A program made the translations under genes and the position numbers. Shown here piece after piece: positions 1 through 64,000 of a stretch of DNA of 64,000 nucleotides (positions within the stretch are counted from its first letter, which is position 1; each line of letters opens with the position of its first letter). The stretch is taken from the NCBI GenBank assembly GCA_025765595.1, contig JAIVFH010000007.1, positions 248,001-312,000 of the forward strand. The letters run 5' to 3'. The stretch is from Obelidium mucronatum (lineage: Eukaryota > Chytridiomycota > Chytridiomycetes > Chytridiales > Chytriomycetaceae). Under the pieces are notes generated by a model. It made no database searches, had not been told where the DNA came from, and worked only from the letters and a program-made list of their open reading frames with translations.

Positions 1-52
1 TATTGTCGGCAGCGATGGCCCCAACTCGCCGGGTGTTCCACAGCAGCCGCAT
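1..52 (-). CDS. Possible 5' end of a gene running off the left edge
   Basis: On the minus strand an ATG at 52 opens a reading frame to the window edge. It encodes about 17 residues (MRLLWNTRRVGAIAADN) and is clearly more GC-rich than the flanking DNA. The arginine-containing amphipathic start could be a mitochondrial presequence, but that is a guess. No domain is visible and the fragment is too short to assign. Confidence 0.2.
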   Translation of the reverse strand, partial: MRLLWNTRRVGAIAADN

Positions 53-149
53 GGTTTTTTTGGTTTTGGGAAAAAAAAAATTTAATCAGATTATTTAGAT
101 TTGACAGCGATTCTCTTCGACTCTTGTTATCATTTATCGATTCCGGAAC

Positions 150-1180
150 GAAACTATGCACAAGTCCAGCTGCGGTTCTATCCTGCCGTTTCTGCTTTGT
201 ACGTCAGCTCATAATTCATCAACCGAGCATACGTGTAATCTTGTATGGAGTACACTATCCACAAAACATACGGGTCGACCCCGACATGATCAACATACAT
301 GGATATTGAGTTTACAAACAAAGTGAAAACCGACCGGAATACTACCAATATATATTAGTAATTGCAAAAAAGGTGTAAAGATCGAAACTGCTCCCCGAAT
401 TTTTTCTCCCACACTCACCATTTTCCTTGAGCAGCTGGAACCAGAGAGACCCCCAACTCAAGACGCGATTTTCGGGGCGCAAGAATGCAGTGAGAGCACC
501 TAGCGTTGCGACAGTATCACAGGAAATATCTCCCAGTGTGTATTGGAATGCAGATAACGGATTCTGATGGTATTCGCAAGATAGAGACTCCACATCCCAT
601 CGCCCGCCTGTCCAAGCCAGATCGATCAACTGTCCATACAGTCCGATAAAGAAGAGCTGCTGCTGCCGAGTAGATGTATAATCGATGGTTATCTGTGACA
701 ACATGCTGACTTCCATAGAATGTAAACATCTGGTATTCGAATTTTTTTTTTAAAACAGAGAATCGTATATAGAGCTTCATTTCTCACTCACCAAAAGTGA
801 TATAAAATATATGACAGAACAGGTTGTTTGCGAAATTTAACGGCAAACAAGCAACTTCACTGATGGCAAACCACGCGACGCAGCTCGACGACAAATACAC
901 GATCCCACTCAAATTAAACACGGTCAATAACTGTAAGCATATAGGCGGGCTCTTTCTTTGCTGCCCAGTACATGCGATACCATCTTGGAATCAAATCAAG
1001 CAATGCCATCAGACAGTTCTCGAAACACAGTCCAATGAGGAAGAAATCGATGGGTAGTCCGACTACTTCAAGCACTGCTGTATTTATATTCGCCGCGGGT
1101 TCATCTGTAAGGGTCGTGTTGTTGGTGGTCATTGACCTGGATTTGCAGGATGGGAAATCTTTTCTGGATTCATGGGAACA
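150..1180 (-). pseudogene. Decayed multi-pass membrane protein gene (receptor-like), frameshifted
   Basis: Reading from an ATG near 1132 on the minus strand, a short Asn/Thr-rich N-terminus (MTTNNTTLTDEP) is followed by hydrophobic segments. The first includes PIDFFLIGLCFEN and a W-Y-rich loop. After a one-base frame change near 918 come further hydrophobic stretches (FNLSGIVYLSSS, VAWFAISEVACLPLNF, HIFYITF). A GTGAGT donor lies near 798. The next exon (VVTDNHRLYIYSAAAALLYRTVWTV) changes frame again near 640 and continues to a donor near 410. A last exon with SIQDYTYARLMNYELTYKA ends near 150. Alternating membrane segments and soluble loops suggest a receptor-like protein. At least two frame changes make this a likely pseudogene unless they are sequence errors. 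The family is not identified with certainty. Confidence 0.5.
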
Positions 1181-1309
1181 TCAAAATATATAAGATTATA
1201 TCAAATCTCTATTAGTTTTTTTATCATTTCTAAAGAGTATTTTTTTTAATCTCGAGGTGTTACCTTGAAACCACCACTATTGAGGTCTGGGAATAAGCCA
1301 CACAATCAA

Positions 1310-1465
1310 TCACCATTATGATCAACAGCCGATAACAGGTCTTGATGATGTTCGCAAATTCCTTAGTCTAGAAGAACCTACACCATCTGTCCAACATAAA
1401 TCAATAATTGTCCAAGCTACTCGATAAAGAAAGTCCATCTGGATGGATGTACGGTCGGTTATCAC
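1310..1465 (-). pseudogene. Fragment of a second copy of the same membrane protein
   Basis: The minus-strand translation of this stretch reads VITDRTSIQMDFLYRVAWTI then IDLCWTDG. It parallels the exon at about 610-690 of the neighbouring pseudogene (VVTDNHRLY...LLYRTVWTV and DLAWTGG). Only this one exon-sized block remains and stops follow it. It is best read as a relic of a tandem duplication. Confidence 0.45.
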
Positions 1466-2098
1466 TTTTATTGCTTGGGGCGTGACAGCGTTAGTAATCA
1501 AAGAAAACGAAAAACAAACAATAGATTGCGAAACATCCAGAGGACCCGAGATTTAGAAAAAAAGAAAGCAAGGAGGAAAAAACTGTCCATCAAAAAAAAA
1601 ACCCACAACTTAATAAATATAGATTTCAGATACCGCGTTGAGAATATCTGTTTCGCGTGAGGGTGGGGTAAACCTGGGAGGAAACAACTTGTTTGCAATC
1701 AAAAATTATAGCAAATAGTAATCTGCATCAAATCATGTGGCTTACTTCCATTCCACCTATAATACCAATGTACAAATCCCTATTATCACTCATACAAAAA
1801 AAAAGGCTGGACTTAATTGTTTACTTTTTTTTCTTTTCTTTTTTTGCTTCAATCTACGAATTGTCAGATTCACTTGAAACGGGAACCACGAAACGATCAC
1901 ACAAACTGCCCAGCATCAAGAGTTTCCATTCCAACGATATTTCTTCCAAAAAAAAAAAAAATGAAAGCTTCCAAGTGATCCAACGGATGGAGACGGAACC
2001 CATCCAGTAGCTTAATACGGGACACGGTAGCAACCAGAAGAGGAGCTTACAACACGTCTCCAGTGAAACACCAAGATTTTGACCATTTAGATATCCAG
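1466..2098. other. Intergenic stretch, AT-rich, no gene recognised
   Basis: About 630 bases with long A and T runs. Reading frames here are lysine/arginine-rich and low in complexity, and no domain is recognisable. It probably holds the promoter and perhaps the 5' coding part of B1. An in-frame path upstream of the B1 basic region reaches back to about 1979, but I see no convincing ATG in it. Confidence 0.4.
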
Positions 2099-2884
2099 AT
2101 GCGTCGGACTATTCAGAACAGACTCGCTCAAAGGTATATACACTCAATTGTTGGCAAACCTTACGTAAGGGCAGGTGTTGACTCATTCAGTGTGTGAAAA
2201 TTACGAAACAAAAAAAAATATAGAGCATTTCGAAAAAGAAAGGATAATCGAATTAAAGAGCTTGAAGAGCAAGTGGCAGAGCTCGTTCGGGAAAGGAGCG
2301 GTGCGGCGGCGGTGTTGATGATGAGTCGTAGTAGTGCCGCAAAAAACACGAATCAACCTCCAAAGTCGGATCCATCTTCAGACAACTCACGAATTCTTAA
2401 ATTGGAGCAGCGTATCAAGGAGCTCGAAAATGAAAATCAGTATTTGAGGTCGTCAAAGGCATCGCATCTTCCAACATCGTATTGTGGCAGTTTGTCAGCC
2501 GCACCAGTTCAGCATGCGTACCCATCCCAAAATGTTCATTACTATAACGCCGCATCTACTGCATATCCATATCAGTTTTATTCACAGCCTATGGCAAATA
2601 ATATACCTTCGATAGTACATCATGCGCCACAATTACAACTTCAACAGCAACAGCATCCATCTTACTATGCATCAACGTATTTAAAAAATGGGGTAAACCA
2701 ACCAAATATCCCTCACTACTCTCCATGTGCAGAGTTTACTGACCATGTTGGTGACACACTCCGGCAAGATAGCACAAGGTCAAATAGCAACAACCACCTT
2801 CCACAATCACAAATTTCCGTAAATTATATCGAACAAACCTCTCCGAAAGATCAAAATTATCCGTGCGCTCAAGATTTATCATAA
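2099..2884 (+). CDS. B1: Yap-type bZIP transcription factor, intron inside the basic region
   Basis: Exon 1 (at least 2099-2133) and exon 2 (2224-2884) join across a 90-base intron that splits the arginine codon of LAQR/AFRKRK. The spliced basic region reads MRRTIQNRLAQRAFRKRKDN and is followed by a leucine zipper (RIKELEEQVAELVRE). It has the fungal AP-1 signature N-x2-A-Q-x2-F-R. A second coiled coil (ILKLEQRIKELENENQYLR) follows, then a Tyr/Gln/Pro-rich low-complexity tail. There is no C-terminal helical module. The ATG at 2099 sits directly before the basic region, so the true start may lie upstream in another exon. Likely role: nuclear DNA-binding regulator binding as a dimer. Confidence 0.7.
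2161..2168. promoter_or_regulatory. TTACGTAA palindrome (Yap-type site) inside the B1 intron
   Basis: A perfect TTACGTAA lies in the intron that splits the B1 basic region. This is the classic target of Yap/Pap1-type bZIPs. Function here is unproven. Confidence 0.35.
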
Positions 2885-3092
2885 TAATGTTTATTAAAGT
2901 AAATTTTCAAAGTAAAAATAATATTATTATCAAAACCAAAACGACCAATAATGATAAAAAAAATCAAGTCTTAATGTATGCAAAGAAATGTACACGGCGG
3001 GGTATAGTGACGGTCCATCTTTCGGAGAGGTTACAAAAAACTGTGTTCTTCAATTGGGTTACCTACAGATACAAAAAATCGAGGAAAGACAT

Positions 3093-4250
3093 ATGCCACC
3101 CAAACGAAAAGAGCCCGTCACGGCAGCGGAAGAAGCCAAGAAAGCCGAACAAAACCGGCAGCACCAGCGCGACTTTCGCGATCGGCAGAAGGACAAGCTC
3201 AAGCTTCTGGAGGACCGGGTCGCTGAGCTTGAGCGAGAGTTGGCGCTGGCCAGAGGCATCGCCGCTCCGACTAGCAATGCGGCCGAGCAGGAGCTGGCGC
3301 ACTTGCGGCAGCGGCTGGCGCGCGCCGAGGCGCAGAACGCGGCGCTGCGGCATCTGCTGGCGGAGCAGCTGGCGCAGCCGCCGGCGCCGCTGGTTGCGCA
3401 GAGCGGCGACGCGGCGCTGTGGGAAACTTTGCTGCTGCTGGACGGCGGCGCCGAGGACGATGCGGCGACTGCCGGCGGCGTGTCAACAACAACATCAACA
3501 TCAACAAGCCAAAATACACCCACGCCAATGCATTCAAAGAGCCTGCCTAACATGGAAGACGTCCGGCAAGAGTTGAAGCTTCTTTCTTTTCTGAAGGACG
3601 CTACAGCCTTGATTGACGAGTTTTGTGATTATGTCAATGTGAGTTTCGCTCAGCATCATTTTGACAGCATCTCAATTTTGATTTGCTCATCGGCACGCGC
3701 AGACACAGAACCTGGCCAATACCAATCCTCTCGAAATGATGCAAGTTGTCGTTCGCACTAAAAACAACATTCTGGGTTTCTGCAATCTGGAAGAAGAAAA
3801 GAGAACTGTGTTGGATATCTTGGATCGCGGACGCAAACAAAACTCATCTATTGTAGACAACGTCATTGAGAAAATTCAGAGCTTGAGTGTGGTTGAAAAA
3901 AACACTCATAAGCTGAGGAAAGTGGATGCAGATATTGGTCCTGCGTTTGAAAAACTGCGATCTATTTCATCCATCCGAGAATCGACCGAATGTCTCGATT
4001 GTCTTCGAGACTTGGAAGCTGTTTACATCAAGGTGTGTTTGCTTTTTTTTTATGTGCTATTTGACGCGTCAGTAAAAGTGATGCCTGATATACTTTTAAA
4101 TTTCATTGGCAGGAGTTTCAAAACGGAGGTGAATTCGACAAATCCGTAGAAATTTTAAGGCTGAAACACCGGCTCATGAAGCATATAGAACGAGTGGAGG
4201 ACAAGAAGGCCGTGTTTGATGTTCTGCTAAAATTAAAGATTGAAGGTTGA
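3093..4250 (+). CDS. B2: bZIP protein with duplicated C-terminal helical module
   Basis: Start ATG 3093 (MPPKRKEP). Exons 3093-3638, 3703-4032 and 4113-4250. The basic region KAEQNRQHQRDFRDRQKDK runs into a zipper (LKLLEDRVAELERELALA); His replaces the usual Ala of the Yap signature. A GC-rich Ala/Gln/Leu coiled stretch follows. The C-terminal module copy A is VRQELKLLSFLKDATALIDE then FCDYVN, an intron, a helix (RTKNNILGFCNLEEEKRTVL) and ILDRGRKQN. Copy B repeats the plan (KLRSISSIRESTECLDCLRD, an intron at YIK, ILRLKHRLMKHIE, VFDVLLKL). All exons join in frame. It heads a subgroup with B3, B4 and B6. Confidence 0.85.
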
Positions 4251-4309
4251 CACTACTGTATTACTAACCAGTTAAAAAAAAAACCTTCCGTTGTACAGTA
4301 AAAAAAAAA

Positions 4310-5984
4310 ATGCCCAACAAGCGCAAACAAAGTGGAGACCCTGAGGCCGAGGCGCGACGAGCCGAGCAGAACAGACAACATCAGAAAGCATTTCGAGAAA
4401 AGCGGAAGGCGAGGATGCAGCTGCTTGAAGAAAGAGTTGCTGAGCTCGAACGAGAGTTGGCTGTGGCCAGGTCCCACTGCCAGCTTCTGGATCCCGCTGC
4501 TGCGCCAGAAGCGACACCGCCAACATCCGCATCAACCCCTTCTGCGTCCACAGCATTCGCTGAGGCCCTTGGCTCAACCGGCGGGCCTGATTACACTCTG
4601 CCCCCGCTTGCCTGTGACGTCCACCGGCGATTGGCCGAGATGGAGGCTGAAAACGAGGCGCTGAAAGCAATGCTGAGTCAGCAAATCGCATTTGGAATTC
4701 AAGCTGCCGAGGCGGCCGCGGATCCTTCTTTGGCTGCTGCCAGCAGTGGTGGCGAGGTTCGAATACTGTCAAGCAACTCCCAAATACAAGTGCAAATCCC
4801 GCAAGCCCAACTGGAAGTTGGCACCGTTACCCCCAAAGATGTTTTCAATATCAAAGACAGTCAGTACAGAGACGTTGAGTCTGCCGCCGACGACGCGTGG
4901 GATGATCTCTTGAATTTGAGTGATTCAGATAATGAGGATGAGGAGGACCTTGTTCCTCCAAAAGTTGAGCACCACAGAGACAAACTGGACAGAAATGAAG
5001 CTGTTGTTCCGACTCCTGTTGTAACAGGTGATTTTTTTTTTTCTTTTCAATTATTGGTTGTATTGAAACTTCAGTGTTCCTTGAAGACATGCGACGAGAG
5101 CTCAAGCAAGTTCCATCTCTTCAAGAAGCTGATGATTTGATTGACGATATCTGTAATTACATCAACGTAAAGCTTTTTCTTGTTATATTTATATATATCC
5201 TTTTGCAATGCTTGTCTCCTTAAATTCGACAAATCTTTCAGAATCATGACTTGTTGGCAGGCGATCCAGGCCAATTCGTCAAGGATGTTACCCAACGAAA
5301 AAGCAACTTGATCAATCATTGTAAAACAGAGCAAGATCAGACCGCGGTAAGAGTTCTTTTTTTTTTTTTTTTTCGTCTCATTCTTTGTTGTTTTCTGACG
5401 ATTCGCGTAGGTGTACGATATCCTTGATCGCAGCCGCAAGCAAAATGAAGCTGTTGTGAACCGTATTATGCAAAGCGCGAAAATTGTCAAACCCGTAGAA
5501 CCACCCCCCATTCTTGTGCCGTTACCTGAAGAATTGAATGCCAAAATCTCAAAAGACGTTGCCAGGTTGGATGCTTTGAGAACCGTTGCATCATTGAATA
5601 CCCCTGAATGTCTCGAATGGATTGCCCAACTAGAATTGCAATATAAGGTTTTTTCTGTCGTCCACCAAGTTTTTTTTTTTCGTTTTCGTTTTGTTTTAAA
5701 TCCCCAATTGAACTCACCTTTTTTAATTACTTTTTTTTTTTGGTTTACAGAACTGGCGTGAAACCCATCCTCTGGCTTTGCCTGGAGACGTAGATGAATT
5801 TACGATTGGCATTTTTAATCTGAAGCATAACTTGCTGAACAAGCTGGTTGACGACAATGAGCGGAAAAGAGTTGAGTTTTTTTTTTTTTTTTGGTGATGG
5901 GTTTTTTTTTCAACACATCCTAAACTGTCTCCTTCAAAACAAAAAAAGGTTCTGGAAATTCTAATCATATTTTACGAGAAATAA
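4310..5984 (+). CDS. B3: bZIP protein with duplicated C-terminal helical module
   Basis: Start ATG 4310 (MPNKRKQSG). Six exons: 4310-5027, 5075-5166, 5242-5346, 5411-5647, 5751-5870 and 5949-5984, joining without a frame break. Basic region RAEQNRQHQKAFREKRKAR; zipper LLEERVAELERELAVA; second coil RRLAEMEAENEALKAMLSQQ; then an acidic stretch (WDDLLNLSDSDNEDEEDL) that could be an activation region. Module A: MRRELKQVPSLQEADDLIDD, ICNYIN/intron, a helix with NLINHC, intron, VYDILDRSRKQNEAVV. Module B: LDALRTVASLNTPECLEWIA, QYK/intron, NWRETHP..IFNLKHNLLNKLV, intron, VLEILIIF. The donor of the last intron is a weak GTTGAG. Confidence 0.88.
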
Positions 5985-6013
5985 AAAAAAAACAATAATT
6001 AAGTGTTAACATT

Positions 6014-6216
6014 GCACAGTACCTCGGTAGAACCCCCAGAATACGAATTTGTCATCTTTAAAATCGCGTTCGTTTAGGATGGCCGACTCAGCAGACACTT
6101 GGGTTTGAGCTGCTGCAGCTGTGCAAGTTCGATGCCAAACTATATGTTGAATTCTTTCCTGGAGACAGCGTTCCTGAATACAGGAAAAGTGTAGAAAAAA
6201 AAATTGCCCTTACCTA
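6014..6216 (+). other. Protein-like relic between B3 and B4
   Basis: Two adjacent frames look like protein rather than spacer: SVEPPEYEFVIFKIAF (about 6022-6075) and, shifted, GWPTQQTLGFELLQLCKFDA plus KLYVEFFPGDSVPEYRKSVE (about 6078-6216, closed by TAA). They lack an ATG and a clear intron joining them. They resemble no part of the bZIP family. Probably a relic of an unrelated gene; the family is unknown. Confidence 0.25.
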
Positions 6217-6246
6217 AGAGACCCACCACTTTGGATCCCCCACCCA

Positions 6247-7705
6247 ATGCCCAACAAGCGGAAACAGTTGGACGACGCTGAAGCCGAAGCCCGCCGCGCC
6301 GAACAAAACAGACAACATCAGAAAGACTTCCGCGAAAGACGAAAGGAAAAGATTAAGCTGTTGGAGGAACGAGTTGCTGAACTCGAGAGAGATCTGTTCC
6401 TCGCAAAGGCTCAGACTGTGGCTGTCCCAGCAGAACCGATCTTTGCTTCTCTGTCAAACTCAATGGGTGGTGGTGGTGGTGGTGGTGGTGGAATCGATTC
6501 TGAGGAGGCGGCGATGTGTACGAACCAGTGTTTGGAGGGGGGCCAATGTGGCGGCGAGCCAATGTCTTCAGGAATCTTGCAACGCCGCCTGGCACAAGTG
6601 CAAAGCGAAAACAAAACACTCAAAACAATGCTCAGTCAGCAGATTGCTTTTGGCCTTTGCGCTGAAGAGTTTGTGAAGCAGGAGGGCACCAGTACCTTAA
6701 CGTGCGAAACGGCCAGCAGCTACAGCAGCAGATCTATTGAAAAAGAATCACCAGTTTTATTCGATTCCAAGGATGGCCTGTTTGGAGAATCTCATGTTTG
6801 GTCTGATCAGGGCGGCAGCGATCTTTTGGAATTGTCTGGAGATTCCGAAATTGGAAGCCATAGGACATTGCCACCACCACCACCACCGCCACTGACGTTA
6901 AATTATGGCACAGCGAACCTCGCATTCTCAACCATGAGTACGTTTTTTTGTATTATGATGGAAGGATGAATCTTTTTTTTTTTTGTCTCTTTGACTTTTT
7001 GAGAATTTTAGAAGTCCGACAGACACATGAAGACGAAACAATTGATGGCGTCTGTAACTATATTAATGTACGTATTCAAAATTCGCTTAGTGAGAGATAT
7101 TAAACCCTGCCATCTGGATTCAAAGACCCATTACTTGGTTAGGGGGCACCCCCCTTCTGAGACGCCAGCGACTGTATCAAGTAGATACAAGAACGCCAAC
7201 AAAGTATTTCACTTGGAACACCAAAAAAATAGTTTATATAAATTATATTGAACCACAAACTAAAATAGGTGCATGTTGAAAACAACAAGAATAGTGGCAA
7301 AAGCGCCAAGGAAAGATACAAGTGAAAAAAGAATTGTCAGAACGCGATAAATTGCGAACATAGAGGTTATAAACTCCTTGAAAGAGGTGGAGTCCCTGAA
7401 TACTCTGGAATGTATGGAATGGATATCTCAGTTGGAGGCCGAGTATAATGTATCTCCTTTTATTTTAACTCTTTGAAAGATCTGATTCAAGGTTTAAAAT
7501 TAAAGAACGCCAGCGGGTCCACTGAAGTAATTCCAGATTACTACACGGCGGACGTGTTAACCCTGAAGCACAACATTATGAATCACGCACCTGAAGCTGA
7601 GCGGAAAAAAGTTGGTTTTTTGGATGATTTCTCTTGAGTCTTTTCTTAACAGGTGTGTTTTACCATAAGGTTTTTGATCTACTCATCTTATTGAAACGAA
7701 ACTGA
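6247..7705 (+). CDS. B4: bZIP protein, middle of C-terminal region decayed
   Basis: Start ATG 6247 (MPNKRKQLD). Exon 1 (6247-6937) holds the basic region RAEQNRQHQKDFRERRKEK, zipper LLEERVAELERDLFLA, a Gly9 run and the coil RLAQVQSENKTLKTMLSQQ. Exon 2 (7012-7067) gives KVRQTHEDETIDGVCNYIN, a shortened module A missing the PSL core. From 7068 to about 7360 I cannot find an open, family-like path. Family sequence returns at about 7370-7448 (SLKEVESLNTLECMEWISQL), 7510-7610 (VIPDYYTADVLTLKHNIMNH) and a last exon from about 7671 (VFDLLILLKRN, stop 7705). Likely a damaged gene or one with unusual splicing. Sister of B2, B3 and B6. Confidence 0.6.
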
Positions 7706-7766
7706 ACGACTGTGTTCGACAATCTCCTCCTGAATTTTAAATAAATAAGTTTTGTACAGTCATGCC

Positions 7767-7806
7767 TTACTAATATCACACATACGTAAGGGATGAGAAA
7801 ACGTAA
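7767..7806 (+). promoter_or_regulatory. Cluster of Yap-type sites upstream of B5
   Basis: TTACTAA at 7767-7773, TACGTAA at 7783-7789 and ACGTAAGG at 7801-7808 lie within 70 bases of the B5 start. TTACTAA and TTACGTAA are the known sites of yeast Yap proteins. Three within 40 bases suggest control by members of this array (inference). Confidence 0.4.
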
Positions 7807-7835
7807 GGACGAAAAAAAAAAGTTTCAAAACAAAA

Positions 7836-8393
7836 ATGCCCGGAAAACCAAACAAACTGCGTGATAACAACACAAAGAATCCACGCTATCCTCGAAACTT
7901 TCGTGGCCAGGGAAAGTCCAAGTTCAAGGCGCTCCAAGAACGGATCTTGGAACTGGAAAGAGAACTTGCCGTCACCAAAAGTTTCTCCACCTCTGTAACA
8001 CCTGAATCCCCACCAGAATCTTCCAATGTTTGCTATACAAACTTGTTGATGGATTTATCAGAAGATCAATGTTGTGGTCATGCTGTCAACTTTTCTGAAT
8101 TACCAGAGTATCTTCTTGGATGTGACAAGGGACCAGAATCATCTGCAACAGCTCCAATCGCAGATTTTCAGAAACGGTTAACTCTTGCACAGACGGAAAA
8201 TGCTACGCTGAAGTTTGTACTTGCCCAACGAGCACTTTCCATTCAAGCTGCCCAGTTACGTAAGCATCCACCCACAACCTCTGACACCAAAGCCACAGCA
8301 GCAAATACAGCTATTACTACAAAATCAGTACAAGGGAATACATCTGCAGTTTTTTCTCCATTTCATTCGTTGGTTTCCAAGCAAACTCCTTGA
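7836..8393 (+). CDS. B5: bZIP-derived protein with a broken basic region and no C-module
   Basis: Start ATG 7836 (MPGKPNKL). Aligned with B3/B4, the basic region has become NNTKNPRYPRNFRGQGKSKF. The Asn and the FR pair remain, but prolines and glycines interrupt the helix. The zipper is kept (ALQERILELERELAVTK), as is the second coil (FQKRLTLAQTENATLKFVLA). The frame ends at 8393 before any C-terminal module. The long open frame argues against random decay. It could dimerise without binding DNA and so act as a partner inhibitor, or it could be an early pseudogene. Confidence 0.55.
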   Translation: MPGKPNKLRDNNTKNPRYPRNFRGQGKSKFKALQERILELERELAVTKSFSTSVTPESPPESSNVCYTNLLMDLSEDQCCGHAVNFSELPEYLLGCDKGPESSATAPIADFQKRLTLAQTENATLKFVLAQRALSIQAAQLRKHPPTTSDTKATAANTAITTKSVQGNTSAVFSPFHSLVSKQTP

Positions 8394-8524
8394 AGTCCAA
8401 GTGTCGGCATCCGACGTAACCAAAGCTGCATTATCAATAAAAGCAATGTAGTTGAACTGTTAAATCTTGAGTCGTATTTCTGGGCAACAATACTAAACAA
8501 AATTTGGTTTGGTTCGAAGTAGGA

Positions 8525-9939
8525 ATGCCAAACAAACGCAAGCAACCCGACGCCGAAGCTCGCCGCGCTGAGCGGAACAGACACCATCAGAAAATATTTC
8601 GAGAGAAACGGAATGCAAAGATTCAGCTGCTTGAAGAAAGAGTTGTTGAGCTCGAACGAGAGCTTAAGTTGGCAGCGCCAACAGCAGTTGACACACCTTC
8701 TTCCATTACTTGCCGTGCTGATATTACTCAAAGGGCTGCTGTGGATCCATCGCTGGAACCAAGAGAGGAAGATTCTGCACATGTTCGTTTGATTCAGTTG
8801 GAAGCGGAAAACGAGGCCCTTCGAGAAGCACTTCGCCGAGAAACGATCTCTGGGCAACATATTTCAGATTTTAATGTGATAGAACCGCGTGGGTCTGACT
8901 GTGATGATGGCGAAAGTACCCTGTTCCGAAAGATCTCTCATACATGCAGAGAAACCAGTACATACGCTTGGGAGGACCTGTTGAATTTGAGCGAGGATTC
9001 TGATTCCGATGCTGCTGTTGAAAGAAAACCGCAAGATACTGTACCCATTGTGACAGGTTTTGTCTTGATTCGAGTTTGGGGTTTTGTCCCGCAGGAATTG
9101 TCTTCTTTATTGAAGATATGCGGCGCGAACTTCGACAAGTTCCATCTCTCCACAATGCCGACGCGTTGATTGACAGCCTCTGTGGTTACATCAATGTTAG
9201 TGGCAGTTCAAACAAAGCTTGACTCAAAGATAAAACAATAACAGAATCACGACTTGTTGAATGACGATCCTGCTCAGTTTCTGAAGGATGTCACGCGAAC
9301 CAAAAGCAACTTGTTGAATCATTGCAAGAACGACGAAGATCAAACAACAGTAAGGCTTGTGCTCATACTGAAGTCTGAGCTTGAAATGTTTTTTTTTTTC
9401 TGTTTGCGATAGGTTCTTGATATCCTCGATCGAAGTCGGCGGCAAAACGAAGCAATAGTCAACCATGTGATGAATAACTTGAAACCAACGGAGGAGCCTG
9501 TTTTACGAGAAGGGAACTTGGATGAGGATCTGCAGGAGAAAATAAACGAGGACGTTAAGAAACTGGATTCTTTGCGGGATATCAAGTCGTTTAATAACCT
9601 GGAGTGCCTTTCCTGGATTTGCGAGCTGGAGGTGAAATACCGAGTATGTACAAGTCGACGTGTTTCTTTTTTTGGATGACAGCAACGTAGCTTATTGAAG
9701 CCTAGGCATGGCGGGAAGTGACTCCTAAAACATCGCCAGATATTGTGGATCAATACACTATTGATATTCTGCGACTAAAGCACAATCTGTTGGATTGCGT
9801 GGTTGGTGACGATAAAATGGACGAGAGAAGAAAGGTTTGTTATTCTGCTTTTCTCAAATCTGCTTGTATCATTAATAGCCGAGGTCTTGTGGGAAAGGTC
9901 TTCGAGATCTTGATTGTTTTGGCGATAGAAGGAAAATAA
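8525..9939 (+). CDS. B6: bZIP protein with duplicated C-terminal helical module
   Basis: Start ATG 8525 (MPNKRKQPD), matching the conserved start of B3 and B4. Exons 8525-9056, 9095-9195, 9245-9349, 9413-9643, 9706-9834 and 9898-9939 join cleanly. Basic region RAERNRHHQKIFREKRNAK; zipper LLEERVVELERELKLA; coil LIQLEAENEALREAL; acidic patch DLLNLSEDSDSDAA. Module A: MRRELRQVPSLHNADALIDS, CGYIN/intron, LLNHCKNDEDQTT/intron, VLDILDRSRRQNEAIV. Module B: LDSLRDIKSFNNLECLSWIC, KYR/intron, AWREVTP..DILRLKHNLLDCVVG, intron, VFEILIVLAIEGK. Exon layout matches B3 intron for intron, so the two are recent duplicates. Confidence 0.88.
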
Positions 9940-9977
9940 AAAAAATAAAACCGTCAAAACACAAATTTACCCCCGGT

Positions 9978-11167
9978 ATGGCTTCAGATACAATTGAAAG
10001 GCGTCGAGAACAGGTAAACGGAGTATTCGCCGCACTTGCCTGCTGTTATGAGACTTTGCCCTTGCTTATCCAACAACTCTTGGCAACACAGAACCGCACA
10101 CACTCTAAAGCTTATCAGCAACGAAAAGACACGCGAATAGTTGAGCTCGAACTTCAAGTTAAAGAGTTGGAGCTGATTTGGCAGGCAAAGGCAAAGGCCA
10201 AAGTGTGCCGACAATGCAAAACGTCCATTCTAAAGCCCTCGAATGAAGACTGCACAAGCACAGTAGTGGATCTTCGGGAAAAAATTCGAAAGTTGGAAAT
10301 GGCAAATGAAGCTTTAAGGTTGAGACTGAGGGGTTCGCAGTCAGCAACGACGATTGCCCCATGTATTCTGCCGGTTTCCACTCCCAAAGCCCCAACTGGT
10401 ACATATTTGGCGGAACATGTCACCAATATGGACCATACTATGCCGCGTATGAATCCAGAGCCAGTAAGAAGGGAACTGAAAGGCGTACCTTCTCTTGCAG
10501 ACCATCACGATTTGATTGATGCTTTGTGCAATCTGTTTATTGTGGGTGATCTTTAACGTGTTAGAATTTCTCGTTGATCGTATCTCTTTTTTTAGACTCC
10601 GTCGTTGCGATTGGACACCATAGCACAGGAGACGACGAGACGAAGGAAAATGCTCTTGGATTTATGTAGCAACGAAGACGACAAACTTGAGGTGCAACTC
10701 TTCATACCTTTTCTATCTGAACCCCAAAATCATTTTAACTGCTTGTAAAGGTTGCAGTTGTTATGGATCGTTCACGTCGCCAAAACGCTTCATTCTTTAA
10801 CCGTGTGAGGGATATTGCAGAACAATCAGCAGTCCGGAACTACAGTTGTGTTCAAGAAGATAGGGAACTAGATCACGAGCGCTCTGTATTCCTGGCGCAT
10901 ATTCGTGATCTACCCACCAAAGCACCTTCCCTTCAAAATGCAGCGGGCGCTCAATTACTACAAAAATTGGAGAATCTTTACAAAGTAGGTTTATCAATTG
11001 GCCAGAATCGCCGCCTAATTACAAAATTCTAGAATCATTTAATGGACAACACTGATTACACAACTTTGGCTATCGTGGAGATTAAATTCAAATTAGTAGA
11101 TATGGCAGAAAGCGTTACCGAGCGGGAAGCAATTCTACACCTGTTTCTTTTGTTGGGCACATTCTGA
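9978..11167 (+). CDS. B7: divergent bZIP protein with two C-terminal modules
   Basis: Exon 1 is tiny (9978-10013, MASDTIERRREQ). A 78-base intron then leads to exon 2 at 10092. The spliced basic region is RRREQNRTHSKAYQQRKDTR; the terminal invariant Arg of N-x7-R is Gln. Zipper VELELQVKELELIW, then a CxxC (VCRQCKTS) and a second coil (LREKIRKLEMANEALRLRL). Further exons 10092-10541, 10596-10691, 10751-10984 and 11033-11167. Module A: VRRELKGVPSLADHHDLIDA, LCNLFI/intron, MLLDLCSNEDDKLE/intron, VAVVMDRSRRQN. Module B: a weaker copy ending IKFKLVDMAESVTEREAILH. The stop lies only 4 bases before the condensin ATG. Confidence 0.8.
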
Positions 11168-11171
11168 AGGA

Positions 11172-14100
11172 ATGGAAATAAAGATGGAGGAAATCGATGC
11201 CGCCCACGCTCACATTGTAGACATATTCAGCCAAGCATCTCTCGACACGGCATCGCATTCGCGTTTGGCCAAAGAGCTGCTTCTGATGGGGCCATCCGCA
11301 GCGGGCAAAAAGAGCTCAAAGAAGCCAGTGGCCACTTTGGAACTGAAGCCATGGCTGTTGGGTATCTGGAAGTGCATTCTCTGTGTGCTTTCAACGAAAC
11401 GCGTTGCAAGAGAAGCCGCGCAAAAATCACTCAGATTTATTGAGTCTCTTGTGAAGAACAGCGAGTCATGCGGGGGAGGTCTGGTTTTGACGTGGTTTTG
11501 GGCCCTGTCTAACTTTATTTGGCAACATCAAACCATCAGACTTGAACCAGCAGACTTTTGTTACTTTTCTGCTGACCAGACTAAGTCGTGGCTCGAATGC
11601 CAAGCAGGCGCATGTGCGGTTCCGTGTTTGCCAATTGCTGTTTTTGCTTCTGAATCACGTGTCCGAAATCGAGTTTCGTAACTTTTTGTAGTATTTTCCA
11701 GGACTGATTAAAATACTAGTGACGATATGCATCAGGTCCTAAAGACCGTGCTGATTCAACGCAGTCATGACAAGGACGCGCATGTTCGTGTCCAGGCCTC
11801 AATGGCTCTGACGCGTTTTCAGGGCCCTCCAGATGACGTGGACGAGCAAGTTGTTGATGTATTAATTGATTTGATGACTGGCGATCCATGCGCGTGAGTT
11901 TTTTTTAAATTGGTTTTTGTTGATATTATCACTGACACGTCCCTCCCCAACATCCAGAGATGTTCGTAAAACTCTGCTATGGAATACAGATCTCTCATCC
12001 CGATCGTTAATCCCACTTCTCCAACGTGCGACTGATGTGGATGTTGGAGTCCGTCGAATGGTTTATCAAAAGTTTGCAGCCAGTATCCCAGATATGTTGG
12101 ATCTACCACGCGAAGTGAGACTTGCTCTTTTGACCGTTGGACTTAAAGACAGGTTCGTATGATATCAACTTTTCCCTGTCAATGGTCACTGATTTTTAAT
12201 TTTCCAGAGATGCGGGAGTGAGAAAAAAGTGTAAAGCCCTTCTTTGCGATGTGTGGTGGAAAGTTCGGAAGTGGAATGCCGTTGAAGTGAGTTTTTTTTT
12301 TATTTGGGTCGAGAACCACTGACCTATTTTTGCACTATATAGTTTCTGAAAGAACTTGACGTCCGAACAGTTGCCGCCGAAGAGGCCCTTGCTGCACTCA
12401 TTTCTGCTAATTTAATTACAACTGACTTTGTTACTGGTATTTGATGATAATGCAGCAGCGCGATTCTTGGTATTGATCCCAAAAACCCAAAAACATAGAT
12501 CAAATGTGGAACGAAGAGTTGACGCTAGAATTTGTTTTTTTCGCAAGCATTTATGCTCGCTCTCTCAATGAAAAGAAGGCGGAAGAAAAATTGCAGGACT
12601 TTCTGCCTTCTCTCACCTCAATGGCGACACTTCTGTCAAAGTTTGGGGCTTTGATTGTTAACCCACCGTCTGAGGACGAAAATGAAATTAAGGCAATCGA
12701 ATTTGTGCTATGTAGGCTGCTTCAGATTACAGAGTATCACGACTTTTCCGATGAGATGGGGAGACGTTCGGTTTCTGACTGCATTGGTAATAACACAACT
12801 TCCACTCAACTTGAAATTGAATGTTGCTATAATCTCAGCCAAGCTACTCGTTTGTGAAGATCTTCCAACCGAGAATTTGCAGTTTATTATTCGAATCCTT
12901 CAAAAAATGTCCATGACAGAAGCAGATGTTCTTTTGTGAGTGTGATGGCTTGATTATTCCTAGATCATTCTGATGCTTTTTACCTTATAAAGAACCGTAA
13001 CTGATGCTGTCTCAGATATTTTGGAGGCATCTGAAGATATGGCCAACACTCAAGATATCGAGCCTGGAATGCATAAACTGCTGGTTCAAATGCAATGCTT
13101 AGAAATTATCCGTGCTTTACTGGAGCAAATTCAAAAGCCGCCATGCAAAGATAGCTCTTTCCTTGTTTTACTCCACAGATTTATTATCCCAAGTGTCAGG
13201 AGCAATAACGCATTGTTGAGACAGACCGGTATCCACTGTCTTGGTCTCGCATGCTATATTGACAGGGTATATATCCATCACTTACTTGAAAATCCCAAAA
13301 GAAAACTCAGTTGCTTACATCTCCCATTTATTTATTCAGACCCTGTCTTTAGAGAATGCAAACTTATTTCTCCATGCCTTCCAAGCAGAAGAAAATGACG
13401 GCAAAAAGATTGTGCTTCAAATTCTGTTTGACTTGATCATGGTTCATGGAGTTACAGTCGTGGATTTGAATGCAGTTGTCGTTTTTATTCTGGCTTGTTT
13501 GCAAGATGAGGATCCTGGGTTGCTGACTTTGGCAGCAGAGGGAGCTACAAAACTGATGATGATGAAGTTCATTGGGAATGAGCAGGTAGGCGCGATTTCG
13601 TTTCATTGCTTTTGGTTGGCTCTCACTGAAAGCGGGTTTCTCCCATTTTAGATTCTGGAAGCCTTGCTTGTGTTGTATTTCCACCCATCGACAGTTAATC
13701 AACGCCGCCTGCGCCAATGCCTTACGTGCTTCTTTCCCATGTATGCTCTCTCTTCCGCTGAGAATCAAGCACTTTTGGCTTCCAGTGTTATCGCCGCTTT
13801 CACTAGCCTGACATTGGAGTTTGAGGAATCTGGTGAAGGAATTGCGCCATCTGATGTAGCTGCCCAGCTTGGTGAATGGACAGATTATCGTCGGCTTGTA
13901 TCGATGGAGCAGCAAGCTGCGAAGGGCACCGATGAGCCAAGCTCGGTTCACGGGCTTGTGGCCATTTCGCTGTTGGAAGCAATGATGAAGGAACCAGATA
14001 TCCAAAAAGAAGGGAGCAAGATGCTCAATATCTTATTTATTGACTCTACCGTCGGCGATGATCAAAAGAAGCGCATCCTGAAGCTTTGTGGAGATGTTCA

Positions 14101-14342
14101 ACCGGTAAGTCCATTTGTTATGAACGGGGTTTGCGTTTTTGAATTCAATATGCGGGTGTAGATGCTTGTTGTGGATCCTTCTGCTTTAAAGAGTTTAAAG
14201 AGGTGAAGAGGATATTTGTTGTTTCTTGATTTGAATACTACTCACACTTGGAATTTTTGCCACCAGATTCATGCTCAAAGTTCAAGATCCGAAAAAGAAG
14301 CAGAATAATGAAGAGGAAGAGGATTCAGAGGAATCGGATTAA
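11172..14342 (+). CDS. YCG1: Condensin complex subunit 3 (CAP-G / Cnd3 family)
   Basis: A HEAT-repeat subunit of condensin, which shapes mitotic chromosomes in the nucleus. Thirteen exons join in frame: 11172-11478, 11540-11672, 11720-11893, 11958-12152, 12208-12286, 12343-12436, 12499-12786, 12839-12935, 12993-13266, 13340-13585, 13652-14104, 14162-14202 and 14267-14342. Family hallmarks: VLIQRSHDKDAHVRVQASMA, DVGVRRMVYQKFAASIPDM, LLRQTGIHCLGLACYIDR, DPGLLTLAAEGATKL and the diagnostic LYFHPSTVNQRRLRQCLTCF then FPMYALSSAENQ. It ends in an acidic tail. Start ATG 11172 or 11184 (MEEIDAAHAHIVDIF). It is the only clear housekeeping gene here. The donor of intron 2 (GTTTCG) is atypical and was chosen because it keeps frame. 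Confidence 0.9.
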
Positions 14343-14360
14343 ATGTTTCCATTTTGGTGT

Positions 14361-14366
14361 AATAAA
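14361..14366 (+). terminator. AATAAA polyadenylation signal of the condensin gene
   Basis: AATAAA lies 18 bases after the TAA stop. It sits in the 77-base gap between the convergent 3' ends of the condensin gene and B8. Confidence 0.45.
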
Positions 14367-14419
14367 TTTGAAAACGAACCGTGATACTATTTTTTTTTGT
14401 AATCATGCAAATAATTCAA

Positions 14420-14925
14420 TCATCGCTTGTTAATGACTGTGTATGTTTCTTTTCCAAAATTATGAACCAATTCGACAGCCTGTTATATATAAGTGTAATT
14501 TAATTTTAATGATTTTGACTCAAAATACCTTTTTTCTCGCGTCATCGCCATCAACCATATCAAAAAGGAGATGCTTCAGTCTTAAAATTTCTATAGTGTA
14601 TGCATCAAGTTCCTTTGGAGAGCACCTCGCCATTTCCTGTTCGAATTTTCTGTAAAAATAATAATAAAGAAGACAACAATAATTACCTTGCAACACGAGA
14701 ACATTTTGCGCATCAAAACCTCGGCCTCACTCGTGTCCAAACCAGGAATTGTTTTGATATCAGAGAAATGGTACATCGGTATCTTGTGTCTGGGAACAAC
14801 ACCGTCATCCGCCGAAGATTCAATTTCGGCAGGATATAAATCGAGTCGATTAGGAAGTGCCCTTTCCAGAATCTCCTTCTTTTTTTCCAGGACGACAAAA
14901 AAGAGTTGGGTTTAGAATCTGCCGG

Positions 14926-14967
<42 letters not shown>

Positions 14968-15953
14968 AGCTTAAAAACCAGAAACTACATTACCACTGCG
15001 TATTTATTTTCCCTTCGACTGTTTTAGAATGCATGTAGAACCTTTTGAGAACAGGTACGTTAATATGACACAAAAGTAAAAAATAGAAATTTTCGACCAG
15101 CAATCGATCCTGCTCTGTTTCACAGACTTCAAGAAGTTTATATTTTATGCGCAATCCTTGGCGGATAATTTGAGTAGTTTCAGTTGGATTCAAGTGTTGA
15201 TTCTTTTTTGAGTGCTTGGGTTAAAAAAATTTAAGAACAGCAGTGAGTCTTTGTACTACCATCATCAGTTCGCACAGGTTCTCGATTAAAACAGACGAGT
15301 TTCTGAGCGAACTAATCGCGCTCAGCTCGGAACGAATAGAAACGGAGTTTAATAAGATGGGTTTTTTGCTTGGCGTTTTCTCTATCGTTGACTTTGAGTC
15401 ACTCTGATGACCGAGACTCCCGCCTGAATCGGACAAGTCGCCGTCAAAGTTTATCAAATCGTTCCATTCATCATCTTCTTCGCCGCCATCATCATCATCC
15501 TGGGGCGTGTTCCTGTATAGGTGTTGAGTGTCATGCGGCAGAGGCGGCGGCGGTAGATTCGCAAAAGTCTCTGCAGAACGAGCAAAATTGTCTTGTTGCT
15601 GCGCCATGATGGACAAGGATGTGTTTTCAGCTTGAAGCTCAGCAAGTCTTTCATTCAACAGCAAGATTTGGCAATGGTTACACTCATTGCTTGGATCGGC
15701 TGTTTCGTCGCCCTCTTGGGCGATCAGAAGCTTCAGCTCGGATAATTTCAATTCTAGCTCCTGGAGCAACAGTTGTGAGTGGACGAAGCCGATTGAGTCG
15801 GTACGTAAGGTTGCAAAAATTCCTCACTTTGATCTTTCCATCTTTCCGAGCCCGATACGCTCGTTGAGCTAATCTGTTTTGTAATGTTCGCCTGGACTCG
15901 CTACTTTCGCGGCCTTCTTGGGGGGATGCTGGTGGTGGTCGTTTGGGTCCCAT
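14420..15953 (-). CDS. B8: bZIP protein with two modules and one in-frame stop
   Basis: Start ATG 15953 (MGPKRPPPAS). Exon 1 (15828-15953) holds SRRTLQNRLAQRAYRARKDG and ends at KIK. After an intron, exon 2 (15260-15760) gives the zipper (ELELKLSELKLLIAQ), a CxxC (NECNHCQI), a coil (NERLAELQAENTSL), an acidic patch and module A (IRSELSAISSLRNSSVLIEN, LCELMM/intron). The next exons give IIRQGLRIKYKLLEVCETEQ and VLHAF-stop-NSRRENKYAVV. The TAA near 15026 replaces the Asp of the family's VLxILDRSRRQN. Downstream exons stay open: HFSDIKTIPGLDTSEAEVLM, IEILRLKHLLFDMVDGDDAR, AVELVHNFGKETYTVINKR, stop 14420. So either a recent nonsense change or an error. Confidence 0.7.
14926..14966. repeat. A41 homopolymer in a B8 intron
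   Basis: An uninterrupted run of about 41 A on the plus strand, T on the coding strand of B8. It lies between the two module-coding parts of that gene, inside an inferred intron. Length in the genome may vary and is hard to assemble. Confidence 0.8.
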
Positions 15954-16005
15954 CCTGTTTTCGACACAATTTTTCTTTCTTATTAGCTAATACGCTTTTC
16001 TACGT

Positions 16006-17448
16006 TCATTTTTTTTGGAATTCCTCTTCACCAAACCAATGAACAAGTTCGATAGCCTAACGAAATTTGCAAAAGAAAATCAAATCAGTTCAGGTGGGGC
16101 ATTAAAACACGCATCAAACCTTGGTTTTGGCGTCCCCATCCTCATCACCATCATCAACAACAACAAGGTCCAAGAGCATGAATTTAAGCGTTAAAATTTC
16201 AACAGTGTATCCATCTCGGAGATCTGGAGAACAGTTCTCTTTCTCCTTGTAACACGCGCAAATTTGATTCATTAAATTCTCAGCCTCGTCAGATTCCAAG
16301 CCAGGGATTTTCTTCAACTCGTCCAAAAAAGCGTCTGAAATTTTCAATGAAGATGTTTGATGCTGCTCGGACAGTGATAAGGTCGGGCGACCGCTTGGGA
16401 CTGCTTTTTCCAAAACGTCTTTCTGATAAAGGAAGGTGCCGTCAAAGCAAAGTTACAATCAGGAGCACTAATGACATACAACGGCTTCACTATTTTCTTT
16501 CCGAGCCGTTTCAAAAACGTGTAAAATCTTTTTTTTTGTAAGAGAGAATTGTTGGTGGTGTTTCAAAAAGCGAAATAGAACGTAACTCACTTTGATTTTA
16601 TCATGTTCAGATGTACAGGCCCTTAGAATATCATACTTTACGCGAAGTCCATTTCGAACGATTTCAACAGCTTCCTCGGCGCCCCTTGGTTGACTCTTTC
16701 ACGAAAAGAATAGGCACACGTCAATGAAAACACACGACAAAAATAAACATACTGTCATAATCATAAGTCCGCAAAGGCGATCAATTAAGTCAGATTGCCT
16801 CATTAAGTGAAGGAATCGCTTTCAGCTCGGTTTCGAGATAATTGGTCGTCATTGGCGGTGGCACTAACAATATCCAAGTCAACTGACGAAGCATCAAAGT
16901 TCAGGTCTTCCCATAAATGTTCTCCATTGTCATCATTTTCGTCGTCATGACCACAGTTTCGATACTGGTGGAACTGAGGCTCGGCAGCAACAGGAAACTG
17001 AATCTCTTGGTAAGATGATTGTGGAAACAAATTTGGTTCCGCCGAAGCTGCCGCCGCTGCGAGAGCAAAGCATTCCTGCTGTTGTGCCATAATTGAAAGG
17101 GCTTCGTATTCCACTTGGAGCTCCATGAAACGTTCACGTAAAGCATTGGTTTCGCAGTCATCACACACTGCTTGACTCTCTCCCACATCTGCACCTTCAT
17201 CGCGTTCAATCAAAGCAGTCAGCTCGGCGACTTTTGCTTCGAGTTCCTATACATGGGCTGTCGGTAAATGGTGGATTGGGTAACTCTTGTGGATGTAGTA
17301 CTTTGATTCTTCCAAGTTTTCTTGCCCGGTAAGCTCTCTGAGCCAGCCTGTTCTGAATAGTCCGTTTAGATTCTTTTCCGTCGCTGCTGAAAGTTTCTGC
17401 TGTCCTCTTGATGGATGTGTGTTGTTTCTTTTTTTGCTTGGGTCCCAT
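16006..17448 (-). CDS. B9: bZIP protein with two modules, frameshifted before module A
   Basis: Start ATG 17448 (MGPKQKKKQ; an in-frame ATG at 17454 is possible). Exon 1 gives SKRTIQNRLAQRAYRARKLG, ending at RIK at an intron. Exon 2 gives ELEAKVAELTALIERD, a CxxC (AVCDDCET), coil RFMELQVEYEALSIM and acidic HLWEDLNFDASSVDLD. The frame then changes twice within about 16780-16860 to recover ETELKAIPSLNEAI and LIDRLCGLMIMT. Further exons: VEIVRNGLRVKYDILRACTS, ILHVFETARKENSEAV, KDVLEKAVPSG..LDELKKIPGLESDEAENLM, VEILTLKFMLLDLVVVDD and AIELVHWFGEEEFQKK (stop 16006). Close sister of B8, 52 bases away. Confidence 0.65.
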
Positions 17449-17516
17449 AATCATTCGTATTTCTTTTGCAAATAATAAATAATATTATCCTACAAAATGG
17501 CGTGTGCTTATTATTT

Positions 17517-18335
17517 TTATTTTGCGACTTTGGCCCGACTTTTAAGCTGTCGCTGCCGCTCATCTTCTTCGGGTGTTGTGTATTCACAAAGGAATTTGAG
17601 CCGCCTGCAACGTTCACACCCACTTGCTTCACGTGTACACTTCTTCTGCTGTTTTTTACATCGAACACATGCTCTGAAACTGTACCCTGAATGGGGTATG
17701 ATTCCCGGCCCGTGGAAACTTGTATAGGATGGAGTATCCAGTCGTGAGTGTTGGGGGGAAGCCGGAAGGTGATGAAGGTGTTGCTTCTGTTGGTCCAGTG
17801 GTGGTTGTAGTTGTGGTGGTAGTGGCAGTGGTAGCTGCGGCCGGCTGTAGGGGTGTTGAGCGTGAGAAAGTGAGACTGAGAATGAGTTCAAGGTGTGTCT
17901 TTCCCGAAGCGAGACACTGTCAAGCTGCGCACCCGGACTGTTCCGATGCGACCGCAAAGCCGCTCTTTCCGACTCGCTGGCCAAATGCGGGGTTCCCGGT
18001 GTTCCGCCCAGACTTTGTGGGATCGACATGTCAGGAGGGGGCTGTGGCTGACCCTGGTCGGGCGGGCCAGCGGCGGCTGCGGGCACTGTGGCGCCCAGGC
18101 TCGGTCCAAGGCCAAGCTGCCTCGCTAGCATGTGGCGGTCTTCGAGGGCGCAAAGCAGCTCGTGCGCAACTCGGATGCGGGATATGACTAAGCTCATGCG
18201 CAGCGACTCCCGCAGCTTGGTTGCCGCTGCCTCCGATAGAGAAGGCTGCCCTCGGCTGGACACGGGGCCTGCTGGTGGCTGGCGATCATCGGTGGCGGCA
18301 GAGGGAACGGCGACAGGGGTGCTTGCTGTGGCCAT
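17517..18335 (-). CDS. Zn2Cys6-type DNA-binding protein with the zinc cluster at its C-terminus
   Basis: A single uninterrupted frame of 272 residues, ATG at 18335. The last quarter carries ACVRCKKQQKKC, TREASGCERC and RRLKFLC, spaced C-x2-C-x6-C-x6-C-x2-C-x6-C, the fungal binuclear zinc cluster, followed by a basic tail (ERQRQLKSRAKVAK). The first 200 residues are Pro/Gln/Ser-rich with one helical segment (ISRIRVAHELLCALEDRHML). Zn2Cys6 domains are usually N-terminal, so the C-terminal placement is unusual. No transport or middle-homology domain is visible. It is the only non-bZIP regulator in the array. Confidence 0.8.
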   Translation of the reverse strand: MATASTPVAVPSAATDDRQPPAGPVSSRGQPSLSEAAATKLRESLRMSLVISRIRVAHELLCALEDRHMLARQLGLGPSLGATVPAAAAGPPDQGQPQPPPDMSIPQSLGGTPGTPHLASESERAALRSHRNSPGAQLDSVSLRERHTLNSFSVSLSHAQHPYSRPQLPLPLPPQLQPPLDQQKQHLHHLPASPQHSRLDTPSYTSFHGPGIIPHSGYSFRACVRCKKQQKKCTREASGCERCRRLKFLCEYTTPEEDERQRQLKSRAKVAK

Positions 18336-18540
18336 TCTTGACTACAGAAAAGTTTCACCCCGAGGCCCGACCGTCATGAAACCAGAGAAAAAGACTTCTA
18401 TTTATTTAATGTATTCGAAAACACGAAAAGTAATGGCTCTGTTTACTTTCCTGTTTTCATCCAATATAAGCTCAAACTATCGAAAAAAAAGTCACGGAAA
18501 AAATGGAGAGCAAGTTAGCATTTTGGTGCAAATAAATTAT

Positions 18541-19904
18541 TCAAAAAATGAAATCAACCTCAGCTCTGTCTTCTTTCGAACACATGCTGGATAAACGAGA
18601 GGCGGCTTCGGCTGCTAGCAAGCACCGCGCCTTGACAACATCTCGATCGATACCGTCAATCGGAAGTATCCGATCCGAGAGTTCAAACACCTCGTCAATA
18701 AGGCTTCCATGATTTGAGAGCGATGATAACTTTTTGAGGCTGCTTTTACAAGTTTCGTGGTTGAAGGCTTCTTGTCTGTTTAATACACCCACCCCATCTC
18801 CTTCCAAACACGGGGCCAAACTGCTAGAAGAAGGGGGAGATGTCAAAGATTCCTGCGGAGACTTTGCGTCGGCAAGATCGGCCAGTATTGTAACCAACTC
18901 TTCTAACCGTTCCTGAAAACAAATCATGTTTAGACCCCCCCTCCTCATTTTTTGCTTGAAAAGTATAAATGATACTCACGATACGCTGCTCAGCAAGAAT
19001 ATAACCCACAACTTTTGCTACAGTCTCTCGATCATCAGGAGATTGACACGAATCCAAAACACGGTTTCTGCATCTTAGCAGCTCCAAATATACATCGCCA
19101 ACAGCCTCCGCGTTTGTCCCTTTGCTCTGTGCCTTTTTTTTTAACAAGAAAAAGGGACAGTTTGTAAAAACTACAACCCCCTTCCACCAAATAAAAAATA
19201 AAAATAAACACCTTGAACAAAGTACACAATAAATCAACGTCTGGATTATTGTAAAGAGATGGTATTGAACGCAAAGTCGCTTCAGCGGCTTCAATATTCG
19301 GCCATAATCCCAAAGAATTGGACAAAGTAGGGGTTGCGACAGGATACTGATTCCACAATGACGGTAGATTTTGACTGGAGTAATCTGGGTTGGCAGTCTG
19401 AGAATACATTGGTGGTGGAGGAACGGTGTTGGAATAATGTGTTTGTTGGTATGGATGAATAAGCTGAGGCGGCGGTGGGGGCGGTGGATAGTAAGCATAG
19501 GGATGATAGACTGGCTGAGAATACGAATGATACACATGCTGCGTATGATTCACATAAGGATGGTGATGGTGGTGATATGGCTGGGCCCTCAATCGGCTGT
19601 TTTCTGATTCCAATTCAGCTATTCGGGCCAATAGTTGCTGCTCACGAGGCGATGGAGCCACAGCTAAAGTCGTCGATCTTCTGACGATTTCTTCAAGCTC
19701 TTTGATTCGAGCTTCTTTCCTATTTTTTTTTTTTTTTAATTTGTTTTTTGATTTGCAGCTATTCTGCACTTGCGCAAAAGACTCTTACCTCAGCCTAAAG
19801 TTTCTCTGAGCCTCTCGATTCTGAGCTGCTCGGATGGCAGCTCTGTCGAGTGGCTGCTGTGGCTCCGCTCCTCCTGTTGATGGATTGTTTTGGTTACTAG
19901 CCAT
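18541..19904 (-). CDS. B10: bZIP protein with C-terminal modules
   Basis: Start ATG 19904 (MASNQNNPS); an upstream in-frame codon is less likely. Exon 1 (19789-19904) ends inside AIRAAQNREAQRNFRLR. Exon 2 (from 19719) continues KEARIKELEEIVRR, then coil LLARIAELESENSRLRA, a His/Tyr/Pro-rich region and module A (EATLRSIPSLYNNPDVDLLC, TLF/intron). Next come LELLRCRNRVLDSCQSPDDR and VGYILAEQRI. The last exon holds a second, divergent module with LKKLSSLSNHGSLIDEVFEL and RCLLAAEAASRLSSMCSKED, stop 18541. The fungal AP-1 pattern N-x2-A-Q-x2-F-R is intact. Confidence 0.75.
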
Positions 19905-20043
19905 GAATGAAAATAAATAATAAAACAAGGTGAAATGCAGTAATGAGTGGTTAAACTTTATACTCAAAGATATTCTTCGTTTTTAAGTGGTAAAGTGGGA
20001 GGAATGTTGAGTAATGGAAACTGAAATGGGGGACGACAGCAGG

Positions 20044-20839
20044 TCAAAGGATTGTTTGCATAAAGCTTCTAGCTCGAGAAACCTCTCCCAACGCCTCACA
20101 AGAGGATTGTTTTGATTCTGATAACGAATCCGTACTTGTTGTTGCTGGAGAAGGAAGGTGTTGGAATATGCCGGTGGGATCAAAACCACCACCAACAACA
20201 GCACCACCACCACCACCACCACCACCACCTCCAGAAACAGAAAATAAACTTGTTGACGTTATTGTTTGAGTAAGAAGACCATAGAACGGTTGTGCCCACG
20301 CCGGTAGATTCTGTTTCTCAACCAGTCTCTCTTCTCTCAAACGACAGTTCTCGGCTTCTAAACATTGAACGCGCTCTTGCAGCTGTGCGACTTTTGCAAG
20401 TAACTCTTCCGTCTGATCAGACACACTTATTGTTGTTGATGCAGATGACCGTCCATCTGCCATTCCTCCTTGCGATAATAGAGATACCCGCACTTCCAGC
20501 TCTTTGATACGGAGATCTTTTCGCAGTCTAAAGTTCCGTTGTGCCTTTGTGTTTTTTCCATTAGACACGGTTGGCTTACTAATCTTACTACTCGGGTCTC
20601 ACCAGTCGATTCTGCATAGTTCTCCGGCCTACAACATCTTCACCATACGTATCGGAAGACGGTGCTCGTTTGTTGGAGGCCGTGAAAGGAGGAGGAGACA
20701 GCGGTTTGGAGTCTTTGGACCTTTTGTTGCCAGCCTCCAAGGATATCGGGCTTTTTCGAACCTCCTTCGCCCCCTGCGAGGAATCACTGATAAATATGTT
20801 TGGCATGATTTGATCTTGAGTTGGTGCGGTAGGAGCCAT
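20044..20839 (-). CDS. B11: bZIP protein without C-module
   Basis: Start ATG 20839 (MAPTAPTQDQ). An intron at about 20551-20610 splits the basic region after GRRTMQNRL; the next exon gives AQRNFRLRKDLRIKELEVRV. A second coil follows (LLAKVAQLQERVQCLEAENC), then a Gly10 run and a low-complexity tail ending SRARSFMQTIL at 20044. The end resembles that of B12 (RRGYFQTVV), so the two form a pair lacking the helical module. The intron position (L/A, phase 0) differs from the R/A split of B1. Confidence 0.75.
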
Positions 20840-20890
20840 GCTGTGATTTATGTTATTTTTTTTTTTTTTTTGGTCCTTCGATTATAAGCG

Positions 20891-20952
20891 TTACGTAAGG
20901 TCGATAGAGATGAAAAATTTCATTGTTCATAATTGAGACTCATGATGACTCA
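20891..20952. promoter_or_regulatory. TTACGTAA and TGACTCA upstream of B11
   Basis: A perfect Yap site TTACGTAA (20891-20898) lies 52 bases upstream of the B11 start, and a Gcn4/AP-1 site within ATGACTCA (20945-20952) about 106 bases upstream. Both are well-known bZIP targets in fungi. Confidence 0.45.
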
Positions 20953-21049
20953 GAACAAACCCTTCAAGAAAAAGGAAATAGTTTATTGACTGGATATGTA
21001 TTCACAACAAGAGGGGAAAATCGCATGTAGATTGTTTGTTTTGTTTCTC

Positions 21050-21798
21050 CTAAACGACAGTCTGAAAGTACCCCCGCCTCATGTATGCAACGCTAGTTCC
21101 CGTACTCTCTGCATCACTGCTGCTGTCATGATGTGAATCCAGCACTTTGGGGGATGTGACAGGGGATGGGAAGTTATGTTGCTGGGATTGCATTGCGGAG
21201 GAATCAGCATGACTCATTCCATTGTTTGATTGGATAGAGAGGATCCCTGTTGCCCAATGTGATAGTGGCAGCTGATAGCCTGGTACTTGAGGAGGAATCC
21301 GTTGGGTGCTGGTGGCATTTGATGTTTTTGCAGCAGCAGCAGTGCAGACAGATGACAGCTTCTCCTTGAGACCACAGTTCTCAGACTCTAGCAGTTTCAC
21401 ACGGCTCTCCAGCAGTGCAATCTTTTCTAAAAGTTCGGCATTGTTGCTACTACTGCTGCTGTTGTTGTTGATTCTGCTGGGAGGTGCCACTATTTGAGTT
21501 CAGCTGCGACAAAACAGCAACTTTGACTTCCAATTCTTTGATTTTCAAGTCTTTGCGTTCTCGCTTTAAGAAAACAAAACCAGAAACCAAATTAGGAACC
21601 AAACAAAAAAAAAATGATAAATTGTGTAATAGAACTCACGAAAGCCTTTTGAGCCAATCTGTTCTGTTCAGCCTTACGAGCTGCAGCTTCAGCAGAATCA
21701 CCCTGTTTCCGCTTTCTTCCCGTTACAGGCTTTGGCACGATGGACACTGCGACTGGGATCAGAGTAGGAGACATTGAGCACGAAGGAGTAGCTGGCAT
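21050..21798 (-). CDS. B12: bZIP protein without C-module, frame change after the zipper
   Basis: Start ATG 21798 (MPATPSCSM). Exon 1 ends at KAEQNRLAQKAF with a GTGAGT donor; the next exon opens RERKDLKIKELEVKVAVLSQ. Near 21480 the frame must change by one base to reach PPSRINNNSSSSSNNAELL and the coil LEKIALLESRVKLLESENC, continuing to RRGYFQTVV at 21050. The change falls in a CAG/AGC repeat, a place prone to indels. No helical module. Confidence 0.6.
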
Positions 21799-21855
21799 GT
21801 TGTTGGTTTGAGAGTAGTTTTTTTTTTAGATGAGAGGGAGGAGGGGAAAATTCAC

Positions 21856-21893
21856 TTACTAATGAAGGTCGCATTATGGCTCATCGTGACTCA
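21856..21893. promoter_or_regulatory. TTACTAA and TGACTCA upstream of B12
   Basis: TTACTAA (Yap response element, 21856-21862) and TGACTCA (AP-1/Gcn4 site, 21887-21893) lie 58 and 89 bases upstream of the B12 start. This mirrors the pairing upstream of B11. Confidence 0.45.
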
Positions 21894-22322
21894 CAATCGA
21901 CCTTTGAAAAAGTCACGTGATTCGACCAGAACATGAAAAAGAGTAGGCCACCGACGGGCGGCCATTGTAAAAAGTTGCGCGAATAGACCGCTGTTTTATG
22001 TTTAGCAATAGAATTGTAGTAGGCGATGTACACATCTTTATGCGATGTTGGAAAAGATGACACGGTTATAGGCGTTCTCAGCAAAGAGATACATACAACA
22101 CACGACGAAATCTCTCTTGTAATCTTCTTTATTTTTCACTTATTGAGGCTTTTTTTCTATTGTTTTCTTACTTTATAGCAGTCTACTTATTTACTACAGA
22201 AAATTTCAGTTTCGGATTCAATTTCGTGCCAATCCAAGCTCACCTTCAAAAAAAACAGTTTCCTAAATTGAAGTCTTGGACAAGTCTGCTTGAAAGGAAT
22301 TACCATTCTCCCTCCTCTCTTG
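21894..22322. other. Divergent promoter region between B12 and B13
   Basis: About 430 bases without a recognisable gene. It contains a CACGTG palindrome near 21913 (AGTCACGTGATTCG context) besides the Yap/AP-1 sites listed separately. It serves the divergent starts of B12 (minus) and B13 (plus). Confidence 0.4.
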
Positions 22323-23189
22323 ATGGACTCTTTACCCTCTTCGCCAACATTATCTACAACAACATGCCGAACATCTCCTGAACAAAACGGAAATGCCAGC
22401 AATAACAACGGCACCATCAACACTGACATGATTGAAAAACGAGCAGAAATGAACCGACTTGCCCAAAAAGCATTCCGCGCTCGAAAGAAGGAAAAGATGA
22501 AGGATCTTGAACGCCAAGTGACGGAATTGTCGAAATTATGCAACTTGAAAGTTGTCCAGCGAAGCAGCAGCAGCGCAACATTGAATGGAACGCGAAAGAC
22601 AATCACCACAACTTGCTTGGATTGCGGAATAGAGCAGGCGAAAGCTGATGCAGCGATTGAGCGTGTAAAAATGCTGGAAGAGTCTTTGGCGATATCTCAA
22701 CAGCAGATTATGCATTTGCAAGCACTGCTCAACCAACGACAGCCGCAAAATAGACATTCTGAAAATCCACAATCGAATTCATTCTCAACAATGATCCCGT
22801 CTTCTTCGTCTGCAAGTATTCTGGCACCTGAAACACATTCTCTGTTGGTTCCAGTAAATCAAAACCAGTTAAACAATTACGCACAAGCACAAGCGCCACC
22901 AGTTCCCGAACCTTCTAATCATGTCCATCAACAACAATTACATCAGTTCATGTTTCGATCGGCCCAAAGTCAATCACCGTTCATTACAACACCAACTCCG
23001 TCCCCGAATCAACCATCCAATCTTGTCACATCAGTCAATTTAGATTATCAGTATTTGTACAATTTCAGCAATCCTCTTTCGAACAATCAAAGTGCTCAGT
23101 TACCTTTGGCTGGTTACATTGTAGACTCTTTATATAGAACCCCTGCCAACGCAATAGAGCAGAGGGATGCAATCAACAAGATCGAATAA
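22323..23189 (+). CDS. B13: intronless bZIP protein without C-module
   Basis: Single frame from ATG 22323 (MDSLPSSPT) to 23189. Basic region KRAEMNRLAQKAFRARKKEK; zipper MKDLERQVTELSKLCNL; a CxxC (TTCLDCGIEQ) and a second coil (ERVKMLEESLAISQQQIMHL). The rest is Gln/Ser/Pro/Asn-rich with no helical module. It points away from B12. The CxxC after the first zipper is shared with B7-B9, B14, B16-B18 and B37. Confidence 0.8.
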   Translation: MDSLPSSPTLSTTTCRTSPEQNGNASNNNGTINTDMIEKRAEMNRLAQKAFRARKKEKMKDLERQVTELSKLCNLKVVQRSSSSATLNGTRKTITTTCLDCGIEQAKADAAIERVKMLEESLAISQQQIMHLQALLNQRQPQNRHSENPQSNSFSTMIPSSSSASILAPETHSLLVPVNQNQLNNYAQAQAPPVPEPSNHVHQQQLHQFMFRSAQSQSPFITTPTPSPNQPSNLVTSVNLDYQYLYNFSNPLSNNQSAQLPLAGYIVDSLYRTPANAIEQRDAINKIE

Positions 23190-23218
23190 ATAAAAATGCA
23201 GTAAATAACCAAAGTCCG

Positions 23219-23767
23219 ATGGATGCTTATGCTCGTTCGAGGTCCCTCGGTACAAAAAAAAAAAAACAAAAACCAAAAAACAGCGCTAAAATGACTAAAT
23301 CAACTCCGCTCCGCCGATCTAAGCGGCTTAAACACGGTTCCAGCTCTGTTCGAAGAGAATCCAGCCCGATTATCCCGAAGCTAGAGACGATATATGAACC
23401 TCGGTTGCATCTGCCGACGCTGACAAAACAAGAGCGCTTAGACACGTTTCCCCCGCCGCCTCAACATCATCATCACCACCAGACGCACTGCTATTACCAT
23501 CAGCCGTACTACTACTATCCTCATCATCAATACTATCATAACATGTACTCTCATCACTCGTTTCATGTTAATCCAGTTGATTCAATGAGTGAAACCCTAC
23601 TCCAGCAACACTCAGCACTCCGCTTACAAAACATACAACTGGGCACTGCCGTAATGCAAGCACAACGCAACGAACAACTTCTAAAAAACGAAATCTGGTG
23701 TTTGAAAGCCCGGAACGCTCGATTGTGGACGATTGTTGCTCTCAAGGAGTTGGAAGAAAGGCTGTGA
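23219..23767 (+). CDS. Coiled-coil protein lacking a basic region, next to B13
   Basis: Open frame from ATG 23219 (an alternative ATG at 23291 starts MTKSTPLRRSKRLKHG) to 23767. The N-terminus is Lys/Arg-rich, the middle His/Tyr/Pro-rich. The last 60 residues form a heptad-rich helix (ALRLQNIQLGTAVMQAQRNE then LLKNEIWCLKARNARLW). There is no N-x2-A-Q motif before the coil. It sits 30 bases after B13 on the same strand. It may be a bZIP-derived dimerisation protein or unrelated. Confidence 0.45.
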   Translation: MDAYARSRSLGTKKKKQKPKNSAKMTKSTPLRRSKRLKHGSSSVRRESSPIIPKLETIYEPRLHLPTLTKQERLDTFPPPPQHHHHHQTHCYYHQPYYYYPHHQYYHNMYSHHSFHVNPVDSMSETLLQQHSALRLQNIQLGTAVMQAQRNEQLLKNEIWCLKARNARLWTIVALKELEERL

Positions 23768-23993
23768 CGTTGAAGAATAAAAAACAACTAATACAAAACC
23801 GATACATACATCCTGCCGCGGCATTTAGTCCCGGAAAACTGCTATTTCCAGAAATTACGACGGCAAAAGTATTATTAATAAATTTTTTTTCTCTCTGACA
23901 GACAACGTGAAACAAATATTAATTGGAGGATATATAGAGAATCCAAGGACAGAACAAAAAAGAGGGAAAAAAAGAAAACAGCCAATTGAACAC

Positions 23994-24668
23994 TCATTGC
24001 CGATCGTCTTTGTATTCTTGATACTGTGTTTGCTGTGTTGAGTTTGTTGACTGGTTCATCGCCAGCGATGATGAGTCGTATTGAGGGGTGTTGGAAGGGT
24101 AGAAATTATTCGAAGCTTGATTTTGGTGGTGGTGCTGCAGTTGTTGTTGTTGTTGTTGTTGTTGCAGTTGCTGATCGCGGAGTTGTTGTTGCTGCTGCTG
24201 CCCTTGGTCAAGCTGCAAAGGTATCTGAGTCTGTGGCACAAAGTAGTTCTGCGGGTATTGGGGATAGTGCTGGTACTGCGGCTGCTGCGGCTGGAACACG
24301 ATCTGGCCGTGCGACAGCCCCGCGGAGTCCGGCGGAGTGCCGCCCTGGCTGGCGCGCCGCCCGGCCTCGAGCCGCGCGACTTTGTCCGCGAGCGCGCGGC
24401 ACTTTGCGCAGCCGCCGGAGCCGCTTGAGCCGCTGGCGCCGCTGGAATCCTTGAGGCTTTTGATCGCCTGCTGCTGCTGCGCACACAGCCCGAGCAGCTC
24501 CTTGACCTGCTCCTCGAGCATCGCAATCTTCTGCTGCTTGCGCTCGCGATGCGCCCGCTGCGCCAGCCGGTTGCGCAGCATGCGCTGGCTTTCCTTGTCG
24601 CGGTCATCGTCGCCCTTGGCTGCCTCGTCTTCGTACGGACTCTCCTTGTCTCGGGCGCTCCGTGGCAT
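23994..24668 (-). CDS. B14: intronless bZIP protein without C-module
   Basis: Start ATG 24668 (MPRSARDKES), chosen over upstream in-frame codons because the acidic/basic lead-in begins there. Basic region SQRMLRNRLAQRAHRERKQQ; zipper IAMLEEQVKELLGLCAQQQ; a CxxC (GGCAKCRALA) and coil ALADKVARLEAGR. The C-terminal half is a Gln-rich, poly-Q tail. The 5' half is strongly GC-rich compared with its neighbours. No helical module. An imperfect TTACGTGA lies about 116 bases upstream (24784). Confidence 0.8.
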   Translation of the reverse strand: MPRSARDKESPYEDEAAKGDDDRDKESQRMLRNRLAQRAHRERKQQKIAMLEEQVKELLGLCAQQQQAIKSLKDSSGASGSSGSGGCAKCRALADKVARLEAGRRASQGGTPPDSAGLSHGQIVFQPQQPQYQHYPQYPQNYFVPQTQIPLQLDQGQQQQQQLRDQQLQQQQQQQQLQHHHQNQASNNFYPSNTPQYDSSSLAMNQSTNSTQQTQYQEYKDDRQ

Positions 24669-24912
24669 TTCGATTCGGCGCTTGTGCGATGCGGGCGGGT
24701 GCGGGGTGATCCCTGGGCGATGGGACGGGGTGAAGCAGGCGTAAAATAAAAAAATACAAGCTGATGACTCTTCTTTCCCAATATTACGTGATGCGGCCAA
24801 ATTATGATGACACTTCTAAACTGAATTTTTCAGTGTCATTCAAAGTCGGCTTCGCGTTTCTTTTTATTTAAAGAGGTTTTTAAAAACAATTAAGCACCTC
24901 AATTTTGGTTTT

Positions 24913-26644
24913 TTAAAAGAGCGGCGGTTGGTTGAGGACGGCTTCTACTTGATCAAACATATCGTCCTATCCAACAACAACATATATGCCATTTAATACG
25001 AGGAAAAGAGTGGACCCGATAAAAACTCACCACATAGGCCTTATTTCCCTGCCTTCCCAACTCCATCGCTAAAGCCAACTGTTTCACAAAAAAAAAAACA
25101 CAGGAAAAATGAGAAATGACAGAAAGAAGATACGAAAAAAGAGGCATTGATTTACATACCCGATTTCGGTCTTCGTCACTTTCACAAGCCGCAAACACCT
25201 TGTTTTTAACGTCCGCCAGACTAAAGAATAACTTCACTCTTTCGACAGCGTCTCCAGCAGACATCATAGCCTGAAAAAGATCGAGAAGAAAGAGACTCCA
25301 ATGAAAAAAACGAAAAGAGCAAAAAAAAAAATACCACAAATAATTACCACAAATAATTTATGCATATCCTTTATCAAGTCCTGCCTCCTCGTCAGCGAGG
25401 GAATCAATTGAATCACTTGCTTGAAAGTATTAAGTTGCAGGTTTGTTGCCGTCACGTCAACATCAGGAAGAGCTGCGGGATCTACAAGCATATCACCCCA
25501 GTGAGAGTACATGTGATCCTTGGGTAGTTCAAGTTTAGTGATTGGAGGAAGAAGAACGAATCGTTGGACTCTTTTTTGTTTTACCACATGAATCTGATTC
25601 AATTTTTTTGCACGCTCGATAATCTCAATCGCTTTTAACCGATCCAGCATATCGCATTGATCTAATATCTTTGACTTGTGTTTCAAAATCCCGAATATCC
25701 TTCGTCGGATTTGGAAAGGATCCGTATACTTTGGATTGGTCCTGAATTAATTTTTTTTAGATACAACAGCCCAAAAAAAATTGGAAAGACACAAATTTGG
25801 GTGGAGGAGGGGGGAGATGGCAGCAGTTGTTGGATCAACCCAAAGGATTGACCACGTAAGAAACTTACCACAAAGTGATCAAAAAATAAGTCAATGCTTG
25901 CACATCCTGCCAAAGAGGGAAGAGCTTTCAATTCGGCTCTGAAGGATTCAATGGGTGGTAATCCGTAGAGATCCAAAGCAGACGCGGGCTTCATGATACT
26001 CGACGATGATAGATTCGTGGTTGTTGAAGGTGTGTTTGAAACTGGCGAGAGGCTTTGATGAGTCATCTGAGCCATCGAAACATTCCACATTGGGGAGACG
26101 GAGGCAGACATGGACCGCGTAGGTGCTTCAAGATAATGCATTGAGCTGTACACTGTTGTTTCTGCCGTTGCTGGAGCCAATGTCTCATTGATATTGTTGG
26201 CGGGCTGTGGGGCATGCCTCTGCGCAGCTTCCAGCTTCTGCTTCAATTCAGTGTTTTCAGCAACAAGCTTCGATATTGATTCTTCCATTTCCCGAATCTT
26301 TTTTTCTGTGTTTGCAGATTGTGCAGGCGGTGTTTGTTGCGCTGCCAGCAACTCTTCCACCTGCGTCTCAAGCTCCTAGATCTGGCATGTAAGCAGATCG
26401 AGATGGGAATAACGGCGGCGCTTTAAAACACACGCACACACATACCTTGATTCTGTTGTCCTTGCGTTCTCGCTATCGGATGTAGAATGTTTCAAGTGTT
26501 TTAGGATTCAACTTTGCTTTGTTGGGACACCCCTGCCTCTATGCCACTTACGAATGCCCGCTGGGCCAGTCGGTTGGCAATCCGATGCTTCTCGTTTGGA
26601 TCAACGGCATCGTCGTCGATTGAGGTAGCTTTTCGCTTGCCCAT
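24913..26644 (-). CDS. B15: bZIP protein with two modules; 27-base microexon in the basic region
   Basis: Start ATG 26644 (MGKRKATSI). Exon 1 (26552-26644) ends HRIANRLAQRAF. A 27-base exon (26446-26472) encodes RERKDNRIK. The next exon starts the zipper (ELETQVEELLAAQ) and coil (SISKLVAENTELKQKLEAAQ). Module A: YGLPPIESFRAELKALPSLA, ASIDLFFDHFV/intron, ILKHKSKILDQCDMLDRLKA, IEIIERAKKLNQIHV. Module B: TFKQVIQLIPSLTRRQDLIK, DMHKLFV/intron, NKVFAACESDEDRNR/intron, LALAMELGRQGNKAYV/intron, DDMFDQVEAVLNQPPLF. The splice into module A's second half leaves the frame one base off (about 25748). Confidence 0.75.
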
Positions 26645-26757
26645 TTGATTTTAGAGTATGAGTAATGTAACTTGCTCAATGAACGCAGAAAAAAAACTTG
26701 GAAAAAAAAAGTATTGGAAAGATTGGTACAATGGTGACAGGTGGAAGATCTTTGTAT

Positions 26758-28464
26758 TCATAAACTATTTACAATGCTCTTATACATATCGTCCTGTTTT
26801 TTTTTTGTCAGATGGCTTAAAACAGGGTATTCACTAACATATAGCACTTACAACCAACTTCTTATTCTGATCCCTTCCGATTTCCAACGCAACTTGCACC
26901 TTTACAAACAATTGCATTGTTAAGAGGTTTTAAGGGTTAAAAAAAGGAGGAGGGAAAACAAAAAAAAAACTGGGGCTGGTTGTGGTCAAGAAACCTTATT
27001 CTTGACTTCTATCGTTGCACAATGATCCAATATATCGCTCCTTGCCTTGATGTACTTGTAAATCATCGCAGCTCGTGTTTCGGGGTCTTCACACTGAGCT
27101 TGTTTCTCAAACAAGTCGCACAGTTGATCCACTAGTCTACATCCTTTCAGGGACGGAACCAGACCTATTGCGCGTTTCACCGATCTCGTGTACGCACGCC
27201 CTGCCGTTTCTGGTATTTCTTTGGGCATCGAGGGGGATATCCCCTCTGTGGCAACAGTCGGCGCAATAGCAACAGCAATAGCAGCACCAGCACCGCCGCC
27301 ATCACCACCACCACTACCACCACCGCAACCACCACCACCGCCACCAATCTTCCCGCAAATCGAATACATGTAATGCACATGATCCTTATTTTGATGTCTG
27401 AAGCGTTCAATCAAATCCAAAAGCACGAGTCGATCCTCCAAGCCACAAGCATCAATCAATTTTGATCGAAGTGTCAGCATCTTGACGGCACATTTTCGAA
27501 TCTCATCTTCATTCGTCAGTCTTGATTGGATCTGTTGAAAAGAAAATTAATTAAATAGGGGGAGAGAGAGAGAGAGAGTGAAAACAACGTTCACCACAAA
27601 CGTGTCAAATATTCCGTCAACATAGCTCGCCCCTTCAGGATGTCGTTCCAGCGACGCCAAACTCTTGAGACTGATTCTATAAAATTCAACCTGCGCCGGA
27701 CCAAAGATGGATTCGCTGTTGGGAGTTCTAAAAGGATCTTCCATCATCAATTCTTCCCATTCGTGCTTGGAATCTGGAAGCGTTACACCAAATTGTTTGA
27801 AAAGGTTGGAAATTTGTTCTGGGGCTGCTGGCGCTGGTGGTGGTTGAAGGAGTGGGTGGTGATGAATGGCTGAAGAAATTTGTCGAGTTGCTTCTGCCGC
27901 TGGTGACACAGACGGGCCGCCACCGGAACTACTTCCACTTCTGTGCACTCCAACTCCATACGTGACTGGGTTATTATATTTAGAAGTGTTCCACGGTAAG
28001 ACCATGTCTTGAAGGGTGATCAAGCTCGTTGAATACAAGGCGGAAAGCCGCAAGTTCTCGGATTGAAGGACAGTCACTTTAGCCGTTAATTCATCCACTT
28101 TGATTTTTTCGGCAAACAAGTTTGACAGGGAGCTAGAGGGTGGCCCGACGACGCAGGTGGTGTGTGGGCTGCTGAAGTGTAAGCGAGAAGCTGGGCTTTT
28201 AGCGATGCGACTTCGGCTTCTAGTTCTTTGATTCTGTTGTCTTTTCGCTCTCTCTGTGAATTTTGAACAGGGGGGGGGGGGGGGGGGGGGGGGTAATGTC
28301 AATCTGTGCAAAACTTGGCGAGTGGAAGACTACTTTGAAGCTCAAAAACATACAAAGGCACGTTGAGCCAATCGGTTCTGCAGAACTCGTTTTTCTTCCA
28401 CTGTCAAGTCTTTCGCTTCTTCATGCGGGTCCCGTCCAGATGCACCTCGTTTTTTTGGTCCCAT
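26758..28464 (-). CDS. B16: bZIP protein with two modules, one frame change
   Basis: Start ATG 28464 (MGPKKRGAS). Exon 1 ends EEKRVLQNRLAQRAF. The intron contains a G24 run (C on the coding strand). The next exon gives RERKDNRIKELEAEVASLKA and a CxxC (APCQTC); a one-base change near 28110 is then needed to continue FAEKIKVDELTAKVTVLQSE. Module A: SESIFGPAQVEFYRISLKSL, FDTFVV/intron, MLTLRSKLIDACGLEDRLVL, LIERFRHQNKDHV. A Gly/Ala run follows. Module B: VKRAIGLVPSLKGCRLVDQL, CDLFEKQAQC, YIKARSDILDHCATIEVKNK, VQVALEIGRDQNKKLV and a short last exon DDMYKSIVNSL (stop 26758). Confidence 0.7.
28270..28293. repeat. G24 homopolymer in the first B16 intron
   Basis: Twenty-four consecutive G on the plus strand. 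It lies between the exon ending QRAF and the exon starting RERK of B16. Confidence 0.8.
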
Positions 28465-28543
28465 TTGAAAGATTTTTTTATTGAGTGAGTTGCCAAGATG
28501 AGCTCAAATCTGGATTTTGGTCGTCACTACACGTCATCTGTTT

Positions 28544-28568
28544 CCCCCCCCCCCCCCCCCCCCCCCCC
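28544..28568. repeat. C25 homopolymer between B16 and B17
   Basis: Twenty-five consecutive C on the plus strand, followed by A9. It lies just downstream of the B17 stop and about 80 bases upstream of the B16 start. Confidence 0.8.
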
Positions 28569-28608
28569 AAAAAAAAACCAGTTTTAAGAGTCTCGTGTGA
28601 TTCCTCCT

Positions 28609-30401
28609 TCACTGTTGCTGCATGTCCTCCAGCAGTTTTCCCTATACTGAGTGTGAAAAACAATAAAATCGTGAGCATTTTTTTTCTTCTTTTTACCGTC
28701 AAACGTTTATGCACTGGATTTTCCCGAGATACTTCAATTGCCAACACAAGCTATTTTGTTTTTTTTTAAAAAAAAATACTCCAATCAGAAATCGGATACA
28801 ATAGTTCCCTCCCTCAATATCACCCACCGAATGCTTGTCGCGTTCATTTCGACACATGTCATGTAATTTCGTTTTCAATTCAATCATGTCAAAAAGCATT
28901 GATTCGCGTTTCATCAAATCAGTACACGCTGCTTGAGCCTACAACGAAAAAAAAAGCAAATCAATGCCATCATAAGGTGGGTGGAAGGATTCTTACCGAA
29001 TAGACAGAACACAAGCAGTTGACGAGGTTTTGTGCTTGTTCAGTTTGAAGGGATGGGATTTGCCTTGTGGCTTCTTTAAACCCTCGATGAGAAAACACAT
29101 CATCTACATATGATGACGACGACGATAATAATGGGCCTTGGGCCTCAAGTTTTTCATGTGACGATAATGGCAATGGCGAAAATAGCGAAGGAGATGATGA
29201 TTTTTCTTTCCGTTTTGCTTCGGATGCCTCCCTCGCTCTTGCAAACATAAAATCCTGGTTTTTTAATAGGTTAAGGCTAAAAATTCACAATATGATTTTT
29301 TCTCTATTTTTTTTTGTTACCAAATGTCTTCTATTTCCCTTCTTTTCTGTTTCGATAATCTCCAACGCTTTGAAGCGATCTATAACTGTACAAGAGTCCA
29401 GGATTTTGTAGCGAGCGTACAAAATCTTCATAACATGGCGCTTAATTTCCTGGTTATCTGTACAATCTGCTTGTTTCTTTTTTTTGTCCCCAATTCCGCT
29501 TATCAATTAATATTACGTAATCGGAAATAAAAAGAAAACCATGTAAACTCACCAGAAACGAGTTTAAATATATATCCACCCATTTACAATCTCTTAAAGA
29601 CACAAGTTGTTTCAATTCCGCTCGTGCTTTCTCTACAACCGGCGGTCCAAATAAAGCAGTTGCTGTGATTATTCGAGTTGCTTCCTTTGGAACTGGCAGG
29701 GTGTCAACATCAAGGGTGTGTGTATCAAGTTTAATAAATTCCGGTCGTATAATGGAAGCCTTGAAGTTGCTGTTGACGTTTGAGTTGCTTTGTTGACACG
29801 GTTGGATGAAGTCCACAGGAGACCGAGTCTGGTGGAAGGCAGTGGACGATGATGAAGTGCTAGATATGCTATCCCATCGAGCTTGCTGCTGCTGTCGATG
29901 CTGCCAAGTATTGTCGTTGGAACATGGCTCGAGTTTGGTGACAATTCCGTCGTCTGTGACCACTGAAAGTGGAGACATCTTTGCCGCAACACCGCATCTA
30001 CTTTGAAGGTACGATACACGCTGCTGAAGAACTCTGATTTGGTGTTCGCACTCGACTCGTTTGATGTGCATGTTTTGACAGTTTTGACAGTGATTTGCGG
30101 AACTTGATGCTGCTGCGGATGCTCCCATTGCTGGCGGTATAGCTGCTTTTGGTTGAAGGAGATGAGCCAATCTTTCTTCAAGTTCTTTAATTCGGTTCTC
30201 CTTCCGTTCACTGTTTGAAAATAGGCGGCACCAGTAAGTTGATTTGATCCATATGCTTCCTTTTCTTTTTTCTGATAATCCCCACCGATAAGCCCTTTGA
30301 GCCAGCCGGATCTGAACGGTTCTCTTGTTTTCGCTTAGCGGAGGCCGTCCCGATCTCGTTGGTTTCGGCGGATTGTTCATTGAAGTGAGATTCAGGTCCA
30401 T
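28609..30401 (-). CDS. B17: bZIP protein (Ile at the invariant Asn) with two modules
   Basis: Start ATG 30401 (MDLNLTSMNN). Exon 1 ends within ENKRTVQIRLAQRAYR; the intron splits that last Arg codon. Exon 2 gives ERKENRIKELEERLAHL, a CxxC (HCQNCQNM), coil CEHQIRVLQQRVSYLQS and module A (ALFGPPVVEKARAELKQLVS, DIYLNSFL/intron, ILYARYKILDSCTVIDRFKA, LEIIETEKKGN). Module B: GFKEATRQIPSLQTEQAQNL, CSVYS/intron, LKTKLHDMCRNERDKHS/intron, LVLAIEVSRENPVHKRL, LLEDMQQQ (stop 28609). Ile occupies the position of the bZIP Asn that contacts bases. Confidence 0.75.
29513..29520. promoter_or_regulatory. TTACGTAA palindrome in a B17 intron
   Basis: A perfect Yap-type palindrome inside the intron that follows the first half of module A. 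Its role is unknown. Confidence 0.3.
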
Positions 30402-30484
30402 TTTTAAATCTGTGTTTTTTTAAATTATATTTACGAGAAAACTTTCCACCACTTTCATACTATTAATATTTCTTAATTTATATT

Positions 30485-32211
30485 TCAGCAATCATGCAAT
30501 AAACACGAATTCTCAGTGGTTACACCATCAAATATACTCTCCTATTTTTAATTTCAGTTTCCTAGAACAAACAAGTTATCTTCACAACTCACCAGCAGTT
30601 TTCGATTCTCATTGCTTTGCAACCGAACCTTTTCCATCTCCAATATTAGTCGCGTTCGTTCTCCGAGATCGGGACATTGTCGTGCCAGTTTGTCCTTGAT
30701 GGCGACCAATTGAAGCAAGCGGTCCGCCTTCTCCTCCCGATCGTTGCATTGCAGTAGAACAGTACAGCGTCGCACACATTTCATCAATCAACTCATGGGC
30801 ATTCAAAAGACAGGGTAATGTTTTGGATCAATGCCTGTTTTAGCTGTTGCGCCATAGGTGCCATCACTACGTCGTTTGATGAAAGGCGAAGGCGTGCACC
30901 GAGAGGTGTAACAGTTGCACGTGCATACTCGTACATGTAATCCTTTCGTAAATATTTAGTGGTCTTCATGGCAATCAAGACTAAATTAAATACCACATGA
31001 ACACGATTCTGTTCTCTCGCCATTTCGATAATTTCAATCGCTTTCGGCTTGTCTTGAATGGAGCAAGAATCAAAGAGTTTGTATTTTGCGTTCAAGATTT
31101 TGACGCTTGAGTTTCGGATTGTTTCTTTTTCGTTGCATGTGGATTGCGACTGTGTTTTTTTTTTTTTTCGTGATGAGTTAAATGTGAAATTGAATGTAGA
31201 AAGGTTCCGACTTTGGCGGCGGAAAATCACCGCCTACTTTGATGCGCCTTCTGTAAAACAGAAAACTGCCTTCGGCAGTATAACATCATTACCACAAAAG
31301 TATCAAACATGACATCAACCCATTGACAATGCGTCAGACTAGAAAGAGCATGGAGAGCTTGTTTTGCCCATTTTACAATCGGAGGACCGCCAAACCTCTC
31401 AGCAGCGGTAGATCCGAGAAGATTCAATGAATCAGCATTTAAAGAACTATAATCAGTTACAATAGGACGAATGAGTTGCTGTTGCTGTTGTTGTTGTAAA
31501 ATGGGCGCATGGCCACCGGAAGGAGATAGAAGCGATGATGACGTCGAAGGAAATGCAGGTTGCAAAAACATTGTCGGCTGTTGTGGTTGACTGCTGCTGC
31601 CACTGGACACATTGGCATTGTAGACTGAAAACGGAACTGCCGGTGGTTGTTGTTGCGTGTTGTCAGGGACCATAAAAATTGTTGAAGGAGATGGCAGTTG
31701 GTTGCGGAATTCCGGCTGGATGCTGAAGTGGAATCTGAACCGGAGCGGCAGGAATCGCTACTTCTGCCGAAGCGCTGTTGTTGTTGTTGTTGTTGTTGTT
31801 TGTGTTCTTCTCCAGGGGACACTGTGACCCCTTTCTCAGCTGATCGCATTCTGCCTGCAGCGCAATGACCCGCTTCTCGAGCAGCCTCGTGTGTGCCATG
31901 TACTCGTTTGTCAGCTGCCGCTCGCGGTCGCAGTTTGCGCATGTTTGGACTTGCTGGGCTTGCTGGGCTTGCTGCGCCCCCCGCAGCTGGTCGACCAGCG
32001 CCTCGAGCTCCTGTCGTTGGTGTGGGATGGGGTGGGATGCGGCATCAGCGCGTGAGTCACCGATTAGTCATCGCATATTGACCTTGATGCGGTCCTCGCG
32101 CCGCTGCCGGAACGCGCGCTGCGCCAGGCGCACCTGGATCGCACGCCGCTCCTCGGGAGTGGCGGCGGCGTCCACATCGTCGCTATGTGCGGCTTTTCGC
32201 TTCGGCGGCAT
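30485..32211 (-). CDS. B18: bZIP protein (Val at the invariant Asn) with two modules, several frame changes
   Basis: Start ATG 32211 (MPPKRKAAHS). Exon 1 gives ERRAIQVRLAQRAFRQRRED ending RIK at an intron. Exon 2 gives ELEALVDQLRGAQQ, a CxxC (TCANCDRE) and coil TRLLEKRVIALQAECDQLR. Near 31668, in a T5 run, the frame must change to reach a Gln/Ser-rich region and module A (AERFGGPPIVKWAKQALHAL, MFDTFV/intron, ILNAKYKLFDSCSIQDKPKA, IEIIEMAREQNRVHV). Module B: MAQQLKQALIQNI, then frame changes near 30815 and 30760 around NAHELIDEMCATLY, then LVAIKDKLARQCPDLGERTR, EMEKVRLQSNENRKLL and ESIFDGV (stop 30485). Three changes suggest decay or poor consensus. Confidence 0.6.
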
Positions 32212-32273
32212 GAAGGGGCAAAATATTGAAATGAAAATAAAAGTTGTTTCCAAAAATATTGTGATTGAATGTT

Positions 32274-33530
32274 TCAAGCTTCCTCCAGGAACTCGCTCTG
32301 AGTGAAAAATATGCAGTTAGCACACGCATGTTTGAACACAAAAACACGGCCAACCTCATGCGCCTTGTTCTGATCCCGCCATTGCTCAAAGACGATTGCG
32401 AGTTTCTTGCGATCCTCTAATCCACATGCGTCCAGCAGTTTGTTTTCCAGTTCTTTAGATTTGAACCATTGTTCCTCGCGTTGCTGATGGTCTGATATCG
32501 TAGCTTGCGTCATAAACACTTCACAAAGTTGATCCAACGTGGAAGAAGCATTTTGTACTGATGGAGCCAAAGAAATAGCTGCTTGACGAAACGCAAGCAC
32601 ATTTGGAGACAAAGCAGTCGACGTAGTGCCTGCCCGTGACGAAGAAGCATTCGACCCAGGACTATCCATATTCCAAAACGAATCAAAATCACAATCCATT
32701 CCTCCAGTTTCATACAAGTGCATCTAATCAGTTAAGTTAATTTCGTTGTGAATCAAAAGTCGAGAAAAAAAAGAGGAAGTGTGCACTCACCACGTGCGAC
32801 CGATTTAGGACTTTACAAAGCTCAAACACTTCAATCGCTCTTACACGATCTTCCAGTGTACATTTCGCGAGTACTCGATTTCTCAATTTAAGAATCCGCA
32901 CAAGATATTTCCTGATTTCAGTTGTGTTTGTGCATTCCGCTTGCAGCAAGAAAAGATCCAGGAGTTCGTCCACGAGTTTGCTGTCTTTGAGGGATGGAAT
33001 ATCTTTGAGAGCGAATCGCGTTGATAGCACTTGAGGTGGACCAAATAGCTCAACGGCCCTGACATCTATCCACTGAGTCTGTTGCAAATGAAGGACTGCT
33101 ATTGACCAAGGAGTTCTGATTATTATCAATCCCGTTATTGATGTTGTTGTTGGTGGTGTCAGTCAGTGAGGAGAGGAACCCAAAGTCAATAATAGGATGC
33201 TGTTGTAGTTGTTGCTGCTGTTGGAACACATTGCCTGAGATCAGGCATCACCACCGGTGCAGCTATCGAGCCACCAGTACCATCTAATCCAGCCAATCCC
33301 TCAAGGACAGCAAGTGACCCTGTAGAATCCAGCACAGCCTTCCTCAACACCTGATTCTCTTTTTCAAGAACTGCAACTCTCAATTCAAGCTCCTTGATCC
33401 GATTGTCCTTCTTTTGTCTATAATTATTTGCTGCGATTCGGTTCTGTTCTGCGCGTTTCGCTGAAACTGCCGTTGCGTCTTTTCGGGGACGGCCTTTTGG
33501 TGGTGGTGGTGATGGTTGTTTGAAGTCCAT
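32274..33530 (-). CDS. B19: bZIP protein with two modules, frame changes in the linker
   Basis: Start ATG 33530 (MDFKQPSPP). Basic region AKRAEQNRIAANNYRQKKDN; zipper IKELELRVAVLEKENQVLRK. The frame must change near 33240 (to a Gln/Asn linker) and again near 33070 to enter module A: VRAVELFGPPQVLSTRFALK, DIPSLKDSKLVDELLDLF (no intron here), ILKLRNRVLAKCTLEDRVRA, IEVFELCKVLNRSHV. Module B: FRQAAISLAPSVQNASSTLD, LCEVFMTQATIS, KELENKLLDACGLEDRKKLA, FEQWRDQNKAHE/intron, SEFLEEA (stop 32274). The short last exon parallels ESIFDGV in B18. Confidence 0.65.
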
Positions 33531-33616
33531 TTTCAATTCGTTTTACAATATTTTACTTTATTTTACGGGGGTGTTTTTCTTCTTCTTCTACATCTTGTTG
33601 TTATACATTGAGTTTT

Positions 33617-34730
33617 TTAAAAATGGTATGTGGTGGAAGGATTCCAGTGTGGATGTGGGGCTGGATACGAAGGCTCCGCATAAGAATACATGGTGCCAGA
33701 TACGGAAGCATATGGGTATGCGTAATCTGGATCCAGATTTGGGTTCTCGAATGGAATTATCGGATTCAAGTCAGCGGCGGTTAGCTGATTGACTGTGTTT
33801 ATAAATTGTGCAAACGAAGGCAGCTTTGGAAGTGCACGTGGAACGTTGAACGCGGCTTGTTGTTCGTTGTGAACTTGGACGAATTGCTCCTGCTCAAAGT
33901 TCCGTCTACTGCTGCGGGTCAATGACGATGACACAGATGTGGATTCGGACAGAGACGGATCGAGATATTCAGAATCTTGTGGAGAGTCGGAGAGACGTTC
34001 CCGCCGCCGCTCAAACTTTTCGATTTGTTTCTCCAGCTGCTTCATGTGACTTTCTCTTCGTACCCAATGATTGCGCTGTGCTATTCTGTAATATACGTGC
34101 ATTCAGTAATCAAATTGGGTGTGATAAAAGAAAACTCTCCACTAAAAAAAAAGGGAAAACAATCACCTCGTCTGCACGACTCTTCGAATATCTCCCGCTG
34201 TATACTTCAGCAATGCATACTGCAGTTCTGGGTTTGCCTTAACAGCAGCAGTAACAGCATCAACATTGGTGAAGTCAATCTTGTCAGCCAATCGGGCCGC
34301 CAAAGCCTCCTTACGCAGTCTGTCCGCTTCGTACGCCTCGAGTGAAGGCTCATCCGTTGGGGTTGTGCTGTGTGCATCCTCTGATGGATCAATGAAATTG
34401 TTGAATTTCGGATTATCTGATTTCGGTGACAGTAATGATCCACCCTCAGCTTGAGACAAAGTTTGCAGCTTCTTTTCCAGCTCAGCCAATTTTGCCTTCT
34501 TGCGCATGCTGATGGAGTTGCGTTGTGTTTTTTTAATGAAACTATTTTGAATGCTTTCCACACAATTCGAAATTACCGAAACGAAGCCTGGGCAAGCCGC
34601 ACCTGCTCTGCTCGCTTGTCCTGATAGCTTTGCGCACCTTCTTTGGTTTGCTTTGCTGATCGACCTTGTGCGTTGGTGATGATTGTGGTTCTGCCGCAGA
34701 AGTCCTTGTTGTTGTTGTTGGACGAGGCAT
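33617..34730 (-). CDS. B20: protein with two bZIP-type regions (variant residues)
   Basis: Start ATG 34730 (MPRPTTTT). Exons about 34577-34730, 34167-34508 and 33617-34085. After a change of frame near 34640, the first basic region is DKRAEQVRLAQASFR/MRKKAK with zipper LAELEKKLQTL; Val replaces the invariant Asn. About 100 residues later, before and across an intron, a second bZIP-like region reads GDIRRVVQTR/IAQRNHWVRRESH with coil MKQLEKQIEKFERRRERL; Thr replaces Asn and Trp replaces Arg. The tail is Tyr/Pro-rich, with no helical module. Plan matches B21. Confidence 0.6.
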
Positions 34731-34790
34731 TTTTTCTTGGCAGTTCTTTTTTTTCTTCAGTTTTTTTTTTTTAATTTTACCAACTCATTT

Positions 34791-34807
34791 ATTACGTGTC
34801 TGACTCA
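34791..34807. promoter_or_regulatory. TTACGTG and TGACTCA upstream of B20
   Basis: TTACGTG (34792-34798) and TGACTCA (34801-34807) sit side by side about 60-75 bases upstream of the B20 start. The pairing resembles that upstream of B11 and B12. Confidence 0.4.
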
Positions 34808-34966
34808 AAGTCTGGATTATCAGATGGCATGTTCCCATTGATAATCAAAAAGATATCTTTTTTTCTTCTTTATATAATATTTAAACAAATAATAGGGGGG
34901 AATATAAAGAGTACATAAGCTTTACAAATTTGGATTCAATAGTGCCGCTGGTACACTGGTCTATCT

Positions 34967-36272
34967 TCAGGGCCGTGAGACGGACTGGCCCCTTATATAC
35001 GGAGAATTTACATTATACATGTAGTTTTGAGGTGGTGGAAGTGGCGGCGGCGGGTGCAACGAGTTGTAGAATGGAGCTTCAGTGTTGTTGAATCTGAAGC
35101 ATCTGCTGGATAGGAGGCAGTCGAATCGGTGGTAGATTGCTGGTATATACAGGCTCACTTTTCAAACTATATTGTCTCGAAGGTGAAGAGGAATGCTTTG
35201 GTGGAGAATATCTTGGCTGGTCATTGTAACTGACGGCTTGTGCGTGGAGATGGTAATCCAAAGAAGCACCGTCCTCAAACCGATGACAAGGGGGACTCCC
35301 GCTTTCATAAAGCGGTCGCGCGACTCTCCTCGGTAGGTCCTCTCCTTGAAAACTGGGTTCAGCCGCGGCTGGGACTTGACTTGTTGAAGCACCCCCTAGC
35401 CCCTGATCCAACGCCTCCAAAACAGCAACTTGGGCTTCCAGGTCTTTAATCCTTTGCTGCTTTCCTCATCCAAAAGTTGCGTTGGGCAGATCGAACCTGT
35501 AGTTGGCGACGGAGGGCTGTTGGTAGTTGTTTGAGCAGTTCGGCATTTCCTCTTGGATCCCTTTTCAGTTTCTCCAGCAATGCAGGATCCAGCCGGCTTT
35601 CATCCACCATTATCTCTCCCTCTCCACTTGTTACCATGTATTCATCGTGGTTGGTGTGGCTGTCATTGTCGTTTCGGCCTTCAATAACACTACCACTAGC
35701 GACGACATATTCTGGTAAATACTCGTCTTCGTCATCATCATTGTCGACTGCATACGATTTAACCCGCTTCCTCTCTCTCAACAGCTTGCCGCTTCCACTG
35801 CTGTTGCTGCTGCTGCTGCCAAGAGTCTCATTAATTGGAAGCGGCCCAGTATTACTACTGCTGCGATCCATAGCAGCCTGCGGTAGATCCGTTGGATTCA
35901 CATTATGCACTTCAGTCAGCAGTTTGAGTTTGACTTCCAGCTCTTTGATTTTCATCTTCTTTTTGGCTCGGAATCGAGCCTGTGCTAGACGGACCTGTGT
36001 GTGTGCGTCGTGAGAAAAATGGAGTCTTTTAATTAACATGAGAGGAGGGAAAGGCGGTAGAAAAAGAGGGCCAGTATTGGTGTCTTTTGTTGGGGTTGGG
36101 TGGGGAAGTGTAGTCATGCTGTGCACTGTACCTGCTCTGCTCTCTTGTCGCTTAGTTTGCGCACCTTCTTTGCTCCTGGTGCTGGACACTGTTCGAGCTC
36201 GAATTCCAGTCTCCTTTCTGTATCGTCCATGTGGGGTGAGGTTGATGACTCGTTGCTTACGCTTCGGTTCAT
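34967..36272 (-). CDS. B21: protein with two bZIP-type regions (variant residues)
   Basis: Start ATG 36272 (MNRSVSNES). Exon 1 (36132-36272) ends KKVRKLSDKRAEQ. Exon 2 (from 35994) continues VRLAQARFRAKKKMKIKELE, zipper VKLKLLTEVHNV. Val sits at the invariant Asn. An acidic linker (NDDDEDEYLPEYV) follows, then the second region LLKQLPTALRRQLQVRSAQR and NFWMRK; a frame change near 35465 is needed to continue QQRIKDLEAQVAVLEALDQG. Val and Trp replace Asn and Arg. The tail is Pro/Tyr-rich. It closes at 35079 in one frame or, after another change, at 34967 (NYMYNVNSPYIRGQS). Sister of B20. Confidence 0.6.
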
Positions 36273-36607
36273 TTTTTAGGCGAGTGGGGAAACTGAACAA
36301 ATACAAAAACAGAGACGTCAGAAAATTTTGCGTCTGGCCTGTTTTGAAATGAATAAAAAAACTGCCAAGAAATGTTCACCAAAAAAAAAACCCCCCAACT
36401 ATCGCTTATTACTTATTCCTGTATTTGTTGATGCTTTCCCCCTTACACTTTTGTGTTGAAAATCATATTCTATAACTTTTCTTCTTTAATGGTAATAGGA
36501 CAAATAAATCAAATAAAAAAAGCACGAAGCTTTAAATAACTCCTTCAACGTTTTGATGTCTCTACTTCCTTTTTTTTCCTCCCCTCCTTGCTTTTTTTCT
36601 AAATATG
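36273..36607. other. Intergenic, AT-rich
   Basis: About 335 bases between the 3' end of B22 and the 5' end of B21. A-rich and T-rich runs and one AATAAA-like stretch (about 36506) compatible with B22 3' processing are the only features seen. Confidence 0.4.
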
Positions 36608-37927
36608 CTATTCCTGTCTATCGTCGTAGTTCTGTCTAGTCGTGTTGTTTAAATAGCTTTGGTTTGTGGTTGATTGATGAAGATGCTGCTGCTGCTGCTG
36701 ATGAAGATGCTGTTGCTGTTGATGCTGTTGTGGGTGCTGTTGCTGCTGCTGTTGCATTGGCGGCGGCTGGTGATGATGATGAACGGGAGGAGGCGGGTGA
36801 GGACCGTATTGATACTGCTGCGGTTGATACTGCTGAGGTGCACTATAAGCTCTTGGCTGAGGATATGGTGAAGAGTTATCGTATTCGGGCCTGCGAATCG
36901 ATTGGTGATGTGGCGCAAGTGGAGACTGGATATACTGTTGTGGGGAATACGTTGGCCCAGGAGAAGGAGCATTGTACGAATACTGCTGCTGCTGCTGCTG
37001 CTGCTGTTGCTGGTATCGATTGGGAGGCAATGGCGCCGCTGAAGAGGATGCAGAGTACGGACCAGCAGCAGGTGCCGCCTGTGGTGGCGATGGGAACATA
37101 TTCCTTATCGGTGGCAAGACCACCATCCCATCATGTAGCGACTCGGGAGAGCTAGGCCGCGTGCTATTTCCATATTCCGACGAGTTTGCAGAAGACAGAG
37201 AGGCCACCCGCTCCACGGCCGCCCGTTCAGCTTGACCAGCCAAGATTCGCAGTCTAGCGTTTTCGGCTTCCAATTCCCTGAGTCGAATTTCCGTCTGTCG
37301 AACCTTTTCGAGATCAACTTGGCTTTCGTATGGAACAGGTGCTGTTGCGGGTATCGGCAGCTGCTGCTGTTGCTGGCTCGGTGCTTGAGGTGGCAGTGGT
37401 GCTTGAGCGTAATAGAGATTTTGAGGTGGTGCTCCATCATCATCACCAGTATTATTTAAGAGCTCCGTCAATCTGGCCTCCAGCTCTCGGATTCTCTCCT
37501 TCTTGCGCTGGCGGCTTGCCCGCTGAGCCAAACGGTTTTGCACAGTCCGCCGCACGGCCGGTGGGAGTTGCTTGATTTGGTCTTTTTCTGCTGGGACTGG
37601 CAGCTCCTTCAGGTTCCCATGAGGGATTGTTGGGAAGGGCTTAAACGCAGACGAAGTGCCAACTGATCGGGCTGGCGAGTACAAGCTCTGATTGCTACTG
37701 CTGCCCACTGCCACTGCCCGGAGTCCTCGCTGCTGCTGCTGTCGCTGTTCCAGTTCAAGCACCTGCTGTTCCAGTTCTTGAATTCTCCTCTTTTTCCTTT
37801 CTTGGTGTTGCCGTTGGGCCAATCTATTTTGAAGCTGACGTTCTTGGTCGGCTGACGACTGCTGTTGTTGTTGATGTTGGCTTGGAGGAGAGTCGTTGTC
37901 AGACGAGGGAGGATTTGTAGGGTTCAT
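36608..37927 (-). CDS. B22: double-bZIP protein, two complete basic regions
   Basis: One uninterrupted frame of 439 residues, ATG 37927. Region 1 (about residues 29-62): ADQERQLQNRLAQRQHQERK, zipper IQELEQQVLELEQR. Region 2 (about 118-158): IKQLPPAVRRTVQNRLAQRA, SRQRKKERIRELEARLTELL. A third coil lies at about 205-245 (EIRLRELEAENARLRILAGQ). The C-terminal half is Gln/Pro/Tyr/His-rich. Region 1 keeps Asn but has Gln at the invariant Arg (NRLAQRQHQ); region 2 is canonical (NRLAQRASR). As the frame is unbroken, this is the best evidence that tandem bZIP domains are real in this family. No helical module. Confidence 0.88.
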   Translation of the reverse strand: MNPTNPPSSDNDSPPSQHQQQQQSSADQERQLQNRLAQRQHQERKKRRIQELEQQVLELEQRQQQQRGLRAVAVGSSSNQSLYSPARSVGTSSAFKPFPTIPHGNLKELPVPAEKDQIKQLPPAVRRTVQNRLAQRASRQRKKERIRELEARLTELLNNTGDDDGAPPQNLYYAQAPLPPQAPSQQQQQLPIPATAPVPYESQVDLEKVRQTEIRLRELEAENARLRILAGQAERAAVERVASLSSANSSEYGNSTRPSSPESLHDGMVVLPPIRNMFPSPPQAAPAAGPYSASSSAAPLPPNRYQQQQQQQQQQYSYNAPSPGPTYSPQQYIQSPLAPHHQSIRRPEYDNSSPYPQPRAYSAPQQYQPQQYQYGPHPPPPVHHHHQPPPMQQQQQQHPQQHQQQQHLHQQQQQHLHQSTTNQSYLNNTTRQNYDDRQE

Positions 37928-38677
37928 TCGCTAATTGATCAATTGGCACTTTTTTTTGTTCAGGTGGTTGATGGATGGATAAGAGTCCAATCGGCAACTG
38001 TGGGCGAACTTTTTCTGCTACTTAGAAATACTTTGACGTCTTATTTATAAGGGGAGGCTGGACAGATGTTAAAAAATTCCGTCATTGATTTCCAGATCGT
38101 TGGCACAAATCACACTTGAATGGAATGAAATTTTTCAGTTTTTTTTTGGTTTGATCAATAATAAAGCAGCTATGGCACCCCTGATTCGATTGATAAGAGA
38201 ACTTGTCGTGCCCTTGTTTTCTTGTGTTTAGCGATCATATGCCAATCATATTGGGCTTTTATTGACGTGCCAACGCAAACACAGTCAGCACGGATCTTGG
38301 CACAATTTTCTCAGCCACCTGTTTTTTACGTAAAATGGTGTGTCAATTGAGTGATATGAAACAAGGCGACAGTTATTTTCGGCCTTGAGTCATTTGTTGA
38401 ATAAAAAGCAATTCGGAATTCCTTGTTTATTTCATTAAACCTCTGACTACAATTAACCTGCGCACATATCTATTATAGAACTTTGATTTTTTGGGAAAAG
38501 TGCTTTGGTGTTTTCGTCGAGAGAAACGCTGGAAGCAAATAAGAAGGAAACAAGACAAAAGGGGGAGATACTGACTACGAAATAAACAAAAAAAAACAGC
38601 GGACAGCTGTAAAGAGAACTTCAAAAAAGACAAAAAAAAAGACGGAAAGACACTTTTGAACCAAGAGCGTAAATGTT
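37928..38677. promoter_or_regulatory. 750-base promoter region of B22 with Yap, AP-1 and CRE-like sites
   Basis: No gene is seen. Motifs: TGACGTC (about 38033), TTGACGTG (about 38262), the palindrome TTACGTAA (38326-38333) and TGAGTCA (38386-38392). It lies upstream of the double-bZIP gene B22 and downstream of B23. The mix of bZIP half-sites with different spacing is notable. Confidence 0.45.
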
Positions 38678-40393
38678 TCAAGTTTGCTGTTGTTGCCGTC
38701 CAAGACCAATAGTATTTCGAATGATTCTCACAAATCCAGTCTGAAAGGAAGAAATTTAGAATAAACCAAAAACGACCACCCCAAAAAGATGTAGAAACTT
38801 ACAAAATGTTTCTTGACGAAATCATTCTTTTTACCAGTGTATTGAGTGAGTTGGATCACTCTTTCTTGGTCTTCCTCTGTACAAGCTTCCAGAATCTGGA
38901 GCTTCGTCATACAGATTTTGATCAAATTCTTATCGATTCTTTCTGGAGTTGGAACGCGGCCTGGGAACGGCGATGGAGGACGAACAGTCATTTCCTGAAA
39001 GAGAAAATAAAAATCGAGTTCAACGCCAAGAACCAAGAAAAAATAAAGATTGAGTCATCTCTCATTCTTACATTAAACATATCGCACAAGTCATCCACCA
39101 AACGAGCACCATTCTCATTTTGCAATGATGGCACCGTCTTCAACAAACGTCTTCCGACATCTGTACGTTCTTGAGAAGGCAAAGAATCCAATTGAGCAAA
39201 GTCCCAGTTATCACTAAGATTGCTAGTGACACTTGGCTTTGTTCTGAGACTCGGTGTAGCTGAGGATTCGGACCGAGTCGCCTGGAAGGGAGGAGTCGCA
39301 GAAGACGATGACGATGACGGCACAAATGCCGATGTAGGAGGTGGACCATTGAGGAATCCAAACGAGCCAGAAGAGGCAAGGTTGAAGAATCCACTGGTTC
39401 GTTGGGCAAGAGTTGTCAAGGAATCCGACGACTGCATAGCAGACAGCCCATTATTATTGATATTAGCGGCTGGTTGGGACGGAACCGTGGTCGGGTAATA
39501 CGAGTTATTCGATAAAGTAGCGGTTGAATCCATGGGTGCGGACATAGAAGGAGAGGTGAATCCTGGATTTAAGGATGGGTACGACAAGATCGAGAATGGA
39601 TCCTGGAACAGCGAGTTGTTGCTTAAAGGTAGTTCTGGCTTTGGCGGAGCGGACATGAGAGTTAACGCCATGCTTTGGTATTGTTGAATGATGGCATCTT
39701 GCTGCTCAATCTTTCGCGTTTGGTTTCGAATCGCTTCAGTGTAGGCAGCAAGGTCCTAAAAACAAAATATTGAAGATTAGAAAACTGGTGCCTGGTAACC
39801 CTGGTTTAAAAAAGCGAACAAAAAAATACTATACCGCTTTGAGCTTGAGGTTATCGATTTCCAACGTAGTCACGCGTTGCGTCCACTCCAAGCTGTTGGA
39901 AACATTGGAAACATTGGCAGAATTGGAATTAAAAGAGTTCAAGCCCGTAGGAGTCACGGCCACGTTGTTGTAAGTCAAGCCCTGGGGAGATTGCGCGTGG
40001 CCACTGTTCCCACCACCATTGACACCCGAATGTGTAGCTTCACACAGCGCAACCTTGTCCTCGAGAGACTTGACGTATGCTTGCTGTTTCTCGCGATACG
40101 TCTTCTGGGAAGCTCTGTTCTGCGCAATGCCGTTTGTCCTTTGGCGGTTCTGACGTTGGTTTCCTGCCAGCCTTCTTGCGCTGCAGCTGCTGCTGCTGGC
40201 TCAGGGGAGACGTGGCTGAGACTGGCGATAGTGAGCCTGCCAGATGTGAGCCGGTGCTGGCAGTGCTGTCGTGGCTGAAGGATCGAGCCTCGAGCGAGGT
40301 CAGTGTGGTTGATGAGGGGATCACGAACTGCTGGTACTGCGCTGCCCACTCGACGGGCACGGCAGGCTGGCTGGGGACAAAGTGTTGGTTCAT
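38678..40393 (-). CDS. B23: bZIP protein with one C-terminal module
   Basis: Start ATG 40393 (MNQHFVPSQ). An AT-hook-like KKAGRKPTSEPPKDKR leads into the basic region; a one-base change near 40128 gives IAQNRASQKTYREKQQAYVK and zipper SLEDKVALCE. A coil (WTQRVTTLEIDNLKLKA) ends at an intron (39761-39833) and continues DLAAYTEAIRNQTRKIEQQD. After a Ser/Pro-rich region comes the module: GRRLLKTVPSLQNENGARLV, DDLCDMFN/intron, ICMTKLQILEACTEEDQERV, IQLTQYTGKKNDFV, and a last exon TGFVRIIRNTIGLGRQQQQ (stop 38678). One module copy only. A TGACTCA lies about 150 bases upstream (40541). Confidence 0.7.
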
Positions 40394-40540
40394 GGCGTGT
40401 GGTAGGGTGTCCCTAGGGATGAGAAAGTGTGCCTTCTTGGGGTTTGCGTACGCGTGTGGAAAGATGCAATTTGGAGACGTAAAATTTTCAATGTGTTACA
40501 AGGATCACAAGTTATCACAGTGAATCAAGGTTGACAAGGT

Positions 40541-40547
40541 TGACTCA
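40541..40547. promoter_or_regulatory. TGACTCA upstream of B23
   Basis: A consensus AP-1/Gcn4 heptamer in the 227-base gap between B24 and B23, about 150 bases upstream of the B23 start. Confidence 0.35.
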
Positions 40548-40620
40548 GATGGCTGGTATTGTGTGTGCTTTTATTGTACTTGTTTATAAATAATGAGAGT
40601 GTTTGATGTGCAGTAGAAGA

Positions 40621-41478
40621 CTATGCTGTATGTCTGTCACCGTTATCCTCATCTGAGGCTTGCTGCTGCCTTTGCCGATCGCCGGAATCACACAGTACGG
40701 CGTATTCTTCCGTTAACTGCTGCACCTGCAGCTCCAAAGCCTGAATTTGCTGGTTCCGCAGCGCCCGACTTTTCCGCTGTGCCAATCGATTCTGCAACTT
40801 GCGACGAACATCCGGCGGTAAATCCTTCATGAGTGCCTTATTGGTTTCTGGGTCTGAATCGTAATCTGCTACGCTACCGGCCGTGCTTGTAGTTGTTGGG
40901 AATGAGCTTCCTTGTGGCGACGTTGTGGAAGTAGAAGCGTTGTCGTCATCGTCTTCTGAATTTAGGAGATTCGATAGACTCATTGAACTGCTACTGGCGC
41001 TGCTGCTACCGGCAGTGTTGCTTGGATGCGCTCCCGCAGCTGCTGTGGTCAAGACGGAATGGTATTGCTGTGGGGTCAGTGCCACGACGGCTCGTTTCTG
41101 AGTTATCAGTCGAGTCAAAGAATCCACTTCTTCTTGAAGAATTTGTATCCGTTGCTTCTTGCGGTGTTGGTGGGCCCGTTGAGCAAGTCTATTCCTTTCG
41201 GACTTTTCATCGTTTTTGAGTTGTCCTCGTTTTCGGTTACGGTTGCCACTGCTGCTAGCTCGCCGTTGCTGCTGCTCTGATTGCTGTTGGGATTCAGATT
41301 GCTGTGGGGGCCGATTCTGGTGGGTTTGGAGATCGGGATAGTGATACTGCTGCGGTTCCTGATACATTGGCGGCTGTACCGGTACTTGATACTGTGGTTC
41401 TTGCGGCGGCTGGTAATACCGATACCGGGAAGAAGAGCCTTGCTCAGATTGGTCAGATGGATAGGCATCGTCACTCAT
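40621..41478 (-). CDS. B24: double-bZIP protein
   Basis: One uninterrupted frame of 285 residues, ATG 41478 (MSDDAYPSD). Region 1 (about residues 90-130): NDEKSERNRLAQRAHQHRKK, zipper IQILQEEVDSLTRLITQ; Gln replaces the invariant Arg. After a Ser-rich, acidic linker (LLNSEDDDDN), region 2 (about 213-262): KDLPPDVRRKLQNRLAQRKS, RALRNQQIQALELQVQQLTE, with Asn and Arg both present. The LPPxVRR lead-in to region 2 is shared with B22. The N-terminus is Gln/Pro/Tyr-rich. No helical module and no intron. Confidence 0.87.
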   Translation of the reverse strand: MSDDAYPSDQSEQGSSSRYRYYQPPQEPQYQVPVQPPMYQEPQQYHYPDLQTHQNRPPQQSESQQQSEQQQRRASSSGNRNRKRGQLKNDEKSERNRLAQRAHQHRKKQRIQILQEEVDSLTRLITQKRAVVALTPQQYHSVLTTAAAGAHPSNTAGSSSASSSSMSLSNLLNSEDDDDNASTSTTSPQGSSFPTTTSTAGSVADYDSDPETNKALMKDLPPDVRRKLQNRLAQRKSRALRNQQIQALELQVQQLTEEYAVLCDSGDRQRQQQASDEDNGDRHTA

Positions 41479-41527
41479 TCGTTGTTTTGGTCAGCAAAAG
41501 ATGTGGAAGTTGGGAAGGGAAATTTCA

Positions 41528-41825
41528 GTTTCAATATATACCAAATTCAGCGTTTCAGGGGGGGATGATCGCCCCTTGTACACAAAAAATGTTTCATACA
41601 CTGTTTCAGGACATGATGATGATGCGTGCAATCATACTTGGAGGCTCATTGAGTGTTTCATCATGTTTCAGAAGAAAAAACACACACGAAAAACGGAGAT
41701 TTCATAACGCGTTTCAGAACTTTTTCATTGATTGTTTCAGACCTCTTTTGTTTTTTAATTAACTGTTTCAGGCCGGGTTCTGAAACGCTCTATTAACCGC
41801 CCCTTAAGTTTCAACAAAGGTTTCA
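41528..41825. promoter_or_regulatory. Cluster of twelve GTTTCA/TGAAAC elements upstream of B24
   Basis: GTTTCA occurs at 41528, 41552, 41591, 41603, 41655, 41665, 41711, 41734, 41765, 41808 and 41820, and its complement TGAAAC at 41781. Six plus-strand copies are the longer TGTTTCA, i.e. TGAAACA on the B24 coding strand. TGAAACA is the pheromone response element bound by Ste12 in yeast. The unit repeats at irregular spacing within 300 bases just upstream of B24, so it is a site cluster rather than a tandem repeat. Whether a Ste12 homologue binds here is unknown. Confidence 0.55.
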
Positions 41826-41833
41826 ACAAGTCG

Positions 41834-41840
41834 TACGTAA
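41834..41840. promoter_or_regulatory. TACGTAA element upstream of B24
   Basis: TACGTAA within GTACGTAAAA, close to the end of the GTTTCA cluster. A near match to the Yap site. Confidence 0.3.
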
Positions 41841-41952
41841 AAGGGGATTCTTAATGTTATTGGCACTGACTGAAAAGAAAGGAGAAAGAAAGAGAAGGTA
41901 AAAAAAAAGTGTAAATAAGAATAATAATAATAAAATCGATCGAGCAGATATT

Positions 41953-42912
41953 CTAAAAACTCTTGAACATGGAAACATCTAATGCGCGTTCTGGTTTATG
42001 ATGATGGGGATGTTGAAGTTGCTGATGATGGTATTGTTGTGGGGGATCATACTGTTGAAGACTACTGGCGCCAGCACCAGCCGCCGCCGCAGCAGCACTT
42101 TGATTCATTGAAGAAAACACTGCTCGTTGCAATAGAGGCATTTGGTTTTGATTCTGGTAATAATGCTGCTGTTGTTGATGGCTGATTGGCGCATACGCCG
42201 CTGCCACTGCATTCGCCCGGGATATCCGCTCCCTCAAAGTGAAATTTTCTACCGTTAGTTCATTGATCCTCTCCTCCATAATCTCCAGCCGCTTGCTGAT
42301 TGGTATGTAAGCTTTTGCTGCTGCGGGAGGGGAACCAGCCGATAGATCCGCAACAGATGGAATGAACTGATACGGCAAAGGGTACGGCATCGACTGAGAA
42401 GGCACCACTCCCGAGGGAGGAAGCGGAGAAGACCCTTCGCGCTGCTGCTGCTGCTGCTGCTGACTTTGAACGGAATTTTGAATTGGCGAGAGTGATCTAA
42501 TAAGCCCCAAGACAGCTCTCTTTTTGCGTTCACGACTGGCCCGCTGAGACATTCTGTTTCGATACCGCCGCCGCTCGTCAGCAGACATGTGGGCCAGGTC
42601 AATGTCATCCGATGATGACTTGGAGGCTTGGTGATGATGATGGTCCGTCTTGTTTGATGAAGTCACGCCGCCGCCGCCGCTGCTGCCGCCCTCGACTAGC
42701 TCTTCATCATCAAGTCGTTCTGAAGGCTGATATGTGCTGCCACTGCCAGAGTACTGGGAGTCGATGGAGGGTGAGTTGGGATCAATGTGTTGGTGTTGGT
42801 GGTGTCCCCTTATTTTCGGCTCTTGGCAGTTTTGATTCTCCTGACTTGAGTCATTGCCGTTCAAGAGGAATGAGATGGAGCCATCAGGTGGGCAGTATTG
42901 GTAGGCGGCCAT
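41953..42912 (-). CDS. B25: bZIP-type protein with a basic region and a distant coiled coil
   Basis: Single frame of 319 residues, ATG 42912 (MAAYQYCPP). The basic region (about residues 105-132) is IDLAHMSADERRRYRNRMSQ then RASRERKKR, closely matching the second basic region of B26. The sequence after it (AVLGLIRSLSPIQNSV) has no heptads. A strong coil comes only about 75 residues later (ISKRLEIMEERINELTVENF, TLRERISRA). A Gln run and a Pro-rich stretch lie between. The tail is Gln/His-rich. It looks like a double-bZIP protein that lost one half, or a bZIP with a displaced zipper. Confidence 0.75.
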   Translation of the reverse strand: MAAYQYCPPDGSISFLLNGNDSSQENQNCQEPKIRGHHQHQHIDPNSPSIDSQYSGSGSTYQPSERLDDEELVEGGSSGGGGVTSSNKTDHHHHQASKSSSDDIDLAHMSADERRRYRNRMSQRASRERKKRAVLGLIRSLSPIQNSVQSQQQQQQQREGSSPLPPSGVVPSQSMPYPLPYQFIPSVADLSAGSPPAAAKAYIPISKRLEIMEERINELTVENFTLRERISRANAVAAAYAPISHQQQQHYYQNQNQMPLLQRAVFSSMNQSAAAAAAGAGASSLQQYDPPQQYHHQQLQHPHHHKPERALDVSMFKSF

Positions 42913-43726
42913 TGAAGGGAAAAGGGGGGTAAGCAGAATAGAGTTGTAGGCTTGCTGGTAGGGGCGTCCTCGTTTGGAATAAAAACACAGCCGGATTCAG
43001 GAAGATTTTTTTTGTTCGACCCTTCCAAGAAAAAAAAACAGACTCAAAGTTCAACGAGGTGACTAATGGTAGGTGGCGGTGAGATGTTGACACTACACCA
43101 TAGTGGCTTTAATAGACTTTCTCAAGCAGAACGATTCAGGTTAAACAGCTTACAATTTAAATGCTGAAAAGAAGAACATGAAAGAAGTACATTAGCAGTT
43201 ACTTTCTTTCTTCTTCCCCAACTTTTTCTTTTAACCAACAACCAAAAATTGAATCCTTGGTGCAGAGAAAGAGTTCAATGAGCGATAAGATACCGTTCTA
43301 TTTCTGTAGAGGTTTCTAAATGAGATAAAAAAATCTACAAAAAAAAGAGTTCCCCTTATTTTTTGATTGAAATTCCAATGTCATAACGACTAATTTATGG
43401 TCGGCTATTTTTAGAAATATAAACACAACAAGAACAGCGTCTTGCAATTGTGTGTCGAGTCCGTAAAATATAGAAAGCCGCGGCCCCGGGCGGCATAATG
43501 TGTAAGTCCATGACACTTTTTTTTTTCACAACTGGCAGCCATACACAAATAAAACAAGGGGTATAAAAGGAACAAGAAAAGAAGTAGTAAGAAGAAGAAG
43601 AAATAAAGACCAATAATCGTGTCATATGAAAAATAAACACAATGCTTCTTGTTGTCATCGCACCCCCCCTCCGTCAAGAATGTTACACAAACGGAAGAAA
43701 GGAAACTAGCACCACCCCTCCCTCCG
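42913..43726. other. Intergenic region upstream of B25
   Basis: About 810 bases, AT-rich with A/T runs and a short GC island near 43480 (GCCGCGGCCCCGGGCGGC). No domain-bearing reading frame was recognised. It should contain the B25 promoter and the 3' end of the B26 transcript. Confidence 0.4.
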
Positions 43727-44443
43727 TCACTTCGTGTCCCCGCGCGCAGCTACTACAAGTCCCTCATATATACCTTCCAGCATTACCAGTGCGGCTTCTA
43801 GATCCGCAGTCCGCCTTTTCTTGCGATCCCGTGAAGCTCGTTGTGCTAATCTATTGTTGATTTTCCGTCGCTCTTGAGATGTCAAGTGGGAGAGGTCTAC
43901 AGTGTGGCTAATATCTTGGGGATAAAGTATCGGTTGTTGTTGCTGTTGCTGTTGTTGTTGCGGTTGTGGCTGTACTTGTTGTGGGTTAACGCCGCCGATA
44001 GTGACGGATGCCGGTGTTGGCATAACCGGCAGTGCCGCTTTCCCATTAAGGAACGCCTGGAAGTTTTGTAGCTGGTCCTTGATTATTTGCGAATGCTGAT
44101 GATGCGGGATTTGATGGCAATTCAGTAGGAGTTGATGGACTTGAGCTTCGAGCTGCTGCTGGTGTAGGCGTTGGCGTTGTTGGAAGCTGCGTTGGGCTAG
44201 TTTGTTTTTAAGAGCCTTGTTTTTAATAGAGTTGTGGTGATCTGTGGCAGATGGTGACGGGGAGTGTGACTTGGTATTGCCGCTTCTGCTGCTGGTGCTA
44301 GTATCATCATCATCATCATCGTCGTCGCTATCGCCACTGCCACTCCTCCTCCTTGTAGCTGTTCGCCTACTTCTGGTTGTAGCTTGTGGAGGTGGCGTTT
44401 CGTCATTGTCGTCATCAGAGTTAAGAAGGTCGCGCAAGTCCAT
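43727..44443 (-). CDS. B26: double-bZIP protein
   Basis: Single frame of 238 residues, ATG 44443 (MDLRDLLNSD). An acidic, Arg-rich N-terminus leads to region 1 (about 72-108): IKNKALKNKLAQRSFQQRQR, coil HQQQLEAQVHQLLLNC; Gln replaces the invariant Arg. After a Gln-rich linker, region 2 (about 183-228): LSHLTSQERRKINNRLAQRA, SRDRKKRRTADLEAALVMLE, with both invariant residues. The order (Gln-variant first, canonical second) is the same as in B22 and B24. No intron, no helical module. Confidence 0.85.
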   Translation of the reverse strand: MDLRDLLNSDDDNDETPPPQATTRSRRTATRRRSGSGDSDDDDDDDDTSTSSRSGNTKSHSPSPSATDHHNSIKNKALKNKLAQRSFQQRQRLHQQQLEAQVHQLLLNCHQIPHHQHSQIIKDQLQNFQAFLNGKAALPVMPTPASVTIGGVNPQQVQPQPQQQQQQQQQPILYPQDISHTVDLSHLTSQERRKINNRLAQRASRDRKKRRTADLEAALVMLEGIYEGLVVAARGDTK

Positions 44444-44567
44444 TTTCTCGAGGTATTTTTTTTAAACGCAATTTCACCGAAGAAAAAAAATTTGTTGTAA
44501 AAGGAAGAAAAATAATGCTTTTTTTTTGTCATAATTCTTACACTTCCCGGAAATTACTAATCAAAAT

Positions 44568-45820
44568 TTACGGATGATCTTTCTTACATTGCCCCAATAT
44601 CTTTTGAACAGCAGCATGATCTTCAGGTCTCGCTTCACAAGCATCCATCACAACTCTCTTTAATTTCTCGACATGTTCCACTTCTCCTCCAGCGCATGTG
44701 CCTATTTCTTCTTCGGGTAACATATGATTTGGAGTATACCCCATCAACGAACATGTTGCAAAAGCATCACACAGGTCGTCCACGATACTCGGGTTCGCAC
44801 TCAATGATGGAATTGTTTTCAGCTTATCAGCGACATTGAGAATGTGGTTTCGTTCGTTGTATGAGAGTTCGAGTTTGATGGCGAGTGGAATACGTTGTTC
44901 TTGCTGTAGGCGAGGAGGATGTTGTATTGTGCTGGTCGGGTTGGATGTGGTTGTTGTTGTTGCTGTTGTTGTTGTTGCAGATGGAGGCGTCGTGGAATTG
45001 AGAAAATCAAGAAGATCGTCATTGTCTTGCTGGGTTGTCAATGTTGGAGATTCACGGAAAGAGGAAAAGTCCATGCTAGGTCCAGGTATTGTTGTTGAAC
45101 CAGTTATTGTGGTGGCGGCGGTGGTGGTGTCTGCTAGAATACTGGAAGGTATCGCAGGTACGCCGGTAATACAATCTTCGATCGATGGACATGGAGATTC
45201 AGAAGCGAGAGACGGCTGCGCTGAGGCATTCAAAGTTTCCAAGAAACTGAATGGATCAACAACTGTTCCAGGAGCCCCTTGCTGTTGCTGAAGTTGCTGC
45301 TGGTGGTGGATCAAAAGCTGCTGCGTAAGAAGCGGATCTGAAAACATGAACGAGGAGGAGGGAGCCATTGATACGGGTGGTGTTGTAAGGGTTGGGGTTT
45401 GTTTCATGAATGTGAAGGCAAAGTGCTTTAGCGCCAAGTTTTCCGATTCTAATGCTGCAATTCGATCTAGTAGAATAGAGTCTGTTATGTTTGGTGGCGC
45501 TGCTGTTTTTGATGAGTTTTCGAGTTTCTCCCGCAGTTGTTTCACTTCGTCCTGCAAAGTCTTGAGCTCGTTTGCCTATTTTGTGCATTCAGCAGTCAGT
45601 ATCTGAGTTCTCCCCAAGAAAGATGACATACCTTGCGCTCTCTGAAGGCCCTCTGATTCGCTCGCTGTCTAGCCACTTGGTGGTTTGCGGGAACAGCATC
45701 TTCAGGCAACGGCTTTCGGCCCGCTTTTCCCTTCAGCTCTTTATCCTTGTGAGAGAGTGCTTGATCCGAGGAGGAACCGTCATCGCTGCTCATGTTATCT
45801 TTGCGCTTCGTTGGTGCCAT
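44568..45820 (-). CDS. B27: bZIP protein (Gln at the invariant Asn) with one module
   Basis: Start ATG 45820 (MAPTKRKDN). Exon 1 (45632-45820) carries an AT-hook-like KGKAGRKPLPEDA and VARQRANQRAFRERK. Exon 2 (44568-45575) starts ANELKTLQDEVKQLREKLEN, then coil LDRIAALESENLALKHFAF. A long Thr/Ser/Pro/Gln-rich region follows. The single module reads VADKLKTIPSLSANPSIVDD, LCDAFATCS, LKRVVMDACEARPEDHAAVQ, without introns. The reading frame is intact. It groups with B28 and B36. Confidence 0.82.
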
Positions 45821-45901
45821 TTTGCTGTGATAATTGGAAATCGGATCGAAATTTTTATTTTTGACTTTTTTGGTTTCTTTTTTTGGTTTCGTAGGACAAT
45901 T

Positions 45902-47314
45902 CTACTTCTTTCCAACAAGGCCAGCAAATACAGTCTTTTCCAAATGCGCTTGATGCTTTTCCCGCACATCCTTGATAAGATTCGTAAAAGCAACACCATC
46001 ATCTCCATCACATTTTGAAAGAACTTTGGCATGCACTCGCTTCATATCCTCATAGATACTTCCCGACACCGGATTCTCTGCCGGACAAACCCCCGTCAAC
46101 ATGGTTTCCTCTGTGCACTTTGTGCTAACAGTAATGAAAACATCACAGAGTTCGTCAATCAGGGCATCCTCTTTTTGGAGCGATGGAATCGCCTTGAGGG
46201 CCTTGTATGCGTCGCGGAGGTGTGGCATTCCTGACTTTGCAATGTCTTCACATGTTTCCTTGTCGAATCCTTCGCAAGAGGCATCATCGCATGTGTTTGA
46301 AGTCGATGGAACGGAGGCTGCTGTTGTTGAGGTAGGGCTAGTGTTGCTGCTGTTGTTGCTGTTGTTGCTTCCATTGGAAGGGCTGTTGTTGGCGGCAAGA
46401 AGAGACTCCAAGAAATCTGGTTCGTCGTCGTTGAGGCCGTTGACCTGAGGGATCGTGTCTCTGAATGCAGTGAAATTGATATTTGGAGAAGGAATAGTAA
46501 CAGAAGAAATTGTTGGAGGATGTGGAGGATGCTGAGCAATGTTGCTTGCGGAGGTGGTGGGCAAAAGCAAGGTGGCAGGGGAGCCCGATGATGGTGGTGG
46601 AGTGATGGTTTGCATAAAAAGAGCGGCAAAGGCATCATCCTCCAGATTCAGACTTGGAGATGGATTTGAGACGCTGGAGGCCATTGAAGGCGGGGATGGC
46701 ATGAGACCCGTAAGAAAGTCCAGGTTTCCGCCTGTTCCCGAATTGAGTGACGATGCCAGGCCAACGCTGCCTCCAAAGGGCAGACCGTTGTTAAGCGTAA
46801 GGGAAGAAGCGGAAATCGGATGGCTGAAGTCAAATGCAAATGTGATCTGGCGCAGCATTGCGTTCTCCGCCTGCAGCGACTGCACCTTCTCCGCCAGCTC
46901 CAGCTCGTTCTTCGACGGCCCCTTCTGCTCGACAATCCGCGTCAGCTCAGCCACGCGCGCCTCGAGCTCCTTGACGTGGTTCGCCTTGCGCTCGCGCTGT
47001 GCAATTTGTCAGCAATTTGTCGCCAATTTGTCGCCCCACGAAACACTCACGAATGCCCGCTGCGCCTCGCGCGACTGCGCCACGCGCTTGTCTGTCGGCT
47101 GGCTCGTGTCGAGCTTGCGGCCGGGCTTCTGGCGCGGCTTCTTCTGCGCCTGCTCGTCGTCGCTGGTGGCCGCCGCACTGGCCGGCGCCGCCCGCTCGTT
47201 GCCGCCGTCTTTGCGCTTGTGCGACGTTACACCGCCTTCGACGCTGAACGGCGCCAGGCCTTCGAGCGTCGTCAGCGACGGAACAAGAAACGGCGAAAGT
47301 CCAAACGCCTCCAT
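45902..47314 (-). CDS. B28: bZIP protein (Ser at the invariant Asn) with one module
   Basis: Start ATG 47314 (MEAFGLSPFLVPSL). Exon 1 (47051-47314) has an AT-hook-like KPRQKPGRKLDTS and TDKRVAQSREAQRAF; a 54-base intron follows and exon 2 (45902-46996) opens RERKANHVKELEARVAELTR, coil LAEKVQSLQAENAMLRQITF. A long Ser/Thr/Pro/Asn-rich region contains Cys pairs. The module is AYKALKAIPSLQKEDALIDE, LCDVFITVS, MKRVHAKVLSKCDGDDGVAF. The intron position (F/RERK) is the same as in B36, B12, B15 and B16. The frame is clean throughout. Confidence 0.85.
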
Positions 47315-47485
47315 TTGATTTGTGGAAAATTTTGATGCCAATAAATGATGCGCATTTGAAATACTCCTCAAAGTGTCCCACGTCACTTGGAAATTAAATA
47401 AATAAATAAAGAATACTAGAAGTATTACTATACTACATGTGCTTTATTTCATCAAGAGATTCATATTGAATTGACAGTAAATGTT

Positions 47486-48358
47486 CTACTTTTCGATGTA
47501 CTCCAATCGAATATGTTCAAACTCTTGTTTCAGCCGCGTCGTGTCGATTCCGGCATTCATGCACGCAGCAAGCAGCAGCATTTGTTTTGCGGCAATAACG
47601 CCGTGTCGCCACTTGCAGTATTCCACAACCACAGTTTTTGTGCAGTACGTCACGTATTCCTGGTTTTCCACCTGTTAGCGCCATCGTATTGCGAAAGAAC
47701 AACGCCACTCACGATGTAGCACTCGACAAGCTCGCCGACCAGCCTTGCTTCCGCCGGCAGCGTCGCCAGCAGCAGCTCTTTGGCGCCCGCAAAGTGCGGC
47801 TCAATCAGCGCGCGCGCCCCGGGCGGCTCGCCCGGCAGCTGCGCCAGCTGCGCCACTTCGTCTCTGACGTCGTCTCTTAGCCCGGCATCGAGCGTCTCGA
47901 GTCCAACCACAGTCTGGCCTGGCTGCCCCGCAACACCCGCCCACTGCTGGTTCAGCTGTCGCAACGCCTCGTTCTCTTTCCGCAACTCGTCAAGCTGCCG
48001 CCGCAGCTCGGCGCTTTCCGCCGCTTCGGCTCGGAGGCTCTTGACTGTTTCCTCGAGCTCTGTGACGTATCTGTAAAAGGCGTAGGTGTGTGGCTTGAGT
48101 CAATGTCTCGACTTCAAACGTTATTTGATGCTGGCTTCACCTCTCCTTCCGCTCTCGAAACTTTTTCGCTGCCTCTCGCTGAAGAGCAATCTTTTTATTG
48201 GCCGGTGCTGAATCGGTGGGTTTCCGTCCCTTCTTTTTGATCACTTTGGATGACACGGACTCTAGGCTGCTGTAGGAGCAGTAATCGGGTACCGACGAAG
48301 GCGGCGATGCGCTGGTGCTGCCTATGCTGCTACCGCTATGATGACGTGGGATGTGCAT
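47486..48358 (-). CDS. B29: bZIP protein (Gln at the invariant Asn) with one divergent module
   Basis: Start ATG 48358 (MHIPRHHSG). Exons 48141-48358, 47713-48070 and 47486-47671. Exon 1 ends KKIALQREAAKKFRERKER; exon 2 starts YVTELEETVKSLRAEAAESA, coil LRRQLDELRKENEALRQL. The C-terminal part (PHFAGAKELLLATLPAEARL, VGELVECYI/intron, VENQEYVTYCTKTVVVEYCK) aligns with the module of B30 and B33 (IPSL core replaced by LPAE). Exon 2 is more GC-rich than its neighbours. All exons join in frame. Confidence 0.8.
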
Positions 48359-48421
48359 TATGTCTTTATGCTGTTTTTTTTTTAACGGGATTTGCCGCCG
48401 TGGTTCAACACCTATTATTAT

Positions 48422-49537
48422 CTAAACCTCAATCTTTCGCAACTCGGGATCATTCGACAAGACGTCATCCAAATGAACATTAAACTCCTTCTTGAGTGCT
48501 TCAAACAACTTCATGGCTTTCCCCATATCTTCAAAGCTCGCTATACATTTGTTTAAAACCTTGCCTTGGAATACTTGGATATTACAAAAGTTGACTCGAC
48601 AGAATTGAGGCTCTGCGTTTGTTTTGAAGAGAATAAAGTTCTATGGTGAGTGACAATGAAAATGATTTAGTGTGTTTGTCCTCTTTGTTGTCAAAGAACC
48701 AACAAACCGTGAAATATTCAAACAGTTCATCCACAAGCGGCTGCTCATTCACCAATGAAGGAATCGCAAGCATCGTGTTCCTTGCTTTCGCCAAAACAGC
48801 CCTCACAATGTCATGGTCAAATGTTGTCGATGATACATCAGGAAGTGGGGCTTTCAACAACGCTTCCAGATCCGGATCTAAATTCATGAATTGATCCAAA
48901 TCAAAGTCCTTGTGAGTGCTCAAGAAGGAGGTATCCCCAGTTGTAATAGTAAACGGGGTATCAGGCGTTGGCAGTGGCTGAAACAAGGCATCTGAAAATA
49001 GCGCCTCTGTGAGGGTTTGATCTCCAGCGCCATTTGACCATGAGAATACGTCTGTCGTGGGTGGAGTCACGGGTTGTTGTTGAGTGATTGGTGGGGCCGT
49101 GAACGTGAATGCCATTTGTTTCAAGAGACTGTTTTCGGCTTCAAGCTCAGCGACTCGTTGGTTCAAGGCTTCTACACCGCCGCTTTGTAGCTGCTTGAGA
49201 GTTGCTTCGAGATCTGCCACGTACCTAATAAGAAGGATGAGGTTTTTGAGTATTCAAAACTACTTGAAAGACGTTGCAATAAAAACCCCCACTTTTCCTT
49301 TCGTTCTCTGTATGCTCGCGCAGCTGACCTGACTTGTGCAATTCGTTTCGTCTGTATGTTTTTATTGAGTTGAATTTTGTAGATTCCGTTTCTTCTTACC
49401 GCTGGTTCGGCATTCACGGCCTTGCGGCCTCTCTTCTTGGTCCCCTTCTCTTCCTTAACCAGTGGAGTCTCAGAGGCAAGTTGAAGACTCGTCAGAGACG
49501 GCGTGAGGAACAAATCATCCGTGGTGAACTGGGACAT
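48422..49537 (-). CDS. B30: bZIP protein (Val at the invariant Asn) with one module
   Basis: Start ATG 49537 (MSQFTTDDL). Exon 1 ends at AVNAEPA; exon 2 is TKRIAQVRSAARAYRERKEK; exon 3 starts YVADLEATLKQLQSG, coil LNQRVAELEAENSLLKQMAF. The middle contains DLEALLKAPLPDVSS, shared with B32 and B33. Module: VLAKARNTMLAIPSLVNEQP, LVDELFEYFT/intron, QGKVLNKCIASFEDMGKAMK, LFEALKKEF. Stop 48422. Introns flank the basic region on both sides, so one exon encodes only the DNA-contact segment. Confidence 0.78.
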
Positions 49538-49611
49538 TCTGGGCAACTTTTTTTATTTTATTTTATTCAGGCCTGCACTCACCCGTATTTTTATATTCGA
49601 AATCACGAACT

Positions 49612-49998
49612 TCACACACTGTCAAGCACACATCTTCTCCTTTTCCTACCAATAATGACGCTTCTCAATGCGTTATTTTCCTCTTTGAGTGCAACCATTT
49701 TCCCCAATAAATGCAACGATTCGAGAACTTCCTTGTCCAACAGCGCTTGTATCTTTTGTTTCAGTTCAACCACGTATTCATCGGATTCAAAGCCGTCATC
49801 CTCTTTGTCTTCGCTATTGTTGTCATCGCCGTCGTTGCAGCCATTGCTATTGTTATTTGGGTGGTGGTGGGAGGCAAGTGGTATCGTTGGTTCAGAAGTA
49901 TTCTTTGGCCGTTTTGGTTGTAACTGTGAGTCTGGGGATGCTGTTGCTGTTGTGATAGATGTTGAATTGATGCAAACTTTCTTGGTTTCTTGCACCAT
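49612..49998 (-). CDS. B31: zipper-only protein with an acidic stretch in place of the basic region
   Basis: Single frame of 128 residues, ATG 49998 (MVQETKKVC). The segment DEYVVELKQKIQALLDKE, then LGKMVALKEENNALRSVI, aligns with the zippers of B30, B32 and B33 (YVADLEATL.., VAELEAENSLL). In those genes an intron directly before YV joins the basic-region exon. Here the residues before YV are acidic (NNSEDKEDDGFESDE) and no basic region exists. A short basic tail (GRKRRRCVLDSV) ends the protein. A zipper preceded by acid mimics designed A-ZIP inhibitors, so a dominant-negative partner of B30/B32/B33-type factors is a fair hypothesis. It could also be a truncated relic. Confidence 0.6.
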   Translation of the reverse strand: MVQETKKVCINSTSITTATASPDSQLQPKRPKNTSEPTIPLASHHHPNNNSNGCNDGDDNNSEDKEDDGFESDEYVVELKQKIQALLDKEVLESLHLLGKMVALKEENNALRSVIIGRKRRRCVLDSV

Positions 49999-50265
49999 GA
50001 TGATAATAGCTACTAGTTTTTTTTTTGTTTTTTTGGTGCCACGGGTTGAATGGCGATTTTTTGTTTTTTTTTATTACCCTTCGAGGATTTCGAATTTAAG
50101 CTTATTCGCGATCGCAGAAAGGCGACCATCGAAGCGCGGATAGAAAAGAAAAAAAGAGCACTGAAACAAAACAGAGAGAAAAAGAATGAAAAGTTGAGTC
50201 GCGATTTGTGTAATCTGACCGCCCCATACCAAAAAACTATTATTTATTTATTTTTTTCGTTACAA

Positions 50266-51622
50266 TTAGACACCGCAATCAGTCCATTCAAGGCTAAACT
50301 CTTTTTTGCACAGCTTCAAAAAGTCTGATGGCTTGATCCACATTTTTTTTTTTGGTGAGGGTGAGTTCGCAAAATAGCAAGGAATATGCAAATTTTCCTC
50401 ACTTCTTGAAAACTTGCTGCACAAAAGCTCGAAAAGACGACCTTGTATCATTTGAATATGACAGTACGTGACTCTACAGTCAAATAGAATCGATCCAGTT
50501 CTGAACATGATGAATTTCTGGTGATAGTAATCAGTTCCGTTTTGTCAGTTGCAAAGTAAAAAAAAAAGCTTTACCGTATATGTCTCAAACAACTCATCAA
50601 TCAGCCCAAGTTGTGTAGACAAGGAGGGAATCATCATCATCACCGCTTTAGTTTTTCGCAAGGACAGACTGGATGTATTCGCGATCCATTGTTTCTGGAA
50701 TCACAAGTAATGGTGCATTCAACAAGGCTTCCAGCTCAGAATTCAAAGATAATGATGACAATGGGGTTGATAATGATGTTGTTGAGCTGCCACCACTGTG
50801 GGAGCTTAAAAACGAGTCTGAAGTTGTAATACTGGGTGGTTGATACACCAAGTCTGCAAACAGTGTGCCCATCAGTGTGCCATTTTTTACTTTGTTTATC
50901 CACGAAAATAAATCTTGTGATTCCGGTAGAGCAGGTGACGTTGTTGTTTGGCCAATTGGGGTTGAATGGGAATGCCATTTGAACTAACGCGGCGTTTTCC
51001 TGTTCCAAATCTGCAAGACGTTGTTGCAATTTACAAAGTACATTGTTTTGTTGAAGGGACTGGAGCGTTGCTTCGAGATCAGCAACGTATCTATAAAGCG
51101 GAGAACTCAATACACGCAAATGCAACATACACACAAACAAGGGAGAGAGAAATATGAAACAGTTGATTGCGGATTTGTTCTTTGTGTCAAATTTCAACTG
51201 CATCTGCTCTTAATACTTTCCGCAACCACAGGGAACACCAGGTCGTGCATTGTATCGCACCGTTTTTGCAACTCTTCCAGGGAAATGCTCTCCGTTGAGG
51301 TGAATGCGTAGTCCGTGAGCTTGTCCCACTCTGGCAAACATTAAGCTGAATGGGGTCGACGAGTGCGTTCTCTTCACCTTGTATTGAGGGAATATTGGAC
51401 CCATGGGATTAGTTCTTGCTCTATACTTGCGAGACGCCTTATTTTGCATGTGATGAAAAGACCACAGCGATCAAATCAACACACTCATTCCATTAACATT
51501 TTGTCGAACCTCACCTCCTGCTGTTGTGCAATCTTCTTTGTGGCTGGTTCATCTTCAATTTTCTTTCTCCTGCCAGTGTGTCCTTTGCGTTTAGATCCTG
51601 AAGGTTTGTATGTTTTGTTCAT
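50266..51622 (-). pseudogene. B32: bZIP gene (Gln at the invariant Asn), frameshifted, with a retroelement piece in an intron
   Basis: Start ATG 51622 (MNKTYKPSGS). Exon 1 (51515-51622) ends ATKKIAQQQE; the next exon opens ASRKYRART. A long gap then precedes YVADLEATLQSLQQN and coil LQQRLADLEQENAALVQMAF. That gap holds a retroelement integrase fragment. Further on the frame changes near 50975 and 50668 to recover SQDLFSWINKVKNG, SLNSELEALLNAPLLVIPET and MMIPSLSTQLGLIDELFETY. A last part (RVTYCHIQMIQGRLFELLCS) matches B30's end. Its 5' side abuts an LTR. Likely a damaged sister of B30. Confidence 0.6.
51213..51395 (-). mobile_element. Integrase fragment of a Ty3/gypsy-type retroelement inside B32
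   Basis: The minus-strand translation RTHSSTPFSLMFARVGQAHG followed by LRIHLNGEHFPGRVAKTV parallels RTHGSTPFSLMFARVANTPT and the next segment of the larger element at 52380-52560. The copy is diverged, with no LTR seen around it. It lies between the exons encoding the B32 basic region and zipper. Confidence 0.6.
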
Positions 51623-51647
51623 TTTAAAAATGTTGATTCAAAATGGT

Positions 51648-51881
51648 TGTAGATCTCGATGAGGGCTTGAGGCGGCGGCCCGATGAGGCGCTGGCGGGGC
51701 ACTCTAGAGATCCTCTGGAACGTCTATTTATTTAATAAAGCTAAAGCACCACACTTAAGGGCGCGTCATAAGATAGGCCGGCGGCACAAGCCGCGGGCGG
51801 GAAATAGAATAATAATAGAGATAATAAAGATGACGCCACTGACTGCCTAGGGGGCGTATTAGTCATCCTAATACGACATCA
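51648..51881 (-). mobile_element. 3' LTR of the Ty3/gypsy element
   Basis: Read on the minus strand it begins TGATGTCGTATTAGG and ends GAGATCTACA, i.e. TG...CA, 234 bases. It is preceded on that strand by a polypurine tract (51882-51900, GAGGGGGAGGAGGGGGG). The outer end carries an inverted repeat (CGTATTAG...CTAATACG, about 51855-51875). AATAAA occurs within it. The B32 start codon lies 25 bases downstream in the same orientation. No second copy of this LTR is seen in the window. Confidence 0.65.
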
Positions 51882-51997
51882 TCCCCCCTCCTCCCCCTCT
51901 TGCCGGGTGGTGGTTTCGCGCCTCCCTGTAGCGTTTGCTTCGATGACTTGACGTTGGCGTTCTGACGGTTGTGGTAGCTGCGGATGAATTCAGCTTC

Positions 51998-54530
51998 TTA
52001 GAAATCTTCGTAGTTCACCCACGAGTCGGGTGTCTGCGAGTCCTCCCATTCCACCAGATAAGTTTTCGACCCGTCTTTCTTTTCTTTGTGGTTCTTGATG
52101 TTCTTTATGGCTGCGGTGGGTGAGAAGTGTACGTCAGACGAAATCAGCTTGAGTTGCTGTGGTGAGTACCTTCTTGATAGCAGACTGCCGTCATGGTCCA
52201 GTAGCTGGTACGTGCCTCCTCGCGACACCTGCACGACTCGGTACAGGCCTTCGTAGCGAGGTTCCAGCTTCAATCAACTCACGTCTGGCAGTGCCATCAC
52301 ATATGCTCCTACTTGGAACCTCCCTCTCTTCACTTTATGCGATGCGTCAAATTTTGCGTGCATTAGCTTCTGGTAATCCGCTAAATTCTCCGAGATTCCA
52401 GGGAATACCAAGTCTTGCATGGCGTCCACTCTTGCTTGCAGTTCCTCCAGCGAGATCGACTCTTCAGGCATCATTGCATACGTTGTTGGAGTGTTTGCCA
52501 CTCTTGCAAACATCAGGCTAAACGGTGTTGATCCATGGGTACGGGATACTCTTGTGTTCAAGTTGAATTCGACCCATGGTACTTGCGTCTGCCAGTGTGT
52601 AAAGTCGTTGTCCATCAGCTTCAGCAATACTGCTTTAGCGTCCTGGACGTGGCGTTCGACGAGTCCGTTTGCTTGCGGGTTGTATGGCGTTGTCGTTCTC
52701 CACTTGTTGGCGCCCTCTAGTGCTTGAACAATGTGGTTCCTGAACTCGCTCCCGTTATCGCTCTGCACAATCTTTGCGAACCCAAAGTCGCAGAAGATTG
52801 AGGTGAGTGCTTCCCCAACCTCCTCGGCGCTCTTTGTCCGTAGTGGTCTTTGGATGACGAATTTGGTGGCCACGTCGACAAAGACCATCACGAAGTTGTA
52901 ACCCTCTGCAGAAGTTGTGGAGATTTCCATGAGGTACACTGCGATATGGTTAAATGGCAGAGCCGCTTGTACTGACCTCAGCGGGTGAAACCTGGTTCTT
53001 CCCAATGTTCCACTTGTCGCATGCAACACACTTCGCAACTAATCTCGCAGCGTCGCCCTGCAGCCCTGGCCAGTCCAATCCTTCGGCCCAGATGTGGCAC
53101 ATGAGAGAGGAGGTTCCCATGTGGCCCATCTCATGCGCTGCGTTCAACCTGACAGTTGCTTCTGCTTGAACAAGTGCGTCAGCAAATTGTGGTCCGTTTT
53201 GAGGTGGAATCTTGTACTGTAGAGATGGGGGTGGGACTTGTTGATGCAATGTACTATCTCAAGGAGCTCCTTGTGATTCGCTGAGTATCGCTTCTGGGCG
53301 CCAACAAAGGTCTTCGCCATAAACTCTATATAGCTGCGGGAGCAGTTGTAAGTCTGAGGGGTCTGTGGCGACGTAGAATGGCCGGCTGTAGTCTGGAGGG
53401 GACAGAATTGGCGCGTTTGCTGCAGCTGCACACAGTGCTGTCAGAGCGGCATCTTGGTCCAGGCCCCAGTGGGTGCAAATATTCTTGAGGTTTTGTACTT
53501 CCTCTAGCGGCGCTGCTAGAGTCGAGTAGTGGGGAATGCTGTCGTGCAGGTAGTTCAAGAACCCCAGCATGCTCCCCACTGCCGTAAACAATCCTGTATC
53601 TCCTGGGGTCTTCCATTTCGCCATCGCTGTGAATCTCTCCGGGTCGATCTTACTCCCAGTGCGCTCTTCATGAACCCCAACAGCTTCCCTTCTTGTTTAG
53701 CAAATTGGCACTTCTTAAAGCTGATACGTAAGTTGGCTTCCGTAAGTTTCTTGATGACTGTGATCAAATGGGCAGTGTGCTCGGCGTATGACCCTGAGTG
53801 GACAAAGAGGTCGTCCATGTATATCACTACATGTTCCACCCCTTTGAAGAGCTTGTCCATCTGTTCTTGAAAGAAAATCGGCACGTTCTTTAGTACAAAT
53901 GGCGGCGACTGGAATTCATAGCGCTTTCCCTTCCAGCTGAACGACATGAACGCCCTTTGTTCTGGGTTGATGCCAAATTGCTAGTAAGCGCCCTGGAGGT
54001 CCAGTGTGGAGAACACTTTTGCATCAACAACCGTATGGAGAGTATCGTGGCAGTTTGAGAAGAGCCTGTGGTAGTCAACTGTTTGTGCATTCAGGGCTCT
54101 GACATCGAGGCAGACCCGGGTTTTTGTGTATTTGCTGTTGACTATTCTCGGAGCTTTTGATGGTGTTTTAGAGTCTCTACTCCATATAAAACTATCTATT
54201 TGTATTTACCTGCAAGGATGGGTGCGTTCCAGTCAGATGGTCCTTCCATTTCTTGGACACTCCTCTCTTTGATCCACGTCGCTAGTTGCTTGTCCACGGC
54301 TTCTTGACGGTGGAAGGGCACTTTGTATTGTCGAATTCTGGAGGGTTTGGCGTGGTCTACCAAGTCAATGTTCACTGTAGATCCGGGGATATTGGTTTTG
54401 GCCCATGGTAGGATCCTGGCATTCTCGTCAAGGTAGGGCTGGATCTCGTCCAGTAAGTCTTGGCGGGCCCTTGCATCTTTTTCAGACAGTTGCTCTTGTT
54501 CTGGTAGCGAGATGGCTTGCTCCAGTGTTG
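51998..54530 (-). mobile_element. Truncated Ty3/gypsy (chromovirus) pol region
   Basis: Minus-strand order: reverse transcriptase (about 54470-53555; VVIYMDDLFVHSGSYAEHTA contains the YMDD active site, with RISFKKCQFAKQEGKLLGF after it), RNase H (about 53500-53170; YSANHKELLEIVHCINKSH), integrase zinc finger H-H-C-C (AHEMGHMGTS...LVAKCVACDKW, about 53170-53020), integrase core (FVDVATKFV, QSDNGSEF and GLVERHVQDAK, the D-D-E set) and a chromodomain (KTYLVEWEDSQTPDSWVNYE) ending 51998. Several frame breaks exist (for example near 53590 and 52990), so no complete polyprotein remains. Classified by domain order: RT-RH-INT-chromodomain. Confidence 0.8.
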
Positions 54531-54943
54531 TTGCGAAAGTTTCCCTTATTCTTCCACTTTATATTTCTAATTACTTTCTTTTAAATTTCATTCATTCCAA
54601 ATTCGGCTTGTCTAATGTTGCGGTCGTTGCTGCTGTGTTTTTTTCCATATTATCTATTAATTGCTTCCACTTATTAAAAACGGCCAATATTCTCGATGGA
54701 TCCATGTGATTTATTTTTACTTCATCATTTCGAAATAAACTCGGTGGGTAGTGGATACGCAATCTTCTCTCCTCCCTCTCCCTTCTCAGATCATGTACCT
54801 GCCTTTCATTGTCTTCTTCTTCCCCTCCGCTGCTGGTTCGGCTTCCTCATCTTCATCCCTTTGTCCGGGGTGATTAAGTATTCCATTCTGAATTCCAGCC
54901 CTGCAAACTTGAGGGTAACTGAGAGTCCTCCTGTCTGGTGATT
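54531..54943. other. Unassigned stretch inside the retroelement
   Basis: About 410 T-rich bases between the pol region and the gag-like segment. No protease motif and no family-like frame was recognised. It could be degraded protease/gag DNA or an inserted sequence. Confidence 0.35.
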
Positions 54944-55360
54944 TTAGTTGTGACAGGTTTGTTGGAAGTGTCTGAATGTGATCTGCTTGTTTGCTACACT
55001 AGCAGCTTTACACTTTGAGCATTCTTCCTTGTGGCCTTGAGCGATAAGCCAGGGTTTGTGGGTCAGGTTTGGGTTGAAGCATTCCAGGTCCCCGTGCGGC
55101 ATTCCTGGGTGTGTCTGACATCCTTTTGCTGATGGTCCAGTTGCTTGATGTCTTTCGACTGGTGCCAGGTTTGGTCGTGGTCGTTTTTGTTCCTGTTGTC
55201 TTTCCATTGTTGGTGCTGCTCCTGTCCTCCCCTTCTTTTCCGCCAGCATCTTTACTTCCTCCTTTGAAACCATTGCGTCGATATTAATCCTGTCTTGAAG
55301 GTATTGTGGAAGAAGGTTCATGTATCGCTGTTTGCTGATTTTCTTTGAAGTTCTTCTCAA
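54944..55360 (-). mobile_element. Gag-like fragment of the retroelement
   Basis: An open frame of 138 residues on the minus strand. It contains CQTHPGMPHGDLEC, a C-x2-H-x4-H-x4-C arrangement like fungal retroelement gag zinc knuckles, preceded by Lys/Arg/Pro-rich sequence. It sits where gag should be, 5' of pol. No 5' LTR is found in the 90 bases left before B33, so the element is truncated. Confidence 0.5.
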
Positions 55361-55451
55361 GCGGGAGTTGATGCGGTTATGGTAATAAACATAGATTTAA
55401 AAAGCTATAACGCGAGTCATGGGGTAAAGAGAGTGCTAATTATAGTTTGCA

Positions 55452-56764
55452 TCACAAATAGAAGATATCTTCCAAGCAATCAAAAGTGAACTTGACTTCA
55501 TCCAAATCCATTTGCGTCACACATTTCCCAACCAGCGTCTTTTGAATCCTACGGATTTGAGCATCAAGAACGGGTCGCTGCTCTTTATGCAACGTGAATT
55601 CCTGTGCATTTGTATTTGAAAAATATTCTAAATTAAGCCAACTTCAAGATAAATACCTCATAAAGCCGACATAACTGATCAAGAGTATCACCATCATTTG
55701 AAAGAGCAGAAACATTCCGTAAATGTCGAATAAACTCGAAAGGATCAGGAAACTCTTTATCCGTTTTTATGGAGTATTCCCTCTTGACTCTATCAAACAT
55801 CTAAAACAGCGTTTTAAGATACAAACAGATTCCAAAAAAGAAGAAGAGGAAAAAAAAAAGACAACATAAGGAACCTTTTCAACTAAAAAGCGATCCACAT
55901 GATCGCTGCAATACTCTAAAATCTCATTCTGTGACCTCTTGATTTTGCCCAGAGTAATTCGGCATTGCACGGGATTTGTTTCACGAGTTTGGAAATCCGT
56001 GTATCGAATGTACCATTGAATCAATTTGTCGACGTGGCTGGAAACTTCTGGATGTGCCGCTAAACTGGGAATAATCTTCAGTTTAGACTTGATTCCCGAG
56101 AAATGAGGCTGGATAACTTCTTCGCTTGACGGTGGGACGGGTAGCGGTGCATTGAGGAGTTGTTCGAGGTTGACGTTTTGGATTTCCAAAAGATTCTCCA
56201 AATTCAGATCCGCATGAGTACCAACGAAAGTATCGAATTGGAGAAGCGTTGGTGGTGTAATAAATTGTTGAGGCTGTTGTAGTGACGGGTTTTGCTGAAA
56301 CAAGTCATTGAATATATCGGATTGAAGCGGGTCCATGTCAACCAAACCAAACTGCATTTGTCGCAATTGGTCGTTTTCTTTCTCCAGCTGAGAAACTCTG
56401 GTACGTAAAGCTTCGGCTTCTCCATTTCCTCTGGAGAGAGCGGCTACAGTAGCTTCGAGATCTTCGACATATCTTTCGGTTGCCACGTCAGCCATCATCC
56501 AACTTGCGATTACATTTATAGAGCTCCTAGGCTTACTTTTGTTTTCTTTCCCTGTATGCTTTTGCATTCAATCTAACCTGGGCAATGCGCTTTGTCTGTG
56601 CCTTTGATCAGAACGTGATAAAATCAGGATAGTCTTTTTACCGCTGGTTCGGAGACATCAGGTTTACGTCCTGGTCCACCTTTCCGCTTGAGTGCTTGCT
56701 TTTCTACCAGCGGATCGTCTCCCGAAGCACTAGCACCGCTACTTGCTGTTTCGAGCTGATTCAT
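55452..56764 (-). CDS. B33: bZIP protein (Val at the invariant Asn) with two modules
   Basis: Start ATG 56764 (MNQLETASSG). Exon 1 ends GRKPDVSEPA; exon 2 is TKRIAQVRLNAKAYRERKQK; exon 3 starts YVEDLEATVAALSRGNGEAE, coil LRTRVSQLEKENDQLRQMQF. LEQLLNAPLPVPPSS is the family linker. Module A: GIKSKLKIIPSLAAHPEVSS, VDKLIQWYI (no intron), KRSQNEILEYCSDHVDRFLV/intron, MFDRVKREYSI. Module B: EFIRHLRNVSALSNDGDTLD, QLCRLYE/intron, IRRIQKTLVGKCVTQMDLDE, stop 55452. Frame intact. Exon layout around the basic region matches B30. Confidence 0.8.
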
Positions 56765-56837
56765 ACGTTTTTTTTTTGCAAAGGTGTTTTAAAATATAAA
56801 ATTTATTAATTTATAAATACCCCCCCAAAAAACAAAC

Positions 56838-57301
56838 ATGGCATCAAACTCTCGTCTGGTGGCACTCGAAGCTCGAATCAAAGTACTAGAGGCTAAAGCG
56901 GATGAGTACGAGACTGCGCTTAAGCTGGCGAAGGGGACCGACATCGACAAGTACATCGGACTCCTTCAGAGCGCCAACCAACACCATCAGAGCGCCACCC
57001 TCGAGAAAGTTGCGCTCATAACGAGAAGTTGCGCTCATAAACGAGAGGGTGGCGACAATCAGTAGTGCTGGACAAACTATGTTCTCGACTGGTGCGTCTA
57101 GGCGTGGTTCTCTTTTGTATTCAACTCATCGAAGCCAATGTTATTTTGCAGAACTTTGGCTGCCGTTCTTGTCGTCATTCTCACTGTCTTTGATTTCATC
57201 TACGAAGAACAGTCGTGTAAGGCCCTGTCGTGTTTTATTGGAAAAGGAAAACGACTCTTGTTTGGAATCGGATTTGCCGTCGGTTTTCGTCTGGTGAATT
57301 G
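56838..57301 (+). CDS. Small coiled-coil protein with C-terminal membrane segment (possibly broken)
   Basis: ATG 56838 opens MASNSRLVALEARIKVLEAK and a helical stretch (YIGLLQSANQHHQSATLEKV). Near 57015-57045 a 19-base near-duplication (GTTGCGCTCATAA) shifts the frame. The shifted frame continues NERVATISSAGQTMFST to a donor near 57091. After an acceptor near 57153, TLAAVLVVILTVFDFIYEEQ and LLFGIGFAVGFRLVN end at 57301. This looks like an N-terminal coil plus membrane segment. The family is not recognised and it has no bZIP features. Confidence 0.4.
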
Positions 57302-58074
57302 AATGGGCCAAGATCTGGACCTCGCAAACGACGAACGCAGCAGGTCATTGAGTGAATGAACAAATTGAGGATGATGAGGCAGTGTTGTTGAATCGTATCA
57401 GTCGTTGATAGACAACAACAGTGGTACAAAAACAATTCACACGACTTCAAACAGTTTTGCATTGACGGCGCTTGTCCTGAAGCCTCTGTTGATATCGTAT
57501 TTTTTTTTGTGCAGTAGTCCGACGAGCCCAATATCTGTTTTTTTTTTTTTTTTTTTTTTTTTTTTGGTTTTCTCAGCCGATTCCTTTTTTTGGAATTCAT
57601 GTGGAAACCGTGTGGGCGTAACTTATTCCCCCCCCCCCCCCCCCCCCTGTAGCCTTAAGTTTGAACAATGAAAGACAACAGCTGAATCGGCCCAATTGAA
57701 GCAAAAAAAAAAAATTTGATGTGGTGATGCCACCCAAAAATTTAGAAATATAGCGCCTCCCAAAGAGCGCTTTGATTTTGGAGCGTACGTAAGCCAAGAC
57801 AAAAAAAGTTAACGACGAAACAGGATAACGACTTGGGTTTTTTTTTTCGAAAACAACCCAACTACTTTCTAAGGGGGTTTGGTCTCCTCTTTTTGAAGTT
57901 TTTTTTACGGGACAATCTGAACAACAACATTTATGAAATGAGATAAAAATTAATATATGGGAATACGATTTATTTTGTTTGTTGCAGATATAAGTCAGTT
58001 GTGTGTGGGGAAAAAAAACTCTATAAATTAATATAAAACGCGGATGCAGTAAAAAAGGCCTCTGACCACAATTT
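57302..58074. other. Intergenic with T and C homopolymers
   Basis: About 770 bases without a recognisable gene. It holds a T run near 57537-57564, C20 at 57628-57647, several shorter A/T runs and a TACGTAA element (57786-57792). Confidence 0.45.
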
Positions 58075-58570
58075 TTATATCAAAGAAGACAAGGAATATG
58101 AATTCATATCCACCATGGGAAAGAATGCATTATTGTCCGAGACTGGCAGAGGTAACGGCGGACTCATCATAATCAAGAGACTCAACATTCCATTGTTTTC
58201 TTGTTCCAACTGCGCGATCCGTTGTTTGAGGAGTTCGTTTTCGGGATTGAGACTTGTTGCCGCTGCTGAGGTGTTGTATTTGGGCCTCTAGTTCTTGTTT
58301 GTAGGTTTCCTTTTTTTGGCGGAATTTACGGGCAGCATCTCGGTTTTGAGATCTCCGTTTGTCTGTTGCAGGGCGGTGGTAGACTCGCTTCGTCTTGTTG
58401 AGTATGTTGCTGGTGGGTGAAGAAGCTTCGGATTGTGGTGAAGCCATCGACATTGGGCTCGGAGAGTCTGGGTTGTTGTTGTATTCGCTGTTTGCGCTGC
58501 TGTCGAATGTTGAGCTGGAACTCAAGGCTGGCGATGACGATGCATCATAGTTGTAATCCAGTAAGCTCAT
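58075..58570 (-). CDS. B34: short bZIP protein without C-module, frame change in the zipper
   Basis: Start ATG 58570 (MSLLDYNYD). A Ser-rich N-terminus, then HRPATDKRRSQNRDAARKFR and QKKETYKQELEAQIQHLSSG. A one-base change near 58262 continues the zipper in a clean path (NPENELLKQRIAQLEQENNG) to SYSLSSLI, stop 58075. Without the change the protein would end in a non-heptad tail at 58130. Canonical Asn and Arg are present. No intron, no helical module. Confidence 0.65.
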
Positions 58571-58757
58571 GTTGTGGTTTAGCGAGTACTTTTGTTGCCT
58601 CAAAAGGGCTTGGATTTTATATTATCCTGTGTCGCTAAGAAATTTCCCGGCTGATTCAGCCAATTTGAAATGAATTGTGACCTTGTGAAATGATTCGAAT
58701 TTTTTTCTGATTCGGAATCAAAATCGTGGGCCCAAAAACAGGAAAAGGATCAAGCCC

Positions 58758-58810
58758 GAATTTGTCAGTTCTGCGACTGGCTTACGTACGCCAGTTGAAT
58801 TTGTCAGTTC
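58758..58810. promoter_or_regulatory. 20-base palindrome around TTACGTAC flanked by direct repeats, upstream of B34
   Basis: ACTGGCTTACGTACGCCAGT (58776-58795) is a near-perfect inverted repeat with a bZIP-type core. The 14-base direct repeat GAATTTGTCAGTTC flanks it (58758-58771 and 58797-58810). It lies about 205 bases upstream of the B34 start. The rest of 58571-58948 shows no gene. Confidence 0.45.
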
Positions 58811-58948
58811 CGACATTTTTAGCGCTGTAACTGGCGCTGAGCGCCACATAGCGCTGCGAGCGCTGCCCACCCAGTTTGTGAAAGCGAATGCAATAGGAAC
58901 AAAGGAGTGCATGTTATAAATACAATGCGGCTTTTATTATATAGTTTT

Positions 58949-59398
58949 TCATTGGTTTCCAAACAATACAAAGTCCAGACTGTCAACAGTCGAGGCTGAA
59001 GTTGCGGACGTAGCTGTAGTTGAAGGAGCAGTGGAGTCCGATAGCAGCTGCAGAAGCTGGTTGTTTTGTTCCAGTTGCGTTTGGAAGAGCAGGTTCAAGT
59101 TGACTTGCGGCGATCCCGAGGGCGACGCTAGCTGACTCTGACCGTTGCCGAAGACCAGCGTGGCGTCCCTCAGCTGGCGGTTCTCGAGCTCGAGCTGCGC
59201 CAGGCGCATCTTCAGGGCGGCGTTCTCGATGCGCTCGCGGTCCCGCAGCGCGGCGACCTGCGCCTCGAGGGCGTCCAGGTGGCGGCGCTGGCGCTCGCGG
59301 AAGGCGCGGGCGGCCTCGCGCTTCTGGTTCTGGCGCTTCGTGGCTGCGGGCGCGTCGGCGGGCTTGCGGCCCTTGCGCGCGGCGTCGGCGGGCGGCAT
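58949..59398 (-). CDS. B35: short bZIP protein (Lys at the invariant Asn)
   Basis: Start ATG 59398 (MPPADAARKG). Intronless, 149 residues, GC-rich first half. Basic region APAATKRQNQKREAARAFRE, zipper LDALEAQVAALRDRERIENA, coil LKMRLAQLELENRQLRDATL, then a Ser/Thr/Gln-rich tail ending DFVLFGNQ. Aligned on REAARAFR, Lys stands where the base-contacting Asn should be; an Asn lies two residues earlier. No helical module. Divergent from B36 across a 271-base shared promoter. Confidence 0.8.
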   Translation of the reverse strand: MPPADAARKGRKPADAPAATKRQNQKREAARAFRERQRRHLDALEAQVAALRDRERIENAALKMRLAQLELENRQLRDATLVFGNGQSQLASPSGSPQVNLNLLFQTQLEQNNQLLQLLSDSTAPSTTATSATSASTVDSLDFVLFGNQ

Positions 59399-59458
59399 TC
59401 GTTTTGTGTTTTGTTTTTTGTCGGTGTTTTGTTTCGTTCGGTGCTTTAAAATGCTCGC

Positions 59459-59466
59459 TGACGTAA
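59459..59466. promoter_or_regulatory. TGACGTAA in the B35/B36 shared promoter
   Basis: TGACGTAA, a hybrid of CRE and Yap half-sites, lies 61 bases upstream of B35 and about 204 bases upstream of B36. It is in the only divergent bZIP pair with a short shared promoter. Confidence 0.4.
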
Positions 59467-59669
59467 GCCATCGAGAGAGTGTCGAGGGTCGAGGTGGATA
59501 GAACACACAGCACGAGAAAAAAGAGTGCACTCTCTTTTCGTTTGCTCGCTGTCGCAGCCGATCCGATTCCAGCACCGTGGTTCAACTTTTCCGCATTTTT
59601 TGTGATTTCAAACGCCAGCGATCGAATAACCACACTGTTCGAAAAAAACCCAAAAAACCCAAAAAAACA

Positions 59670-60978
59670 ATGGAGTTCTTCACGCCGTCGCTGCTCGATC
59701 TGTCGACGCTCGCCGCCTTTCCCGTCGCCGACGCCGCCGCCGCCGCCGCAAAGAAGGGTGCCGCCAACGCCAAGCGGCGGGAGGCGCCCGCCGACAAGGA
59801 CCTCGAGAAGGACAAGCCGAAGCGCGGGCGGAAGCTGGCGCCGCTGCCCGAGGAGCCGGAAAACAAGCGGCTCGCACAGAACCGCATCGCCCAGCGCGCC
59901 TTCGTAAGTGGACGATGGCGCCATCGGATTACACATGCCCATTACACATTACTAACACTCCACCCAGCGGGAACGCAAAGTCAACCACGTCAAGGAGCTC
60001 GAGACTAAAGTCGCTGAGCTGACCGCCATCATTGAAGGAAGCGAGCAGATGGCCTCCGTGCTCCAAGTCGCTGAGCTGAAACAAAAAGTCAAGGAATTGG
60101 AAGAACGCAACAAGCAACTCGTTGAAGAGAACCAGCAGCTGCGACAAATGACCTTCTCCTTTGATCCAAAGCAAGCCGAACTGTCTCCTGTCGAAGAAAT
60201 GGATGCCTCGAATTCCCTGTTTATGACGCCATCGTCGCTCAACTCATTTGGTACAAACGCAGACTTTGCCAATCTAATGATGCCATCGATTTCGCCAACT
60301 GCTGCATCTATCGCCAATGTGAACGATGCATCGTCCTTCTTGGAGCCAACTTCTCAGTTTCAACAACAACCCATCTCACCATCCACCAACACAATACCAA
60401 CAACAACTACTTCTGCTACGACTCCACCTTCAGTTTTAGATTTCATGTCACTTCTCAACTTTGACACTTTCCGCAATACCCCTCCTGCCCCAGGAATGGA
60501 TGCATTCCTTTTCGATGACATGGAACTCGAATCCCTCCTGATGGCCCCACAGTCAAACTTTGCTCCCGTCGTACCACCACCACCAGTCACTACTGCACCT
60601 GCTGTAGTCAGCAACCTCCCACCCACAAAGCCAGTCATGCCACTTGAAAACTTGAAAAACTGCATGTCTCACAAAGCCTCCATTTCCCCAGACTCCATGA
60701 CACTCCAATTCGGATGCGTGTCAAAAGCACTCACATCTGTCCCCGCATTGAGTGAAAAATGCGAGCTTGTGGATGAACTATGTAACCTGTTTGTCGATTT
60801 CACTACCGAATGTGATGTCAAGGAAACAAGGCTTGCTTGTCCGGCTGAGTTGATTAGTATGAAGCAGAAGGTGTTGCAGGAGGCTGGGGAACCGTACCGA
60901 GGGTATGTCGAAGGTGTGTTTGATCAGGTCAAGGTTCAGTTCCAACAGCATTTGCAACGGAAGGGGATTCAATCGTGA
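59670..60978 (+). CDS. B36: bZIP protein with one C-terminal module
   Basis: Start ATG 59670 (MEFFTPSLLDLSTL). Exons 59670-59903 and 59968-60978, joined at AF/RERK. Exon 1 is GC-rich with PKRGRKLAPLPEEPENK and RLAQNRIAQRAF; exon 2 gives RERKVNHVKELETKVAELTA, coil LKQKVKELEERNKQLVEENQ. A Ser/Thr/Pro-rich middle has DTFRNTPPAPGMD, resembling B27 and B28. The module: CVSKALTSVPALSEKCELVD, ELCNLFVDFTTECD, SMKQKVLQEAGEPYRGYVEG. Canonical Asn and Arg. Closest relative is B28, which has Ser at the Asn position. Confidence 0.87.
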
Positions 60979-61182
60979 GGGATCGTTGTGTTTTTGTTCA
61001 CGGTTCATGTGATTGTCAAGTTTGTTAGTTTTTTTTTTCAAAGTGACCCCTTGAACGTTTTTGGTTTCTTTTATAAATTTTTTAATAAAATAAATACACC
61101 AAAAAAAACTTCTCTATATTGATGTTTCATACAGTAGAGGAGGAGTAGTCCAAAAGCGCGAAAATTGGATTTTTGAGAAAAA

Positions 61183-61278
61183 CTACAGTATATCTTGGAG
61201 CACATTCATCATCTCATCCTTTGTTTTTATCTAATGGAAAAAAGAAATTGGTCAAAAATGTTAAATACTTTGTTTTGC

Positions 61279-61311
<33 letters not shown>

Positions 61312-61916
61312 ACAAACCACTTTCTGCTTTCCTGGACCAGCATGCCGACCCACCTCTACAGCCTGCATAAACCGAGCCCGTTCCTCTTCATTCCTACAAA
61401 CACCCAACAATCGATTCACCAACTCAATCAATCTGAAAAACCGCTCCTCTGCCGCCAACTCTGTCAAAGATCCACCAGGCCCATTGGAATCAAACGGGCT
61501 CATGACAAGCTAAGCAATCTCATCCACTTCCGATTCATGGTTCCGAAACGATTCGATTGATTGGCATGTGATTTTGAATGGCGTCTTTTCTGAGGACTGA
61601 TGAGTGTCGATATTCCGGGAATATACGTAACTGCTTACAGGAGGAGATACAGCAACACGAGTACTCCTACTACTACTACTACTTCTATTCCGACTCCTTG
61701 TTGTTGTTTCATAGATTCCATGGTTATAAGCAACATGCAACTTATTCCGGTCTTCAATCGAATCCACAATCGCCAACGCCTTGACACGGTCCAACACGTT
61801 GACGCATGTATTATACATTAAATGCTTTGTGGCCACACTTTTTATAATGTATTGTTTCATTTGTTTTGGGTTTGTGCAGTTGCTTTTTGCCTGTATCAAA
61901 GTTATTCAGTGTTTAT

Positions 61917-61951
<35 letters not shown>

Positions 61952-63154
61952 TTTTTTTTTTGTAAAAGAAAAATAAAAGAAAAAGATTTTTACATAATAC
62001 AAGTCAATCACATCATCAACGAAATTACAATTCTGTAGAGACCCGAGTTGTTTGAGTTCTTGACGCGCGTATTCTACTTGTGGGGGGCCGTACATTTCTG
62101 TTGCGGTTTTCTTCTTGGTGCTGCCGCTACTACTACTACTACTACTACTAGTTCTAGGACAAGTATTATTATCATGATCCCATGGCCCCGCTAATACTGA
62201 TACTGCTGGTGGCGACGTTATACTTGCCATACTGTCGGTTTGGATAGGTGATAGTTGTTGTTGCATTGGAAGGACAGAGGTAGTTTTGGTGGCGGTATAT
62301 AGGATGGGGTTCTGTTGTTGCGGGGAGACTTGGTTCATTGGTGGAGTTGGGATATGGATTGTGTTGAGCCAGTCTGAGAATAATGGGGTTTGGAAGAAGG
62401 AAGGGTTGATGATGGTAGTGGTGATATTTGAAGATGACGAAGAAAGAAGAAGTGGAAGTGGGAGGAAGAGAGGGGGGAGGAAGGGGGTGAGGTAAAGTCG
62501 CTGTGGTTGAAAGAGGTGGTGGCGGTGGTTGTGGTAGTATCGTGGCTTGTTTTTCAAGAGGGGATGGAAAGCTGTTACTTCTGCTGACAATTTGGGGGAC
62601 GACATCTTGTTGTTGCTGTTGTTAATATTGGCGCCAATGCAAATTGATTCTTGGACTTGAAGGCGAAGCCTTTGTTCGAGTTGAGCAATAACTAAGGCTT
62701 GCCGATCAATTTCAGCTTGTTTCAATGAGCACGGAATGCAGTGAGGAAAATCAGTCGCCATTTTGTCCCGTAAGGCTCGATTTTCGGCTTCGAGAGTTGC
62801 TAAATGTGTCATGAGGAGTGAGTTTCCGCTTCCATTATTGGAATTTATGAGGGCTTCGTATCTGTCAACTTTTGCTTGTAGCTCCTTTTTTTTTTTTTGA
62901 AGTCTTCTTTTAGTCTGACTACAGGGTGTATTTAAAAAGAAATCATCCACCTTTTGATGTTGCTCTTTGCGTTCACGATACGCTTTCTGGGCTTGTCTTA
63001 CTTGGGCGACTCTTCGCTCACTGACTTGTTTCTTCAATTTCTTTCTAGAATGGGTGATAAGGGATGATGACGATGGGCTGCTGCTGTTTTCACTTGTTCC
63101 CGCAGATCTTGTATCGATGCGAAGTAACTTGCTTTGTTCATCGTCGGTTGACAT
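61183..63154 (-). CDS. B37: bZIP protein (Val at the invariant Asn) with modules and an in-frame stop
   Basis: Start ATG 63154 (MSTDDEQSK). Exon 1 gives SERRVAQVRQAQKAYRERKE, ending HQK at an intron. Exon 2 gives ELQAKVDRYEALINSN, coil LATLEAENRALRDKM, a CxxC (HCIPCSLK) and coil LVIAQLEQRLRLQVQES. Module A: TATEMYGPPQVEYARQELKQ, LGSLQNCNFVDDVIDLYY/intron with a G-run, SVATKHLMYNTCVNVLDRVK, ALAIVDSIEDRNKLHV. Module B: ITCQSIESFRNHESEVDEIA, then TAG near 61508, then LVMSPFDSNGPGG in the same frame, ERFFRLIELVNRLLGVCRNE, MQAVEVGRHAGPGKQKV/intron, IKTKDEMMNVLQDIL (stop 61183). The TAG fits a CAG-to-TAG change. Confidence 0.68.
61279..61306. repeat. A28 homopolymer in a B37 intron
   Basis: About 28 consecutive A on the plus strand, in the intron before the last B37 exon. 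Confidence 0.7.
61918..61951. repeat. C34 homopolymer in a B37 intron
   Basis: About 34 consecutive C on the plus strand, G on the coding strand. It is followed by a T-run, inside the intron that splits module A of B37. Confidence 0.75.
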
Positions 63155-63237
63155 AAGATAGGTTCTGGAATTTCTTTTTGTGAAGCAGGTTCGAAACACA
63201 TTATTGCTTGTCACTTTTTAATATTATTACATTTTAA

Positions 63238-63429
63238 TCACTCCATCGATTGCACACTGTTGAACATGTCAGACTGCAAGAAAAAAAGGAAAGATTTATG
63301 AAGTCACAAGAGAAACAAGAAAAGTGAAAGGGGGAAAAAAGAAACTCACAACATGATAATTATTGATTTCTCTTCCGATTTCAGTTGCAAGAAGGAACTA
63401 GTTCATTTTTTTTTCATTACAAGGGCATT

Positions 63430-63461
<32 letters not shown>

Positions 63462-64000
63462 CAGTACGAGGTGTTAGCAGAAAAAAAAAACTCACCTTGG
63501 TCCTGTCTTCTTCAGAAACGCAATCTCTCAGCAATTTCGCAAACAAGTCAATCATTTTGAAAAAGATGGCTTCCCGTTCGGGTCCCCTTACACGCGTCTG
63601 AGTCCAAAAGAGAGCGCATAGTTCGTTGATATCGGTTGACGAGTTTGTCAGCGATGGAATTCCCGCAATCGCTTCTTTAAAAGGTGCATCTGCTTGTGGT
63701 GGTACTTTTACTAGAGGTGGGATACGAGGTGAGGCAGTCATAGAATCGGCGCCGCTGAGAGTCGGCATATGGGATGAATTATAATAAATATGGTTCTATA
63801 ATTGTTTCAGTTTAAAAAGACTCGAAATCGAAAATTCGACGCGGCAAAAATCTTACAACGTGCAGCTTATTCCTCAATTGTACTTCATCCAAAATCTCCA
63901 TTACTCTCGCACGATCGAGAACACTGCACCCATTTAGAATCTTGTATTTTACAGCAGCGCTTTTGATTATAGATTTCTTGAGTACTGTTCGTTTGGAGCA
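63238..64000 (-). CDS. B38: C-terminal modules of a further bZIP-family gene, 5' part outside the window
   Basis: Partial at the right edge. The first visible exon gives SIIKSAAVKYKILNGCSVLD, RARVMEILDEVQLRNKLHV, i.e. the second half of module A, ending at a GTAAGA donor near 63857. The next exon gives FKEAIAGIPSLTNSSTDINE, LCALFWTQTRV and MIDLFAKLLRDCVSEEDRTK (module B). Then an intron with a long T-run, FLLATEIGREINNYHV, an intron, and SDMFNSVQSME (stop 63238). The layout matches B15, B16 and B37, so a bZIP region upstream is expected but not seen. Confidence 0.7.
63430..63461. repeat. T-run in a B38 intron
   Basis: About 32 consecutive T on the plus strand, inside the intron after EEDRTK of B38. 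Confidence 0.7.

Follow-up and report, generated by a model that had tools for sequence, protein, structure and literature searches.

A large tandem array of predicted Pap1/Yap1-type bZIP genes in the chytrid Obelidium mucronatum

Known bZIP systems and the extent of the array

Pap1/Yap1-type factors of fungi are stress-response regulators, with controlled entry into the nucleus and a role in oxidative stress. Well-studied fungi carry one or a few dispersed Pap1/Yap1 genes per genome, and paralogous DNA-binding genes are, to our knowledge, rarely found in large arrays apart from the zinc-finger and homeobox families. In Phytophthora sojae, 71 bZIP candidates have been described, including tandem duplicates and members with a replaced basic-region Asn (C, V and R classes; PMC4046829). 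While P. sojae shares tandem duplicates, Asn replacement and a zoosporic life cycle with Obelidium mucronatum, it is an unrelated oomycete whose runs, in the accessible part of that paper, number about five genes each (PsBZPc24 to c28, with two further runs of this kind), and the term "two bzip" is absent from the paper (PMC4046829). The ancestor shared by chytrids and derived fungi has been credited with a 3.25-fold bZIP expansion (PMC10406608); the accessible part of that study gives counts only and mentions neither a tandem array nor a double-bZIP protein nor loss of the Asn. Two bZIP domains per predicted protein were reported for VRI candidates in Asterias and Magelona transcriptomes, which are isolated animal transcripts that share a two-domain layout with the chytrid proteins (PMC9939569). 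No report of a chytrid bZIP array or two-bZIP protein was found in the open-licence PubMed Central literature.

The window examined in this study, a 64-kb stretch of O. mucronatum contig C7, contained 35 genes with 40 bZIP copies (31 on the minus strand and nine on the plus strand) in a splice-aware profile scan, as well as one unit interrupted by integrase-like DNA and, from a further gene, the 3' end. With its flanks (C7:171,023-316,632), the array comprised 60 genes and 65 copies, the last of which, at the right end, has no clear basic region. The array is real and larger than the original prediction, which had described an unbroken run of 36 bZIP units plus one zipper-only and one partial unit. 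The run holds, but it is interspersed with condensin, Zn2Cys6 and retroelement genes and has a single bZIP-free gap to the left of the window, where none was found over 27 kb (C7:217.2-244.4k); the supposed zipper-only unit is the one split by integrase-like DNA (51.1 kb). Double-bZIP genes, replaced Asn residues, a C-terminal module and the extension past the window are new.

Since the profiles were built from array members, chance was tested separately. The enumeration that gave 70 raw loci in the window, including overlapping splice variants, gave none in two dinucleotide shuffles of the window and none in 69 kb of nearby DNA (C7:219-244k and 318-362k). Copies below 18 bits were excluded before the final counts, as were zipper-only stretches at C7:198,944, 205,845, 250,387 and 269,427, which were read as the second coils of neighbours. 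A six-frame search with Pfam bZIP_1 (E<=0.001) matched just eight places in the window because introns often interrupt the basic region; for the same reason, a regular-expression search for the Yap motif recovered a minority of units, and profile and splice enumeration was used instead. Once spliced, 42 of 43 domains matched bZIP_1 at E<=0.01, contradicting the possibility that most members lack a bZIP domain. These 43 copies represent nine flank copies and 34 of the 40 window copies (all but those at 7.9, 26.6, 35.5, 41.2, 42.6 and 44.2 kb).

Family type and gene content of the window

The array members are, judging by their sequences, predicted bZIP transcription factors of the Pap1/Yap1 type, as originally proposed. 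The best PDB match to a profile of the 43 copies was Pap1 (1gd2, E 2.3e-16), followed by 7aw7 (6e-13), and the Yap-type Gln of NxxAQ is present in the basic region of 32 of the 39 readable window copies. The locus differs from Pap1/Yap1 in having dozens of genes in tandem, diversified contacts and five two-bZIP genes, and in that PF08601 was not found. The exact NxxAQxxFR contact motif occurs in eight of the 39 readable copies; the basic-region Asn is kept in 26 and replaced in 13, where the remainder of the basic region is still basic. The first zipper Leu (d1) is present in 39 of 39 readable window copies and the second (d2) in 35 of 38.

The leftmost units lie on the plus strand. bZIP 1 (2081..2317) has an intron (2134-2223) within its basic region, and bZIP 2 (3126..3284, open segment 2958-3758), bZIP 3 (4334..4498, ORF 4310-5140, with an allele on contig C588) and bZIP 4 (6271..6423, ORF 6247-6969) are of the NxxHQ type. 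Unit 5 (7836..8393), an ORF of 185 aa, has a degenerate basic region and a readable zipper, and is followed by bZIP 6 (8540..8701, start 8525, stop 9169) and bZIP 7 (9987..10211, intron 10014-10091). The minus strand then carries bZIP 8 (15710..15905), 9 (17151..17376), 10 (19683..19844), 11 (20467..20626) and 12 (21489..21693), with introns at 15827-15761, 17301-17247, 19788-19720, 20602-20545 and 21639-21564, respectively. bZIP 13 (22419..22577, ORF 22323-23189) is on the plus strand and bZIP 14 (24435..24608, ORF 23994-24668) on the minus strand, as are the next five: bZIP 15, with its basic part at 26446..26605 and a second intron (26445-26376) ahead of the zipper; bZIP 16 (28188..28413, intron 28353-28254), with C-terminal module matches at 26992-27540; bZIP 17 (30141..30335) and bZIP 18 (31927..32163), in which Asn is replaced by Ile and Val, respectively; and bZIP 19 (33309..33479), which, at 50.8 bits, scores higher than any other place in the genome in the six-frame bZIP_1 search. 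Two C-terminal modules on the same strand 3' of bZIP 19 (32358..33027) score about 94 bits each, and both are in the seed alignment.

Beyond the double-bZIP genes described below, the units are again mostly on the minus strand. A copy with Asn replaced by Gln (45504..45670; stop 44568) has a C-terminal module at 44843-44574. The spliced model at 45902..47314 (domain 47104-46922, Asn replaced by Ser, module 46219-45941) is 100% identical over 452 aa to O. mucronatum BDR26DRAFT_634109, as found among the best 8000 candidates scored. Further Asn replacements were observed at 48013..48202 (Gln), 49182..49354, 56421..56604 and 62837..63028 (all Val), and 59246..59356 (Lys). The broken unit (50739..51600) consists of a basic part (~51550-51420), an integrase-like insert and a zipper from ~51090 downward, and a further bZIP lies at 58211..58381 (ORF 58130-58570). 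On the plus strand, the copy at 59853..60048 belongs to a gene (59670-60978) with a C-terminal module at 60709-60954. Module matches on the minus strand at the right edge (63406..64000) belong to a gene with its bZIP outside the window, at C7:313,009. Window members at 7.9, 35.5, 40.1 and 51.1 kb look damaged.

The C-terminal module, which belongs to no Pfam family, follows 19 of the 30 single-bZIP window genes and none of the five double-bZIP genes; across the whole array, module matches follow 38 of 55 single-bZIP genes. Its pattern looks similar to the Yap1/Pap1 C-terminal domain, but this identification was rejected: PF08601 (PAP1), which carries the redox cysteines of this family, was not reported in four proteins at E<=5 or in 13 module copies at E<=1, in searches where matches above ~0.1 were mostly filtered, and direct profile comparison with PF08601 was weak (probability 39.8%, E 3e-4). 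Matches of the module to PDB (best E 0.013, V-ATPase subunit E) and an ROH1-like Pfam match in one of 13 module copies (E 1.1e-4) were judged to be due to chance.

Genes with two bZIP domains

Five minus-strand genes, designated A to E, each contain two bZIP domains. Both domains of gene A (33998..34632; domains 34632-34451 and 34192-33998) contain an intron, and gene B (35397..36152; domains 36152-35890 and ~35515-35397) has a frame break in its second domain. Gene C (36608..37927; domains 37864-37691 and 37570-37457) is a single 439-aa ORF related to Siphonaria sp. HDU68_005770, gene D (40621..41478; domains ~41223-41110 and ~40827-40672) is a single ORF related to HDU68_005768, and gene E (43727..44443; domains ~44221-44114 and ~43891-43733) is also a single ORF. 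Spliced alternatives for the first domain in D and in E were set aside in favor of the open ORFs. Between C and D lies one bZIP unit (40000..40164, minus strand) whose usual upstream stretch is in a different frame; the Siphonaria tags 5768 and 5770 are two apart. A single-bZIP gene (41953..42912, minus strand; basic part 42591-42517) clusters with gene E's second domain at a support of 92.

The two-bZIP layout is common to proteins of Siphonaria, Entophlyctis and Chytriomyces; relatives of gene C were sought by repeating the homology search with residues 15-250, with the best 8000 candidates scored. In a domain tree of 34 columns (rows with at least 20 filled columns; copies 255,893 and 316,632 excluded), the two bZIP domains of C and the two of D each cluster with domains of a Siphonaria gene (support 99-100), while support is lacking on most deep branches. 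The array is dense, so that annotation could have fused neighboring genes into apparent two-bZIP proteins: the domains are joined via an intron in gene A and across a frame break in gene B, the models from other species are purely predicted genes, and P0004 resembles a fused model. Fusion is nevertheless very improbable, given the uninterrupted ORFs of genes C, D and E, the conserved linker between the two domains, and the Pfam bZIP matches of all eight pieces tested (first and second domains of two Siphonaria genes and of the Entophlyctis and Chytriomyces relatives) and of the first domain in each of D and E.

Origin, persistence and possible roles of the array

Adjacent copies are more similar than in all 5000 of 5000 reorderings, both in the window and across all 65 copies, which bears out the predicted tandem origin. 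The adjacency of the left block taken by itself exceeded 4989 of 5000 reorderings (11 reached the observed value), while a rank-distance test of that block alone was not significant (417 of 5000 shuffles were as low). Domain identity between copies averages 43% and reaches 84% at most, and at the DNA level no pair of window units matches better than 80% over 148 bp; the duplications are therefore old. A collapsed or chimeric repeat region might be suspected in an assembly of 694 contigs in which haplotypes were kept separate. However, two haplotigs of 10 kb each agree with C7 unit for unit, together covering some 20 kb of the array. Collinearity with C7:251.7-261.6k was seen for C588 (95.4% by BLAST, 97.6% ungapped) and with C7:208.1-218.2k for C507 (95.5% and 97.6%), and the bZIP order is identical in both. 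A DNA comparison of units also found no near-identical pairs in the window that could cause misjoins. An assembly artefact is contradicted for the two covered stretches, and its overall probability is negligible.

It is also possible that runaway duplication left mostly pseudogenes, as the degenerate or broken reading of four window units, the retroelement in the array and the related fragment splitting one unit might suggest. Pooled haplotype comparison of 13 units (five in the window and eight to its left, all those read on the two haplotigs) gave 58 synonymous and 59 nonsynonymous differences (dS 0.034, dN 0.010), and the ratio of 0.30 argues against this explanation, as do the retained zipper leucines, the module matches in 38 of 55 single-bZIP genes and the Siphonaria relatives of genes C and D. 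In one of the 13 comparisons the reading ends prematurely, at codon 190 of 214, and in three there are indels of a length not divisible by three (208413, at an alignment edge, 210473 and 252334), although some of these signs perhaps lie in introns read through by simple models. An array made up mostly of pseudogenes is thus unlikely. CHOP and Id proteins titrate partner factors, and members with a replaced Asn or otherwise odd contacts could similarly be non-DNA-binding partners; the 13 of 39 readable copies that lack Asn and have intact zippers are in keeping with such a role, but their basic regions otherwise remain basic, and in the Phytophthora study Asn-replaced bZIPs are reported as expressed, possibly with new specificity (PMC4046829). 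Titration is a possibility to which we give less than even weight.

The Pap1/Yap1-type bZIP genes of the locus probably form a tandem array of considerable age, built up by repeated local duplication, with members that have since diverged, those that could be tested being under purifying selection, and with products that would dimerize and bind DNA. Each product would dimerize through its short zipper, assisted by a second coil, and bind Yap-like sites; 40 different zippers combined with altered contact residues could produce many homo- and heterodimers differing in DNA preference. By analogy with the C-terminal domain of Yap1, the C-terminal module may be a regulatory part. In a two-bZIP protein, a single chain may hold two readers of half-sites and so act as a built-in dimer or a bridge between two sites, and members lacking Asn may recognize other sites or serve as dominant-negative partners.

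The array represents a natural series of related bZIP domains, with stepwise variation of contact residues and zippers, in which the rules leading from sequence to dimer choice to DNA site can be tested directly, and the two-bZIP proteins pose the structural question of whether both domains pair with each other. In addition, the locus may account for part of the chytrid bZIP gain that is described by counts only (PMC10406608). A more speculative reading, which we consider rather doubtful, is that in the Chytridiales one Yap1-like locus became a conserved "dimer bank" of dozens of bZIP genes with varied contacts and zippers, including a separate two-bZIP family of single-chain dimers or site bridges, for combinatorial life-stage or substrate programmes. 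If so, the two-bZIP proteins would constitute a new transcription-factor architecture.

Number and extent of bZIP copies

Within the window of the Obelidium mucronatum assembly (48.3 Mb, 694 contigs), enumeration of GT-AG introns followed by profile scoring identified 40 bZIP copies in 35 genes, with 31 copies on the minus strand and 9 on the plus strand. A six-frame search with Pfam bZIP_1 (E ≤ 0.001) found 41 places genome-wide and 8 inside the window, a count that is too low because an intron cuts the basic region in many units, often after AQRAF or after RIK directly ahead of ELE. Since the scoring profile was built from the window bZIP members themselves, the chance level was tested separately by identical enumeration, which yielded 0 loci in two dinucleotide-shuffled windows, compared to 70 raw loci in the real window, and 0 bZIP loci in 69 kb of nearby DNA from the same contig (C7). 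The original prediction that most array members carry a bZIP domain was borne out by Pfam bZIP_1, which is independent of the array profile and accepted 42 of the 43 spliced copies tested, of which 34 came from the window's 40 and 9 from the flanks. In the one model so compared, splice enumeration reproduced an annotated gene exactly: the spliced model at 47314-45902 (-) agrees with BDR26DRAFT_634109 of O. mucronatum at every one of 452 aa. The C-terminal exons at the right edge of the window belong to the next gene.

Contig C7 was examined from 168k to 362k and at 85-95k (contig-wide coordinates). Left of the window, 21 copies occupy C7:171.0-217.2k and a lone copy lies at C7:244.4k; the 40 window copies (C7:248,001-312,000) are followed by three at C7:313.0, 315.1 and 316.6k, the last without a clear basic region. 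No bZIP was found in the 27 kb between C7:217.2k and 244.4k or to the right of 316.6k as far as 362k. Once the double-bZIP copies are merged, the whole array comprises 60 genes, and three further bZIPs lie in C7:85-95k. A generic bZIP query of the whole genome gave at least 82 exon matches at E ≤ 1, including 42 in C7:171-317k (26 within the window), 3 at C7:87-91k, 21 on seven presumed haplotigs (C588, C507, C563 and C337 by alignment; C669, C385 and C430 by matching scores only) and 16 elsewhere, among them 8 on C56 and 3 on C105. The smaller clusters at C56:166-174k and 211-218k, C105:39-57k and C7:87-91k also match the C-terminal module discussed below. The bZIP-free stretch at C7:217-244k holds a 1.9-kb direct repeat (232217-234110 and 234617-236516, 90.6% identical), and a 648-base repeat (92% identical) links window positions 56822-57461 with C7:326460-327085, to the right of the array.

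As predicted, the array is interrupted by a few unrelated genes, including a condensin subunit C-terminal domain (Cnd3; 13664-14161 (+), E = 1.3e-25), a Zn2Cys6 cluster (17517-18335 (-), E = 4e-4; 20.8 bits, slightly below the Pfam cut-off of 21) and a retroelement (51950-54600 (-)) with a reverse transcriptase (53555-53947 (-), E = 5e-15) and an integrase core (52274-53038 (-), E = 2e-8). The 36th bZIP unit, at 51.1-51.5 kb, is split by a related integrase fragment that parts its basic region from its zipper; this insert aligns with the integrase part of the retroelement (52-55 kb) at 60% over 35 aa, 79% over 19 aa and 57% over 14 aa.

Assembly integrity, origin and selection

The array is very unlikely to be an assembly artefact, as independent copies cover C7:251.7-261.6k and C7:208.1-218.2k. 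The first is matched by C588 (95.4% over 10 kb), on which the bZIP units have the same order, and the second by C507 (95.5% identity), with an ungapped identity of approximately 97.6% for both. At the DNA level, no two window units match more closely than 80% over 148 bp. A collapsed or chimeric assembly, named alongside the original prediction as one way to refute it, is thus contradicted in the two stretches where C588 and C507, the independent copies examined, align. With main BLAST pieces at 86-97% identity, C588, C507, C563 and C337 each resemble the second haplotype of a part of C7 or C56; the assembly therefore keeps haplotypes separate.

Pairwise identity of the bZIP domains averages 43%, rising to 51% for adjacent pairs, with a maximum of 84%. 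The similarity of adjacent copies exceeds 5000 of 5000 reorderings, both in the window and across all 65 copies, and 4989 of 5000 for the 22 copies left of the window. When similarity is set against rank distance, the correlation lies beyond every one of 5000 reorderings in the window and across the array as a whole; in the left block it is not significant (417/5000). Comparison of haplotypes over 13 units (5 in the window, 8 in the left flank) gave 58 synonymous and 59 nonsynonymous differences (dS 0.034, dN 0.010, ratio 0.30), a premature stop in one unit (codon 190 of 214) and indels that are not a multiple of three in three units, one of them at an alignment edge. The locus is quite probably a real, large and old tandem array, with haplotype tests covering just 5 of the 35 window genes.

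Genes with two bZIP domains

Five minus-strand genes, all between 33.6 and 44.5 kb of the window, contain two bZIP domains each. In genes C (36608-37927), D (40621-41478) and E (43727-44443), both domains lie inside one uninterrupted ORF; introns interrupt both domains of gene A (33998-34632), and gene B (35397-36152) has a frame break in its second domain. Two-domain relatives are present in Siphonaria sp. JEL0065 (HDU68_005770 and HDU68_005768), two species of Entophlyctis, and Chytriomyces; in these relatives the domains are joined by a linker of the type HGNLKxLP...LPxxRR, weakest in HDU68_005768. All 10 double-bZIP pieces tested matched a Pfam bZIP model, several below the curated cut-off: E = 2.3e-5 and 0.0072 for the first domains of D and E, and 1.6e-9 to 0.0069 for each first and second domain of the two Siphonaria proteins and of P0003 and P0005, from Entophlyctis/Chytriomyces.

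In the domain tree, C groups with HDU68_005770 and D with HDU68_005768, one to one, with support of 99-100 per domain; the Chytriomyces first domain is placed separately from the remaining first domains, an unsupported position. The two Siphonaria genes are two tags apart, on contigs both listed at 32,098 bases, and a single bZIP unit sits between C and D in the window. We infer microsynteny from these locus tags rather than from sequence. Apart from gene C itself, a whole-genome search with it returned just two places on C7, each with a single bZIP; there was neither an allele nor a second such gene. In its annotated form, P0008 (Chytriomyces hyalinus) retains the second domain and just a remnant of the first. 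The annotated protein P0004 (Entophlyctis luteolus) begins with a module-like stretch followed by two bZIP domains and resembles a model fused with a neighbouring bZIP gene, hinting at an array in that species too. A double protein would carry two basic regions on one chain, and intrachain pairing of its zippers is hypothetical. Two-bZIP proteins may be candidates for a separate family.

Domain type, C-terminal module and function

Downstream of many single-bZIP genes is a module of approximately 80 aa with the pattern LKxIPSL...LVDELCDLF...VLxxC..EDR. Matches above 8 bits follow 19 of the 30 single-bZIP genes in the window, 38 of 55 in the whole array and none of the five double-bZIP genes; the number of matches is not the number of modules because introns split matches. 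The bZIP at 33.4 kb is clearly followed by two complete modules, and 58 exon matches genome-wide (E ≤ 1) include places outside the array. Nine of the 13 profile seeds have their own source, or a nearby position, as best match, and no Pfam family matches more than one seed. Profile comparison with the Pap1 C-terminal domain (probability 39.8%, E = 3e-4) makes kinship with the Yap1 redox domain possible.

The top PDB match of the array profile is Pap1 (1gd2, E = 2.3e-16). The 39 readable window copies display 23 distinct five-residue contact signatures: NxxAQxxFR is found in 8, Gln is retained in 32 and Asn in 26, the replacements for Asn being V in 7 (one in the frame-broken domain of gene B), Q in 2, and I, T, S and K in 1 each. 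No zipper string and no basic-region string recurs among the 40 window copies. Replacement of this Asn has also been described in Phytophthora, for which 71 bZIPs were reported, together with tandem runs of some five genes (PMC4046829).

Contact residues and zippers that have diverged while under purifying selection would be consistent with factors having separate targets and partners. Pap1 and Yap1 are factors of the stress- or nutrient-response type, and a founder of this type suggests, by analogy, that the array may function in stress or nutrient response.
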